NCBI GenBank assembly: GCA_948567375.1
Contig: OX419756.1
Coordinates: 49,552,333 to 49,616,332 of the forward strand
Origin: Lunularia cruciata
Taxonomy: Eukaryota > Streptophyta > Marchantiopsida > Lunulariales > Lunulariaceae
Reading direction: 5' to 3'
Length of the DNA stretch: 64,000 nt
Part shown: one piece after another, positions 1 to 64,000 of the stretch
Numbering within the stretch: the stretch's first letter is position 1
Layout: the number at the start of each line of letters is the position of its first letter
Translations under genes and position numbers: made by a program
Notes under the pieces: generated by a model
Database searches by the model: none
What the model saw: only the letters and a program-made list of their open reading frames with translations
Told to the model about the DNA's origin: nothing

Positions 1-640
1 AAGGTTTGGACCTAATTAGGGTAGCATCTAGATGGAGTAAAATCTGATGTTTACATGGTTTGGAGTTGACAACTAAAAGCTCTATATAGTCATAGGCAAA
101 CATGTCTTGGAACTTTCAAAAGAGACTTTGATAGGCAAGAAAGTTTCCTCTTGGCATGTTGGTGCTGATCTTCACATGTTTTGGTTGCTTGTCTATGCAT
201 GAAATGTCTAGGTCATGGAACTCATCTACAACCAAAATATGAAGAGGAATGGTTTCAAAAGACTACTTTGGACATTCCTCCAAGAAATTATGTTGTAACA
301 TGTCTTCAAGAATTTCATGATGGACTTCTTGTTCCTTCCCCACTTGCTTTGTAGGTTTTGTGGTTTTATTTGCCACAATGGGTTATCTTTGTGTTGGAGA
401 TGGGCTGAGTTGTGGGGGCAAGGAGTGGTTTTTTATCATTTCATCAAGAACAATATTCTTGAGTGCCAAAGTAGTGATGAGTTTTGTTTGTAGAAGAAGA
501 GTATTTCCAAGAAGATATCCATCAAGATGAAGACATTCCTTCTTAGTATCTTCATCTTGGAAATCAATATCATCCTTGATGTAAAGATAGGATCTAGTTA
601 AGGTTCCATGAGTATGCTCCTTTTGGTGAGGCAAAGGGAA
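1..640 (-). pseudogene. Host-1 pol linker just upstream of reverse transcriptase
   Basis: This is the degraded minus-strand pol segment of Host-1 that would lead into the RT, which must lie left of the window. Around 64-118 the minus strand reads FQDMFAYDYIEL, like the FAWSYEDL-type motif that precedes RT in plant Ty3/gypsy elements. Around 480-600 it reads YIKDDIDFQDED. The same peptide context recurs on the plus strand near 13,590-13,680 (YIKDDIDYQERE), so the two regions are copies of one family. Stops and frameshifts break the frame. The family match is inferred from motifs. Confidence 0.6.
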
Positions 641-1139
641 CTTGGCCAGTGGTAAATAGTATTTCCCAAGTTAGTGCATTTGTCCTCTAAGTGTGAGGAG
701 GTGTCATCAAGTGTTAGAGAAGTGGGCATGTCAAGAATGCTCTATGATCCTAGTAACCTTGGTGAAAAACAGACAAGGCTTTCATGACTTTGGGTGTGGC
801 AAGGCCTTTCATCTTGAGCTCAATTATGAACAATTAATTAGCAATATCATCACTATTAGTGTGTGAGCATGAATCCATGTATCAATGCTGAAACTTTGTT
901 CTCCTTCTTGATCTGAGCTTGAAATTGGTTTGTTTATGTACAAAAAAAGTATTGAGTGTTTTGATTTCATTCCAAAGGTCAGTTTTCTAGTTTTCCAAGA
1001 GGTGATGACATAAGCCTCTACCAGCCATGGGACACCTAACAATAGGGCAAATTGCACCGAGGCAAGCGTCTCCATGATCAGGTAGTCAACCATGAAGGTC
1101 TGATTGCTGATGAGTGTAGGGACCTTTCATAAAAATTTG

Positions 1140-1345
1140 AGGGTGTAATGGTGTCTCCTATTTGTCATTCTAAGAAGAGTAGAATTTTTTCCATTCTCTT
1201 GAACTCCAATGTCTCCATAACTCCCTTGGTCATGATATTTACTAAAGACATTGAATCAATGCAATATTTTGGGATGACATTGCATTCAATTGTTACAAGA
1301 ATAGTGGGGTCATGGACCTTGGTGTCAATAATATACAATCTCTGG
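1140..1345 (-). pseudogene. Host-1 retroviral-type aspartic protease fragment
   Basis: On the minus strand this encodes a protease-like segment with CIDSMSLVNIMTKGVMETL. The active-site motif expected in plant gypsy proteases is D-S/T-G followed by VNIM; here the glycine position reads M. The paralogue at about 12,830-12,925 reads HIDSRSYINIMTKRVIETLG, also without the glycine. Processing activity is therefore unlikely. It lies between the gag zinc knuckles (higher coordinates) and the pre-RT linker (lower coordinates), which is the normal gag-protease-RT order on the minus strand. Confidence 0.6.
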
Positions 1346-1599
1346 TGGTCTAGTCATTTAGTGTTTACAAAAGTAGCATGGAGGCTTTTCATTATCAAGG
1401 TCTATGGGCATCCTTGAGTTGGAGAGTGAGGGCTACCTATAGTTAGAGTTGGGGATGACTCTATACAAGCTAATCCCTACAATTGGACTTTTATATCAAT
1501 GGTCCATTGGAAGCGTACTACAGGCTGCTCCTTCAATAGAAAGTTTTGAAGTTTCCTATGCTTTGTAGAGGCTACTTTGTGGAGCTTTTCGAAAGTAAT

Positions 1600-2573
1600 G
1601 TTGGCTTTTATGTTGGCCAAATCAGTCATAATGTCATAGTATGATAGAAGTGGATGGTTGCCTTGCTAGGGTATCAAACATAGGAGCTACTACCCTAACA
1701 TTTCCAAGATGGGTTGAGTAATTTCTTCACGCACAATCTCTTCATCAAAACTTTTGGAGTAGCTCTTGGAGCTGGAGGTACTAATTGGATCAAGCATGGC
1801 ATACATATGTGATCAAGTTGTAGTAAAGACAATCACCTTCATAGTAGCACTTCCATTGGTTGGGATTTTTTCTCTCAAAATAGATGCTTCTTTTATTTTT
1901 ATGAAATGCATAGTCCCATTAGGACCAACATTGTTGTGTGGGTCATTTTTTATGAGCACTTGCCATGCTAAGATTATAAATTTCCAAAATTCTAGGCATT
2001 GTGCTATAATGTGTGTGCCAAAGTAGAATGCATAACAGGTTGGCTGATTGGGACATTATTTTGCATAATGATTCTCATTGTAAATGTGACAATGTATATT
2101 GGTTCTAGGTGGTCCTTGTCCTTGTCCACCTTGGAAGGGCAGATCTCATACCTTCTGGTTGAAGTGGTTCTACAATGGGAAGTCATCCACAACATGCACT
2201 CTTCTTCTTGGAGCTTGTGCTATCTTTGTAGCATTTTGCAATTTGCCATGATGTGTCCGTACCTTCCACAATGGACACAAAAATTTGAAATGTCTAGAAT
2301 AGCACACTAAGCATTGGTGTGGCTCTACCCCATGCAACAAGTACAAGAGATTTCTCCCTAAGTGGTAATGTTTACTAGGTTTTGAGGTTCAAGTTGTTGT
2401 GCTAAGTGAAGATTCTAAAGATGTTTTAACTTTACCAAAATTTCTTCCATCTTAGTGGTTGTTGCATGAACACTTGTAGCTATAGGACCTAATAGTGCTA
2501 GTGGAGCTACATGAGAAGCTATAGGAGTTGTTGTAGGCAAGTAATCATATATGTGCACTATCTACATTACCAC
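1600..2573 (-). pseudogene. Host-1 gag C-terminal part with zinc knuckle
   Basis: Read on the minus strand, positions about 2244-2288 encode CVHCGRYGHIMANC, a complete CX2CX4HX4C retroviral zinc knuckle that would bind RNA in the capsid particle. A second, degenerate knuckle (CYAFYFGTHIIAQC) lies near 1998-2040. Further along, APMFDTLARQ near 1660-1700 matches IPMFDTLAKQ on the plus strand near 12,480. Several stops interrupt the frame. The right border at 2573 is the insertion point of unit A, and gag continues at 6205. Confidence 0.65.
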
Positions 2574-5500
2574 TATGACAACCCGTCAAATATCACTTTT
2601 GTGATAGTCAGGTAAGTAAAGGTCATTTTTGCAAAGAAAATGGTCAGAATTAGTCAAATATGAAGACAAATGGTGACAAGCAATTCTTCTTGGTTGCATC
2701 TTTAATCTCTTAGGTAGAAACTGCACCAAAAGAGAGTAATAAGCACTAACTTGCAATCTCGTCACAAGTTAACACTCATTAATCACAACTCCATCAAATA
2801 CTTGTCCAAACAATTCTTGATTGTGATGATTTAGATTCTCCTAAGGACTGCACTTCATTGCAAAATGACTTCACCTTAGAATTGCATTGCACCCCTCCAC
2901 TGAAGGACAACTTCCTTGATCAAAATTGTTTCATATCAACACTAGGCTGCACTCACAACTGCAGAATACTACCAACACTACAATTCTCTCTTAGATCCAT
3001 CAAGGCATTGCTCCGATTGCACTTCACTCAGGATCAAACACATAGAATGAAGATGAAGGTTGCAAAATCCAACATCCAACAAACACACTGACTTGCACTT
3101 CAAAATTCTACAAACACTCACAATTTCAGAAATATAGAGTTGATACTCGGAATTAAGCTCAAGCAACAAGCACTAAAATCAGCACTTCACTTTATCTATC
3201 TTCAAAAATTATGAATACTGAACAACATAACACTGCAAATGCCCCCTTTAAATAGTAGAGCAATTGATAGGTGCTAACAACTATATTGTTTTACAACAAT
3301 TCTACAAACTTGCAAATCCAAAATAACAATGCACCTCTTCATATCTGCCCTTCAAAATCTTGGATCTATTACTACTACAATCTAATGTCTACCTCGACTT
3401 CAGCTTCTAAACCCAATGATACTCCTATTACTTCTCCTTCTTTAGGTCTATCTTTAACTACCAAATCCTTCACTTTTTCTATTGCTTCTTCACTATGAAC
3501 TACAATTGAGGTCACGGGTAACCTTTCTAACTCTTTATCTCCCTACCCACTCTTTTCTAAAGTGTCAAGAGTTAAATCTGAAGACACATGCACTCCTACC
3601 TCTACAACTTTGACTTCTTATCTTCTTGCACACTACTCTTAAGTCTCTCTAACTCTGAGTTCACTAAACCTGATCTAAGACTTACGTTGTCTCTTACCTC
3701 CAACATCTTTTTATCTACTCTTTCCCTTAAACAAATCAAAAGAGTGTTCATATCTACATCTTCACTCTCCTCTTCCGAGTTTCCTGCACCAACCATTTTA
3801 AGTAGTGCAATGTTGCTTCTTCCAACCTTCCTTCAGACTCCGTGCTTAGCATGGCTTGCAATCTTCTAACAACTTCTCCAACTGATTCTTATGCATACCC
3901 CCGAGATTGTTTTACCTTCAACTCTTCTCGGTACATCTTCAACTTGTCTTCATACTCAATAGCAAGCATCTTCTTCTCCTCTGCATATTGAGAACTTTGT
4001 AGCTCAACACTTCTTATAAAGCCTCTCAATCTTTCTTTCTCTTGGTGTTGGATCAACAACTCTCTCTACCAGGCTTGATCCTTTCCTATTGCACTCTTCT
4101 TTAGGCTCTCTAAATCCTGCTCCATCACAGTTGCCATCACTTTCACATGAATACTCTCGATGTGAGCTTCACTAACCTCCTCTTTCATCTTTGTCAACAA
4201 TGTCGTATGCTCCTTCAACTCTTCGCTTGACGATGCATCTCTTTTCCACTCTCCTAAAAACTCTCATGCAAATTCTCTAACGTCTTCTTCTTCAAGAGTG
4301 CATCCACCTGAAACTCCTTAACTTCTTCTTCTCTTTGGGTTATACTTTCCCGCAATCCCTTCACTTTGTCTAGGAGATACTTCATCACCTGCAACTCATT
4401 CTTCACCTTTATACAATCTTGCAAGATAACTTTTTGTTGCACCTTCAATAGCTCCAACAATGGAGTCACAATCTGCATTAAATATTAAACTCCCCCAAAG
4501 CTCTCTTTGGCTTTGTCTCTGTTTTTGTACTTGGTTTCTTCTACCGGCGCCTTCTCCCAAAGTCTTGATCTTTGTACTTTTAGTGATATTGCTTCCAAGA
4601 TTTCTTCTTCCTTACCAGCTGAACTTGGTCTTGCAAGGTCTTCCATTATTGATTTCTTGTCTTTGTCTCCCTTTTGGTCTTCCTTCTTTGGCTTTGCATC
4701 CATCTCCTCAATGGCCAGTTTTTAACAAGGATTATCTCTTCCCTCCTTATGGTCAATTGCTCCATGAAATGCTTCATCTTCTTCCACTTTAGCCAATTGC
4801 TGAACTTCCTCTTCACCACCACTCTCACTTCCAAATTTTGCTTCTTTTGAGTCTCCTCCTCTGGACTCTATCTCTCCTTCAGACTCTATTTCCAAATTTT
4901 CCTTCTTCACCACCTTCTTTTTTCATAGAGTAAGTCTTCTTTTGTTATGGCTAAGGCAACACTACATCTTTGGGTTTAGTTTGCTTCTCCGTCTTTGGAC
5001 GTCTTCCTTCCACACTCTCTCTCTATCCAGTTCTAGTAAAGTGATCATTGCTGGCTTGTAGGTGTGACATGTAGTGCTACTTCTCTTCATCCAATTTTTG
5101 GTGTAGATTAGGATAGAAATGTGACACCATGCAATGCCTTTCCTCTGCTAGCAACAAATTCAATGCAAAGTAGAAATGTGCTGCAAATGGTGCAAAGTAG
5201 TGTTGAGGCAAATTGGTTCTCCAATTGACAATCATCTGCCTCATTTGCTGGTGGAAGCACTTTGCCCAGTTCACCTTCATTGTTGCAAACATCTGGTGGA
5301 AGAAGACTACCTGTCGCATGTTCAAGTATGTCATTCATTCGGGTTTGGACATGGCCATTATTGCTCCTACAATGCTTCATTTACTTGGGTTCCAATAGAA
5401 CTTCACTTTGTAACATTGGTAGTACGTGGGGTGAAGAACATATTTCTGATTTCCGCAGTCTCCTTTGCAACATCACACTTCCAATAGAAGATGATTCCCG

Positions 5501-6204
5501 TTGCTTCTCTTGCTTACTTCCCCAATACTAACCTCCAATCCGACTTAGTCCATTGAGCCAGATTTCCTATCTTCTCCTTGACTTCAAGGCCTTCCTCACA
5601 ATTATTGGCAGCTATCTCTGCCATGACTCTTGGGAAATTGAAATTCCAATTCCATGCTAGAAATGTAATCTGAAGTCTATTCAAGACCTCTATCCTTGCT
5701 ATGACATCTAACCTCCAAATTGCAAAATTCCTCACTACGACTGCATTCTTAGCCTTTTTTGCTATGATTTGCTCTCTAGTTCTTTGGCACTAAAAACCTA
5801 TCTCCTCTCCTTGACGTGACATTCTAACCGCTTTTGGAATTTGGAAAATTTCACTCTCAATCGGCTTCTTGATGTGCATTATTGCAAGATGACTACTCAG
5901 AGGAATTGGAAGGGCTTCTTCTCCTACCTCCACCATTTCTTGAAGTGTACTTTCTTGCCACGTAGAAAGGTTGTTACACCGTCCTTGTATCGGCCTTCAC
6001 TTCTTGGTCCAAAGATGCACTTCTTTGGACTTGTCTCTTTGTAACCCCACCCGAGTATTTCTGATTCCCGACCCCAAGTTGACTTTTTTGGGTTTACTCC
6101 AAAGACACACCAATCCATTCTTTCCTTTGTAATTAGGCTTTCTTACTCAATTCTTCTTCAAAACTTTAACAAAACAAAACAAAACAAAAATTGTGGGTAC
6201 CACA
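2574..6204 (-). mobile_element. Unit A: giant solo-LTR-like element, minus orientation
   Basis: Read on the minus strand, the unit starts TGTGGTACCCACA (ends at 6204 here) and finishes GGGTTGTCATA at 2574, where TGTCACA has one mutated base. The flanking 5-mers are ACCAC (2569-2573) and ACTAC (6205-6209), a target duplication with one mismatch. The host gag continues on both sides. The interior holds a decayed copy of the unit's long ORF and a TTTAAATAG box (CTATTTAAA on the minus strand) near 3248-3256. There are no terminal repeats within the unit and no polymerase domain. A run of AAAAC repeats lies near the 5' end (6167-6190). Confidence 0.85.
3386..5771 (-). pseudogene. Unit A long-ORF remnant (coiled-coil protein)
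   Basis: The minus strand carries broken pieces of the unit ORF in order. An N-terminal region lies at 5,070-5,770, with AIWRLDVIARIEVLNRLQIT and later FVLHHMFATMK-like blocks. A charged linker lies at 4,480-4,915, and coiled-coil fragments at 3,600-4,480 (for example LLDKVKGLRESITQREEE). The start codon expected at 5771, ATG in units B, E and F, is ATA here. Frameshifts and stops separate every piece, so this copy is dead. No protein family was recognised. Confidence 0.7.
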
Positions 6205-6446
6205 ACTACATATTGGGCCGGTAAATTTCAAGAGTCTCCCATAAAAGTAATTTGACTTCATGAATCATTGAGTAGAAGCATAGAGATTATGCATTACACT
6301 TCCTTGAATTTTTCATGATACAGCAAAGATCCAGCAAAGGAAGATCCCACTTGAGCTTGAGCTTGAGCCCAACAATGTGCTTCCTTGAAGGCTTGGGTTA
6401 GATTTGTAGGCTTGTTGTAAATTAGAAATTTCTGGATATCCTCCAA
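6205..6446 (-). pseudogene. Host-1 gag middle segment between units A and B
   Basis: This is a 240-bp island of host gag left between two insertions. The minus strand reads DIQKFLIYNKPTNLTQAFKE followed by a glutamine/alanine-rich stretch, resembling the capsid region of plant retrotransposon gag proteins. It joins to 10,141 on its upstream side once unit B and one target duplication are removed, and to 2,568 on its downstream side once unit A is removed. Confidence 0.55.
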
Positions 6447-6451
6447 GTAGA

Positions 6452-9400
6452 TGTGGTACCCACATTTTTTGTGTTGACAAGTTTTGAAGAAGAAGTGTAT
6501 TGAGGAAGCCAAATTAAAAAAGAAAGAATGGACTTATGTGTCTTTGTAGTAAAGCCAAAGAAGTTGATCTTGGGTCGAGAATCAAAAGTACTTGGATGGG
6601 GTTATGAAGAGACAAATCCAAAGAAGGGCGTCTTTGGGACGGGAAGCAAAGGCCAATACAAAGAAGATGTAACAACCTTTCTATGTGTCAGGCCAGCCAA
6701 GAACATACACTTAAAGAAACAGTGGAGGCAGGAGAATAATACCTTGACAATGACAGGAGACATGCAAACATGCAGAAGAAGTGGGAGTCAATTATGAAAT
6801 CGATTGAAGAATGACTTCACTTCAAGGTACTATAAAATTATAATTGCATAGGGGGAAATCAAACATGTCAAGTAGATACCATGTCCCTTTGAGTAGTTGT
6901 CCTACAATAATGCATGTCAAGAAGCCAATTGAGAGTGAAATTTTCCAAAGTCTAGAAGGGGTTAGAGTGTTGTGTCCAAGAGAGGAGATAATCTTATAGT
7001 GCCAAAGAACTAGTGAGCAGATCATGATGAAGAAGACTAAGAATGCACTTGCACTTGTAATTCAGCGATTAGATGTCATAGCTAGGATTGAAGTCTTGGA
7101 CAGACTTTGGATCACATTCCTGGCATGGAATTGGAATGTTAGTTTTCTAGGTGTCATGATAGAGATAGCTGCCAATAATTGTGAAGAGGGCCCCAAAGTT
7201 CTATGGAAGAGAGGAAATCCGGCTCGGTGGACTGAGTTGGATTGGAAGCTAGTACTTGAGAAGGAAGCAAGAAATGCAACTGGGGTTTTTGCTCTGCTAT
7301 AAAGTGGAGTCTTATCAACACCCAATTAAGTGAAGCATTGTGGGGGCAATCATGGCAATGTTCAAGCCCAAGCGAACTACATACATGAACATGCAGCAAG
7401 TGGTCTTCTTCCACCACATGTTTGCAAGAGAGAAGGTGAACTAGGTAAAGTTCTTCCATCAAAGAACAAGGGAGATGATCATCATTGGAGGACCAATTTG
7501 CCACCACACTACTTTGCACCGTTTGCAACACACTTCTACTTAGGATGAAATCTGCTAACAATGGAGGAGAGGCAACATATGGTTTTGCATTTCCATCCCA
7601 ATCTTGGATGAGAATCGGATGAAGAGGAGCAACAATACATCTTGCAAGTACAAGCTTGTGCAATCATTACATCAGAATGGGACTGAGGGAGATGGTGGAA
7701 GAAAGAAGTCCAAAGACAAAGAAGCAGACTAAACCCAAAGAAGTAGCCTTACCCCAGCCACAATGGAAGACCAAAGACTCAATCTGCAATGTAAGAAGGT
7801 AGTGAAGGATGAGACTTTGGAGATAGAGTCCAAAGGAGAGACATAGCCCAAGAGACGAGACTCCAAAGAAGCTGAACTCAAATTATAGAGTAAGGAGTCT
7901 AGGAGTGAGAGTGAAGGTGAAGATGAAGTCCAACAATCAGTTGAGGCAGAAGATGATGAGGCGTTCCATGCAAGGATTGATTGTATGGAGAGAGGAGATA
8001 GCCCTTGCTTAGAGTTGCCCATGGAGGAGATGGAAAAAGAGCCAAAGAAGGAAGACAAAAAGGGGTAAGATCTAAGAGGTCAATGATAGCTAAACCTGTA
8101 GGTCTGAGCTCACTGTATAAGGAAGAAGTAAGCTCGGAAGGAAGGTCATTGAAGGTATGAAGATCAAGACTTTGGCGGAAGATACAAGCGGAAGGAGCAT
8201 CAACGGAGGTGAATTACAAAGATGGAGCAAAAGATGAAGACTTTGATGGAGTGGAGTACTTATTGTAGATTGTGGGTCTATTGTTAGTGTTATTGAAGGA
8301 TCATATGGAGGTGAAGAAAATGAGTTGTAGGTGATGAAGTATCTACTGGATGAAACAAAGGAATTGAAACAGTTGGTAACTCAAAGGGAAGAAGAAGCTG
8401 AAGACCTTAGAGTGGATGCAGTCTTGAAGAAGAAGAATTTAAAGAACTTGCAAGAGAGTTTCAAGAAGCATGGAAGAGAGATGCAAATCAAGCCAAAGAG
8501 TTGAAAGAGCAGAAAGTGTTGGTGGAGAAGATGAAAGGTGAAGTTAGCAAACTTTGCATTGAAAGCATTCATGTGAAGGTGATGGCGGTTGTGATGGAGC
8601 AGGAGTTGGAGAGCCAAAAGAAGAGTGCGGCAAGGAAGGATGAAGCATGGCAGAGAGTTAGCAATCCAACACCAAGAGGAGAAAAGGTTGAGAAGCTTGG
8701 TAATAAGTGTTGAGGTACAGAGTGCTCAGTATGCAAAGGAAAAGAAGATGCTTGCAGCCGAGTACAAAGATGAGTTGAAGATGTACGAAGAAGAGTTGAA
8801 GGCAGAATGATCTCAAGGGTATGCATTAGAGTCAATAGGAGAAGTTGTTGGGAGACTAAGAACAATGTTGAGCATTGAGTTTGAAGGAAAGATGGAGGAA
8901 GCAAGACTGCATGAATTGAAGTTGCTTTGAAGGAGATGAGAAAGAGAAGAGCAAAAGATGTGGATTTGAACACTTTGTTGATTCATATGAGGGAACAAGT
9001 AGATAGGAAGATAATTGAGGTAGGAGACCATCTAAGTCTCAGATTAGACTTAGTAAATTCAGAGTTAGAGAGACTTTGGAGTAGTGTGAAGGAAGATAAG
9101 AAGTTTGAAGTAGCAGAAGTAGGAGTGTAGGTGTCTTCAGATCAATTATCAAAGACATTAGAGAAGAGTGGGTTGGGAAATAAAGAGATAGAAAGGTTAT
9201 CCATGACCTCAATTGTTGTTCAGGGTGAAGAAGTAGTAGATATAGTGGCGGATGTAGTAGAATTAGGTAGACCCAAAGAAGGAGAAGTGATAAAGGATCA
9301 TTGAGTTTGGAAGCCAAAGTTGAAGTAGACATTGGATCGGATTAGAAATAGATTTGAGACTTGAAGGGGTAGATATGAAGAGTTGCATTGTAGTTTCAGA

Positions 9401-10135
9401 TCTACAAGTTTGTAGAGTTGTAGTAGAACAATATTTTTGTTAGTAACTATTGATTGCTCTACTACTTAAAGGAGCATTTGTAGTGTTATGTTGTTTAGTA
9501 TTCATAATTTCTGAAGATAGATAAAGCAAAGTACTGAGTTTAGTGCTTGTCGCTTGAGCTTAATTCTGAGTATCCAGTTTGTGTTTGTGAGTGTGTGGAG
9601 AATTTTGAAATGCAAGTCAATGTGCTTGTTGGATATTGAATTTTGCAGCCTTGATCTTCATTTTGTGTGTTTGATCTTGAGTAAAGTGCAATTGGAGCAA
9701 CACCTTGACAAATCTGAGAGGAAATTATAGTGTTGGTAGTATTCTGCATTTGTGAGTGCAACACTAAGTTGATGTGAAGAAATTTTGATCAAGGAAGTTG
9801 TACCTTCAATAGAGGGGTGGAACACAATTTTGAGGTGAAATTGTTTTATAATGAAGTAGCCATCTTTGGAAAAATCTGAATCATCACAATCAAGATTGTT
9901 TGGATAGAATTGAATGAGGTGTGATTGAGGACTGTTAATTTGTGACGAGACTGAAGATCAATGCTTGTTACTCTCTTTTAGGTGTGGTTTCTACCTCAGA
10001 GATTAAAGATGCAATCAAGAAGATCTACACAATGATCATTTTCATTTGTATTTGACCAATTCTGACTTGTATCTCTATGGGAACAAACTTTACTTACTTG
10101 ATTACCGCAAAAATGATATTTGTCGGGTTATCACA
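6452..10135 (+). mobile_element. Unit B: giant solo-LTR-like element, perfect target duplication
   Basis: It starts TGTGGTACCCACATTTTTT at 6452 and ends GGGTTATCACA at 10135. GTAGA flanks both sides (6447-6451 and 10136-10140). A 5-bp duplication with TG...CA ends is the signature of a retroviral-type integrase. The 3,684-bp interior contains a decayed long ORF (7024-9346), a TATA-like TACTTAAAG at about 9462-9470 and a 3' segment of roughly 665 bp shared with every other unit. It interrupts the gag of Host-1. Confidence 0.92.
7024..9346 (+). pseudogene. Unit B long-ORF remnant
   Basis: An ATG at 7024 opens MMKKTKNALALVIQRLDVIA, matching the start of the E and F copies (MANKTKNAL- or MAKKVTNAL-like), so this start is preferred in the A/B/E/F subfamily. 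The N-terminal region runs to about 7,660, a charged linker covers 7,690-8,290, and the coiled-coil part spans 8,340-9,340. It ends at TAG near 9344, in the same context (GACATTGGATCGGA) as in E. At least several stops and frameshifts are present. Function is unknown. Confidence 0.7.
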
Positions 10136-10700
10136 GTAGAGCATCCTTGAACCAATTTAAAATCATTCTAGCATCTAGGGTTGGGGTTATCATTAATGCT
10201 ATGTATTGAAATCCTTGAATAAATGCTTGCATGGTTTCATTGTATTCTTTGTATATTTGGTTTATGTTGTCTTTAATTGTGTCTTTAATTGTCTCAATGA
10301 GATGTATTCATGTTGTCTTTCTGCTCATATCAGCACATAATCATACTTGTGGTAGGGCCAAGGCCACTAAACCAGTATTGCATAATTCCAATAGAGTATT
10401 GACCAATTTGACAAGCCATTATGGCATCATTCACAAAATTTTGTTCCATCCAAACATTCTCAAACATTTGTAAGGATAACTCAAAATCTTCTTGTCCTAT
10501 GAACACTATAATACTTGAGGTATGAAATATTTTTTTGCCTCCCAAGGTTAAAGTCATTATAGTTGGGGCTACAAGAACTACAAGAGTCAAGAATTGGTGT
10601 AGTTGGAGGGGCTAGAGTCCCTACCAAATGTGATGTTGTAGTAGATGTGTTCCTTTGGGCAAAAGTACTTTCTATCAATGAAAATGTCACTTGAATTTGT
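10136..10700 (-). pseudogene. Host-1 gag N-terminal segment
   Basis: The minus strand encodes a gag-like stretch including GQEDFELSLQMFENVWMEQN and CSSCSPNYNDFNLG, in two frames. It joins to the 6205-6446 segment when unit B is removed. Upstream of about 10,700 the gag reading becomes unclear. Confidence 0.45.
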
Positions 10701-11450
10701 GATTTTGCAATGGGATTGATAAATGTAGGAGGTTATGCTTCTCCCCATTTGAAAACCAAAGTTCTTGTGGGAATGGGAAGTAGCACTTCTTCCTACTTAG
10801 AAAATGTCTACTTTGTTGAGTTGGAAGGTAATGTCTCTTCCAAATTGAATCAGTAGTATCTCCCAAAATGAGAGGTGATACTTCCTTTTTATGGCACCCA
10901 TGTTTCCTATAGAATTGAGAAGTAAGGTGTACTCCAAATAAAAAATGGTGGCACTTGTAGATATGAGAGGTAATGCCTTTATCAAACCAAAAATAGGTAT
11001 CATTCTTAACACAAGAGAGAATGCTTCCCTGGAACAAAACACAACCACATCCTTGTGTGGTAATTTTGGTAGCCCGTGTAAGTTGTAGAAGGGAGTGGAG
11101 AGGGAAACAAGTCAGCTGACAAGGGTGCCAAAAGTGTTGGCATGCTTGACCTAACCCATAGTTTGGCTATGGGACAAGGAATTGTGGGACAACACATACA
11201 TAGCCAGCCCTTTCTTTGGGCTTGGGGAGGAATTCTGGGTAGGATTCTCCCAAGGTGCATATATCAATGCTATGGGATAGGGTTTAATGTTGGACACCTA
11301 ACTCAAGAGATGGCTTGCAAGTCTATCACCCTTGTGAGCCCTTTAACCTCCTTTGTTGTCACTCTTGTTCAATCAATTTTTGCACTACATGAGAACTATG
11401 GGACATCCCATAGTGGAGCCAAGGGTATCAATGATTAGTAAAAGCACCAC
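10701..11450. other. Spacer between head-to-head Host-1 and Host-2 remnants
   Basis: I find no domain here. Short open frames occur on both strands but none resembles a known protein. The stretch presumably holds the decayed leaders and LTRs of the two gypsy remnants that diverge from here. I could not find LTR borders or a primer-binding site. Confidence 0.3.
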
Positions 11451-13750
11451 ATCATACACATTGCATAATCATCCACATGTACTAGTAATCATCCATACAT
11501 GTAATCAAGAACAAGCATTAGGATAAGGTATTTAGGTTTTGTATATCTTGATTATTGGCTGACACATATAACATAACAGCCACCACTTGCCCTACAAAGG
11601 ACACTCCAATATTGTGTGATAGTCTTCTTCCATCATGACAAGTCCTCCTCTTTACTAAGTAACACTCAATTTTTGCTAGACAACCTATCAATCAACTCAT
11701 GGGTAATAAAAAGCAACGATTTCATCATAGTGGACAAGGCTTCCTTATACAGCTGGGGTTGAACCTTGAAAGATATTTCTACTTCCTCCCTACACTTCTT
11801 CTATGGCGGCCATCTCCTTCAAATGTCATTCCCTCATGAATGCATAATTGGCTCCCAATCCTTGATTCTAGATTACATTGGTTGAGTGAGTTAACATGCT
11901 ACCTTTGCTTTCATTACCTACCTAACTTTGTCCTACTATTTTACATGCATGTAGCAATCTCTGCCCACTTTCTCATCTGCCCCTGAAAGAGGAATCCCAT
12001 AATTGATCTTTATCCTATAAGAAGAATATCCCTTAGTTGGACTATATGATGTCTATAGTGGAAGTCCCACAACAACTTGCCCATGATCAAAGTCCCATAC
12101 CTTTGCCATAGCAATTACTTGCTTGCAACCAACATGGCCCTTAGAAACTGCTTTTCTTAGATGATAGGAGTGAAAGAATTTCATAACTTAAACATGGGGC
12201 ACCCCACATAGAATGAATTGCAAATTCATGTTGGTCCTAACAAGAATGTGCATTTATTTAATTGCCATAGAAGAAGGATCCAATACAAGAGAGGCCTTTC
12301 TAAATGACATGGATGTGGTTACAAAGGCAAATATGTTCCTCACAACATGATCTTGCACTTATGAAGCACCTTCTATGGGTAGCAACTCTAATATAAAAAG
12401 CTATTCTTTTGAGAGCTCAATCAAAGATGCAACATGCAATGAAGTCATGTAGCCCATTATGGAGATATATAGAGCTGCCATACCTATGTTTGATACCTTG
12501 GCAAAGCAACCACCAATATCTATCATACACAACTATGACATTCTTGCCAATTTAACAAACACCAAGGCTAACATCACCTAAAACAACTATGCAAAGTCCA
12601 TCCCATGAAACATAAGAAGGTACAAAAATTCCTCATGATACTACAACCCATAGTTTATTTCATGAAATTTCTTGGAATTTCACATCCCTTCCAAAGAATG
12701 TTGTCTTATAGCAACAAAAATTGGTTCTTGTAAATAGTCTATTACCTTTGGCTATGGGCATCTTGCATACCACCTTGGTTGAGGAATCTATACAATCATC
12801 ATGTGTTGTACACCAAGGTCCATGAAATATTGTAACTATCCAAGGAAATGTTATTCTCAATTGCCACATTGACTCAAGATCCTACATAAACATCATGACT
12901 AAGAGAGTGATAGAAACTCTAGGACTAACAAGGATGAAAAACACACACCCTCTTTGATATGGGTAATCACATTGCCTCCTTGGAGTGTTAACCAAAGTTC
13001 CCATACTCATAGGAGAGTAGACCTTCTTGATCAATTACTTGATAGTAGATATGCTTGTACTCGCACAATTTCCACTCTTATTGGGAGTACCTTGGCTAGT
13101 AGATGCCAATATAATCACCACTTGACCAATCAGCAAGCTAGCATTTAAAAAAATTTCAAAACACATTATATTAAATCTGTACCCTACTAGACCAATGTCA
13201 AGTTCAGATCAGGAAGGAGAAGCAAGTTTTAATGTTGAAGCATGAAGCCTTGCTCATGTTAATGGCAATGAGGGAATTGTAGACACCATTTCTAACTGTC
13301 TTTTCATAATGGAAGATGAAATGAGTTTGAAATGAATGAAATGACCTCTCATTTCCTCTTCAATTAGGTCATACCCAACAACTACATTGCAATAACACCA
13401 TTTTTCTAGCAAGATTGTGAAATGTTCTTGATGGGATTCTTTGACTTCAAATGCAGTTTTTTGGACTCAAAAGCTTCCCTTAGCACTAATGATGGAGCTT
13501 TCCACCATGCTTTCCACCATGTTATGTTCCCACTCCCTTACAAGTAGGAACAAACTCAAGAAATCTTGACCTCCTCCTTCTATATCAAAGATGACATTGA
13601 TTACCAGGAAAGAGAAATTGACAAGAGATACCTCTACCTTGATAACACTCTTCATGACAACACTATTTTTCTTTGAGACAATGAAACAAAACCTATGGTG
13701 GTCAACATAACTCTTCTAGCTCATTTTGAGAAGATGAATCCTTGATCTCA
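11451..13750 (+). pseudogene. Host-2: plus-strand gag-protease remnant, same family as Host-1
   Basis: Translated pieces match Host-1 in order but on the opposite strand. A gag-protease linker with IPMFDTLAKQPPISIIHNYD lies near 12,475-12,540. A protease-like HIDSRSYINIMTKRVIETLG lies near 12,830-12,925. The pre-RT linker YIKDDIDYQEREIDKRYLYL lies near 13,590-13,660. No RT follows; the Host-3 LTR begins at 13,833. Multiple stops break all frames. From 11,451 to about 12,200 nothing beyond weak similarity is visible. Confidence 0.55.
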
Positions 13751-13832
13751 CACCATTGTTGGTGATACCAAAAAACCACCTACAAAGCGGATTGTAAAAG
13801 AATATGAAGTCCATCAGACTGGTGAGCAGGCA

Positions 13833-14176
13833 TGTCTCTCACTCAAGCTGAACCTCTGATGGCTATTATGGTAGCACACCATGGACTTAGAAGGCAAGGA
13901 ACCCCAACTCCATCAAACTCCTCCAAGGCCAACACTACAAGGCTCAAGACATTGTTCACTAGAGAACTCAATGAGAGAAAGATAGTTGCAAATGAAAGGA
14001 TGATGAGTACCTCCTCACCCCTTTTTTATATACTTGTGAAATAGTTACGCACAAAAATTACTATTTACCATAGTATCTCAAGTTACTAGGCTAAAAGTCA
14101 AGTAAAGTCAAAAAGGATAAAGGAATATCCATCCACATGGGCATATTCCATTAAAAGAGATCAAAAGTGTAATTGA
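13833..14176 (-). repeat. Host-3 3' LTR (minus orientation)
   Basis: The minus strand of this region aligns well with 54,757-55,147, the 5' LTR of Host-4. They share a TATATAA box (14027-14033), the downstream context GGAGGTACTCATCATC and the block GAGTTCTCTAGTGAACAATG. Read on the minus strand the LTR would start TGGGTCAATTACAC near 14176 and end GAGTGAGAGACA at 13833. The borders are inferred from TG/CA ends and the alignment. The partner 5' LTR is not present, so a target duplication cannot be tested. Confidence 0.6.
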
Positions 14177-14191
14177 CCCACACCTTCTCCA

Positions 14192-14854
14192 CTATGAAAG
14201 GTCCAAAGTACCCAGGCAAAAACTTCTTTTGCACTCTCTTGAATCAAATGGAATCAAACAACATAACCCAATCACCTTCTTTGAAAGGCTCCACCTTCTT
14301 CTTGCATGCCTCTTGTCATAGCTCTTCTTTTCTTTCCTTTGGGCTTGCTCCACTCGAACCATAGCAATTTCTCTTGCCTCTTCCAACTCCATGAGTTGAT
14401 CCTTTGTTGATTTCTCTCCATCACCTCCTTGTGCTTTCTTCAATCTCTTATGAATGCTTTGGAAGGAAGGAAGATCAAAATGAATAGGTAAGGTAGACCC
14501 AATACCATATACCAATTGAAATGGAGAATATCTGATGGAAGTCTTCATGGTTGTTCTATACTCCCACAAAACTACATGTTTAGCTCCCTTCATTTTTGCA
14601 TCTTTGGCCAACATCATGCACAAGGTTTGATTGGTTCTCTCTGCCAAGCCATTGGAATTTGGCTTATAGGATGTAGTTACTTTATGTATGATAGAGAAAT
14701 GTTGTAGCATGGTTGTAGTGATGCTTCTTATAAACTCTACTCATCTATCAAAAACCAACTCCAAAGGGCATCCAAACCTAGTGATAATGTGTTCATAAAG
14801 AAATCTACCCACTTCATCTTCATTCTTGTCCCTCAATCGTCTAGCCTCAACCCA
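14192..14854 (-). pseudogene. Host-3 integrase, C-terminal half
   Basis: The minus strand reads WVEARRLRDKNEDEVGRFLY and then ITRFGCPLELVFDR, containing the second catalytic aspartate region of the integrase core. It continues with TTSYKPNSNGLAERTNQTL, which holds the catalytic glutamate. A lysine/arginine-rich C-terminal part follows, ending just before the LTR. One stop follows VFDR and the end is frameshifted. The first half lies across unit C, which cut the gene in the codon series for NWVEA. Confidence 0.8.
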
Positions 14855-16738
14855 TGTGACAACTTGGCAAATATCACTTTTGCGGTAATTAGGTAAGTAG
14901 ATTTTGTTCATGCAGAGATACTGGTTAGAATTAGTCAAATACAAAGTCAAATGTCATAATGTAGTTCTTCTTGAGTTCTTCTTTAATCTCTCAAGTAGAA
15001 GCCACAACCCAAAATGAGTAATAAGCATTGACTTGCAGTCTTGTCATAACAATGTGTCACACTTAATCACAATGTCATCAAATCTTTCCAAACAATCTTG
15101 ATTGTGATGATTCAGGCTCTCCCGAAAATAGCACTTCACTGCAAAATGACTTTGCCTCAGAATTGTGTTCCACCCCTCCACTAAAGGCACAAATTCCTTG
15201 ATCAAAATTGCTTCATATCAACACCACAATGCATTGACAAATGCAGAATACTACCAACACTACAATTCCTCTCAAATCTATCAAGGCATTGCTCCAATTG
15301 CACTTCATTCAAGATCAAACACAGAGAATGAAGATCAAGGCTGTGGAATCCACATCCAACAAACACTCTGACTTGCACTTTGAAATTCTCCACATACTCA
15401 CAAACACACATACAATGTTGATACTTGGAATTAAGCTCAAGCAACGAGCACTGCTTCACAACACTTTGCTTTATTTATTCTCAAAAATAATGAGTACTGA
15501 ACAACATTTTACTACAAATGCCACCTTTAAATAGTGAAGCAAACGATAGTTATTAACAACTTTACCGTTTCCTAACAATTCTTCCTACTTGTAGATCCAA
15601 AATGACAAACCACCTCTTCATATCTGCCTCTTCAAATCTCAAAACTATGACTACTCCAATCCAATGTCTACTTCTTCCTTAGCTTCCAATCCTGAAGTAA
15701 CTTCACTCATAACTCTGTCCTTGGGTTTCACAACTACTAATTTGTCTACCAATTCCACTACCAATTCACTTTGATCTACAATTCTTGTCATAGTTAATCC
15801 TTCTAATCTCTATCTCCCGACCCACTCTTCTCTAAAGTGTCAAATGTCAAATCCGAAGGCACTTGCACTCCTATCTCTCTTACTTCGGGTCTAACTACTA
15901 TCAATTCCTTTACTAATTCTACTATGTCCCATCAAGAATTGTAATTGAAAGCATGGGTACACTATTTACGCCTTCAATTTGCAACCCAATTTCTCCTAAT
16001 CACTCACGTAATTGACCCAAAGACACTTACTATCTTATCCTGCACTTTGAGTTCATTCACTATTGCTGTTTCTCTTCTAATTCTATCCTTTCTTCAATCA
16101 GAATTGAAGTCATGGGCATCCTAAATATCTTCTTTCCTTCCTCTAACTTCCTCTAACTCCTCAGGCAAGATTCCCCAAGTCACCTTCACTGCACTCCAAG
16201 GTCCAACTACCTTAGGTTGAATAATATTTTTCTTTAAAAAAAGTCTTTAGACTCAAAGTCATTTAAACCTGAAGTCTGAAGTCTGAAGTCTTGTAGACCC
16301 AAAGACACTAACCTACTCTCTAAATCTACTCCCAAAACTTAAAATGCTTGTAACTTTTGCGACAAACCTCCAAACTCTATGATTTTAGTAGCAAAAGAAA
16401 GCCTTGGACTAGGTGCTTCCAACGAGATATATCATGCATGATTTGGACCTTTTTTCAATGAGATACAGCCCCCGCAGTAATCTTGAAATGTAACCTCTAT
16501 TCCGATGCAAAGAAACCCTCCTTCATGTCGAGTCCAAGTTTTTCCTTCCTCTGACATGAAGTAAGCTACTTTGGGTCTGATCAAAACCAAGTCCTTCTTC
16601 CTCCAATCCAAAGTCGACTTCTCTAGGCTTGATCAAAACACATGTTTCCACTCATTTCTTCTGCGTTTGGTTTCAATTTGGTTTCACCAAGCACTTCTTC
16701 TTCAAAACTCATCCAAAATGAAAAATGTGGGTACCACA
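14855..16738 (-). mobile_element. Unit C: shortened, divergent unit with perfect target duplication
   Basis: The left end is TGTGACAACTTGGC at 14855 and the right end GTGGGTACCACA at 16738, with ACCCA on both sides (14850-14854 and 16739-16743). At 1,884 bp it is about half length. The 3' third matches other units, including the TTTAAATAG box near 15,526-15,534. Only the last part of the coiled-coil ORF is recognisable (about 15,660-15,900); the N-terminal region is missing. The 5' part (about 16,300-16,738) is divergent. It interrupts the integrase of Host-3. Confidence 0.88.
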
Positions 16739-17640
16739 ACCCAATTGGTAAGGTAAACAGTAACTACCACAATGCATCAATTATTCCTTGGGGTTCTATT
16801 GAGAGGACCTACAAAATCAATTCACCACTTCTCAAAACATCCTAGCAATGGAATTGACTTAAGTGGTGGAGTGGATGTAGACTTTCTAGCAAAAGCTTTA
16901 CAAACATGACAAGTTTTGCAATAATCAAATCAAGCCTTGAACATCCCTCTCCAATGGTAACTTGCATCTAGAATCTTGAAAGCAATCATCTTTCCTGTAA
17001 AGTGTCCTCCACACACTAAATCTACATGAAACTCCTTTATGAGTAGGATAGACTCTTCTTTACCCACTGCTCTTCAAAGTAAACCATCTGCTCCTTGGTG
17101 AAAAAGAATATCCTCCACCATTGTGTAAGGTCTAGATCTTGCTACAAGGATCTTCCTCTCCCTAGCATGCATCCCTTCTGGATAGTTACCTCTTGTCACA
17201 AAATCGACAATCTCCTTGTACTCTATTGGAACCTCTTGAGTGACCAAGATTTTCATGAGCTCCTCATTTGGGAAGAAGTCATCCATTGGCTCATCTCCAT
17301 CATAATCATATGCCCTAGATAACAAATTTGCATTTTCATGTTTCTTCCCTGGCCTATCCTCAATAGTGTAGTCATACTCACACAAGAGTATCATTTATCT
17401 TGCTAGTCTCCCTTCTACATTAGGCTTGTTGAAAATGTACTTCAAAGCATTGTGATCCATGACAATTGTGGCTTTCCATCCAATCAAGTAGTGTCTAAAC
17501 TTCTTGAGACCAAAGATCATTGCCAACTCTTCTCTCTCCTTAACAAAGTAGTTCTTTTTTTGCTAAAACCATCTACCTACTAGCATAAGCTATTAGATCA
17601 TCATGCACATCTTGGTCTAATTGACTGAGAGTGCATTCTA
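16739..17640 (-). pseudogene. Host-3 RNase H end and integrase N-terminal half
   Basis: On the minus strand, about 17,074-17,394 reads CEYDYTIEDRPGKKHENAN, the C-terminal end of the RNase H domain, followed by the connection region. Then comes an integrase zinc-finger segment (HFTGKMIAFKILDASYHW, then YCKTCHVC, the HHCC pattern) near 16,890-17,030. The first catalytic aspartate region, IDFVGPLNRTP, lies near 16,800-16,830. The reading ends at VYLTN, where unit C splits it. Stops are present. In the virus-like particle this enzyme would insert the cDNA copy into the genome. Confidence 0.75.
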
Positions 17641-17643
17641 TAG

Positions 17644-18753
17644 CTATATTAGAAGCATCATGTAGAGGATGAAAGGCTTACAATCAATTTTAGCAAGAAT
17701 TGGAGCTACAACAAGGGATTGCTTGAGCTCCTCAAAAGCTTTAAGAGCCTCCTTATCTTCCAAAATCACCATGTAATCTACACCCTTCTTCATGTAGATG
17801 GTCAATGCATAAGCCTTGTTGGAAAATGAGAAGATGAACCTTCTATAGTATCCAACCATCCCCAAGAATTGGTGTAACTTTGTCAAGCTTGAAGGGAATG
17901 GAAGGTCTGAGATTTTCCTCACCTTCTTAGGATCAACTGCTATCCCATCCTTGGAGATGATGTGCCCCAAAAGTAGACCTTCTTCACATCCAAAAATTCA
18001 CTTCTTTGGGTTGAGTGATGCATTTGCCTTATCCAAGCATTGCAAGACCTTGATTAGGTGCTCAAAGTGGTCTTCCTTGCTCCCATAGACACAAAAGTCA
18101 TCAATGAAGTCTCTTACAAATATCCCAATGAAAGGTTCAAATACCTTGTTCATGAACCATTGGAATGTGGATGGAGCATTGCAAAGCCCAAAAGGCATGA
18201 CCTTGAAAGCTTAAGTTCCCCAAGGTGTGGTGAATATGGTGAGTTGTTGATGCTCTGGTGCAATCTTGATTTGGTTATATCCACTATAACCATCTCCAAA
18301 ACTATACCTCTCATGATCTACAACCTCCTCCAAGATCTCATCAATGAATGGTAATGGGTAGTAGTCCTTCTTGGTAATAGCATTGAGCTTCTTGTAGTCC
18401 ACACATACACAAAGCTTGCCATTCTTTTTCTTCACAATGATAATTGGAGACACACATTCTGAATTCTCCACCTCAAAGATAAATCCAGCCTCCTTGAGCT
18501 TATCCATCTCCTCCTTCACAACCAAAGCTCTTGGTAGGCTAATGCAACGTTACTTTTGGTGGACTGGTCTTGCATGTGACTCTACCTCTATCTTGTGCTC
18601 CTCCAAGGTGACTTTCTTAAGATCCTTGTAATTAAAAGCAAACATGTGGATGAACTTGTGGAAAAGCTCCTCAAATCTCACCTTCTCTTCCTGGGTAACA
18701 TTTGGACCATACTTGAAGGTAGATAACCTCCTTTTTATCTCCTCAAGTGTCAT
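17644..18753 (-). pseudogene. Host-3 reverse transcriptase
   Basis: The minus strand carries RT motifs in order: KKKNGKLCVCVDYKKLNA near 18,400-18,430; YYPLPFIDEILEEV; FGDGYSGYNQIKIAPEHQ; MPFGLCNAPSTFQWFMN at 18,198; then the catalytic FIDDFCVYG near 18,085-18,110 in place of YVDD-type. GHIISKDGIAVDPKKV and FLGMVGYYRRFI follow at about 17,850-17,970. The DDFCVYG context resembles Athila/Tat-group plant gypsy elements. Frameshifts divide it into at least three pieces. Confidence 0.82.
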
Positions 18754-19347
18754 GGTGATTTATTTGGGTCCTTCAAAACCTTTGGTTTAGGTGCAAAATC
18801 CATAGCACACAAGAAATACACATCTAAATCAGATTCAGATTCATCTTCCTCCATGGAAGTCTCTTCTTCCATGCTTGTGTCCACACCTAAAGTTCCTTCT
18901 TTAGAATCTGATTCCCAATAATCAGAAGATGGTGTATCTGAATATGAAGTGTTGGTGGTGTTAGTCACAGGAACTGTGACTCTATGGTTTGATCATCCAA
19001 TCCTTAAGTACCCTTTGTGCCATCAATCAGTTGTGCGTGCTGCTCTCAACTATGGCCTCCCAAGAAGTTAGTCATAGCTTGAATCCTTCAAGACTTGGAA
19101 AGTCATGAGATTTTGAATTCCCATAATTGAAACTACCACCTTATCCATCACCCGTACTGGTCAAACTTGTTGCCATGCTCACCACAAATGTTGAAGGTCT
19201 TGAGGGTATCATACCCAACTTCTTCATCAACCTTTTTGACATGGCATTCACTACTGATCCTCCATCAACCAATGCATCCTTGATGTTGTGACCATTCACT
19301 CTCACATCAATCTTTGAGGCATATTCACAAGCCTCCCATGGTGCTGG
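18754..19347 (-). pseudogene. Host-3 protease and acidic protease-RT linker
   Basis: The minus strand at about 19,160-19,320 encodes DALVDGGSVVNAMSKRLMKK. This is the aspartic protease active-site region with DGG in place of DTG/DSG. Host-4 has DALVDGASVVNTMSKRLMKK at 61,976, so the family shares the variant. The linker at 18,750-18,968 is rich in Asp, Glu and Ser (SMEEETSMEEDESESDLDVY). Unit D starts at 19,348 and separates this from gag. Confidence 0.75.
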
Positions 19348-19762
19348 CATCGTACACACATTTTTGTTTTTTTCTTATTTTTGAAGAAGAAGTGTATATA
19401 TAAAGTCATATTGCGCCTGTATGGCATCAGAAGGCAGAGAATGGTGTCTTTGGGGTGTAACCCAAGGAAAAGTGACTTTGTGTCAACAAATGAAGTACTT
19501 GGATTGGTCCTGTTAACATTCAACTTGAAGTAAGGAAACTTTGGCTCGGGGGTGCTCAACCAAGGCAAAGACAGTGTAACAACTTTCCTTCGGGGTTGGA
19601 CATTCAAGAAGGTACTGCTCATAAAAACAGCTGGCCTATGAGCAAGAGGGGGGAATTGATAGTGACAAGAGCATGCAAGAGGTGTGATTTCTTGGTAGAA
19701 ACTCAAAGTGAAGAAAGACGGAGAAGGCACGCCACTATAAGATTTGGGATAGAGAGAAAGAG

Positions 19763-20205
19763 ATGACAAGTAATTTCCCATTGCCATTAAGGAGTTGTCC
19801 TAAGGGAGATCATGGAAAAGGGAGTGTAGTAAGAGATGCATTGGTGCATCAAGAGGAAGTCAGGAGAGATAGTCCAAGAGTCAATCGGAAGAGTAGTCAC
19901 CAACCCAAAGTGGAGGAGAGTAAGATGGGAGGTGGAAGGAAGAACTCAAAATTTGTAGTGAGAAATCATGCAATTCGGAGATTGGATGTGATTGCAAGAA
20001 TCAAAGTCTTGAGTAGACGACTTTGGATCACATTTTTGGCATGGAATTGGAACCTTAGTTTTCTAGGTTTCATGACCAAGATCATTGAGAGTAAATGTCT
20101 TGATGGACCCAAGGCAGAGGGCAAGAAGTGAAATCCAGCTTGATAGATAGAGTCGGATTGGAGGTTATTACTTGGAAGAGGGGCAGGTGAAGACCAAGGA
20201 GCCAC
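19763..20205 (+). pseudogene. Unit D long ORF, 5' part (before unit E)
   Basis: The ATG at 19763 opens MTSNFPLPLRSCPKGDHGKG, matching the N-terminus of the G and H copies (MSSNFP...), which supports this start for the D/G/H subfamily. The reading continues through NHAIRRLDVIARIKVLS and WITFLAWNWN, then breaks at a stop near 20,131. Unit E entered the gene at 20206 in the codons for GATFLGKGE, and the ORF resumes at 23636. Confidence 0.75.
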
Positions 20206-23200
20206 TCTGGTGCCCACATTTTTTTTTATTTTCTTTTATTAGCATTGGAGAAGAAGTAAGCAAAGAAAGCTGAATTTTGAAAGAAGGAATGGACGGGAGT
20301 GTCTTTGGAGGAAATCCAAAGAAGTCAACTTTGGATCCAATGATGGAGGAACTCATGAGAGGAGTACAAAGAAAGAAGTCCAAAGAGCATCATCACTAGA
20401 TTGGGAAGAAAGAAGGCCAATACAAAGAACATCTAACAACCTTGGTACGTGGCAAGAAAGTACACTTCAAGAAATGGTGGAGGCAGATGAAGCATGTCTT
20501 GACAGTGACAAGACAACAACATGCAGAAGAAGGGGAAGTTGATTTTGAAATTGATTGAAGAATGACTGCAATTTGGGGTAATATAAAATTGCGATTGTGC
20601 AGGGACAAGTTGAATATGTCAAGTAGATTTCCTATCCCTTTGAGTAGTTGTCTTGCAGTAATGCGTGTTAGGAAGCCAATTGAGAGTTAAATTCTCCAAA
20701 ATCCTGAAGGGGTTAGAGTGTCTTGTCCAGGAGAAGGAATAGTTTTCCAATGCCGAAGAACAAGAGAGCAGATCATGGCAAAGAAGGTCACAAATGCTCT
20801 GGCAGTGCAAAGTTTTGCAATTCGTAGGTTGGACGTCGTAGCAAGAATCAAAGTCTTGAATAGACTTCATATTTCTTTCTTAGCATGGAATTGGAATTTC
20901 AGTTTCCTAGGAGTCATGGCAAAGATAGCTGCCAGTAATTGCGAGGAAGGCCCCAAAGTCAAGGGAAGAGAGGAAATCTGACTCGATGGACTGAGTCAGA
21001 TTGGAGGTTAGTGTTGGGGAAGGAAGCAAGAGAACCAATGGGGATCACATTCTATTGGAAGTATGATGTTGTAGTGGAGACGGCGGACATAAAAAATTTG
21101 TTCTTTGCTCCATGCACAACAAATGGTTATAAGGTGGAGTCCTATTGGGAGCCAATTAAACAAAGTATTGTGGGGACAATAATGGCCATGTTCAAACCAG
21201 AATGAACAACTTTTGTGAACATGCAGCAAGTGGTCTTTTTCCACCAAATGTTTGTAGGAGTGAAGGTGAACTAGGCAAAGTGTTTTCACCAACAAACAAG
21301 GCAGATGGTGGCCAATTGGAAGACATGTTCACCTCCACATTATTTTGCACCATTTGCAAGCACACTTCTACATCGGGTTGAATTTGCTGACAGTAGAGAA
21401 GAGGTCTAAGAAGAAGACAAACTTACTTTACAAAGTGAGGAATCCGGAAGTGAGAGTGAGGGTGAACACAAGGTTCAGCAATTGGTTGGAGTGGGTGAAG
21501 CTTGTCATGCAATGATTGACAATGTACCAAGAAAGATGAATCATTGCGTAGCCCTAGTTGTGGAAGAGAAGGGGGCTGAAAGACAGGAGTACCCTGCAAG
21601 GCCGAGTTTAGTAGGTAAGGAAGAAGGAAGCTTGGAAGTAGTGTCTTTGAAGATATAAAGATTGCAACTTTAGTAGAAGGAGTTGATGGAAGAGGCAAAG
21701 TACAAAGATGGAGCCAAAGACAAATAGAACTTTGGCGGAATACAATATCTATCAAAGGTTGTCACTCCATTGTTAAAACTGTTGAAGGAGCACCAGAAGG
21801 TAATTCCCCAAGATCGTATGAAGGGGACGCATGAGTTGCAAGTGGTGAAGTATCTGCTGGTTGAAGTGAAGGGTTTGCAGGAGCGTGTAACCCAAAGAGA
21901 CGAGGAAGTGAAGAACTTTGGGTGGATGCAGTCTTGAAGAAGAAGACTTTCAAGAAGTTGCAAGAGAGTTTTGAGTCAAGAGGTAAGGAAATGCAGAAGC
22001 AAGCCAAAGAATTGAAAGAGCAGGCCGGCAATGTTGCTAACCAAGATGAAAGAGGAGGTCAGTGATGTGCGCATCAAGAGTATTCATGTGAAGGCAATGG
22101 CCGCAATAATGGAGCAGGAGTTAGAAAGCTTGAGGAGGAGTGCAGCCGGGCTGGATCAAGCATGGCAGAGAGAGTTGGCAGTCAAGCATTGAGAAGAAGA
22201 AAGACTGTGCAAGCTGGTACAAAGTGCTGAGTTATAGAGTTCTCAATATGCAGAGGAGAAGAAGATGCTCGCTGCTGAGTATGAAGATGAGTTGAAGATG
22301 TACCGCAAAGAGTTGAAGGCAGAGCGATCTTGAGGTTATGAGTTGGAATTAGTAGGAGAAGTTGCAGGAAAGTTGCGAGCAATCTTGAGCGTGGAGGCTG
22401 AAGGAAGGTTGGAAGAAGCACATCTACACGAGTTAAAGTTGCTTGTGCAGGAAACTTGGAAGAGGAAAGCCAAAGATGTGGATATGAACACTTTACTGAT
22501 CCGATTAAGGGAGCAAGTAGATTGGAAGATGTTAGAAGTAGGTGACAATGTAAGTCTCATATTAGATTTAGTCAAGTCCAAGTCAGAGAGAATTAGGAGA
22601 AGTGTGACAGAGCAGGGGAAGTTTGATGTTGCAAAAGTAGGAATTCAGGTGTCTTTGGACTTATTATTTGACACATTAGAGAAGAGTGGGTCGGAAGATA
22701 AGGAAGTAGATAGATTACCCATGAGCTCAACTGTTTTTCCTAGTGTAGAAGTAGTAGAAATAGTGAAGGACTTGGTAGTAGTAGATATGCCCAAAGAAGG
22801 AAAAGTAATAGGAAGATCATCGGGTTTGAAAGCCGATGAGGAGGTAGACATTGGATCGGAGTAGAAATAGATTTGAGATTTGAAGAGGCAAATATGAAGA
22901 GGCATTGTCATTTCAGATTTGCAGGTTAGAAGAGTTGTTATAGAACGGTATTTTTGTTAGAACTATCATTTACTTCACTATTTAAGAGTGGCATTCGTAG
23001 TGAATTGTTGTTCAATATTGCAAAGTGTTGTGAAGTAGTGCTCATTGCTTGAGCTTAATTTCGAGTGTCAACTTTGTGTGTGTTTGTGAGTGTGTGGAGA
23101 ATTTTGAAGTGAAAATCAGTGTGTTTGTTGGATGTTGGATTCCGTAACCTTGATCTTCATTTTGTGTGTTTGATCCTAAGTGAAGTGCAATCGGAGCAAT

Positions 23201-23635
23201 GCCTTGACAGATCTGAGAGGAATTGTAGTGTTGGTAGTATTTCACATTTGTAACTGCAGTGCAAAGTTGATGTAAAGTGATTTTGATCGAGGAAGTTGTG
23301 CCTTCAGTGGAGGAGTGGAACACAATTTTGAGGTGAAGTCATTTTTGTAGTGAAGTGACGTCTTTGGGAGAATTTGAATCATCACAATCAAGATTCGTTT
23401 GGACAGAATTTGCTATGTTGTGATTATGGGTGTGTGTATTTGTGACAAGTTGTCAAGATTTTGAGCTTGTTACTCTCTTTTGGGTGTGGTTTCTACTTGA
23501 GAGATTAAAGACGCAACCAAGAAGAACTACATTGTGACATTTGACTTCGTATTAGACATTTCTAACTAGTATCTCTGCGGGAACAAACTTTACTTACCTG
23601 ATTACAACAAAAGTGATATTTTCCGGGTTGTCACA
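20206..23635 (+). mobile_element. Unit E: nested inside unit D
   Basis: It starts TCTGGTGCCCACATTTTTTT (one change from TGTGGTGCCCACA) and ends CCGGGTTGTCACA at 23635. GCCAC (20201-20205) and GCCAT (23636-23640) form the 5-bp target duplication with one mismatch. The unit D reading frame continues exactly across it, confirming the borders. It contains the decayed ORF 20774-22864 and a CTATTTAAGAG box at about 22,978-22,988. It is the same family inserted into itself, in the same orientation. Confidence 0.88.
20774..22864 (+). pseudogene. Unit E long-ORF remnant
   Basis: The ATG at 20774 begins MAKKVTNALAVQSFAIRRLD. The N-terminal region continues to about 21,400 with a shift near 20,980. The coiled coil is best kept at 22,343-22,864, where 173 codons stay open (ETWKRKAKDVDMNTLLIRL, then the SLILDLVKSKSERI region) and end in the family's usual VDIGSE-stop. 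Between 21,400 and 22,340 the reading is broken. This 3' stretch is the best preserved coiled-coil tail of the A/B/E/F subfamily apart from F. Confidence 0.7.
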
Positions 23636-25400
23636 GCCATATTCTTGGGGAAAGGAGAAGTAGCTAAAGAAACCCAAGAAGTGTGAGACGCCTTTTCTTC
23701 CCAATGCACAAAGAATGGTTATAAAATCAAGAGTTACAAAAACCCTGTGAGGAGAGGAATCATAGGAGCAATGATGGCTATCTTCAAGCTGGAGCAAACT
23801 ACTTATGTGATGAAACATCAAGTGATGTTCTTCCATAAGATGTTTGCAAGGGAACCAATTAATTGGGTGAAGTGCTTCCATCAGCGCACAAGACAAAATG
23901 GTGTGGAATTTGTAGCACAAGTCGCCTCCACACTACATTGTGCCATTTGCAGCCCACTTCTATTGGAATTAAATTTGCTGAACGTGGCAGAAAGACACAA
24001 AATGGTGTCCCAACTTGAGAAGAGATGTTGATGCTTAGGAGCAACAATACATTCTGTAGATCAAAAGCAATGATGAGTACTATGCACAAACGGAGCAGAA
24101 CATGCATTTAGGGGTGAATGCTCCAAAGTCAAAGAAGAGGAGTCGACAAGAATAAGAAGAAGAAGAAGAAGTAGTGGCGATGAGAAAAAATAAACCCAAG
24201 GAAGGACTTGGTGGTGATCACATTGTCAGGTGAAGAATCAAAAGGGGAAACCAAGTACAAGTCAAAAGACTTAGAGAGGGAGGAAGAACCTGAACTCACG
24301 TTGCAAAGTGGTGAAGCAAGTAGTGAGAGTGAAGATAGAGTGGAGATGCAGCCTATACCAGAGGAGGAAGAAGGAAAGCTGGAGATGGTAGAAGAAGGTA
24401 ACCCGAGACAAGAAGATGAAGTTCTAGAGAAGGAGGAGAAGAGGGTGATCATTCAGAGAGGTGTCCGTTCCAAAAGCAAGGCAACATGTGAGGCGGGGCC
24501 AAGTAGAAGAAGGGAAGTGGAGTTCAAGGAGTGAAGAATCCATCCCAATAAGGCAACTACGGCTGAGAAGAAGAGTGTCAAGCAAAGAAGAAGTGAAGAA
24601 AGAGAAAAGCCCGCAAGCCGAGGTAAATCAAAGTGAAGGAGTGGAGTATCTATGGGAGGTTGTATGCCCATTGTTAATGAAGTTGGAGGAGAAGAAGAGA
24701 GAAATGCAGTTGGAGTGTCAGGAGGTAAAGACTGTGTTGAAGGTGTTGGCAAAGTTAGAAGAAGAGAACTCGGAGTTGAAGAAGATTATAACCCAAGGAG
24801 AGTAGATGATGAAAGCCAAACTTGAGGCAGAATTGGCAATGAATAGAGAAGATTGCCAGGCGGATCAAGAATGAGAGAGAAGGATGAGGTTTGAGCTAGT
24901 GAAGGAGATCATAGTAAAGATGAATGCAATGTTGAGTACAAAAGCCAGTGTGAGGATTGAAGAAATGAGATTGCACGAGTTAAGGTTGTTGGTGCAAGAG
25001 ACAAGGAGAAGAAATGTGAAGGATAAGGATTTGAATGCTTTGCTGATTAGTCTCAAAACTAGTGTAGATAGGAAGATATTGGAAGTGGAAGACAATATCA
25101 CAATTAAATTAGATTTAGTTAAGTTAGAGATAGATAAGCTTTAGAAGGATGTAAGAGTGAAGCCAACAGTAGATCAGATAGGAGTACAAAGTAGTATCAT
25201 TGGAGATGCTAGAGAAGAGTGGGTTGGAAGATAAAGAGTTAGAAAGGTTACCCATGACAAGAATTGTAGATGAAGAAGAAGAAATGTTAAAATTAGAAGA
25301 AGAATTAGAAGTTGTGAAACCCAAAGATAGAGTAGTATGTGAGGTTACTTTGGGATCAGGTTTGCAAGCCAAAGAAGAAGTAGACATCAGATCAGAGTAG
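23636..25400 (+). pseudogene. Unit D long ORF, 3' part (after unit E)
   Basis: It resumes at ATFLGKGEVAKETQEV and continues with the conserved block MFAREPINWVKCFHQRTRQN (about 23,840-23,900). Next come an acidic segment at 24,208-24,534 (SGEESKGETKYKSKDLEREE) and coiled-coil pieces at 24,640-25,144, with a premature stop at about 24,803. It ends VDIRSE-stop at 25400. A TATA-like CTATTAAAAGG follows near 25,519. Confidence 0.7.
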
Positions 25401-26197
25401 TAATAGTTTTGAGATTTGAAGAGGCAGATATGAAGAGTTGCATTGTCATTTTGGATCTACAGGTAGGAAAAGTTGTTGTAGAACATCATAGTTTTTAGAT
25501 AGCTACTGAAGAGCTTCACTATTAAAAGGGAGCATTCACAATCATATGTTGTTCAGTGCTCATGATTTCTGAGAATAGATAAAGCAAAGTGCTGATTTTA
25601 GTGTTCCTCGCTTGAGCTTAATTCCGAGTATCAACATTGTGTGTGTATTTGTGAGTGTTGGGAGAATTTTGAAGTGCAAATCAATGTGCTTGTTGGATGT
25701 TGGATTCCACAGCCTTGATCTTCATTATGTGTTTAATCTTGAGTGAAGTGCAATTGGAGCAATGCCTTGACAGATCAAAGAGGAATTGTAGTGTTGGTAG
25801 TGTTGTGCAATTGTGAGTGTAGCGCAGTGTTGATGTGAAGCAATTTTGATCAAGGAAGTTGTGCCTTCAATGGAAGGGTGGAACACAATTTTGAGGCAAA
25901 GTCATTTTGCAATGAAGTGCCATTTTTGGGAGAGACTAAATTATCACAATCAAGATTGTTTCGAAAGATTTGATAGAGTTGTGATTAAGTGTGACAAATT
26001 GTTTTTGACTAGTCTGTGAGTCAATGCTTGTTACTCTCTTTTGGGTGTGGTTTCTACCTAAGAGATTAAAGACAAAACCAAGAAGAACTACTTGTTACTA
26101 TTTGATTTTGTATTTGACCAATTCTGACCAGTATCTCTGCAGGAACAAACTTTACTTACTTGATTACCGTAGAAGTGATATTTGTTGGGTTATCACA

Positions 26198-27631
26198 ATT
26201 GGCTTGACATCCACCACCCCCATTGATACTAGAGCTTCACCTTCTTCTTCCTCTTGCTCCTTGTAGAACTCAAACCACCTCTAAGCTCATTTCTCAAAAT
26301 AGGATTCAAAGCAATCAATTGGCCCCTTGTGATGTTAGCCTTGTGACTACCAACATCCTTCAAAGCATCGCAGTTCCCTTGGTGCTTTGAGATCAAGAAG
26401 CCCTCCATCCCCAACTTCCTCCTTGGAGTCTTTTTTGTTGATGGTGTTGAAATGCTTGTATGAGTGCTCCTAGTAGGCATAGGAGTATCTCAGCTAGGAG
26501 TAAATCCTTAAGAAGAGTGCACATCCTTTGCAAAATGAGCTCTCTTCTTCTCTTGTGCCAAAAGATCCAAATTAAGACCCTTGGACTTTGAGCACTCTCC
26601 CTTCTCATACTTGCTCTCAACCACATCTATAGATGCTATCTCCTTACCTTTGTTTGGATTAGGAGCCACTTGGGTTTCTATACCTCCCTCTTTTTCTCTC
26701 TATTGGCTCCTTCATAACCCCTTCCTCAATGGTAAGTGGAATTTGGGCAATTCTTTTGGATATGGCCTCTTCCTGCACAACCAAAACAATTTCTCTCATT
26801 GAAATTGTTGGTTGGTTGGCCTTCTCTATATGGATGAATTCCATAACTCCTAGGCCCTCTCCCTACATTCTGATCCACCTCTCTTTTCTCCCATAGTTGC
26901 ACCACATTGATCTTGAGATCTACAAGTTGTTCTATGATGGTTTCAAGTGGATCCTTTGGTAGAGGTGCAAGAACTGGAGCAACTACTTGTTGTGGTGCAA
27001 TCCTTGCCACCAAAGTATCAGAAGTTCTACCATAATTGTAACCTTGAGGAGGATGCACAACCTCCTTCACCACCAAATCACTCTCATCTCCTTCCAAACT
27101 CTCCTCCATACGAATTGCGATCTTGATAGCTTCAAGCTTGGAAGGAGGTTTCTCATATCTCACCTTGCTTCTTATTTGTGGTCTCAACCCTCCCACAAAA
27201 TTCTTGGTGAGCATGGCCCCTATGCCAATCATAGTAGTCTCCACATCATCCCCACCCTTCCTCAACACTATGCAAAATCTGGACTCTAACTTTTCCACTC
27301 TTCCCACATAGACTCTCACTTTCTCTCCATCTCCTTGCTTGAGAAAGGTAACCTCACTCATCAATCTCTCATAACTCTCATCAAGAAGAAATTTCTCAAT
27401 GAGTGCTGAAGTCAAAGTCTCCCAAGACTCTTCTTGCTCATCTCTCCTCTCTCTCTCTTGGTATTCTTACTCATACCATGTAAGTGTTGCATCCTCAAAG
27501 AAATTTGGTAATAATGAAGCCCATTGATTCTTCCTCTTCTCATTGTTTCCTATGCAAGCTCTCTTGAAATCTCTCACAAAGGCCTCCACATCTTATCCAT
27601 CCTTGCCAAGGAAAACCGGAAGTTTTCCCAT
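26198..27631 (-). pseudogene. Host-3 gag
   Basis: The minus-strand start is ATG at 27631, matching the gag start of Host-4 at 60,474. The best-kept part, 26,726-27,415 (229 codons), includes EKFLLDESYERLMSEVTFLK, MIGIGAMLTKNFVGGLRPQI and KDPLETIIEQLVDLKINVVQ. It ends in a zinc knuckle CFGCAGRGHIQKNC near 26,760-26,800, slightly different from the standard CX2CX4HX4C (one extra residue). The protein would package RNA in virus-like particles. Unit F lies 79 bp upstream of the ATG and unit D downstream. Confidence 0.8.
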
Positions 27632-27709
27632 CTTAACCCCTCACTATCTTTCTTTTATCTCAATTTTTCCTTTTCTCTTGTGGTTTCTCACTCTATAACT
27701 AATAGAGAG

Positions 27710-30700
27710 TGTGGTACCCACATTCTTTTTGTTTTGTTCTGTTTTGTAAAGTTTTGAAGAAAAAGTGTATTAAGAAAGCCTAATTACAAAGTAAAGAATG
27801 GACTTATGTGTCTTTGGAGTAAACCCAAAGAAGTCGACCTTGGGTCGGAAATTGAAAGTACTTGGATGGAGTTACGAATAGACAAATCCAAAGAATGGCA
27901 TCTTCAGATCAAGAAGTGAAGGCCGATACAAAGATAGTGTAACAATTTCTCTACGTGTCAAGCTAGGCAAGAAAGTACACTTCAAGAAATGGCGGAGGCA
28001 AGAGAAGAACATCTTGACACTGATGAGAAACCAAAACATAGAAGAAGTGGGGTCTATTTTGAAATTGATTGAAGAATGACTGCACTCCGAGGTACTATAA
28101 AATTGCAATTGCGCACGAGGAAATTAAATATGTCAAATAGATATCATGTTTCTTTGAGTAGTCATCCTACAATAATGTGTGTCAAGAAGCCGGTTGAGAG
28201 TGAAATTTTTCCGAAGTCCAGAAGGGGTTAGAGTGTTGCATCCAAGAGAGGGAATAGTTTTTCAGCCAAAGAATTAAAGAGCAAATCATGGCAAATAAGA
28301 CTAAGAATGCACTTGTAGTGAGGAGTTTTGCAATTTGGAGGTTAGATGTCATAACTAGGATTGAGGTCTTGAATACACTTTGGATTACATTCCTGGCCTG
28401 GAATTTTAGTTTCCCAGGTGTCATCATAGAGATAGCTGCAAGTGATTGTGAGGAAGGCCCCAAAGTTGAGGGGAATAGGGGAAATCAGGCTCAATGGATT
28501 GAGTTGGATTGGATGTTAGTATTGGGGAAGGAAGTAGGAGAGACAACTAGGGTCACCTTCTATAGGAAGTGTGATGCTGCAGAGGAGACCGTAGAAATCA
28601 GAAACTTGGTCTTTGCCTCGTCTACTAGCAATGGCTACAAAGTGGAGTCCTGTTGGGACCAGATCAAATAGAGCATTGTAGGAGCAATAATGGCCATGTT
28701 CAAACCCAAGAGAATGATAGATGTGAACATGCAACAGGCAGTCTTCTTCCACCAGATGTTTGCAGGAGTGAAGATGAACTAGGCAAAGTGCTTCTACAGC
28801 AAACAAGGCAGATGATCATCAATTGGAGAACCAATTCACCTCCACATTACTTTGCACCATCTGCAACACACTTCTAGGATTAAATTTGTTGATAGTGGAG
28901 GAGAGGCATCGCATGGTGTCACATTTCCATTCTGATCTACAACGAGAAGCGGATGAAGAGGAGCAGCTATACATGATACAACTTTGAGCCAACGATGATC
29001 ACTTCATTAGAATAGGATAGAGGGAGATGGTGGAAGGAAGAAGTTCAAAGATGAAGAAGCAGACTAAACCCAAAGAGGTAGCATTGCCTCAGCCACAACA
29101 AAATACCCAAAGACTCAATCTGCAAGGTAAGAAGGTGGTGAAGGAGGAGACTTTGGAGACATAGTTTGAAGGAGAGACAGAGTCCAGAGGAGGGGACTCA
29201 AAAGAAGCAAAGCTCACACTACAAAGTGAAGGATCCGGAAGTGAGAGTGATGGTGAAGAAGAAGTTCAGCAATTGACTGAAGTGGAAGAAGATGAAGCAT
29301 TTCATGCAACGATTGATCATATGGAGGGAGGAGATAACCCTTGCTTAGAATTGGCCATAGAGGAGATGGGTGCAGAGCCAAAGAAGGAAGACTAAAAGGG
29401 AGATAGAGCCAAGAAATCAATAATGGTTGAACCTGCAATATTGCTAAAGAAGAAAGCTCAAAAGCAATATTGCTGAAAGTACAAAGATCAAGGCTTTGGA
29501 GGAAAGCTTTGGCAGAAGAAACAAAGTACAAAGATGAAGCCAAAAATGAAGAAAGCTTTGAGGGAGTCAAATACTTAACACAAATTGTGACTCCATTGTT
29601 GGAGCTGCTGAACACGTAGAATAAGGTAATCCAGCAAGATCATATGAAGGTGAAGAATGAGTTGCTGGTGGTGAAGTATCTACTAGACAAAGTGAAAGGA
29701 TTGAAGGAGAGTGTAACCCAAAGAGAAGAAGAAGCTGAGGAACTTTCGGTGAATGCAGTCTTGAAGAAGAAGACTTTAGAGAACTTGCAAGAGAGTCTTG
29801 AGAAGCGGGGAAGAGAGATGCACAATCAAGCCATAGAGTTGAAAGAGCAGACGGAATTGCTGGCAAAGATGAAAGAGGAGGTCAATGAATTTTGCATCGA
29901 AAGTATTCATGTAAAGGCGTAGGGAGCTATGATGGAGCAAGAGTTAGAGAGCCTGAAGAAAAGTGAAATAGGAAAAGATCAAGCATGACAAAGGGAGTTC
30001 TTGATCTGACACCAAGAGGAGGAAGATTGCAAGGCTTGGTAAGAAGTGTTGAGATGTAGAGTTCTCAATATGCCAAAGAGAAGAAGATGCTTGCTGTTGA
30101 GTACAAAGATGAGTTAAAGATGTACCAAGAAGAGTTGAAGGTAGAATGATCTTGGGGGTATGCATCAGAGTCAATAGGAGAAGTTGATGGAAGATTGTGA
30201 GCAATGCTAAGCATGGAATCTAAAGGAAGGTTGGAGGAAGCAAGACTACATGAATTGAAATTGCTTGTGCAGGAAACTTCAAAGAGGAGAGCAAAAGATG
30301 TAGATATGAACACTCCTCTAATTTGTTTGAGGGAAAGAGTAGATAGGAAGACAATTGAGGTAGGAGACAATGTAAGTCTCATATTAGATTTAGTGAACTT
30401 AGAGTTAGGAAGACTTTGGATTAGTGTGAAGGAGGAGAAAAAGTCCAAAGTTATAGAGGTAGGGGTACAAGTGTCTTTGCAGTTGCCCTCTGAGACATTA
30501 GAGGAGAGTGGGTTGGGAGCTAAAGAGTTAGAAAGGTTACCCATGACCTCAATTGAAGTTCATAGTGAAGAAGTAGTAGAAATAGTGAAGGATTTGGTAG
30601 TTGAAGATAGACCCAAAGAAGGAGAAATACTTGGAGGATCATCGAGTTTGAAAGCCAAAGAAGAGGTAGGCATCGATCGGAGTAGTACCAGTTTTGAGAT

Positions 30701-30919
30701 ATGAAGAAGCAGATATGAAGAGATGCATTTTCATTTTGGATCTACAAGTTTGTAGAGTTGTTGAAAAATGGTATAGATGTTAGCAATTGTTGATTGCTCT
30801 ACTATTTAAAGGAGGCATTTGCAGTCTTATGTTGTTTAGTCTACGTAATCTTGAGGATAGATAAAGCAAAGTGTTGTGAAGTAGTGCTCGTCGCTTGAGC
30901 TTAATTCTGAGCATCAACT
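27710..30919 (+). mobile_element. Unit F: 3'-truncated unit
   Basis: The start TGTGGTACCCACATTC is at 27710, preceded by GAGAG (27705-27709). Similarity to other units runs through the ORF and the CTATTTAAAG box (30802-30811), then stops inside the 3' segment at about 30,919. About 470 bp that the other units carry are missing, and unrelated sequence begins with ACGATTTTGG. A target duplication cannot be tested. It sits in the leader of Host-3, whose 5' LTR is therefore missing too. Confidence 0.82.
28288..30704 (+). pseudogene. Unit F long-ORF remnant
   Basis: The ATG at 28288 opens MANKTKNALVVRSFAIWRLD. One frame stays open to 28,671 and covers the conserved N-terminal region. A TAG then interrupts the gene at a position where other copies have a sense codon. 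The coiled-coil portion is open at 29,644-29,922 and 30,204-30,704 (166 codons), with LLVQETSKRRAKDVDMN and SLILDLVNLELGRLW. This is the best preserved member of the A/B/E/F subfamily. Confidence 0.72.
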
Positions 30920-32780
30920 CACGATTTTGGATCTACTTGAGGAAGGAATGAGCCAAATAAGTCATGTGATTGTGTCTGTAAGTCCCACAATTGCGGGAGA
31001 TGCCCGAGCATATCAGGTAGAGCCTATAGGTTTGGGCACCACACTATCTGTAACTTCTCCAACTGCTAGAGTTGCTTTGGCATATCCGGTAGAGCCTGCA
31101 GGTTCATGCACCACTCTATCTTTAACCTCTTTAATTCCTACAAATGAACTATTGTATTGATATATTAGAGCCTGGGCTTGTGGATAATTCCGCAAAACTA
31201 GATGGATCAGCTTGGATAAAACCTGCAATTGAGTGTTTGGTCGGTGCAAAGAGAGGCTGAAGTACCAGCCACCAACTAAACAAGCCTGCCAACCAAACAA
31301 GTTTGTGCTTCAGCTTCTCTCCACATTTGAGTGTCCTTCCCCTTGTTGCAGCTCTCTCTTTAGTTTGCATCCTACTTGAACATCCTCCCTTTCTGTTCCA
31401 ATAGTCCTCAAATGTGTCCTCATTGGTAATATGAAGCTAGGGAACCGTTACTTAAGTATATGCTGTCAGGATACCTTCTACATGCACCAAAGATATAGTC
31501 AACACTCACAAAAGGAAGTGATCCCAAAAGCAAAAATAGGCCCGATGGCCCCTACCCTCCAATTGGCAAGAGTAGATAAAATAAGGAGGCCAATAAGGCT
31601 TCAACCTTTGAGATAGTAGGAGAAGAAGAAGTTCAATTGTCCTTGGGGGCAATAGAACTAGTTAAGCAATAGGTAGAAAGTATGGCTATCTTAGACAATG
31701 AATTCTTGTACCTCATGACTACCTTGCAAGTTCCCAAACCTTGAGACCTATAAGAAGGTGAGGATTGCACTCCTAGATGAAAGATATAAAAGGGTTAGAA
31801 AGTTGTGCTTGAATAATGATAGCAGTACTTGCATCTAGATGAGAAGTCACCAAGCAAGTCTTGTAGGATCTGCATGACTTCTAAGATTGGTTATAGCTAG
31901 TTGTTCTTCCCAACCATGGGTCTAGCTAAATCCTATAACGGTTACCACCTTGCCATTATTTATGACATTTTGGGAGCCTAGATTCATCAATGTCAACCAA
32001 GTCAAGGAGGCGGATGTAGCATTTTACCAAGTGGACAAGGTGCAATCAACTTGGTATCCCTTCCTGCCAAGACCAAATCTTACACAAGATATGTAGAAGG
32101 AGATGTTCACTACCTTTATGAGGTTAGAATACGCAATGCTACTTTTATGTTGGTAGAACCAATCTACCATTTTGACCTTGGCCTTCTCATTATAGGAGCA
32201 ACAATTAATCACCATGTAATGCTATGGGTGGAACTCAAAACCATATAGTCTGCCATGTTGTGGGCATATGAGTCAAATTTTGGGAGTTGGGGAGGACTAG
32301 GTGTGTATTAGTAGAAGCACTAATATGGGGAGATATCCAATTAGAAAACCCTCATGAAATCACTTATGTAGTGATATGCCTCCTGTACTTCACCTTAAGG
32401 TATTTAATCAATTGCTTGAGGTTGGTGAATCAAGGATTGGCTTTGAAACCACACTCATGTCTCAAAAGGGAATATATCAAGGTTTCTCAAGTATCCTACT
32501 AAGAGATCATATGGATACATCAAGTCTCTAGACTATAGAGCCCCCACAATGCCACCATCAATACCAACCCTGATTCATAGAATGTTCACATTAGTATAGT
32601 GATATGGGAATTAAAGACCGCATTGGAGCAATTAGGAGAGAGAACTCAAAACAATTTTGCTCAATTGGTGGATGCATCCTTGGCTATTTTGAAAAAGCAT
32701 GTATAAACTTGCAGGAGTCAAGCCTTTGAATATTCCTTAACTTACAAACACTCATTTCTTGCATGATAAGAGATACAACT
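30920..32780 (+). other. Degraded sequence right of unit F, unrecognised
   Basis: Several short open frames occur (30,927-31,160; 32,051-32,248), none matching a family I know. The first encodes a repeated peptide, AYQVEPIGLGTTLSVTS then AYPVEPAGSCTTLSLTS, from a 72-bp tandem duplication. The region lies upstream of a copia RT in the same orientation, so part of it may be the gag and integrase of that element, too decayed to recognise. Confidence 0.3.
31008..31151 (+). repeat. 72-bp tandem duplication, two units
   Basis: Unit 1 begins GCATATCAGGTAGAGCC at 31008 and unit 2 begins GCATATCCGGTAGAGCC at 31080. The first 55 or so bases of each are clearly similar. The period of 72 is a multiple of three, so the repeat is in frame with the small ORF 30,927-31,160. 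Confidence 0.7.
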
Positions 32781-32789
32781 TGAATGCCG

Positions 32790-33400
32790 TTGCATAGGAT
32801 TTGGACTCAAATTATTGAAAAAGTCTCTTTATGGACTTAAGCAAGCTCCACAAGCTTAGAATGCCAAGATAAATTCCTATGTTTTATACATTGGATTTCA
32901 ACTTTGCAGTTCAGATTCTTCATTTTACAAACTAAAGTTGGTGGCAATATGGTTTTGTTGATCATCTATGTTGATGACCTTATCATCATTGATAGTTATC
33001 AAGATCTCATTTGGCAAGTACAAGATCAATTGAATGGAGAGTTCAACATGAAAGACTTGGGGTAACCCACATACTTCTTGTGTATTGAGTTTATTCAAGA
33101 TGGCAATAACCTTTGGTTACTATAGTGCCAATATTCTCTCAACATGTTGGAGAAGTTTGGTATCATAGCTTGTAAGCCTATTTCTACTCCTCTCCCAACT
33201 TCTGTTAAGTTAAATGCCAAAGATGGTGAGTTGTTGGTTGATCTAAATAGGAAGTCTAAATTATTTGACTCTTCCTAGACCAGATCAAAGCTATGCTATT
33301 GGTCTGGTGAGTCAATTTGTGCAAGCACCAAGGAAGCCACATCTTGATATAGTTTGAAGGATTTTACGTTATGTGTGAAGATTAATAAATGAGGATGAAA
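32790..33400 (+). pseudogene. Ty1/copia reverse transcriptase and RNase H fragment
   Basis: Copia RT motifs appear in order on the plus strand: KSLYGLKQAPQA (near 32,830-32,865), LLIIYVDDLIIIDS with the catalytic YVDD (near 32,957-33,000), EFNMKDLG (33,040-33,063), YSLNMLEKFGIIACKPISTP (near 33,130-33,190) and YAIGLVSQFVQAPRKPHLDI (near 33,295-33,355). These are diagnostic of Ty1/copia rather than Ty3/gypsy. Stops and frameshifts are frequent. It is the only copia sequence I see in the window. Confidence 0.82.
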
Positions 33401-34960
33401 TGGTGTTTGTCCCATATGTACCCGAGTCCGGCAAGCCCATAGTGAAAGGAATTCATGTACCCTACTGCTCAGACTAGAGAATAAGGTTAAGAAGTCCCAT
33501 ACTTCCTACAATAGCCTATGAGGAATTCCACTATGTACTTAAATATGATAAGATTCCTCTTGCGGTTGTTCAATTCCAGAATCATGTAGGATTAATGCTG
33601 CCTACCAATACCCTCTTGTGTTGGTTGTCCCTCAGCTTTCAAGAGCCTGCACCAATATGGAGCCAACAAGGCTACTTGCACCGTTGGAGTCCCTCCCATA
33701 GGCATGAGGGAGCAATTAAAGGATATATTGGACATGGAGGTATCTAGCACTTATAAGATTCATCATTCTCTTGTGGGAGTAAACCGTGTAGCTGGCCTAA
33801 GGTCCAAATCTTCCCTACAGGAATAAAGGAAACTATGATTATGCTAGAAGATTGCTGGCAATAGTTGTATACTACCCAAGATCCCATAGTTTTCCAAGCA
33901 ATATCTATTAAAAGGCTTTTTCTCTATTGTACAACCATTTGGGTAGAGAAAACAAAGAAGAAAGCATATTCATTCTATTCAGATAGACTATAACAAATAT
34001 CATCTTCATGTACCTCATGCAACAAGCAAGTATGTGGGGTTGTTGTCTAGGTAGAACCCTAAAGTCGGCACTGATGGATGGATTTATTAATGTATGAGAC
34101 AACATCTTCAAGGACTACCAAGAGCAGGATCGTATGGGAGCATTCTACCTCATGAGGTCCCAATTCTTTCCCTATACCAACAAGGGCAAGAGTAAGAGTT
34201 AGCACTCAAAGGCTTTCATAGAAGGCAAACATTTAGGAGAGAGTTGTGTTGATTAGGCAATGGTACCAAGTCAAAAGGGTGAGAAACCATCTATGGGATG
34301 GTACAATAGTGCATGATAGTGAAGGATTGTGGGATCCTATATATAGGGTTGTGAGAGAGGACCTCTATGGGCTGGCTAAGCCCAAGTGTGGAAGAGGTAG
34401 AGAAGTGTTACAGGACCTTCTCTACAGGCTGACTAACTAAAGGAGTATGGACAAACTAGTTTATGGGTTCTTGTATTATAGCAAACAGATAGGTAGTAAT
34501 TAAGAATTAAGTGGGAGTACGGAAAAACTAGTTATGGGTTCTTGTATTATAGCAAACAGATAGGTAGTAAGAATTAAGTGGCACTTTGATGGTATTTTAG
34601 AGTAGGTGCATTTGAGTTAAGATCATCTAAGGGAGGGGAGCCAATTGGCATTCTTGGTGTGAGCATGTAAGAAGGTGGTGGCCAGAGGAAGAGAAGTGAT
34701 TAGGGTGGACAAAAATTCTTCTTAGGGTTAGAATAGCTATTTAATTTTTCCCCCTTTGTGGGTAATCTTCAAACCCCAGAGTCTATGATTGGAAATTATC
34801 ACCACATCACTTATGTCTCATAACCTTGTGTTCACCTACACACGCAAAGGAGTGGGTATAATTGTGACTACATGAATCAAAAATTATCATGTAAAAAGGA
34901 TGTATATGTTGTTGGCCCTAGGATCTAAGTATTTCAGGATAATAAAGAAGCCATGACTCC
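33401..34960 (+). other. Possible 3' end of the copia remnant; 71-bp tandem duplication inside
   Basis: No domain is visible. A tandem duplication with a 71-bp period lies at about 34,443-34,585; GGGTTCTTGTATTATAGC occurs in both copies and the copies are nearly identical. If the copia element is complete, its 3' LTR should lie here, but no second LTR copy exists in the window to define it. The short ORF at 34,246-34,440 is not recognised. Confidence 0.3.
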
Positions 34961-37900
34961 ATTCTAGATTCCATGACTGATAAGGTGTAAGTTTGAACTC
35001 TATTGAGTGATGTCTATTGTGTTAGGAAGTGATGCCACTCATGTAGTTGTTGCACTATCTGATTAAGTGGAAGGGTGCATGAGAGCCATGCTCAGCAAGA
35101 CTCTAGAAGGAAATGCATCACGGACCATACCAAGGAGGCCAAAGAGCTTCCAAGGATAATAGACTTGAGGGCTATCCGTGAGGGTAAGTGTCTCCCAGAG
35201 ATTCACAAACTTGAATGGAATTACAAACCGCTATGAGAATCTTGTCTACACCTACTTCCCAAGCTAAATAAACAGTTGGTTATGCAAGGATTGTATTGAC
35301 TTCCCCTTCTCCCATAGCATCCCATATCCCCCACTCCAAGACAAGACAATCCCAAAGTGAGGGAAGCATAGCTCCAACTCAAAGAAAACGTGAAACCTAT
35401 TAAGCAAATGTTGTATGTCCAGACACGAAAGAGAAAATTGGAAAGGATGGAAACAAGAAAAGAGCAAGCAAGTACAAAGAAAAGACAGGAAACGACATGG
35501 AAGAGAAATGAGGGAAGCATAGCTCAGACTCAAAGTGGCCCCTTTGGCTCCTCCCAGATTGAATCTGCAGTCAGGTCCAACTTCTCTACCTAACTAGCAA
35601 AGTTGCCAAGTTGTGCACTTGGAAATCTAAAATCCCTTGAAGTAGCCTTCGTGCACCTCCTCTAGCATGTCCCACTGCCAGAATGTAAAGCCTGATCCAT
35701 GGCATTTTTGCAGACCAGCAAGAGTAATCCCATCATGCATGGTCAAAAGTCACTTCAAAAATCAAAGTTTGAAGTTTACTGCTAACCCACGTTGCTATAT
35801 TGCTAAACTATACTGTCCCGCAAAGCACTATTGTCCTTTGCCCATACACACAAAAAGAAATATATTGTGTTAATCTATTCCTCGAAGCACTAATTGTGTT
35901 TCGGCAACACTAATCTCTCACTAATTTCAGGGATGGCGTGTAAATACTACTACACAAGCTTCAGATTTGTTCACTCATGGCACTCGACTGCGCACACTTG
36001 CTCTCTGGTGCTTACTTGCTAGACTTTGCACTTCAGAACCAAAGTACCCACATGCGAGGTAATTACTTCCTGCTCCACTTTCACTTTGGTGTTTTGATGG
36101 GACCCTAAATGCTCACGAGCACCATGGTATGTTACAGTGGGTTAGATCAAGTCCTGGGTCATGATTTCCCAGGTCTCACTATTGAGTAACTTTGCAGGAC
36201 AAAATATGTACTCTTGGGCCAGGATTTCCTCTCACATATTTCGGACACAACCAAGTTAATTGCTTGCAGTTCTCACTCTCCTGAGTCGCATGTTTACCTT
36301 GAGTTTCACACTTTAACGCCTGGATTCTGTACTAATTTAAGTTCTGCACTAATTACTGCACTAACGTACTCTCACTTCGGTTCAGTCGACTGGATGCTTT
36401 TCCTGTCAATTTCTGAAACCCACCTCACTTTCGTCCCTCAATCGCCATTGCCATCTATGTAGGAACATAAAAGAGGCATCTCTTTGGGTTGTACTTAAGC
36501 TTAATCTCTGTGTGACCTGAAATTAATCCCCTTGTAACCAACCTCGTCCATGTCTGCCTTCATAGTTTGACTCTTAACTCGACTCCATGTCCATCATGTG
36601 AGAACTCAATGTCCACAACATAGTCATGCTCCCTCTCTTCCTTGATTAGAATCGTTAAATTCTAAGGCACGTGAATAAGCTTCCACAGGATGCCATGACA
36701 TCAGAGAGAGATGGCCAGCTTCTTTGTTACGGCTTGAGATCGAGGACTGGTGCTGATGGGTTTTCCTCGATTCAGTTATAGTATGATGGGAAATGGACTC
36801 TCTTCGAGGTTCAATTTAGGGGTAAAGGCCCTATTGGTAAAGCCATAAGAATTGGTATTCTAAAAAGTGACTTGTAGTACTTTACCCATAACATTTCTCC
36901 GGATTCGCCTAAAACTTAGCTCTGATATTTTATGGGTATCGGTTCAATCTATAAGTGAAAACCCCTATGTCTCTTTGTCTTCCTAGTGCCCAATTAGAAT
37001 TCTGATCAACTTAGACAAAGGGGATACTTTGATACACAATTATTCAGATAGATTTTTCGTACCAATACTATTGGGGCTTAGTTTCCTTTTATCTCTTGTG
37101 TTTCATTCCTGTACGACTTGATAGGATCTTCCCATCTTTCTTGTTATCCTATATGGTCCCAGTTTCAAAGTCAGATCACATTTTGTAAGATTTCACCGTC
37201 GGGGCATATTCTTTCTAACACATAAACAGCGAGGAGAAAGGATGGTTCCAACATTGAGAGAAGAACGAGTAACAAGTTTCATGTTCCAAGTAGTAGGTGA
37301 AACTGGAGGCCTAAACACCTAGTAATCAGAATGACATGCTCTTCTGATCATGAATAAACCTCTAACTAAAAGAACAAAAAGTTGTTTTCTAGTTGCAATC
37401 CATAGCAAATATAGAAGGAAGAAGGAATTGAAACAGTTGTGAATGGAGCCTCTATTTGGACTTGGTTGTGTTCTTCGCGCTTCAATCTCACATTCTCTCA
37501 TTTATAGATGGTCATTACTTCAGATTATTACACTTTCGTAACTTGTGTGGATCTCTAATTACTGTGTACCACACTAGTAGAAGTCTCGAGAGAAATTTTT
37601 ATGTTTATTAATTAAGGCATGAATTAAATTAAATTAAATTAGATTTATGTTTTGAAAAGTGTTTCTCATTTGTCCAAAATATTTATATATTTCCAAAATG
37701 ATACCAAGAATAGGAATATTATTAGATTTTTTAGTCGTAATATTATACTTTTGGTGGTGTATAACACATTCACTCTAGCTTACAAGTTTATGTTTACATT
37801 CAATTTAAGTAAACCTTAAATTCTCATTTTCGTTGTTCCATGGGATATATTTCAATATTTTATAAATGTATATTCCTGATAAGTGTGGTTCTCATTTATT

Positions 37901-40178
37901 AGAGAAAGCGACTCCAAAAATCATTGAACTCAAATAGTGTGTTCCGAATCACTGAACTAATTACTCAAAAGAGTGCGTAGTGAAGTCACTCCCGTTCAAA
38001 TCTTGATACTTTTTTCTCTACCACATGCAAAATATTTCTGCAACTGATTTCTTCAAGTACACTTTTTCAGTAAACAATGTCCACACTTATGAACGTGTAT
38101 ATTTAATCCCACAATACTAGAGACCTCAAGGAAAAACTAAAACACTGATCAAGGTAAAATTTGGTGTATTCTTTATTTCAGGAATATGTTTAGATTATGT
38201 TAAGAATCTTGGTATCCATTAAAGTAAGAATAAAATGAGAGATGTCCTTTAAAATTTTAGGAGTAGATTCAGGCAAGATAATCTTGATAATACTGTAAAT
38301 GTTTAAAAAAATGAAAAAATAATTTTACAAGTATATGCTCGATTTCAAATTCAAACATTTGAACAAGGACAAAACAAGAGCAAAGGTATAGGTGTAAGTC
38401 TTATGTTACTAAAACTCTTCTGTTTTTTATATATATTTAGATAATATTCATTACATTATCTAAAATTTAACTTAAGATCATTTACATATTAATCAATCAA
38501 ATTCTTTTTAAACCAACATATGTTAATATTATGTTTTCAATTTTTATTAAACTCAATTTTCTGTATCACTAATAAATATTATCAGTAATATACAATAATG
38601 ATATCCACACTCACTGAAGCGAGTGACCAGAAAAGTCACTTAACTCAAATTTTATACTTCACACTAATTCTGTGAAAGAGTGTACAATTAGAAATCACTT
38701 GCAGTGTCTTCGTTCTGGTGCAACACTTCCATGTGCTAGCGAGCATGCACCGAATTTTGAGGTGAGAGGATAAGACACCAAGACCCATGCTGCGTTGACA
38801 TTCCTAAACCCGTGCCCACGCAAGCTGAGCTAATTACTATTATACAACAGAATGCATTCCGGACACACCTTGCCGACAATTTAAACAAAATGCTACACCT
38901 AACGTACTCAATTGGGGATAACTATTCGGGAGTCAACAATAAGTATGCATGCGCGATCACGGCGAGATACGAGATATGAGCTGCCGCACAGATTCTTGTG
39001 GAGGAAAAAGTGCGTTCCATTAGGGGACCCAAAAGTGCATGATCTGGTCTTTGGATGGACAAAGCAAGTTTCTACGTTCAGTTGACCAAAATCAAAACGT
39101 AGGTAAAGGCCACCTTTACAAGTTCGAGAAAGCCAACTCCCGACTAGGCCAACGAGCATGACCAGAAAATTAGTTATTGGCTATAAACAAAAGTGCAAGC
39201 GTAACGCAGTGAGGTTTTTAAAGAAATAAGTAAATAGCTCTCTTAGTAAGTCCAATGGACTCACTGATGGCGCGGACGCCATTCCCCAGTTCAATGGACC
39301 CCAAAACAGATAACTTTTATATTTTCGTCTTCATTTATAAGATGATATTTATGTTTTATGTTTTAAAAATGGATATAGCTATTCAATTCTATTAGTAACA
39401 TATCCCTATCCGAGACGAGTGCAATCTTACCCCAAAAGTTGCGGTTACCTACAAACTTTGGATTAGTGAAAATTAAAGAGAGAAGAAAAAAGCTTACATT
39501 TAGGATAACTATGAGAATTCTAGGCTAACTATGAAGCCCCAAAAGTTCCAATCTTGAGAAGTTCCAATATCGATGGGAAATGAGGCATTATGCTTGTCAA
39601 GAATGAATTATAACATCATTGCATTAGAATAAAATTGTAAAATGAGATGTAAAATCATTTTTATGATTATGATAAGATTAGATCATCAAAGTATGTAAGA
39701 TGCCTAGGAGTATTAAAATACACTTGAGGTATGATGCATGTATAATGTGTTGAAAATTTTAGGGAAATGGATGTAAATATGCACAATCAAAAACTAAGAA
39801 CCTCTAAAAGATATTAAAGCACTTCTATTGAATTCCTCTAATCTAGTAATGTGAAATGAGGAATGAATTACCTACAGGCTAATATGCAAGTCCTAATCTA
39901 GTGGAACACTTGGAGTTGTTGTGCATTGCCTTTCTCTACAATTACTTTCATGCTTTTATATCTCAACTTTCACAACTCCACCAAGCTTTGCTAATCCATC
40001 CATCATAATGACCACAAAGATTTACTAACAACCAATTGATATCCATATCATAGTGTAGACTAATTTTGTATTTCTTGCAACTTGAGCTCATGCAACTAGA
40101 ACTCAATCATGGCTCCTTCCAATGATGTAGATAACATCAACCAAAATTAAACAATGAAATTTTCCACCAACACTTTGG
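34961..40178. other. AT-rich stretch without a recognisable gene or retroelement
   Basis: No protein domain, RNA gene or unit copy was found in about 5.2 kb. Base use changes along it. 35,200-36,500 is mixed. 37,600-38,600 is strongly AT-rich with a short AAATT run at 37,624-37,641. 38,700-39,300 is richer in GC and retains many CpG sites, unlike its neighbours. Short ORFs at 35,221-35,593, 36,214-36,462 and 38,908-39,159 show no known motif. This is the only long part of the window free of gypsy or unit sequence. Confidence 0.4.
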
Positions 40179-41444
40179 TCACTTCTTGAGTTTCCTTGTC
40201 ATTGTGAAAGAAAACTTCTTGTAGATCTTGCAACTCTTCTTTATGTGCTTGAGTTTCTCTTTGGATACCTTCAACTTCTCCTTTAGGTGTTTTATTGCTA
40301 GGTCATGATCCTTCCTAAGTACACCAAAAGAGAATTCAACCACTCTCATTTGATATGTATTCAAATCTGCTGAAAAGAATTCTGCATCAATACTCAAAGA
40401 CTTTGCCTCCATTCTTCATTTGACTATACCCTCACTTCTCTTGGTTATTCATCAATTAATTTTCTATTTCCACATGAAAATTTCATGAAGAAGTCCTTGT
40501 TTCCTTTTCTCAATGGTGCTATGAAGGCACAATAATTGCTTATATTATGAACTATGGAAGTTATCCCAATGTAATGTACATTTTAGTGCTAGGTGTTGAT
40601 TTAATCATTTGTACTAAATTTGCATATGAGAAGAGAGATGGTTTTACCCATCTCTCTTCTTATATGCTAATTTAGTGCAAGTTGTTGGTCAATATTAGTC
40701 CTTTTTGTGATTTTTCCTTAGTGGAAAAATTCAAATTGTTGTACGACCATCTGGAAGTTCACTTTGTATTTTATCCCAATGCTTGTGACTTTCCAACAAA
40801 GGCACCACACCCAAATGCAACATAGCTTTGCATACAATTACTTTTCTTAAGTAATTACAATGTTCCAATGGACTTTGTGTTTTCCTCATTAGAGCCAAAA
40901 GATTTTGTACAAAACTATACAATACTAACTTGAAAGCAACATTATATAAAAGAAACAAAACTTTTGAGCACAACCACTTGCCTCCTACTTTGATATCATT
41001 TCCTGCATCTTGGTAATGACTTCTTTTTTATCCACTTTGTCATGGTATTCCTCCATGAAGACATGTTCTCTTATGGTGTCTTGATTGTTTTTCATCACAA
41101 TCTTCTTCAAAGGAATTATCACTTACTTGAAATTTCATCTTCTGCAAAGTTGTGATTTTTTTTGTGCACTTAACTCCTTTCTCTTTTACAGATATTGGGA
41201 TGTTGTATACTTCCTCTACATGGACTACATTTATAGGCCAATCTTTACTTCTCATATTTGAGTACCACTTCTTGATGTATATAAAGATATCTCTAATGAT
41301 AAAAGTGTTTGGAAACCTCCTCTTATCTTCTCTTGTGAGACTCTTCATTCTGCTGTGTAAATGTATCATAGAGGATGACATGAGTATGATACCACCTTCC
41401 TTGCTCATATCCCTACACATCTCACGGACCCACAAATGAAACAT
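40179..41444 (-). pseudogene. Three unrecognised minus-strand ORFs downstream of Host-5 pol
   Basis: Reading on the minus strand there are ORFs of 134 codons (41,040-41,444), 80 codons (40,731-40,973) and 77 codons (40,179-40,412). The first contains MREIR-like MFHLWVREMCRDMSKEGG and EDKRRFPNTFIIRDIFIYIK. The last is lysine-rich and probably coiled coil. They follow the Host-5 pol in the same orientation, so they may be remains of an extra 3' ORF as known in some plant gypsy elements. Upstream, 41,450-41,900 adds weaker pieces in other frames (for example VFSWIKAHWRKVLEPMVELP). No family was assigned. Confidence 0.35.
40611..40678. repeat. Foldback hairpin, 31-bp arms
   Basis: The arms 40611-40641 and 40648-40678 are reverse complements at 28 of 31 positions, with a 6-base loop (TTTTAC). 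Two of the three mismatches would be G-U pairs in RNA, leaving one unpaired position. The arm core is GCATATGAGAAGAGAGATGG. A direct repeat of TTTAGTGC lies outside each arm. Confidence 0.75.
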
Positions 41445-42169
41445 TCAACCCCAATTCATAGGTTGTCTTTTGTGAAGATAGTGGAAGAAGACAACCTAAT
41501 TGGTGTTTAACATAAGTCATTTTCTTGGACTTGAAGATCTCATCACTACCTCTGAAATAGCTCTTTGCTTGGGATCTCTATTCACCCTTATTTGCTATCC
41601 TTTGCTCAATTTGTCTTATTGAACAATGTTTCAGTCTCCTCTTGCATTTGACCCTCAAGACAAATCCATTGGGTATTTATGGTCATCACATCTTGAGGAA
41701 GTTCTACCATTGGCTCAAGGACCTTCCTCCAATGAGCCTTAATCCAAGAAAATACATTATTCTTTAGCAATTCTTAGCCAAGGTTTGTGTTATCTATGAT
41801 TTTTAATGTCATGTCTAAATTGCTCAATCACCAATTCCACAAAAAAAATTCTAGTCTCTTCTAGCAAATATACTCATCTCTACAATCTAGTGCTAATTTA
41901 TTACCCTATGTGATTTCAAAATAACCTTTGGGAGCACTCTAACTCTTTTTGGTTGAAGGCCATTCTGCTCACTCATGATCCCTTTGAATAAAACTACCCA
42001 TTACACCAAACACCCACTTACACAATCTTTCAAGCTCTTAACTAGTGATGCTTGTTGATGAAAACAACGGAGACTCTTCATGCAATTTTGTAAATTTGTG
42101 AAGTCAAAAAGAAAATGCTACATGAACAAGGGCCTTGAATTTATAGCTTGGGCCCAACTATTTTGAAAT

Positions 42170-42409
42170 TTAGCAGGTATGTCTTTGGTGGAATGTTGCT
42201 ATTTGTGCATGCAAGTGTCTGGGTACATGCAAACACTCATTAAGATGATCATGATCACAAACATTATGATCCCAAAGTCTATAAAAGTGATAATCATGAT
42301 GGTCACAATCATAAGCAATGTGATCACAACCATGAGAGTCATGATCACAAAGGTCTTCCTCATCATGTTCCATGGAAGAAAATGAACCACGGCCATTTTC
42401 TTGCATCAT
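42170..42409 (-). CDS. His/Asp/Cys-rich 79-residue ORF
   Basis: The minus-strand ORF encodes a short protein whose middle third is dominated by His, Asp and Cys (CDHDSHGCDHIAYDCDHHDY, then DHNVCDHDH). The DNA behind it is an imperfect array of TGATCA-containing repeats (about 42,240-42,345), and the plus strand also reads as an Asp-His-rich peptide there. It lies in the sense direction of Host-5, downstream of its pol. It could be a metal-binding peptide, or simply translated low-complexity DNA; the latter is more likely. Confidence 0.3.
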   Translation of the reverse strand: MMQENGRGSFSSMEHDEEDLCDHDSHGCDHIAYDCDHHDYHFYRLWDHNVCDHDHLNECLHVPRHLHAQIATFHQRHTC

Positions 42410-42610
42410 CTTGTCCTTGTATGTTATTCCCTTCTAGGCCAATGATAAGTAACACAAATGGGTGCTCTATCCCTAATGGCTTCCTCACCTTTCATAAATC
42501 TACACAAAAGAAATTTAAAATAATACTTATAATGTGATGGTTGGTACATATCCCTTTCCTCAAATGTGAGCATCCACGCAAACATATGGGCTGCTTCTAA
42601 ATTTAATTAA

Positions 42611-43478
42611 CTAATTATTATTTATTTTACTTGTGGTACCTATAAACTTGCAAACCATTTGCTCAAGTGGCAAATACATTTCCTTCTTGTTTGACATTTG
42701 CAAGGATCTATCATCATAAACATTTTCTACTTGATATGGTCCCATCCATGACATATGTAATTTCTTGAGGAAGAACTTGTGCCAACTATTGTATATTAGT
42801 ACCAAATCTCTCTCAGTCAGCTGTTAACAATAGATCTACTTGATTCACCATTACCACATTCAAGATTTTATAGAGCAATCCATAGGCCTTCTTTGTTATA
42901 CCATATGCATTTTGGGTTACAAGGTGTGATCTTTTGATGCTTTATCTTAAAGTACTTTGTGAGGGCTCTATCAAGTTGTTCAAAAAAATGCATTGCTCTG
43001 TCACTCACAAGTTGTAACATGTATTTATATCAAGAGGTGATGTTGTGAAAGAAAAATTCTGCTAAGGTATCCACATCATCTCTTTTTGTGGTTTTGGCTT
43101 TGATCATCTTTGTGGTATAGTCAATATAAACCAAGATGTATCTTTGTTGTGTGATCTTTGTGGCAGGCTGGATTGGTCTTACAAAGGAAATTCTCCACTT
43201 TCAAACAAAGCCAAAGATAGGCCTAAGGGGCCACTACATTGAGTGCATTGGTCTCCTTGTTTGTTAACATGCGTCATACCTCTTGATCTATTTGTGTACA
43301 TCCTTGTACATAGTGAGCCAACAATACCCTATCATTCAAATCTTCATCATAGTATTCTTGAGTGCAAAGTGCCATCCTCTTACCTCTCCTATCTCATACA
43401 ATTACAAACATTGTGACAAAACTTTATCTCCTTCCATATTGAATAGTACACTCCATTTCAAGTGGTAGGGAACCATCT
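42611..43478 (-). pseudogene. Host-5 integrase core and C-terminus
   Basis: The minus strand reads, from about 43,330 downward: a zinc-finger-like MYKDVHKxIKRYDAC; IDYTTKMIKAKTTKRDDVDT near 43,080-43,140 (first core aspartate region); SDRAMHFFEQLDRALTKYFK near 42,945-43,010 (second aspartate); and a degraded TPCNPK block. The ORF 42,611-42,805 encodes KLHMSWMGPYQVENV, the GPY/F C-terminal motif of gypsy integrases. Stops and frameshifts are present. Upstream pol continues at 52,922 across unit G. Confidence 0.7.
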
Positions 43479-44268
43479 TGTGACAACGCGGCAAATATCA
43501 CTTTTGCGGTAATCGGGTAAGTAAAGTTCATTCCCGCAGAGATACAAGTCAGAAATGTCCAAATACAAAGCAAAGTAACAATTTAGTTCTTCTTGGTTGC
43601 GTCTTTAATCTCTCAGGTAGAAACCACACCCAGAAGAGAGTAACAAGCATTGACTCGTAGTCTTGTCACAAATTAACACTCCATAATCACAACTCCATCA
43701 AATCTTTCCAAACAATCTTGATTGTGATGATTCAGGCTCTCCCGAAAATGGCACTTCATTGCAAAACAACTTTGCCTCAGAATTGTTCCACCCCTCCACT
43801 GAAGGCACAACTTCCTCGATCGAAATTGCTTCACATCAACCTCGCACTGCACTCACAAATGCAGAATACTACCAACACTACAATTCCTCTCAGATCTGTC
43901 AAGGCATTGCTTAGATTGCACTTCACTCAGGATCAAACACACAAAATGAAGATCAAGGCTATAGAATCCAACATCCAACAATCACACTGACTTGCACTTC
44001 AAATTTCTTCACACACTCACAAACACAATTACAAAGCTGATATTCGAAATCAAGCTCAAGCAACGAGCACTACTTCATAGCACTTTGCTTTATCTATTCT
44101 CAAAAATAATGAGCACTGAACAACATAAGACTGCGAATGCCACTCTTAAATAGTAAATCAATCGACAATTCTAACAACTATACCGTTCTACAACAACTCT
44201 TCTAACCTATAGATCCGAAATGACAATGCACCTCTTCATATCTGCCTCTTCAAATCTCAAAACTGTTA

Positions 44269-45408
44269 CTACTCCGATCCGATGTCTACTTCTTCTTCGG
44301 CTTTCAAACCCGAACCCAAAGTAATTTTTCTTCCTACTACTCTGTCCTCGGGTTTCATATCTTCTACTTCTTCTACCAATTCCAGCAATTCTCTTTCTTG
44401 ATCTGAAATTGCACTAGTGGGTAACCCTTCTAATTCTTCATCTCTTGACCCACTCTTCTCTAAAGTGTCAAATGTCAAATCCGAAGACACCTGCACTCCT
44501 ATCTCTCCTACTTTGGGTTTTGCTCTAACATCTTTCCAAAGTTTTTCTATCTCTATTTTCACTAAGTCTAATCTAATCAAAATGTTATCTTCTACCTCTA
44601 AGATCTTTCTGTCTACACGAGTTCTGAGACTAATTAACAAGGCATTCATATCTGTGTCCTTTGCCTGTCTTTGCCTCGTCTCCTGCACCAATAACTTCAA
44701 CTCGTGCAGCCTCGTCTCTTCAATCCGAATGCTGGTCTCTGTACTTAACATCGTATTTATCCTAAGGACAATCTCCTTCAAAGGCTCCAATCTTGTCTTC
44801 CTTTCACGTTCCCGATCCGCAAGCCAGTCCTCCCTGTACATTGCCAACTCCACCTCGAACTTGGCTTTCATCGACTCCTTCTCCTTCTCCTTCTCCTTTT
44901 GTACAACTCTCTCCTCCTGATTACGAAGTAACTCTCGTAATCTTTCTTCTTCTCTATATTGTGCTGCCAACTCTCGTTGCCAGAGTTGCTTCGTCTCCTC
45001 TACACTCTCCATCACCCTATCGAGCTCCTGATCCTTTGTAGCTACTCTTGCCATAGCATGGATAACTTCTACTCTTGAATCAGCAAACTGCTGCTTCAAG
45101 ATCTCGTACTCAACTACTTGTCTCTCCCTTGCTATGTCACTCTTCTTCACAAGATCCTCTTGATAATTCACTTCACTCTTCAGGTCTTCAATCACCTGAC
45201 TTCTCACTACTGCCTCCGCTCGCAGTACTTCTCTTTCCTCCTCACCTCGGGTTATACTCTTCTTCAACTCCGAGTTTTCTTCTTCCAGCCTTGCTAATAC
45301 CTGCAACACAGTCTTCACCTCTGGACAAGTCGACTGCATCTCCTTCATCATGTACTCTAGCTTTACTAACAATGGGCACACAACTTCTTGCAGGTACTCC
45401 ACTCCATC
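44269..45408 (-). pseudogene. Unit G long ORF, 3' half (coiled coil)
   Basis: From the chromovirus border at 45,408 this frame is open to a stop at 44,269, about 380 codons. It is a long coiled coil with many Glu, Arg, Lys and Leu: LARLEEENSELKKSITRGEE, then YREEERLRELLRNQEERV, then LLISLRTRVDRKILEVEDNI. The tail ends AEEEVDIGSE, as in the other copies. The frame matches that of the 5' half once the chromovirus and one duplication are taken out, so the chromovirus alone separates them. The protein may dimerise; its role is unknown. Confidence 0.8.
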
Positions 45409-45831
45409 TGTAACAATATGGAGTTTAGTGACGAAGTTAGTCGGGCTTACGAAGTAGAGAATAAGCCAAAATAGCCTAGAATATTCTAGAAGCATCTAAG
45501 AAGCTTCTTAGGAAGCTTCCCAACTAGTTAACTTGCGCCCTAAGCAGGTAGCTTCTAGAAGGAAGCTTCTAGAAGCTTCTAACTAGCTTAGCTTGCACGC
45601 CAAGTAGGCGGCTTCTAGAAGGAAGCTTCTTGAGAAGCTTCCTAGTTAACTTGACTTGCACTCCAAGAAAGCGGCTCAAGGAAGCTTCTTGAGAAGCTTC
45701 AAAGGTCTTGTATGCTACCTATAAATACCAAGGCCAAAGCTCATGCTAGGCATTTGGAGTTTTCCCTCATTCAAGTGTCCCAATGTGAGTTTCCATTCTC
45801 CTATTTCTCTCCTTGGTTTCGGTCTTTTACA
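45409..45831 (+). repeat. Chromovirus 5' LTR
   Basis: It runs from TGTAACAATATGG to GGTCTTTTACA (TG...CA). U3 contains four HindIII-site-rich GAAGCTTC clusters between 45,484 and 45,700, then TATAAATA at 45,720-45,727. About 104 bp remain from TATA to the end, so R plus U5 is very short. It differs from the 3' LTR at one base in the block GTTAGTCGGGC, two in CATTTGGAG and one in CCTTGG. Confidence 0.96.
45484..45727 (+). promoter_or_regulatory. Heat-shock-element array and TATA box in chromovirus LTR
   Basis: Heat-shock factors bind alternating GAA and TTC units with 2-base gaps. Position 45,562-45,579 reads GAAGCTTCTAGAAGCTTC, four perfect alternating units. Related clusters lie at 45,484-45,519, 45,553-45,560, 45,613-45,641 and 45,681-45,700 (GAAGCTTCTTGAGAAGCTTC, with a 4-base middle gap). 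The last ends 20 bp before TATAAATA (45,720-45,727). The arrangement is repeated unchanged in the 3' LTR at +5,219. Heat control is inferred from the motif and its position only. Confidence 0.7.
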
Positions 45832-45832
45832 T

Positions 45833-45844
45833 TGGTATCAGAGC
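45833..45844 (+). other. Primer-binding site, initiator Met-tRNA
   Basis: TGGTATCAGAGC starts one base after the 5' LTR end. It is complementary to the 3' end of plant initiator methionine tRNA, the usual primer for minus-strand DNA synthesis in plant LTR retrotransposons. Confidence 0.95.
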
Positions 45845-46102
45845 AGGAATGGGATGGATGGAATTTATGGACCACCAAATCCACTTCCGCCAAACCATTG
45901 GGACTTTCATGTCCAGATATTACCAAAGCATCGTTTCACACAATTCATCACCTCACGCTTTGGGCAGGACTTTCTACATATGATCACCGTGTCAGAGGAA
46001 CCCTTGATACATCCAGTTGTAACTTATGGAGAACGGTGGACGTGTTGTATCTATGTGTTAATCAACTAGATAAATTGAGAGTAGTGGAATAGAGTAGTAG
46101 CA

Positions 46103-47002
46103 ATGGCGGCAATACCGGATGTTATCCTTGCAATGCAACAACAAATCGAGCATCTTACTCGATTGTTGGATGAACGAGACCAGCAACGACGAGAACAGAT
46201 AGACAGAGCGCCAGTTCGAGATGGAGAAGATCACATTCGATTTCCGAAACCCAAGGTGTTTGAAAGCAAGAATCTTCCAGGCATAGTGGAGAATTTTGTG
46301 TTTGACTGTGAACGTTACTTTGAAGCCACCAATCTTCAAGACGAGCGGAAACAAATTCTCTTGGCTTCTAGCCAGTTGGATGGCGTGGCAAAACTTTGGT
46401 GGCGATTCCGAGTAGAAAGAGCTGAACGACAAATTGTTACACCGATTTTGACATGGGCAGAATTCAAGGATGCAATACTTGGTCGATTTCAGACTATAAA
46501 TGCCACCCGAGCTGCACGAGATAAATTGGCAGAGTTGAGGCAGATTGGCTCAGTGAGAAGCTACATCACACAAGTTCAGAATATCATCATGCAAATTCCA
46601 GATATCCAAGAAGGTGAAGTTCTGGATCGATTTGTGCGAGGATTGAAGTCACGAACCAGATTGGAGGTGACCATGCGAGAGCCACAGAACGTAGAAGAAG
46701 CCATGCAATTGGCTGAGCGTTTTGATTCCTTAGTTGCCACAACTTGGTCTCGACCTCGACCTACACAAAACCTACCCGTACCACGAGTGGAAGAACCGGT
46801 ACCAATGGAGATTGATGCTATCCAGCGAAGACCACTTGGCACAGCAGATAGAGAAAGATTACGACAAAATGGAGGTTGTTTTTATTGTCGCCAGTTGGGG
46901 CATCACATTGCTGAATGTCCACTCAAGAATGGACGACCTCGACAAGTTGCCCAAGTGGAAGTTGTGGAGCGGAATGATCCGGGAAACAAGGAATCCCAGT
47001 AG
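46103..47002 (+). CDS. gag: Chromovirus Gag
   Basis: A 299-codon open frame with a Gag capsid region at about residues 50-215 (FDCERYFEATNLQDERKQIL, then AKLWWRF, then FVRGLKSRTRLEVTM). A zinc knuckle CFYCRQLGHHIAEC (CX2CX4HX4C) lies at about residues 258-271. It would form the particle and bind RNA. The frame is intact. It ends at TAG in the region where the protease frame (shifted relative to gag) is already open, from at least 46,999. In many chromoviruses gag and pol share one frame, so the shift is either a programmed frameshift or a mutation. Confidence 0.93.
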   Translation: MAAIPDVILAMQQQIEHLTRLLDERDQQRREQIDRAPVRDGEDHIRFPKPKVFESKNLPGIVENFVFDCERYFEATNLQDERKQILLASSQLDGVAKLWWRFRVERAERQIVTPILTWAEFKDAILGRFQTINATRAARDKLAELRQIGSVRSYITQVQNIIMQIPDIQEGEVLDRFVRGLKSRTRLEVTMREPQNVEEAMQLAERFDSLVATTWSRPRPTQNLPVPRVEEPVPMEIDAIQRRPLGTADRERLRQNGGCFYCRQLGHHIAECPLKNGRPRQVAQVEVVERNDPGNKESQ

Positions 47003-47793
47003 GAGATTTCGAGCCACCTATTGGGAGCTTGATTAGTTCCAATGGGATTGAAGGCTCGACCTATGCAAGTTTGCTTCACTTGCAAGGTATGATATCTAAT
47101 CGGGGTTGTAGAATTTTGGTTGATTCTGGAAGTTCAGAGAATTGCATGTCTATGCAAGTAGCAAAGGAATTGGGTATTCCTATCAAGCCAGTGATTGGAA
47201 GTAGTTTGATGATGGCGGATGGTAGAAAGGGTTCTGCATTCCGCACCTTGCATCCCGTTACCTTCAAGATTGGGAAGGAGTATTTGGAGTGTATGAGGTT
47301 TGTAGTGGCACCTCTACACTATGATATCATTCTAGGTCTACCTTGGCTTGAATGTCATAAGGTTCAATTTGATTGGACCCGACACCAAATTCAAGTACAA
47401 CACCAAGGTAGGAATTTCCGATTAGGTTGTCTGGCACCTCTGAGTAAGACACCTAAGAATAGTCAGTCCCAAGATGGGAAGTTTGTCGAGAAGGTAGCCA
47501 TAGAGTGAATCTGGAAGGGAGATGAGTCCCAAGATGGGAAGTTTGCCAGGAAGGCAACCATGGAGCAAGCTTGGAAGAGAGATGAGTCCCTAGAAGGGAA
47601 GTTTGTGAATGAAGCAGCCATAGAGCAAGCTTTGGAGGACGATAAGTCTGTATTCGCGGTGTGGATCAAGCCGATTGCACAAGAACAATCTGAGGAGGGC
47701 CAAGTGCCGCATCAAGCAATGGTTGATCGGATAGTTCAGGAGTTTGCAGATGTGTTTCCGGATGATCTGCCAAAGGGATTACCCTCCGATTGA
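46999..47793 (+). pseudogene. pol: Chromovirus protease and repeat-bearing linker
   Basis: The aspartic protease active site is ILVDSGSSENC (near 47,115-47,145) with the expected D-S-G. The domain ends near YDIILGLPWLECHKVQFDW. A TGA at 47,506-47,508 interrupts the frame at the start of a linker made of three 60-bp repeats. The reading continues to a second TGA at 47,791-47,793, just before the RT. Protease would cut the Gag-Pol precursor in the particle. Confidence 0.9.
47464..47645 (+). repeat. Three 60-bp tandem repeats in the protease-RT linker
   Basis: The repeats start at 47,464, 47,524 and 47,584, each with AGTCCCWAGAWGGGAAGTTTG-like sequence. They encode 20-residue units of the type DESQDGKFxxKAxxEQAWKR. 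The period is exactly 60 and keeps frame. The first repeat has TGA where the others have a sense codon. Confidence 0.85.
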
Positions 47794-48630
47794 GGTATGC
47801 CCTTCAAGATCAAGTTATTGCCAGGGAGTACTCCAGTGAGTAGACCAATCTATTGGCTCTCACCAAAGGAGTTGGAGGAGTTGTGAACAACACTTACAGA
47901 GTTGTTGGAGACGGATTTCATATGACATAGTACCTCTCCGTGGGGAGCACCGGTACTATTTGTTCCAAAAAAGGATGGAGGACTTCGTTTCTGTATTGAT
48001 TACCGTGGGCTCAATAAGCAAACCGTGAAGAATGCATATCCCTTGCCTCGGATCGATGACCTGCTTGATCAACTAAGTGGAGCACGCTACTTTTCCAAGC
48101 TGGATCTTTGTAGCGGCTATTGGCAAATTCCTATTGAAGGAGAGGACGTGCAAAAGACTGCTTTTCGCACAAGGTATGGACATTTTGAGTGGAGAGTTCT
48201 ACCTTTCGGACTCACTAATGCTCTAGCAGTCTTCATGGATCAGATGCATCAAGTGTTGGAGGGACTATTGGATCGGTCCGTGGTGGTGTTCTTAGATGAT
48301 ATCTTAATCTATAGCAGGACAGAGGCAGAACATGTGAATCATGAGCGAGAAGTCCTAAGACGACTACGACAGTGGAAATTTTACTGCAAGAAGTCAAAGT
48401 GTGCTTTTTGGCAGAAGGAGGTTACCTTCTTGGGTCATAAGATCTCATCAGAGGGGATCAAGATGGAAGAAGAGAAGATCAAGGCCATTACTGATTGGCC
48501 TACCCCGAAGGATGCTACAGAAGTACGAGCATTCAATGGACTGGCCAGTTTTTACCGACGGTTCATCCACTATTATGCTCACGTGGCTGCACCATTGATT
48601 GACCTCTTGGGAAAGAACTCGAGCTTCTAG
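47794..48630 (+). pseudogene. pol: Chromovirus reverse transcriptase
   Basis: RT motifs: [20 protein letters not shown], then [53 protein letters not shown] and the catalytic [12 protein letters not shown] near 48,283-48,318. These are followed by [20 protein letters not shown]. Premature stops lie at 47,884-47,886 and 47,923-47,925 (both TGA); 48,025-48,627 is open (201 codons). TAG at 48,628-48,630 separates it from RNase H. Both upstream TGA codons lie where CGA (Arg) or another sense codon is expected. Confidence 0.93.
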
Positions 48631-49413
48631 TGGACCACCAAGCATGAAGAAGCATTCCAGAAGTTAAAGCATATGGTGTCTTCAAGACCTATTCTTCAAC
48701 CATATGATCCTCAACTACCTTGTGTGGTTGATTTTGATGCTTCTAACTTTGCAATTGGAGCTGTGTTGCAACAAGAATTTCTAGATGGACTACATCCGAT
48801 TGCCTTTGTGTCTCGCCGACTAAATACAGTGGAAAGAAATTACTCTGCTCGAGATCGGGAACAACTTGCAATGGTATATGCCACCAAGGTATGGAGGCAT
48901 TATCTCTTGGGGAAACAAGTGATCATGCGAACTGATCACAAGCCATTGTTGCAGACCTTACACTTGGAGCACATGAAGAGTCAGCATCATCGATGGGAAG
49001 AGCAACTCCAATTGTTTGACATCAAACTTGAGTACAAACCAGGTCGGTTCCATGTCATTCCCGATGCTCTATCACGACGACCTGATTTGAAGGATCTTCC
49101 TTTCATCACGGCGGCAATTACAACGGTGTCCATTGACTCTAAGGTCCACAATGAGTTTCAATCAGCTCTACAACAAGATCCCTTCTTCCAAATGGTACAC
49201 GGTTGTCTGACAGCATGCGACAAGGAGTACAACACCTTCTCCTTCAAGGAAGGCCTTTTATTCCATGCAGACCAGATCCATGTTCCAGCCAAAGGTGATC
49301 TTCGACTTGTGCGCCTTCAAGAAGCCCATGATTTACCAATAGCTGGTCATATGGGAGTGGACATGACCTTGGGCACCCTCCAACGCCAATGGTGGTGGCC
49401 CAACATGACATGA
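48631..49413 (+). pseudogene. pol: Chromovirus RNase H and integrase zinc finger
   Basis: RNase H begins with VDFDASNFAIGAVLQQE (catalytic Asp near 48,735) and continues SRRLNTVERNYSARDREQLA, HYLLGKQVIMRTDHKPLLQT and FHVIPDALSRRPD. The integrase zinc finger starts near 49,320 (HDLPIAGHMGVDMTLGTLQR). TGA at 49,411-49,413 interrupts the reading before its CESCQRNK half. The frame is the same as RT. Confidence 0.93.
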
Positions 49414-50390
49414 GATGTTCAAGACTTTGTTCGATCATGTGAGAGTTGCCAACGGAACAAGGCCAGCAACCAGAAGCCGAGTGGACTCCTTCAACCACTC
49501 GCCATTCCATCCGCTCGTTGGGAGCATGTGAGCTTGGATCTCATCACATCCTTGCCAAAGACAAAACAAGGACACACCGCCATCGTGGTGTTTGTGGATA
49601 AGCTTAGTAAGCAAATCCACTTGGCACCAACTTGTGATACCGTGGATGCTCCAACCTTAGCACAAATCTACTTTGACAATGTCTTCAAGCATCATGGCAT
49701 GCCACGCGTACTCATCTCCGACCGTGATCCTTGCTTTACCGGGAAGTTTTGGCAAGCACTCTTTCAGATACTCGGCACCAAGCTTGCTTTGTCCATGGCC
49801 TATCATCCTCAAACTGATGGACAAACTGAACGCGCCAATCGTACATTGGAGGATATGTTGCGGGCCTTTGTCAATGTCCACCATACCAACTGGGATGAAT
49901 GTCTTGCAGCTGCAGAATTTGCCTACAACAACTCCAAACAGGCAAGCATTGGATTTTCTCCCTTCTTTCTCAATTTTGGCCAAGATCCGCTTGTTCCAGA
50001 TTCTCTTCTTGCTCCCCCTCCCTCTCAGGTTCCTCATACTTCCACATTCTTGACCACTATATCCCGCTCTCTCCAACAAGCCAAGTCTCACCTCCTTGTT
50101 GCTCAGAATCGCCAAAAACAATATGCAGACCATCATCGTCGTGATCTCACCTTTGAAGTTGGTGATAAAGTCATGTTATCCTCTAGTAACCTCCTTCTCC
50201 CACTTGATACCCAAGTTCGTAAACTTGCTCCTAATTGGATAGGACCCTTTGATATCACCCATATTATCTCTCCTGTTGCTTATCATCTTGCCTTAGCTTG
50301 TCACATGCGTATCCATCCTGTCTTTCATGTTTCCAAGTTGAAACCCTTTGTTCCTAACCCTTCTTCCTTTTCCTCTGAGTCCAACCTCCC
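49414..50390 (+). pseudogene. pol: Chromovirus integrase core and GPY/F domain
   Basis: The zinc finger finishes with CESCQRNKASNQKPSG (near 49,440-49,485). The core follows: SLDLITSLPKTKQGHTAIVV with the first Asp, ISDRDPCFTGKFWQALFQIL with the second, and YHPQTDGQTERANRTLEDML with the catalytic Glu. The C-terminal region includes NWIGPFDITHIISPVAYHLA (GPF motif, near 50,233-50,290) and HPVFHVSKLKPFV. The frame is open from 49,414 to the frameshift near 50,340-50,390, in a pyrimidine-rich stretch. Confidence 0.93.
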
Positions 50391-50693
50391 CCTCTTCCTA
50401 TCCCTATCAATGATCATGAGGAGTACGAAGTTGATTGTATCCTTGCGCGTCGCCATATTCAACGAGGCCGTCGCCAACACACGGAGTACAAGGTCCTTTG
50501 GAAAGGGTATCCCCTTCATGATGCCACATGGGAACCTCTTTCTCACCTCCAAAATGCACAGATGGCCATCAAGGAATTTGAAGCTTCACTGGCGACGAGG
50601 ACGTCACCAACTAGCAGCGGGGGAATATGTAACAATATGGAGTTTAGTGACGAAGTTAGTTGGGCTTACGAAGTAGAGAATAAGCCAAAATAG
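50391..50693 (+). pseudogene. pol: Chromovirus chromodomain, in shifted frame
   Basis: In a different frame from the integrase, the sequence reads YEVDCILARRHIQRG, then TEYKVLWKGYPLHDATWEPL near 50,429-50,570. This is a chromodomain with its conserved W-K-G-Y and WEP blocks. Chromodomains at the integrase C-terminus define chromoviruses and guide insertion to certain chromatin. The stop is TAG at 50,691-50,693, about 66 bp inside the 3' LTR. The shift from the integrase frame is most simply a one- or two-base indel. Confidence 0.88.
50613..50625 (+). other. Polypurine tract next to 3' LTR
   Basis: AGCAGCGGGGGAA ends three bases before TGTAACAATATGG of the 3' LTR. A purine-rich run here is the usual primer for plus-strand DNA synthesis. 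It is short and contains two pyrimidines. Confidence 0.65.
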
Positions 50694-51050
50694 CCTAGAA
50701 TATTCTAGAAGCATCTAAGAAGCTTCTTAGGAAGCTTCCCAACTAGTTAACTTGCGCCCTAAGCAGGTAGCTTCTAGAAGGAAGCTTCTAGAAGCTTCTA
50801 ACTAGCTTAGCTTGCACGCCAAGTAGGCGGCTTCTAGAAGGAAGCTTCTTGAGAAGCTTCCTAGTTAACTTGACTTGCACTCCAAGAAAGCGGCTCAAGG
50901 AAGCTTCTTGAGAAGCTTCAAAGGTCTTGTATGCTACCTATAAATACCAAGGCCAAAGCTCATGCTAGGCATTCAGAGTTTTCCCTCATTCAAGTGTCCC
51001 AATGTGAGTTTCCATTCTCCTATTTCTCTCCTCGGTTTCGGTCTTTTACA
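50628..51050 (+). repeat. Chromovirus 3' LTR
   Basis: 423 bp, the same length as the 5' LTR, with four transition differences and no indels. It carries the same heat-shock-element clusters (perfect four-unit site at 50,781-50,798) and TATAAATA at 50,939-50,946. It is followed by the target duplication CCATC. Confidence 0.96.
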
Positions 51051-51055
51051 CCATC

Positions 51056-52507
51056 ACTGGCAACTACTTCAACCTGTGGAGTGATCTCCTTCTTTACCTC
51101 TTCTTCTCCCAATACTCGCCTTCTTCTCTACAGTCATCGTATTGGAATAGACGCCTCGCTTCTTGAGCTTTCATGTGCTTCTCCCTTCACCATACTCGGA
51201 CCTGCTTCATACTTTGCCTTACGTCTCGAGCAAACTCCTCTCTGTACTGCAATCGTCTTCTCTTTGGGCACAGTTACTTCATCTTCCAGATGTGTGTTGT
51301 CCTCGGCTTTGATCTCTGCCTGCACTCTTTCTCCTTCTTCTTCTTCTTCTGCAGCCACCGGCGCCGATGTCATTTCTCCTCCTTCATCGCTGTTGCTACT
51401 CGTATCTCCACTCTGTAGCATTAGCTCAGGCTCCTCCTCGTGTTCCGAGTCTTCAGTCTTAAGCTCGGCGTCACCTTCCGAGTCTTCATCCTCCAACTTG
51501 ATCACCACCATACCTCACCTCGGGTTACCTCTCCTGGTCTTCCGAGGTTTCTTCATGTCTTCGGCTTTGCCTTGCCGACTTCTCTTCTTCGTATTTGGAG
51601 TACTCACCTTGATGTCCACGTTCTTCCCTGTCTTCTTGTAATAGTCATTGGTGCTCTTGATTTGCAAAATGTATTGCTGCTCCTTGACATCTACCTCCTT
51701 TCTCAAATCAGGATGGAAGTGCGACACCATCCGAGTTTGCTCCACCGAGTTCAGCAAATTCAGCCTGAGGTAGAAATGCGCTGCAAACAACACGATGTAG
51801 TGTGGAGGCGATTTATCCCGCAAATTCCACACCATTTGCCTTGTTCTCCCATGGAAACACCTTGCCCAATTGATCGGTTCTCCTGCAAATAACTTGTGAA
51901 AGAACACCGCTTGGTGTTTCATCACATATGTGGTCCTCTCCGGCTTCAAGATGGCCATCAATGCACTCACAATTCCTCTCTTCACAGGGTCTTTGTAGCT
52001 CTCAACTTTGTACCCATTCTTCATCCGCTTTGATGAGAATGCATCTCGCACCTCTTGAGTCTCTTGAGCTATCTCTCCCTTCCCCAAGAACGTGCCCCCT
52101 TGCTCCGAGCCTGCTTCCTTCCCGAGTACAAGTCTCTAATCCGACTCTGTCCAGCAAGCCGGATTTCCTCTCTTCCCTTCTCCCTCGGGTCCATCAAGAC
52201 ACTTGCTCTCGATGATTTCTGTCATGAAACATGGAAAACTCACGTTCCAGTTCCATGCCAAGAATGTGATCCAAAGTTGGCTCAAGACTTTGATCCTAGC
52301 AATCATATCTAACCTCCGAATCGCATGATTTCTCACTACAAATTCAGAGTTCTTCTTTCCTCCTCCCATCTCTTTTGCCTTCTCACTATCTCTCAATTTC
52401 ACTCTTGCGACTTCTCCCTTACACACTAACGCGATTCCAACTCTATTTCCCTTCTCATGATCACCTGCAAGACGACTTCTCAACGGCAAAGGAAAATTAC
52501 TTGACAT
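51056..52507 (-). pseudogene. Unit G long ORF, 5' half
   Basis: The start is ATG at 52507 (MSSNFPLPLRSRLAGDHEKG), the same start as D and H. The conserved N-terminal region covers about residues 1-285: AIRRLDMIARIKVLSQLWIT, then GYKVESYKDPVKRGIVSALM, then FAGEPINWARCFHGRTRQMV. A basic patch, TKKRSRQ...KKPRKTRR, follows near 51,540-51,590, then an acidic region to about 51,190. Stops lie at 52,136-52,138, 51,515-51,517, 51,134-51,136 and 51,128-51,130, with no frameshift. The frame joins exactly to 44,269-45,408. Confidence 0.8.
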
Positions 52508-52921
52508 TTCATCATCACGAGTTCAATTTTTATAGAGTTGCACTTTCTTTGTCTTTCTTCACTTCGAGTTTCTACTGAGAAATCACACCTCCTACATGCA
52601 TCTGTCATTGTCAATCAACCTTCGCGCGTATGGGCCGCCAGTTTTTGAACAGTCCCTTCTTGAATTTCTCACCCTGACAAAAAGTTGTTAGACTGTCTTC
52701 ACCTCGGGTTGAGCTCCCCCCTATACAAAGACACTTTACTTTGGGTTGTATGCTGACAGGGCATTTCCGAGTACTTTGCCTTATGACCCGAAGTCACTTT
52801 ACTTTGGGTTTCATCCCGAAGACTCTTTTCTTTGCCTTCTTTGGCCATACAAGCGCAATCCGACTTCTCTATACACTTCTTCTTCTTTATTTTGAAAAAA
52901 AAATGTGGGCACCACACATCT

Positions 52922-53520
52922 TGTGATGAAATACCACTTGTTGCTTTAGGTCTATCCCTTTAGGGCTCTATAATGAACAAATATACTTGTACTCCATGGA
53001 GTAACATGTTTCCTTTGTTCCCTTTGGAAAATCTCTTCATCTAGAAAATCATCTTTAAGATCTTTGGACTAGCCTTTGGTTTTGAGTCATGAGAAGAAGT
53101 CAATATTTGTATGTTGGAGTCCTTTCCTCACTTGGTCATTGTAAGTGAATTCTTGAGAAGAAGAGTCCACCATCCTATTGTACTAAAGAAATCTGCCTTC
53201 TTTATAAAATATTGAAGTGTGTAATGGTCTACATGGAAGACAAATTCATATCCTAATAGGTTGTGATGGAATGCTTTTTAAGCATACATCATACCTAATG
53301 CTTCTCTCTTCATGGTGGTGTAGTTCTACTTACTTGTGATAGTTGCCTACTAGCATAGTATACATGGTTGTCCTTTTTTTGTTGTCTTTTTGATTGAGCA
53401 CCATGCAGATTTCTATTGAGGATGTATGTATGTGAACATGGAAAGTCTTCTCCTAATTAACTGCACTCATCGTAGCTGCTCTGATCAATTTCTCCTTCAG
53501 CACTATTATGAAGTGGACTA
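52922..53520 (-). pseudogene. Host-5 RNase H fragment
   Basis: On the minus strand, TFHVHIHTSSIEICMVLNQK (near 53,390-53,450), VYYASRQLS and HHLLGYEFVFHVDHYTLQYF (several frames) give the order of a gypsy RNase H. The domain ends near WTLLLKNSLT at about 53,110. It stops being readable at an A-rich tract near 53,530, where RT would be expected but is not found. Confidence 0.65.
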
Positions 53521-53639
53521 CTTACTCATTTAAAAAAAATAAAAATTCCAATGTGTTTTAATTCTTTAAATTTCTATAATGCATGTTATGTTAAGGTTGA
53601 CTTATTTAGGTTGATTCATGAGTTGATCTATTACAAGTT

Positions 53640-54340
53640 GATCTCTAGGATGATTTTCTATCTATTGGGTAAAGGAACATGAAGCTTACATTGAGGCTGA
53701 TTTCTCTAGGGTTACTAGTCCACACATGGCTTGCTTCATTGTGTTGGAATTTCCTTCTCAAGAGCTTTCCATAGACACAAAGATAGTGATAAATAGATGT
53801 CTACAGAAGAAGAAATGAAAACAATTTGAATTTGAATTTCTATTCTTGGATTTTCAATTTCCGTACTTGATTCACATACTTGAACTTCTTGTGCTTGATT
53901 CTGGTACAAAGATAGGAAGAGGCAATTCACATCAAGGCTGATTTTTCCATGGTTACTAGAACAAATGGGGTGTGATATATCTCATTGGAAGTCCCTTCTC
54001 AATTACTTTCCATAAATACCAAGATCATGGCAAAAAATAATTTGAATGTCCACTTTTTCCAAACTTTAAATTCTTGCACTTGTACTTATTGCACTCAATT
54101 CCTATAATTGATTCTTATTCAAGGATAAGAGAGGTTATTCACATTGGGGCTGATTTCTCTATAGCTATTCATCCAAACAAAGCATACTTCCTTTTGTTGG
54201 AAGGAGCTTCTCAAGAATTTTTTTGTAAATACTAAGATTCTGGCAAATGGAGGTCTAGAGAAGAATTTACAACTATTTGAATTTCATGCTTTCTTGGACT
54301 TTGAATTCAAGTACTATAGGTTTCCCATAGTTTCCCCCAC
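53640..54340. repeat. Degenerate tandem array, three units of about 210-240 bp
   Basis: The marker AGGCTGATTTCTCTAGGGTT-like sequence recurs at 53,694, 53,935 and 54,147 (spacing 241 and 212). It is followed each time by a similar run containing TTCTCAAGAGCTTTCCATA-like and AATTTGAATTTCTA-like blocks. Units are diverged by substitutions and indels. No coding potential is visible. Confidence 0.7.
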
Positions 54341-54344
54341 TTGT

Positions 54345-54434
54345 CACGTGGCCTCCATGTGTCTACTTGCACGTCACTTGGCCTATAAGTACCTACTTGC
54401 ACATCACTTGGCATCTACATGTCTACTTGTGAAA
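54345..54434. repeat. Three 30-bp tandem repeats
   Basis: The units start at 54,345, 54,375 and 54,405 and read CACNTGGC...CTACTTG, with GTCTACTTG or CCTACTTG near the end of each. The period is exactly 30. It is directly next to the larger tandem array. Confidence 0.75.
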
Positions 54435-54756
54435 GATTGGCATGGCCTATAACACCCATTTCTATATGTATGTGTTATTGTGATATTTAGTTTGCTATTA
54501 CAAGTACTTGAGAGATATTATTTATATAGAGATAAATGATGGTTTTATATTAATCATGATTAGTTAAGATTAGTCATAGCTAAGATAAAGGTGACCTTTA
54601 CTATAGAAGAAGTGGAAAAGATGAGCACCACTATTTTGGATTCTAGTATTGGCATTGAGGAAAACATTGAGAACTCTTGGACCCACAAGCATTTTTGCTT
54701 TGGGTTCTTCTAAAGTCCAAGGATAGTACATGTAAAGGAATCCTTGACTTAGTGGT

Positions 54757-55147
54757 TGGGTCAAGATAAGACCATATGCTTAGGAAAATATTCGCATGAG
54801 TATGGATATTCTTTTCAATTTTGATTTTATTGGACTTTTAGCCTAATAACTTGAGCGACTCTAATAATTAGTAACTTTGATACATAACTATTTCAAAAGT
54901 ATATAAACTAGGGGCAAGGAGGTACTCATCATCATTTGCATGGTTAGTGGTTGGGTCAATAGTTGAAAATACTTGCCCCTAGTACTCATCATCATTTGCA
55001 TTGAGTTCTCTAGTGAGCAATGGTTTGAGTCTTGGAGTGTTAGCCTTGGAGGAGTATGACGGAGTTGGAGTTCCTTGCCATCTGAATCTATGGTATGCTA
55101 CCATAATAGCCATTGGTGGTTCATTCTAAGTGAGAAGTAGGCTGGCT
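54757..55147 (+). repeat. Host-4 5' LTR
   Basis: It aligns with the Host-3 3' LTR (13,833-14,176 reversed), including TATATAAA at 54,900-54,907 and GAGTTCTCTAGTGAGCAATG. The start is placed at TGGGTCAAGATAAG by analogy; both borders are approximate. About 60 bp extra sits at 54,923-54,982, duplicating TACTCATCATCATTTGCAT and also repeating TTAGTGGTTGGGTCAA from the LTR start. Confidence 0.6.
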
Positions 55148-56156
55148 CATATTTTTGGTTTTTTTTTTCAGGATCTCTTTAAAAGGCAAGATAATGTTCC
55201 ACATACAATTCTATATTAGACACAAGGAGGTTATGAGAGCTCACATGGAGAAAACATTTAGGGAGGAGAAAGCTAAACTTATGTTAGAGAAGTTGGACCC
55301 ATTTTTATACCTTTTAGTTCATTATGATATTTTTGAGGTATTATTGTCCTTACTATAACATGAGAGAATTTAGAAAGATTGTGTGAGGTGGATTGAAAAT
55401 TTTAGAAATTATGGTAATTTTGGGCAAAATCTCAAGTTTGAGATCTGGATTTGATCTGGATTAGCTTGGATTATCTTTCAATTGTGACACTTAAAATTAT
55501 TGCAAGGGCTGCTACACACATTGAGATAGAATTTTGGAAGGTGGTAGGGTAAACTATTCCTACAAACTGCACAATTTTTGGAATTTTGTATAGAGTTTAC
55601 CATTTTTTTTCCATTGGATTGTTTTGAAACTTTCCAAAAATATTTAATGCATAACATCTTACTTTTTGGCCTAAGAATTATGGAAGGATTGTTATTGTGG
55701 AGGAATTTATGAGTTTTTAGAAGGGGGGCGTGGTTTTTAGACCAAATATGAAATATATGTGCTGAAAAGAAAGGTGCCTAGGCCAAATGGCTCAATAAAA
55801 AAAATCTGAAATTTTGTAAGGGAGGATGTCTTAGGTTTTTGATCAAGTTTGGAAATTTTAAAGGAATGTGATAAATACAAATTGAGAGAATTTATTACAT
55901 TGTTAGGAGGGGTCAATTTTGGATAGTTGAGATCTCATGTATGAGGAGTGTGACCTGTTTGAGTGATTGGACTCATCTTGGTAGCATGGACTGTCACCCA
56001 AGAGTGGAAGTTGAAGTTGTGCAAGTTTCCTCAAGGGTTTGAGGTGATTGTACAGGTTGATTTGGAAAAAAAGAGTTTAGAATAGAATTTGAAAAGAGTG
56101 TTGAGAGGATCCAAAAATATACACTACTTGGAAGAAAGAATGATTCTAAGTGCTTT
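55148..56156 (+). other. Host-4 leader, left of unit H
   Basis: This is non-coding sequence between the LTR and unit H, beginning with a T-rich run near 55,160-55,170. A small ORF at 55,155-55,358 has no known motif. I could not identify a primer-binding site after the LTR. The leader continues at 59,935. Confidence 0.45.
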
Positions 56157-56814
56157 TGTGACAACCAGGCAAATATCACTTTTGCAGTAATCGGGTAAGT
56201 AAAGTTCGTTCCCGCAGAGATACGAGTCAAAATTGGTCAAATACAAAGCAAAGTAACCATTTCAGTTCTTCTTGGTTGCGTCTTTAATCTCTCAGGTAGA
56301 AACCACACCCAGAAGAGAGTAACAAGCATTGACTAGCAGTCTTGTCACAAATTCACACTTCTTAATCACAAATCCTTCAATTCTTTCCAAACAATCTTGA
56401 TTGTGATGATTCGGACTCTCCCAAAAACGGCACTTCACTACAAAACAACTTCACCTCAGAATTTTGTTCCACCCCTCCATTGAAGGCACAACTTCCTTGA
56501 TTGAAATTGCTTCACATCAACTTCGCACTGCACTCACAAATGCAGAATACTACCAACACTACAATTCCTCTCAGATCTGTCAAGGCATTGCTTCGATTGC
56601 ACTTCACTCAGGATCAAACACACAGTGAAGATCAAGGCTGTGGAATCTAACATCCAACAAACACACTAACTTGCACTTCGAATTTCTCCAAACACTCACA
56701 AACATAGACACAAAGTTGATACTCGGAATCAAGCTCAAGCGACGAGCACTACTTCATAGCACTTTGCTTTATCTATTCTCAAAAATAATGAGCACTGAAC
56801 AACATTTCTCTACA

Positions 56815-56832
56815 AATGCCACTCTTAAGTAA
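56815..56832 (-). promoter_or_regulatory. Conserved TATA-like box of the unit family
   Basis: On the minus strand, ATTACTTAAGAGTGGCATT follows the ORF stop by about 120 bp. The same place in other units reads CTATTTAAAGGRGGCATT (A, F), CTACTTAAAGGAGCATT (B) or CTATTTAAGAGTGGCATT (E, G). Conservation of the box and its GGCATT context in all complete units supports a promoter. Transcription would run into the 3' segment and beyond, as expected for an LTR U3/R border. Confidence 0.6.
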
Positions 56833-56947
56833 TGAACAAATCAACAGTTCTAACAACTATACCGTTCTACAACAACTCTTCTAACTTGTAGATCCAAAAT
56901 GACAATGCACCTCTTCATATCTGCCTCTTCAAATCTCAAAACTGTTA

Positions 56948-59521
56948 CTAATCCAATCCAATGTCTACTTCTTCCTCGGCTTTCAAACCCGAACCCGAAG
57001 TAATTTTACTTCCTACTACTTTTTCCTCGGGTTTCATATCTTCTACCTCTTCTACCAGATCCAACAATTCTCTTTCCTGATCTAAAATTTCACTAGTGGG
57101 TAATCTATCTAACTCCTTATCTCCCGACCCACTCTTCTCTAATGTCTCTGATGGTAACTCCGAAGACATTTGGACTCTTATGTTATCTACTTCGGGTTTT
57201 GCTCTAACATCCCTCCGAAGTTTTTCTAGCTCTATTTTCACTAAGTCTAATCTAATTGAAATATTGTCTTCTACTTCTAATATCTTCCTGTCTACACGAG
57301 TTCTGAGACTAATCAACAAGGTATTCATATCTATATCCTTCACTTGTCTTCGCCTCGTCTCTTGCACCAACCACTTTAATCCATGCAGTCTCGCTTCTTC
57401 AATTCGAACGCTGGCTTTTGTACTCAACATTGCGTTCATCCTGAGGACAATCTCCTTCAATGGCTCCAACCGCATCTTTCTCTCTCGCTCTTGATCTGCA
57501 AGCCAGTCCTCTCGGTACATCGCCAACTCCGCTTTGAACTCGGCTTTCACCGTCTCCTTCTCCTTCTCCTTCTCCTTCTGTACAACCTTCTCCTCCTGAT
57601 TATGAAGTAACTCTCGTAATCTCTCTTCTTCCCTATACTGTGCAGCCAACTCTCTTTTCCAGAGTTGCTTCTTCTCTTCCATACTCTCCATCACTCTATC
57701 GAGCTCTTGTTCCTTTGATGCTACCCTTGCCATAGCATGGATAAGTTCTAATCTTGAATCAACAAACTGTTGCTTCAAGATTTCGTATTCTGCTACTTGT
57801 CTCTCTCTTGCTATGTCACTCTTCCTTGCAAGATCCTCTCGATAGCTCACTTCTCTCTTCAGGTCTTCAATTACCTGACTTCTCTCTACTACCTCCACTC
57901 GCAATACTTCCCTTTCCTCCTCACCTTGGGTTACACTCTTCTTCAACTCCGAGTTCTCTTCTTCTAATTGCGCTAATACCTGCAACACAGTCGTCACCTC
58001 TGGATGCATCTCCCTCTTCTTGTGCTCCAACTTTACCAACAATGGACACACAATCTCTTGCAGGCACTCCACTCCATTCATCACACCTACTTCTTCCTGC
58101 GTAGAAATCTCCTTCCTTACCTCTTTTTCACCCGATACTCGCCTTCTCCTCTGCAGTCTTTGTATCGGGATTGATGCCTCACTTCCCGAGCTTTCTCCTA
58201 CCTCTTCCTTCACTTTACTCGGCCCCGCTTCACACTTCGCCTTACATCTCGAGCAAACTCCTCGCTGTACTGCGATCTTCTTTTCCTCGGGCACAATTAC
58301 TTTGTCTTCCAACGGTGTGTTGTCTTCGGCTTCCAACTCGGCTTGCACTTCTTCTTTGTATTTGTCCGCCGCCGGCACCAATGTCATCTCTCCCCCTTCA
58401 TCACTTTCATTGTTTGTATCTCCACTTTGCAACGTTAGCTCCGGCTCCTCCTCGTGTTTCGAGTCTTCCGTTTTGAGCTTGGCGTCTCCTTCTGAGTCTT
58501 CATCCTTCGACTCAATCACCACCATACCTCGCCTCGGGTTACTTCTCTACATCTTCCGAGGTTTCTTGCTTTCTTCGGCTTCACCTTGCCGACCTCTCTT
58601 CTTTGATTTTGGAGTGCTCGCTTCTATCTCCACGCTCTTACCCGTCTTCATGTAGTATTCATCAGTGCTTCTGATTTGGAGAATGTACTATTGTTCCTCC
58701 ACGTCAACGTCTTTTCTCAAGTCGGGATGGAAATGAGACACCATTCTGCTTTGCTCCACCGAATTGAGCAAATTCAACCCGAGGTAGAAATGTGCTACAA
58801 ACGGCACGATGTAGTGTGGAGGTGACTTATCCCGCAAATTCCACACCATCTGTCTTGTCCTCCCATGGAAGCACCTCGCCCAATTAATAGGCTCTCCTGC
58901 AAACAATTTATGGAAGAACACCGCTTGGTGTTTCATCACATAAGTTGTTCCCTTTGGCTTCAAGATTGCCATGAGAGCACTCACGATCCCTCTCTTCACT
59001 GGATCCTTGTAACTCTCAACCTTAAACCCATTCATTGTTCTCTTCAAAGAGAAAGCGTCTCTCACTTCCTGAGTCTCCTGAGCTATCTCTCCCTTCCCCA
59101 AGAACGTGGCTCCTTGCTCCGAGCCTGCCTCCTTCTTGAGTACTAGTCTCCAATCCGACTCTGTCCAGCGAGCCGGATTTCCTCTCTTCCCCTCTTCCTC
59201 GGGTCCATCAAGACACTTACTCTTGATGATTTCTGTCATGAATCCTGGAAAGCTTACATTCTAGTTCGATGCTAGAAAGGTGATCCAAAGTTGGCTCAAG
59301 ACTTTGATCCTTGCTATTACATCTAACTTCCGAATCGCATGATTTCTCACGGCAAATTCGGAGTTCTTCTTCCCTCCTCCCATCTCTTCTACCTTCTCAC
59401 TCTCTCTTGATTTCACTCTTGCGACTTCTCCCTTGCGCACTAACACAATTCCAACTCTATTTCCCTTCCCCCGATCACCTGCAAGATGACTTCTCAACGG
59501 CGAAGGAAAATTACTTGACAT
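56948..59521 (-). pseudogene. Unit H long ORF, about 857 codons, three stops
   Basis: The start at 59521 (MSSNFPSPLRSHLAGDRGKG) is shared with D and G. Residues about 50-285 form a conserved region (AIRKLDVIARIKVLSQLWIT, then FKVESYKDPVKRGIVSALMA, then FFHKLFAGEPINWARCFHGR). A basic patch lies near residues 300-325. An acidic Glu/Asp/Ser linker covers about 333-430, and a long coiled coil about 480-760. The end is AEEEVDIGLD-stop. TAG codons at 59,261-59,263, 58,688-58,690 and 58,547-58,549 interrupt one continuous frame. The last 525 codons (58,525-56,948) are open. The domain order suggests a nuclear, dimerising, nucleic-acid-associated protein, but no family is recognised. Confidence 0.82.
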
Positions 59522-59934
59522 TTCATCGTTGCAAGTTTGATTTTTATAGAGTTGCGCTTCTTTGTCTTCCGTCACTTCGAGTTTATACCAAGAAATCACA
59601 CCTCCGGCATGCACCTGCCACTGTCAATCAACCTTTGCATGTATGAGCCGCCAGTTTTTAAACGGCCCCTTCTTGAATTTCTTGCCCCGACGAAAGGTTG
59701 TTAGATTGTCTTCACCTCGGGTTGAGCTCCCCCCAATACAAAGACAATTTACTTCGGGTTGTATGCTGATAGGGCATTTCCGAGTACTTCGCCTTATGAC
59801 CCGAAGTCACTTTACTTTGGGTTTCATCCCGAAGACTCTTTTCTTTGCCTTCTTTGGCCATACAGGCGCAATCTGACTTCTCTATACACTTCTTCTCCTT
59901 TATTTTGAAAAAAAACAAAAATGTGGGCACCACA

Positions 59935-60473
59935 GCTTTTTATGTGGAAAGAAGGGACAAAAGGCAAGTTCATGTCCATTGAGCTTTGAGAGCAAGAGAT
60001 TGAGTGAAAAGAGAAGCTTACTTGACTTGGGATTGCATGTTGGACCTTCTTCACTAAATTTGAGAGAGAGGAGATCTAAGACCAAAGAGTTGTGTGAGGT
60101 TTGTGGAGTGGAAGAACTTCCAAAAGGACACGAATGTAGTGGAGAAATAGCACTCTTGGAAACTTTGATGAAAGATCTTGGAGAGAGTCTTAGTACAACT
60201 ACAAAGATACTATCACCTTCTCAGCTAGTTCTCAAGATGAGTGATGAAGATCTTTCAACTTATGGATAAACTATCCATGAGGGTTTAATTAATATGTATT
60301 CTAGGATTTGATCTTATTATAGAAATCTTAGAGCAATCTGAACCTTTTGTATTCTCTAGGGTAGATTAATCTTAAATAATTTTTGGTCATGTATATACTC
60401 TATTACCTATAGAGTGAGAGAAAAGTAAAGAAAAAAAGATTGAGAGAAAAGAGAAAGATAGTGAGGAGCTAAG
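59935..60473 (+). other. Host-4 leader, right of unit H, with small zinc-motif ORF
   Basis: This is the continuation of the Host-4 leader up to gag. An ORF of 96 codons (59,979-60,269) contains CEVCGVEELPKGHEC, a possible zinc-binding cluster, and TLMKDLGESLSTTTKILSPS. It may be an upstream piece of gag. A direct repeat AGAGTGAGAGAAAAG near 60,410-60,430 matches the Host-3 leader at 27,690. Confidence 0.45.
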
Positions 60474-61430
60474 ATGGAGAAAATTTTGGTTTCCTTTTGC
60501 AAGAATGGAGAAGATGTGGAGACCTTTGTGAGAGACTTCAAGAGAGCTTGCATAGCAACAATGAGAGGAGGAAGAATGAGTAGACTTCATTATTACCAGA
60601 TTTCTTTGAGGATACAACCTGGTATGAGTCAGAATACCGAAAGAGAGAGAGAGGAGAGATGGGCAAGAAGAGTCTTAGCAAAGTTTGACTTCAACACTCA
60701 TTGACAAATTTCTCCCAAATGAGAATTATGAGAGATTGATGAATGAAGTTACCTTCCTCAAACAAGGAGATAGAAAGAAAGGGAGAGTCCATGTAGAAAG
60801 AGTAGAGAAGTTAGAGTCCAGGTTCTGCATAGTGTTGATGAAGAGTGGGGATCATTTGGAGGCTACTTTGATTGGCATAGGAGCCATGCTCACCAAGAAT
60901 TTTGTTGGGAGGGTTGAGTACAAAAATTAGAAGCAAGGTGAGATATGAGAAACATTCTTCCAAGGTTGAAGCTATCAAGATTGCAATACATATAGAGGAG
61001 AGTTTGGAAGGAGATAAGAGTGATTTGGTGGTGAAGTAGGTTATGCATCCTTCTCAAGGCTACAAGTATAGTGAATCTTTTGACACTTTGGTGTTAAGGG
61101 TTGCACCACAGGTAGTGGTTTCTTTGGTTCTTGCACCTCTACCAAAAGATCCACTTCAAACCATCACAAAACAACTTGTAGATCTCAAGATCAATGTAGT
61201 GCAACTATGGGAGAAGAGAGAGGTGGATTGAATTATGGAGGAGGGCCTAAGAGTTATAGAAGCTATCCATATAGAGGAGGCAAAACCAACCAACAATTTC
61301 AATGATAGAAATTGTTGTGGAGGAAGAGGTCACATCCAAAGGAATTGCCCAAATTCCACTTATCATGGAAGAAGGGATTGTGAGAGAGCCAATAGAGAGA
61401 AAGAGGGAGGTAGTGAAACCCAAGTGGCTC
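60474..61430 (+). pseudogene. Host-4 gag
   Basis: The ATG at 60474 opens MEKILVSFCKNGEDVETFVR. The reading matches Host-3 gag: DKFLPNENYERLMNEVTFLK, GIGAMLTKNFVG, KDPLQTITKQLVDLKINVVQ, then a knuckle near 61,313-61,350 reading CCGGRGHIQRNC, where the first half is damaged. Frameshifts near 60,700 and 60,915 and stops near 61,040 and 61,230 break it. Confidence 0.75.
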
Positions 61431-61869
61431 ATAATTCAAACAAAGGTAAGGAGATAACATCCATAGATGTGGTTGAGAGAAAATATGTTAAGGAGGAGTG
61501 CTCAAATTCCAAAGGTCTTAATTTGGTTTTTTTTGCACAATAGTAGAAGAGAGCTTGTTTTGCAAAGAATATACACTCTTCTCAAGGATTTAGTCCTAAC
61601 AAAACTACTCCTATGCCTACTAGGATCACTTGCACTAGCACCTCAATGTCATCAACAAGACTCAAAAGACTCCAAGAAAGAAGTTGAGGATGGAGGACTC
61701 ACTTCTTGATCTCAAAGCAACAATGGAACTACATTGTGTTGGGGGATGTTTGTAGTCACAAGGCCAACATCATAGTGGGCTAATTGATCACTTTGAATCT
61801 TACTTTGAGAAAGGAGCTTAGAGGTGGTTTGAGTTCTACAAGGATCAAGAGGAAGAAGAAAGTAAAAGA

Positions 61870-62510
61870 AAAAACTCTAGTATCAATGGAAATGATGGAT
61901 GCCAAACCAACACTAATGGGAGGCTTGTTAATATGCCTTCAAGATTGATGTGAGAGTGAATAGTGACAACATCAAGGATGCACTTGTTGATGGAGCATCT
62001 GTAGTGAATACCATGTCAAAGAGGTTGATGAAGAAGTTGGGTATGATATCCTCTAGACCTTCAACAATTGTGGTGAGCATAGCAAACAAGCAACAAGTTC
62101 AACCAATAAGGGTGATGGATAAGGTGGTAGTTTCAATTATTGGAGTTTAGAATCTCATGATTTTCCAAGTCTTGAAGGATTCAAACTATCATTTGCTTCT
62201 TTGGATGCCATGGTTAAGAGTAACATGCACAACTGATTGATGGCACAAAGGGTTCTTGAGGATGGGACCATCAAACCATTGAATTATAGTTTATGTGAGT
62301 AACACTACAACACTTCACATTTAGATACACCATCTTTTGATAATTGGGAATTAGATTCAGAAGAAGGAGCCTCAAGTGTGGACACAAGCATGAAAAAAGA
62401 GACTTCCATGGAGGAAGATGAATCTAAATTTGATTTAGATATATATCCTTTGTGTGCTATGGATTTTTCACCTAAGCTAGAGGTTTGAAGACCTAGATAA
62501 ATCACCATTG
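61870..62510 (+). pseudogene. Host-4 protease and acidic linker
   Basis: KDALVDGASVVNTMSKRLMK near 61,975-62,035 corresponds to the protease active site with DGA in place of DTG, so it is probably inactive. The region VVSIANKQQVQPIRVMDKVV follows. The linker near 62,320-62,470 is acidic, as in Host-3. Between 61,430 and 61,870 the reading is a degraded gag-protease spacer. This copy preserves the undisturbed host sequence into which unit D jumped in Host-3. Confidence 0.7.
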
Positions 62511-63618
62511 ATACTTGAGGAGATAGTGAGGAGGTTATCTACCCTCAAGTATGGTCCCAAAATTACAAAGGAAGAGAAGGTGAGCTTTGAGGAGATATTT
62601 TGTAGATTTATCCATGTGTTTGCTTTCAATTACAAGGATCTAAAGGAAGTCACCTTGGAGGAATAGAAGGTAAAGTTAGAATCACATGCAAGACCAATCG
62701 GCCAAAAGTAATGTTGCATTAGCCCAGCAATAACTTCAATTGTGAAGGAGGAGATTGATAAGCTTAAGGAAGCCAGATTTATCCTTGAGGTAGAGAATTT
62801 AGAATGGGTATCTCCAATTGTGATTGTGAAGAAAAAGAATGGTAAGCTTTGAGTATGTGTGGATTACAAGAAGCTCAATATTGTTACTAAAAGGGACTAT
62901 TACTGTTTGCCATTCATTGATGAGATCTTGGAGGAGGTTGCATGTCATGAGAGGTATAATTTTGGAGATGGTTATAGTGAGTATAACCAAATCAAGATTG
63001 CACCAGAGCATCAACAATTCACCACATTCACCACACCTTGGGAGACTTATGCTCTCAAGGTCATGCTTTTTAGGCTTTGCAATGCTCCAGCCACATCCCA
63101 ATCATTCATGAACAAATTATCTGAACCTTCTATTGGAAAATTTATGAGACTTCATTGATGACTTTTGTGTCTATAGGAACAAGCAAGAGCAATGCTTGGA
63201 ATGCTTGGATGAAGCAAATGCATCTCTCAACCCAAAGAAGTGCATTTTTGGTTGTGAAGAAGGTTTAGTTTTGAAGCACATCATTTCCAAGGATGGATCT
63301 TGAGAAGGCGAGGAGAATCTCAAACCTTCCCTTCACTTCAAGCTTGACAAAGTTATGCCAATTCTTGGGGATGGTTGGATATATAGGAGGTTCTTCTTTT
63401 CATTTTCTAACAAGGCTTATGCATTGATAATCTAGATGAACATGGTGATTTTGGAGGACAAGGAGGCTCTCAAAGATGTTAAGGAGCTCAAACAATCCCT
63501 TGTTGTGGCTCCAATTCTTACTAAACCTGATTGGAGTAAGCCATTTATCCTCAACATTGATGCTTCCATTTTAGCTATAGGATGCAATCTTAGTCAATTA
63601 GATCAAGATGAGCATGAT
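62511..63618 (+). pseudogene. Host-4 reverse transcriptase and RNase H start
   Basis: RT motifs: VDYKKLNIVTKRDYYCLPFI, EHQQFTTFTTPWETYALKVM, FRLCNAPATSQSFMNK and a frameshifted DFIDDFCVYR catalytic block near 63,152-63,178. HIISKDGS follows near 63,280. RNase H starts with PFILNIDASILAIGCNL near 63,543-63,590. Unit I begins at 63,619 and cuts RNase H. Several frameshifts and stops are present. Confidence 0.75.
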
Positions 63619-64000
63619 TGTGACAACCTGGTAAATATCACTTTTGCGGTAATTAGGTAAGTTAAGTTCGTTCCCGCAAAGATACGAGTCAGAAATATCC
63701 AAATACAAAGCAAATAGTAACAATGTAGTTCTTCTTGGTTGCGTCTTTAATCTCTCAGGTAGAAACCACACCCAAAAGAGAGTAACAAGCACTGATTCGC
63801 AGTCTTGTCACAAATTAACACTTCTTAATCACAACTCCATCAAATCTTTCCAAACAATCTTGATTGTGATGATTCAGGCTCTCCCAAAAATGACACTTCA
63901 CTGCAAAATGACTTCGCCTCAGAATTGTGTTCCACCCCTCCACTGAAGGCACAACTTCCTTGATCAAAATTGCTTCACATCAACTTCACACTGCACTCAC
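63619..64000 (-). mobile_element. Unit I: 3' end of another unit, cut by window edge
   Basis: It begins TGTGACAACCTGGT at 63619 after ATGAT (63614-63618), the expected target duplication. The remaining 382 bp match the 3' segment of the other units throughout, for example TTGGTTGCGTCTTTAATC and CACTGAAGGCACAACTTCC. Its ORF and 5' end lie outside the window. Confidence 0.9.

Follow-up and report, generated by a model that had tools for sequence, protein, structure and literature searches.

Long terminal repeats that appear to carry a selected protein gene in a Ty3/gypsy-type element family of Lunularia cruciata

The window analysed here, a 64-kb stretch of Lunularia cruciata DNA, is occupied over ~42% of its length by nine related units (A–I; Table 1), the number given in an initial annotation made from the sequence, and one that self-comparison and alignment to the reference copy, unit H, confirmed. 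Seven of the nine (A, B, C, D, E, G and H) have both ends inside the window. The TGTGG...TCACA ends previously ascribed to the family, read in unit sense, are intact in B, C, G and H but altered in A, D and E, and the inverted match at the unit ends is ~5 bp as judged by eye. Similarly, the 5-bp target duplications that had been described are perfect in four of the seven two-ended units but imperfect in A and D (4/5 each) and in E (3/5). With E entered as 0, the duplications score 28/35 matching bases and four perfect units, as against a mean of 9.4 matching bases (largest 21) and 0.012 expected perfect units (largest 1) in shifted-flank controls (n = 1296). An empty form of the site of E is also present, since an older gypsy copy is unbroken at ~61905–61925 where a second gypsy copy holds E. 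As had been stated, end repeats are absent: when the opening and closing 400 bases were compared in H, B and C, the longest direct word that the two had in common was 8–11 bases, as in shuffled sequences.

Table 1 Positions of the nine units and of the parts of reference unit H in the window (TSD, target duplication).
Feature	Position	Strand	Details
Unit A	2574–6204	-	TSD accac/actac (4/5); without ORF start; ends TCATA
Unit B	6452–10135	+	TSD gtaga/gtaga (5/5); both termini intact
Unit C	14855–16738	-	1884 bp; both ends and 3' 1.05 kb; most of ORF gone; TSD accca/accca (5/5)
Unit D	20206–23635	+	Nested in E; TSD gccac/gccat (4/5); begins TCTGG
Unit E	19348–20205 (5' part) and 23636–26197 (3' part)	+	GCTGG/ATTGG (3/5); begins CATCG
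Unit F	27710–30920	+	3'-truncated
Unit G	43479–52916	-	Split by younger Ty3/gypsy element; TSD catct/catct (5/5) around whole unit
Unit G, 3' part	43479–45408	-	Open piece of 379 codons at 44272–45408
Unit G, 5' part	51056–52916	-	
Unit H (reference copy)	56157–59934	-	3778-bp solo LTR, TGTGG...TCACA; TSD gcttt both sides (5/5)
ORF of H	56948–59521	-	ATG to stop, 857 codons, in U3; 3 in-frame TAG; longest open piece 532 codons
TATA1 (TATAAA) of H	59543–59548	-	Starts 27 bp before the ATG of the ORF
TATA2 of H	56824–56831	-	Downstream of ORF; putative LTR promoter
AATAAA-like stretch AATAGATAAAG	56767–56777	-	Putative end of R
3' module (promoter-R-U5-like)	56157–56950	-	~790 bp; common to both ORF subfamilies
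Unit I	63619–64000	-	Cut by window end, 3' 382 bp only; sits in older gypsy copy

In sense orientation, the unit runs from the TG end through 0.4 kb of sequence, a first TATA-like box (TATA1), an uninterrupted ~857-codon gene and its stop to a second box (TATA2), a short presumed R, ~0.6 kb of U5 and the CA end. The layout of ORF, TATA-like box and 3' segment that had been proposed for all copies is real, but it is incomplete in C and A, in D and E (each of which lacks 0.3–0.4 kb of the ORF), in F, which has lost its 3' end, and in I. TATAA(A/G) stands at the position aligned with TATA1 in H, G, E, B, D and F, all six of the window copies in which this stretch is retained. TATA2 reads TACTTAAG in H and CTATTTAAAG in A, C and F, with variants elsewhere. 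A true AATAAA is found in C only, and the AATAAA-like stretch is deleted in D.

The ORF shows the marks of a protein-coding sequence. Values of dN/dS were 0.16 for G–H, 0.11 for E–G and 0.16 for E–H, compared with 0.96–1.09 out of frame, and 0.24–0.29 in five of the six pairs of A, B, D and F (0.60–0.94 out of frame), while the A–F pair carried no coding signal (0.47 versus 0.48 out of frame). Over 105 pairs from a genome sample of 15 copies, the median was 0.26 (range 0.20–0.61), with out-of-frame values of 0.70 and 0.82, and the excess of third-position change starts near the ATG and vanishes past the stop. On these sequence comparisons, the U3 ORF is a real gene that has been maintained by natural selection. 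No intact ORF was found in the genome sample examined, in which the 14 copies from inspected loci hold 2–12 stops each, and because every ORF examined there is broken the present function of the protein stays putative. The predicted protein would consist of an N-terminal part, an acidic linker and a long rod-like helix, and it probably serves as an accessory factor of the element.

Searches with the protein agreed with the earlier remark that it could not be recognised. Nine open pieces of H were scanned and none scored above the Pfam cut-off, in line with the reported lack of reverse transcriptase and integrase in the unit, and Pfam and NCBIfam searches with ORF pieces gave only matches below cut-off. 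No protein homologue was obtained among 1022 candidates in one search or among the best 7991 candidates in another. A PDB profile search with the ORF returned one match (E 0.21), the model of the N-terminal structure (pLDDT 47) was set aside, and IMG/VR, Rfam and tRNA searches yielded no informative match. In the searches made, the U3 protein is thus a family without recognised relatives.

The 566-Mb source assembly was searched with the unit, the 40 with the highest scores were taken from 6186 first-look candidates, and 20 of the 39 matches other than the reference were inspected as loci; 14 complete units were among them. Seven of the 14 are solo with a duplication, at 5/5 in L012, L013, L017 and L018 and at 4/5 in L009, L011 and L027, a share that is no genome-wide estimate because the matches were the best scored 40 of 6186. 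The remaining seven adjoin an internal region. TG...CA is intact in 11 of the 14, with L017, L021 and L026 decayed at one end. The initial annotation had proposed looking for units that bound an internal region, with TCACA followed by a primer site and TGTGG preceded by a purine tract; a primer-site-like sequence and purine tracts were found at these places. A purine tract (e.g. agggagggggta) lies before five units (L021, L023, L025, L026 and L028), whose upstream flanks, in the pol region, are 91–94% alike over 0.85–3.0 kb. The primer-site-like TTGGCGCCGCTGCCGGGG or a variant follows L015 and L019, in which the sequence 3' of the unit is ttggcgccgctgccgggg or ttggcgctgctgctgggg and the flanks beyond, in the gag region, are 91% alike over 2.9 kb. 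This primer-site-like sequence (TTGGCGCC or a variant) would be of the tRNA-Asp type.

Pairing of LTRs was tried for five longer elements, and two of the five were perfect: L023/L033, a complete two-LTR element of 13,839 bp with the common duplication tctag, and L025/L034, of 13,166 bp with the common duplication gcttg. For L019, the flank at the distant end of the second LTR is unmatched, and L015 and L028 gave no clear pairing in the pieces examined. The internal region is 5630–5637 bp long and matches profiles for Retrotrans_gag (5.5e-10), RVT_1 (5.6e-11), RNase H (8.5e-34) and integrase (6.1e-14 and 3.1e-12) in the order of Ty3/gypsy elements, with gag in L015, reverse transcriptase then RNase H in L023, and RNase H then integrase in L025. 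The frame of about 860 codons formerly assigned to U3 is 857 codons long in H, has the same sense as gag-pol and lies within the part that becomes U3. Because units elsewhere in the genome bound an internal region and two-LTR elements exist, each of the seven single window units with a flanking duplication is a solo LTR, and the solo-LTR reading of the initial annotation is supported. Pairing of H with I, or of E with F, around gypsy-like DNA is excluded by the duplications that H and E each possess, by the empty site of E and by gypsy frames on either side of C. The opposite LTR orientation is excluded by the sense of gag-pol, the primer site and the purine tract.

The copies fall into two ORF subfamilies, H/G/E and A/B/D/F, and the subfamily signal is nearly lost in the 3' module. 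Between the groups, divergence reaches 0.444 for the ORF and 0.435 for the 5' end but 0.179 for the 3' module, compared with 0.232, 0.223 and 0.200, respectively, within A/B/D/F, and the depth of the subfamily split falls from 0.64 in the ORF to ~0.009 in the 3' module. Levelling is not complete when measured against H/G/E (0.179 versus 0.138); the cluster of A, B, D and F persists in the 3' module but is unsupported (23/60), and an A, B, D clade there was compatible with the data in one test (p 0.137). No supported tree conflict for mosaic LTRs was found. The apparent junction coincides with the stop codon, ~150 bp before the presumed R. This pattern suggests that template switching may lie behind the combination of two deep gene subfamilies with a common promoter-R-U5 module.

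Taken together, these data make it highly probable that the units are LTRs, mostly solo in the window, of a ~13.2-kb Ty3/gypsy-type element whose U3 holds a complete gene. That all seven testable window units are single, and that the unit combines a long ORF with short inverted termini, would also be expected of other kinds of element. A complete Revolver-like single-unit transposon, moved in trans and never part of a two-LTR element, is extremely unlikely, as two-LTR elements with gag-pol, a purine tract and common duplications refute it for the family as a whole; the same elements refute a DNA transposon with 5-bp duplications and the orphan protein as its transposase, and no transposase was matched in the pieces scanned, leaving that reading with a negligible probability. 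The gene might instead be a captured ORF, passively copied within the LTR and of no use to the element, as the broken state of every examined copy and the absence of a known domain would allow, but dN/dS is well below 1 in both the window and the genome samples and extends over two deep subfamilies, which makes such a passenger very improbable.

How the gene would be expressed is more finely balanced. It may lie in the LTR by position only, being expressed solely from complete elements through the 3' part of a genomic or spliced RNA while solo LTRs stay silent. The strongest common module, TATA2-R-U5, serves the whole element and favours this reading, but the conserved TATA1, so close before the ATG in H and aligned in every window copy that keeps the region, speaks against it, and we give it a little less than an even chance. 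We hold it possible, at a similar strength just short of even, that the LTR is a self-contained gene cassette with its own promoter, ~857 codons and a common end signal, and that solo LTRs are dispersed sources of a protein acting in trans and kept by selection.

In the element, an LTR of ~3.8 kb is followed by the primer site, gag and pol (~5.6 kb internal in all), the purine tract and the second LTR. Genomic RNA would start from TATA2 of the 5' LTR, and the gene would come near its 3' end, past pol and the purine tract and yet within the LTR; extra or env-like ORFs of other elements occupy the same 3' place beyond pol. Because the gene is inside the LTR, it is present at both ends of a complete element and in each solo LTR, and TATA1 together with the signal at the end of R may allow expression of the protein from a single LTR. 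Recombination among co-packaged RNAs could have joined old gene/U3 variants to one R-U5 module, and LTR–LTR recombination would give rise to the solo LTRs. A long protein gene under selection within an LTR runs against the general rule for plant LTRs, namely that they are control regions and do not code for protein. With the gene present twice per insertion and once per solo LTR, the feeding of the family by its solo LTRs becomes testable; if it occurs, solo LTRs, which are usually regarded as dead remnants, remain sources of element protein.

Parts of this arrangement have parallels elsewhere. Athila and Tat/Ogre are long Ty3/gypsy elements with tRNA-Asp-type primer sites and, commonly, extra ORFs outside the LTR; they resemble the family in gene order, length and TTGGCGCC-type primer site but differ in that the gene here is inside the LTR. 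The sag gene of mouse mammary tumour virus is a protein gene inside U3, as here, but it is shorter, encodes an unrelated protein and belongs to a mouse retrovirus. Cassandra, a plant element with 5S RNA sequence in its LTR, likewise has a gene-like module there, but one that is an RNA gene in short LTRs. According to a 2010 review, no LTR that encodes a gene had yet been identified (PMC2851119), and we found no description of a protein gene in a plant LTR in the accessible parts of the open-access literature searched. LARD LTRs exceed 3 kb, as here, but are described in the same text as noncoding and as flanking a non-coding internal region; the present family, with a selected ORF in its LTR and gag-pol inside, is not a LARD in that sense. 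Rice Retrosat2 combines an LTR of >3 kb with an extra ORF0 of unknown function, which the text available lists beside ORF1 and does not place in the LTR (PMC3485330). Revolver of the Triticeae is a dispersed unit of ~3 kb with one gene and with TG...CA-type ends that resemble LARD LTRs (PMC2851119; PMC3203089), and in its size, ends and single gene it is like the units here. By description, it has 20-bp imperfect inverted ends and a three-exon gene of 139 residues, as opposed to ends of ~5 bp and a single 857-codon frame, and unlike Revolver the unit described here is an LTR.

The source genome (566 Mb, 74 contigs) was searched with a 601-base piece of the unit, yielding 6186 first-look candidates, the best 40 of which were scored and, the window itself apart, had 93–94% identity. 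Of the 39 best matches outside the window, 20 were examined, each as a 10-kb stretch, and 14 complete units remained once loci with no unit countable as complete (L010, L014, L016, L020, L022 and L024) had been left out. These were of three kinds. Seven stood singly between 5-bp target duplications, perfect at L012, L013, L017 (scored after shifting its edge by two bases) and L018, and with one mismatch at L009, L011 and L027. Five (L021, L023, L025, L026 and L028) had a purine tract immediately 5' of TGTGG (TATGG in L021), and their upstream flanks were mutually 91–94% alike over 0.85–3.0 kb. The remaining two (L015 and L019) were followed by tgattt and the primer-site-like sequence TTGGCGCCGCTGCCGGGG or a variant of it, and shared 2.9 kb of downstream sequence, 91% alike. 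Units bounding an internal region with both signals, for which the initial annotation had proposed a search, were found. In L020 (3101–7577), two same-sense units abut, H 1–2879 being followed directly by H 1–1598, in a tandem or nested arrangement.

Pairing was tried on five elements, those of L015, L019, L023, L025 and L028, via small pieces at their predicted far ends, and two were paired, with tctag around L033...L023 (13,839 bp) and gcttg around L034...L025 (13,166 bp); L019 had a different flank at the far LTR end. LTR identity within the paired elements was 94.2% over 1378 bases and 91.5% over 679 bases, compared with 88.3–92.2% for three other copies. Together with the single, duplication-flanked half of the genome sample, these two-LTR elements support the earlier interpretation of the unit as an LTR that occurs as solo copies.

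Overlap of both sides gave an internal region of 5630–5637 bp, which carries gag with a zinc knuckle (L015), RT and RNase H (L023), and RNase H and integrase (L025), the open frame of the last extending to near the purine tract. A protease is expected at about the position between gag and RT; two open pieces from this interval (L015:8745–9875 and L025:2–733) gave no Pfam match at 0.001. The unit's ORF has the same sense as gag-pol and therefore lies in U3. The family is an ordinary Ty3/gypsy element in gag-pol and unusual in its LTR, which at 3.8 kb is mostly a gene under selection.

Comparison of the window with itself and with unit H, the reference copy, bore out the nine copies (A–I) of one unit, which occupy ~27,200 of the 64,000 bases. 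Seven have both ends inside the window, F is 3'-truncated and I runs past the window edge; D sits in E, and G is split by a young Ty3/gypsy element. The 5-bp duplications described initially were likewise recovered, perfect in B, C, G and H, with one mismatch in A and D and two in E, versus a mean of 0.012 perfect units (maximum one) in 1296 shifted-flank controls. Degenerate older gypsy copies were insertion targets, with C, E and I inside them, and at E's site the other older-gypsy copy is unbroken (about 61905–61925). RT, RNase H and integrase stretches of this older family were identified by eye. A near-palindrome, TGTGGTACCCACA or TGTGGTGCCCACA, opens the LTR (at 6452–6464, for example); it has decayed in D and E and has no counterpart at the units' 3' end. 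Unit C either arose by deletion or represents an LTR type without the ORF.

Coordinates of further features in the window
Feature	Position	Strand	Description
Young Ty3/gypsy element in unit G	45409-51050		LTRs ~423 bp, 98.8% identical; TSD CCATC; gag with Retrotrans_gag match
Its primer site	45833-45844		TGGTATCAGAGC
Older gypsy family, copy one	60398-63617	+	Degenerate
Older gypsy family, copy two	14195-14740, 16739-19345, 26199-27707	-	Degenerate; against copy one, 26199-27707 84% and 17601-19345 83% identical
Older gypsy family, gag	26726-27415		CCHC-like
Copia-like RT fragment	32841-33062		YVDD motif
Unit C, 1.9-kb form	14855-16738		Both ends and 3' module kept; ~0.8 kb without alignment to the others' ORF

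In H the gene has 857 codons. Its dN/dS was 0.16 (G–H), 0.11 (E–G) and 0.16 (E–H), with 0.96–1.09 in other frames, and 0.24–0.29 in five of six pairs among A, B, D and F (0.60–0.94 in other frames); the sixth, A–F, gave no coding signal (0.47 versus 0.48 and 0.69). Between groups, the 11 of 12 computable pairs gave 0.20–0.30, rough values with dS near saturation, and pairs with C gave 0.26–0.55, unreliable because C is without most of the frame. In the genome sample of 15 copies (14 loci plus H; 105 pairs), dN/dS had a median of 0.26 (0.20–0.61), and out of frame the values were 0.70 and 0.82. Stops occur in every one of these copies, 2–12 in the loci copies and three, all TAG, in H. For 12 chosen pairs, the third-position ratio was 0.77–1.16 before the ATG, 1.17–2.67 inside the gene and 0.78–1.29 after the stop. 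With transversions only, the excess was clear in G–H, A–D, B–D, D–F and H–D, modest in E–H and E–G, slight in B–F and absent in A–F. Between G and H, noncoding parts differed by 8.6% and third codon positions by 27%.

TATAA(A/G) lies upstream of the ATG in all six window copies retaining the region. A second TATA-like box follows the stop, with an AATAAA-like stretch (true AATAAA in C only among window copies) 54 bp further and then ~600 bp to the unit end. In the ORF pieces scanned, neither Pfam nor NCBIfam gave a match above cut-off, and a protein database search with either ORF half returned no relative among the matches listed; as a positive contrast, gag of the neighbouring young Ty3 element found three, the closest 64% identical. 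The C-terminal piece is modelled with helices at its positions 159–179 and 182–445 and with 136 residues at pLDDT of at least 90; the model of the N-terminal part was unusable. Our best guess is that the protein has an accessory role for the element and is expressed from U3.

In the 5' 400 bp and ORF, the copies in the window fall into two groups, H/G/E and A/B/D/F, 41–47% apart and 9–29% divergent within. From the stop codon onward this grouping is almost lost, D's distances there being 0.152 to H, 0.146 to G, 0.190 to B, 0.208 to A, 0.234 to F and 0.199 to E. As a ratio to divergence within A/B/D/F, between-group divergence exceeded 1.5 in 18 of 18 150-bp windows up to nt 2700, was mixed (0.99–2.23) in shorter windows over 2601–2960, and was 0.66–1.29 in 16 windows starting at or after 2951; measured against H/G/E, it stays above one in places because G and H are close. 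The inter-group branch had a length of 0.64 in the ORF, with support of 100/100, and of 0.009 in the ~790-bp 3' module, with support of 23/60. A 3' module tree without F and with I placed A, B and D apart, yet their clade was not rejected (p 0.137). Even inside one subfamily (G–H), the gene module appears to predate the remainder of the unit.

For Onsen, LTR exchange of this type is reported during the first template switch, in most cases within R and in one case within U3 (PMC5668417). The mosaic junction of the present family lies ~150 bp upstream of the presumed R, a position that agrees better with gene conversion or a template switch in U3 than with one in R.
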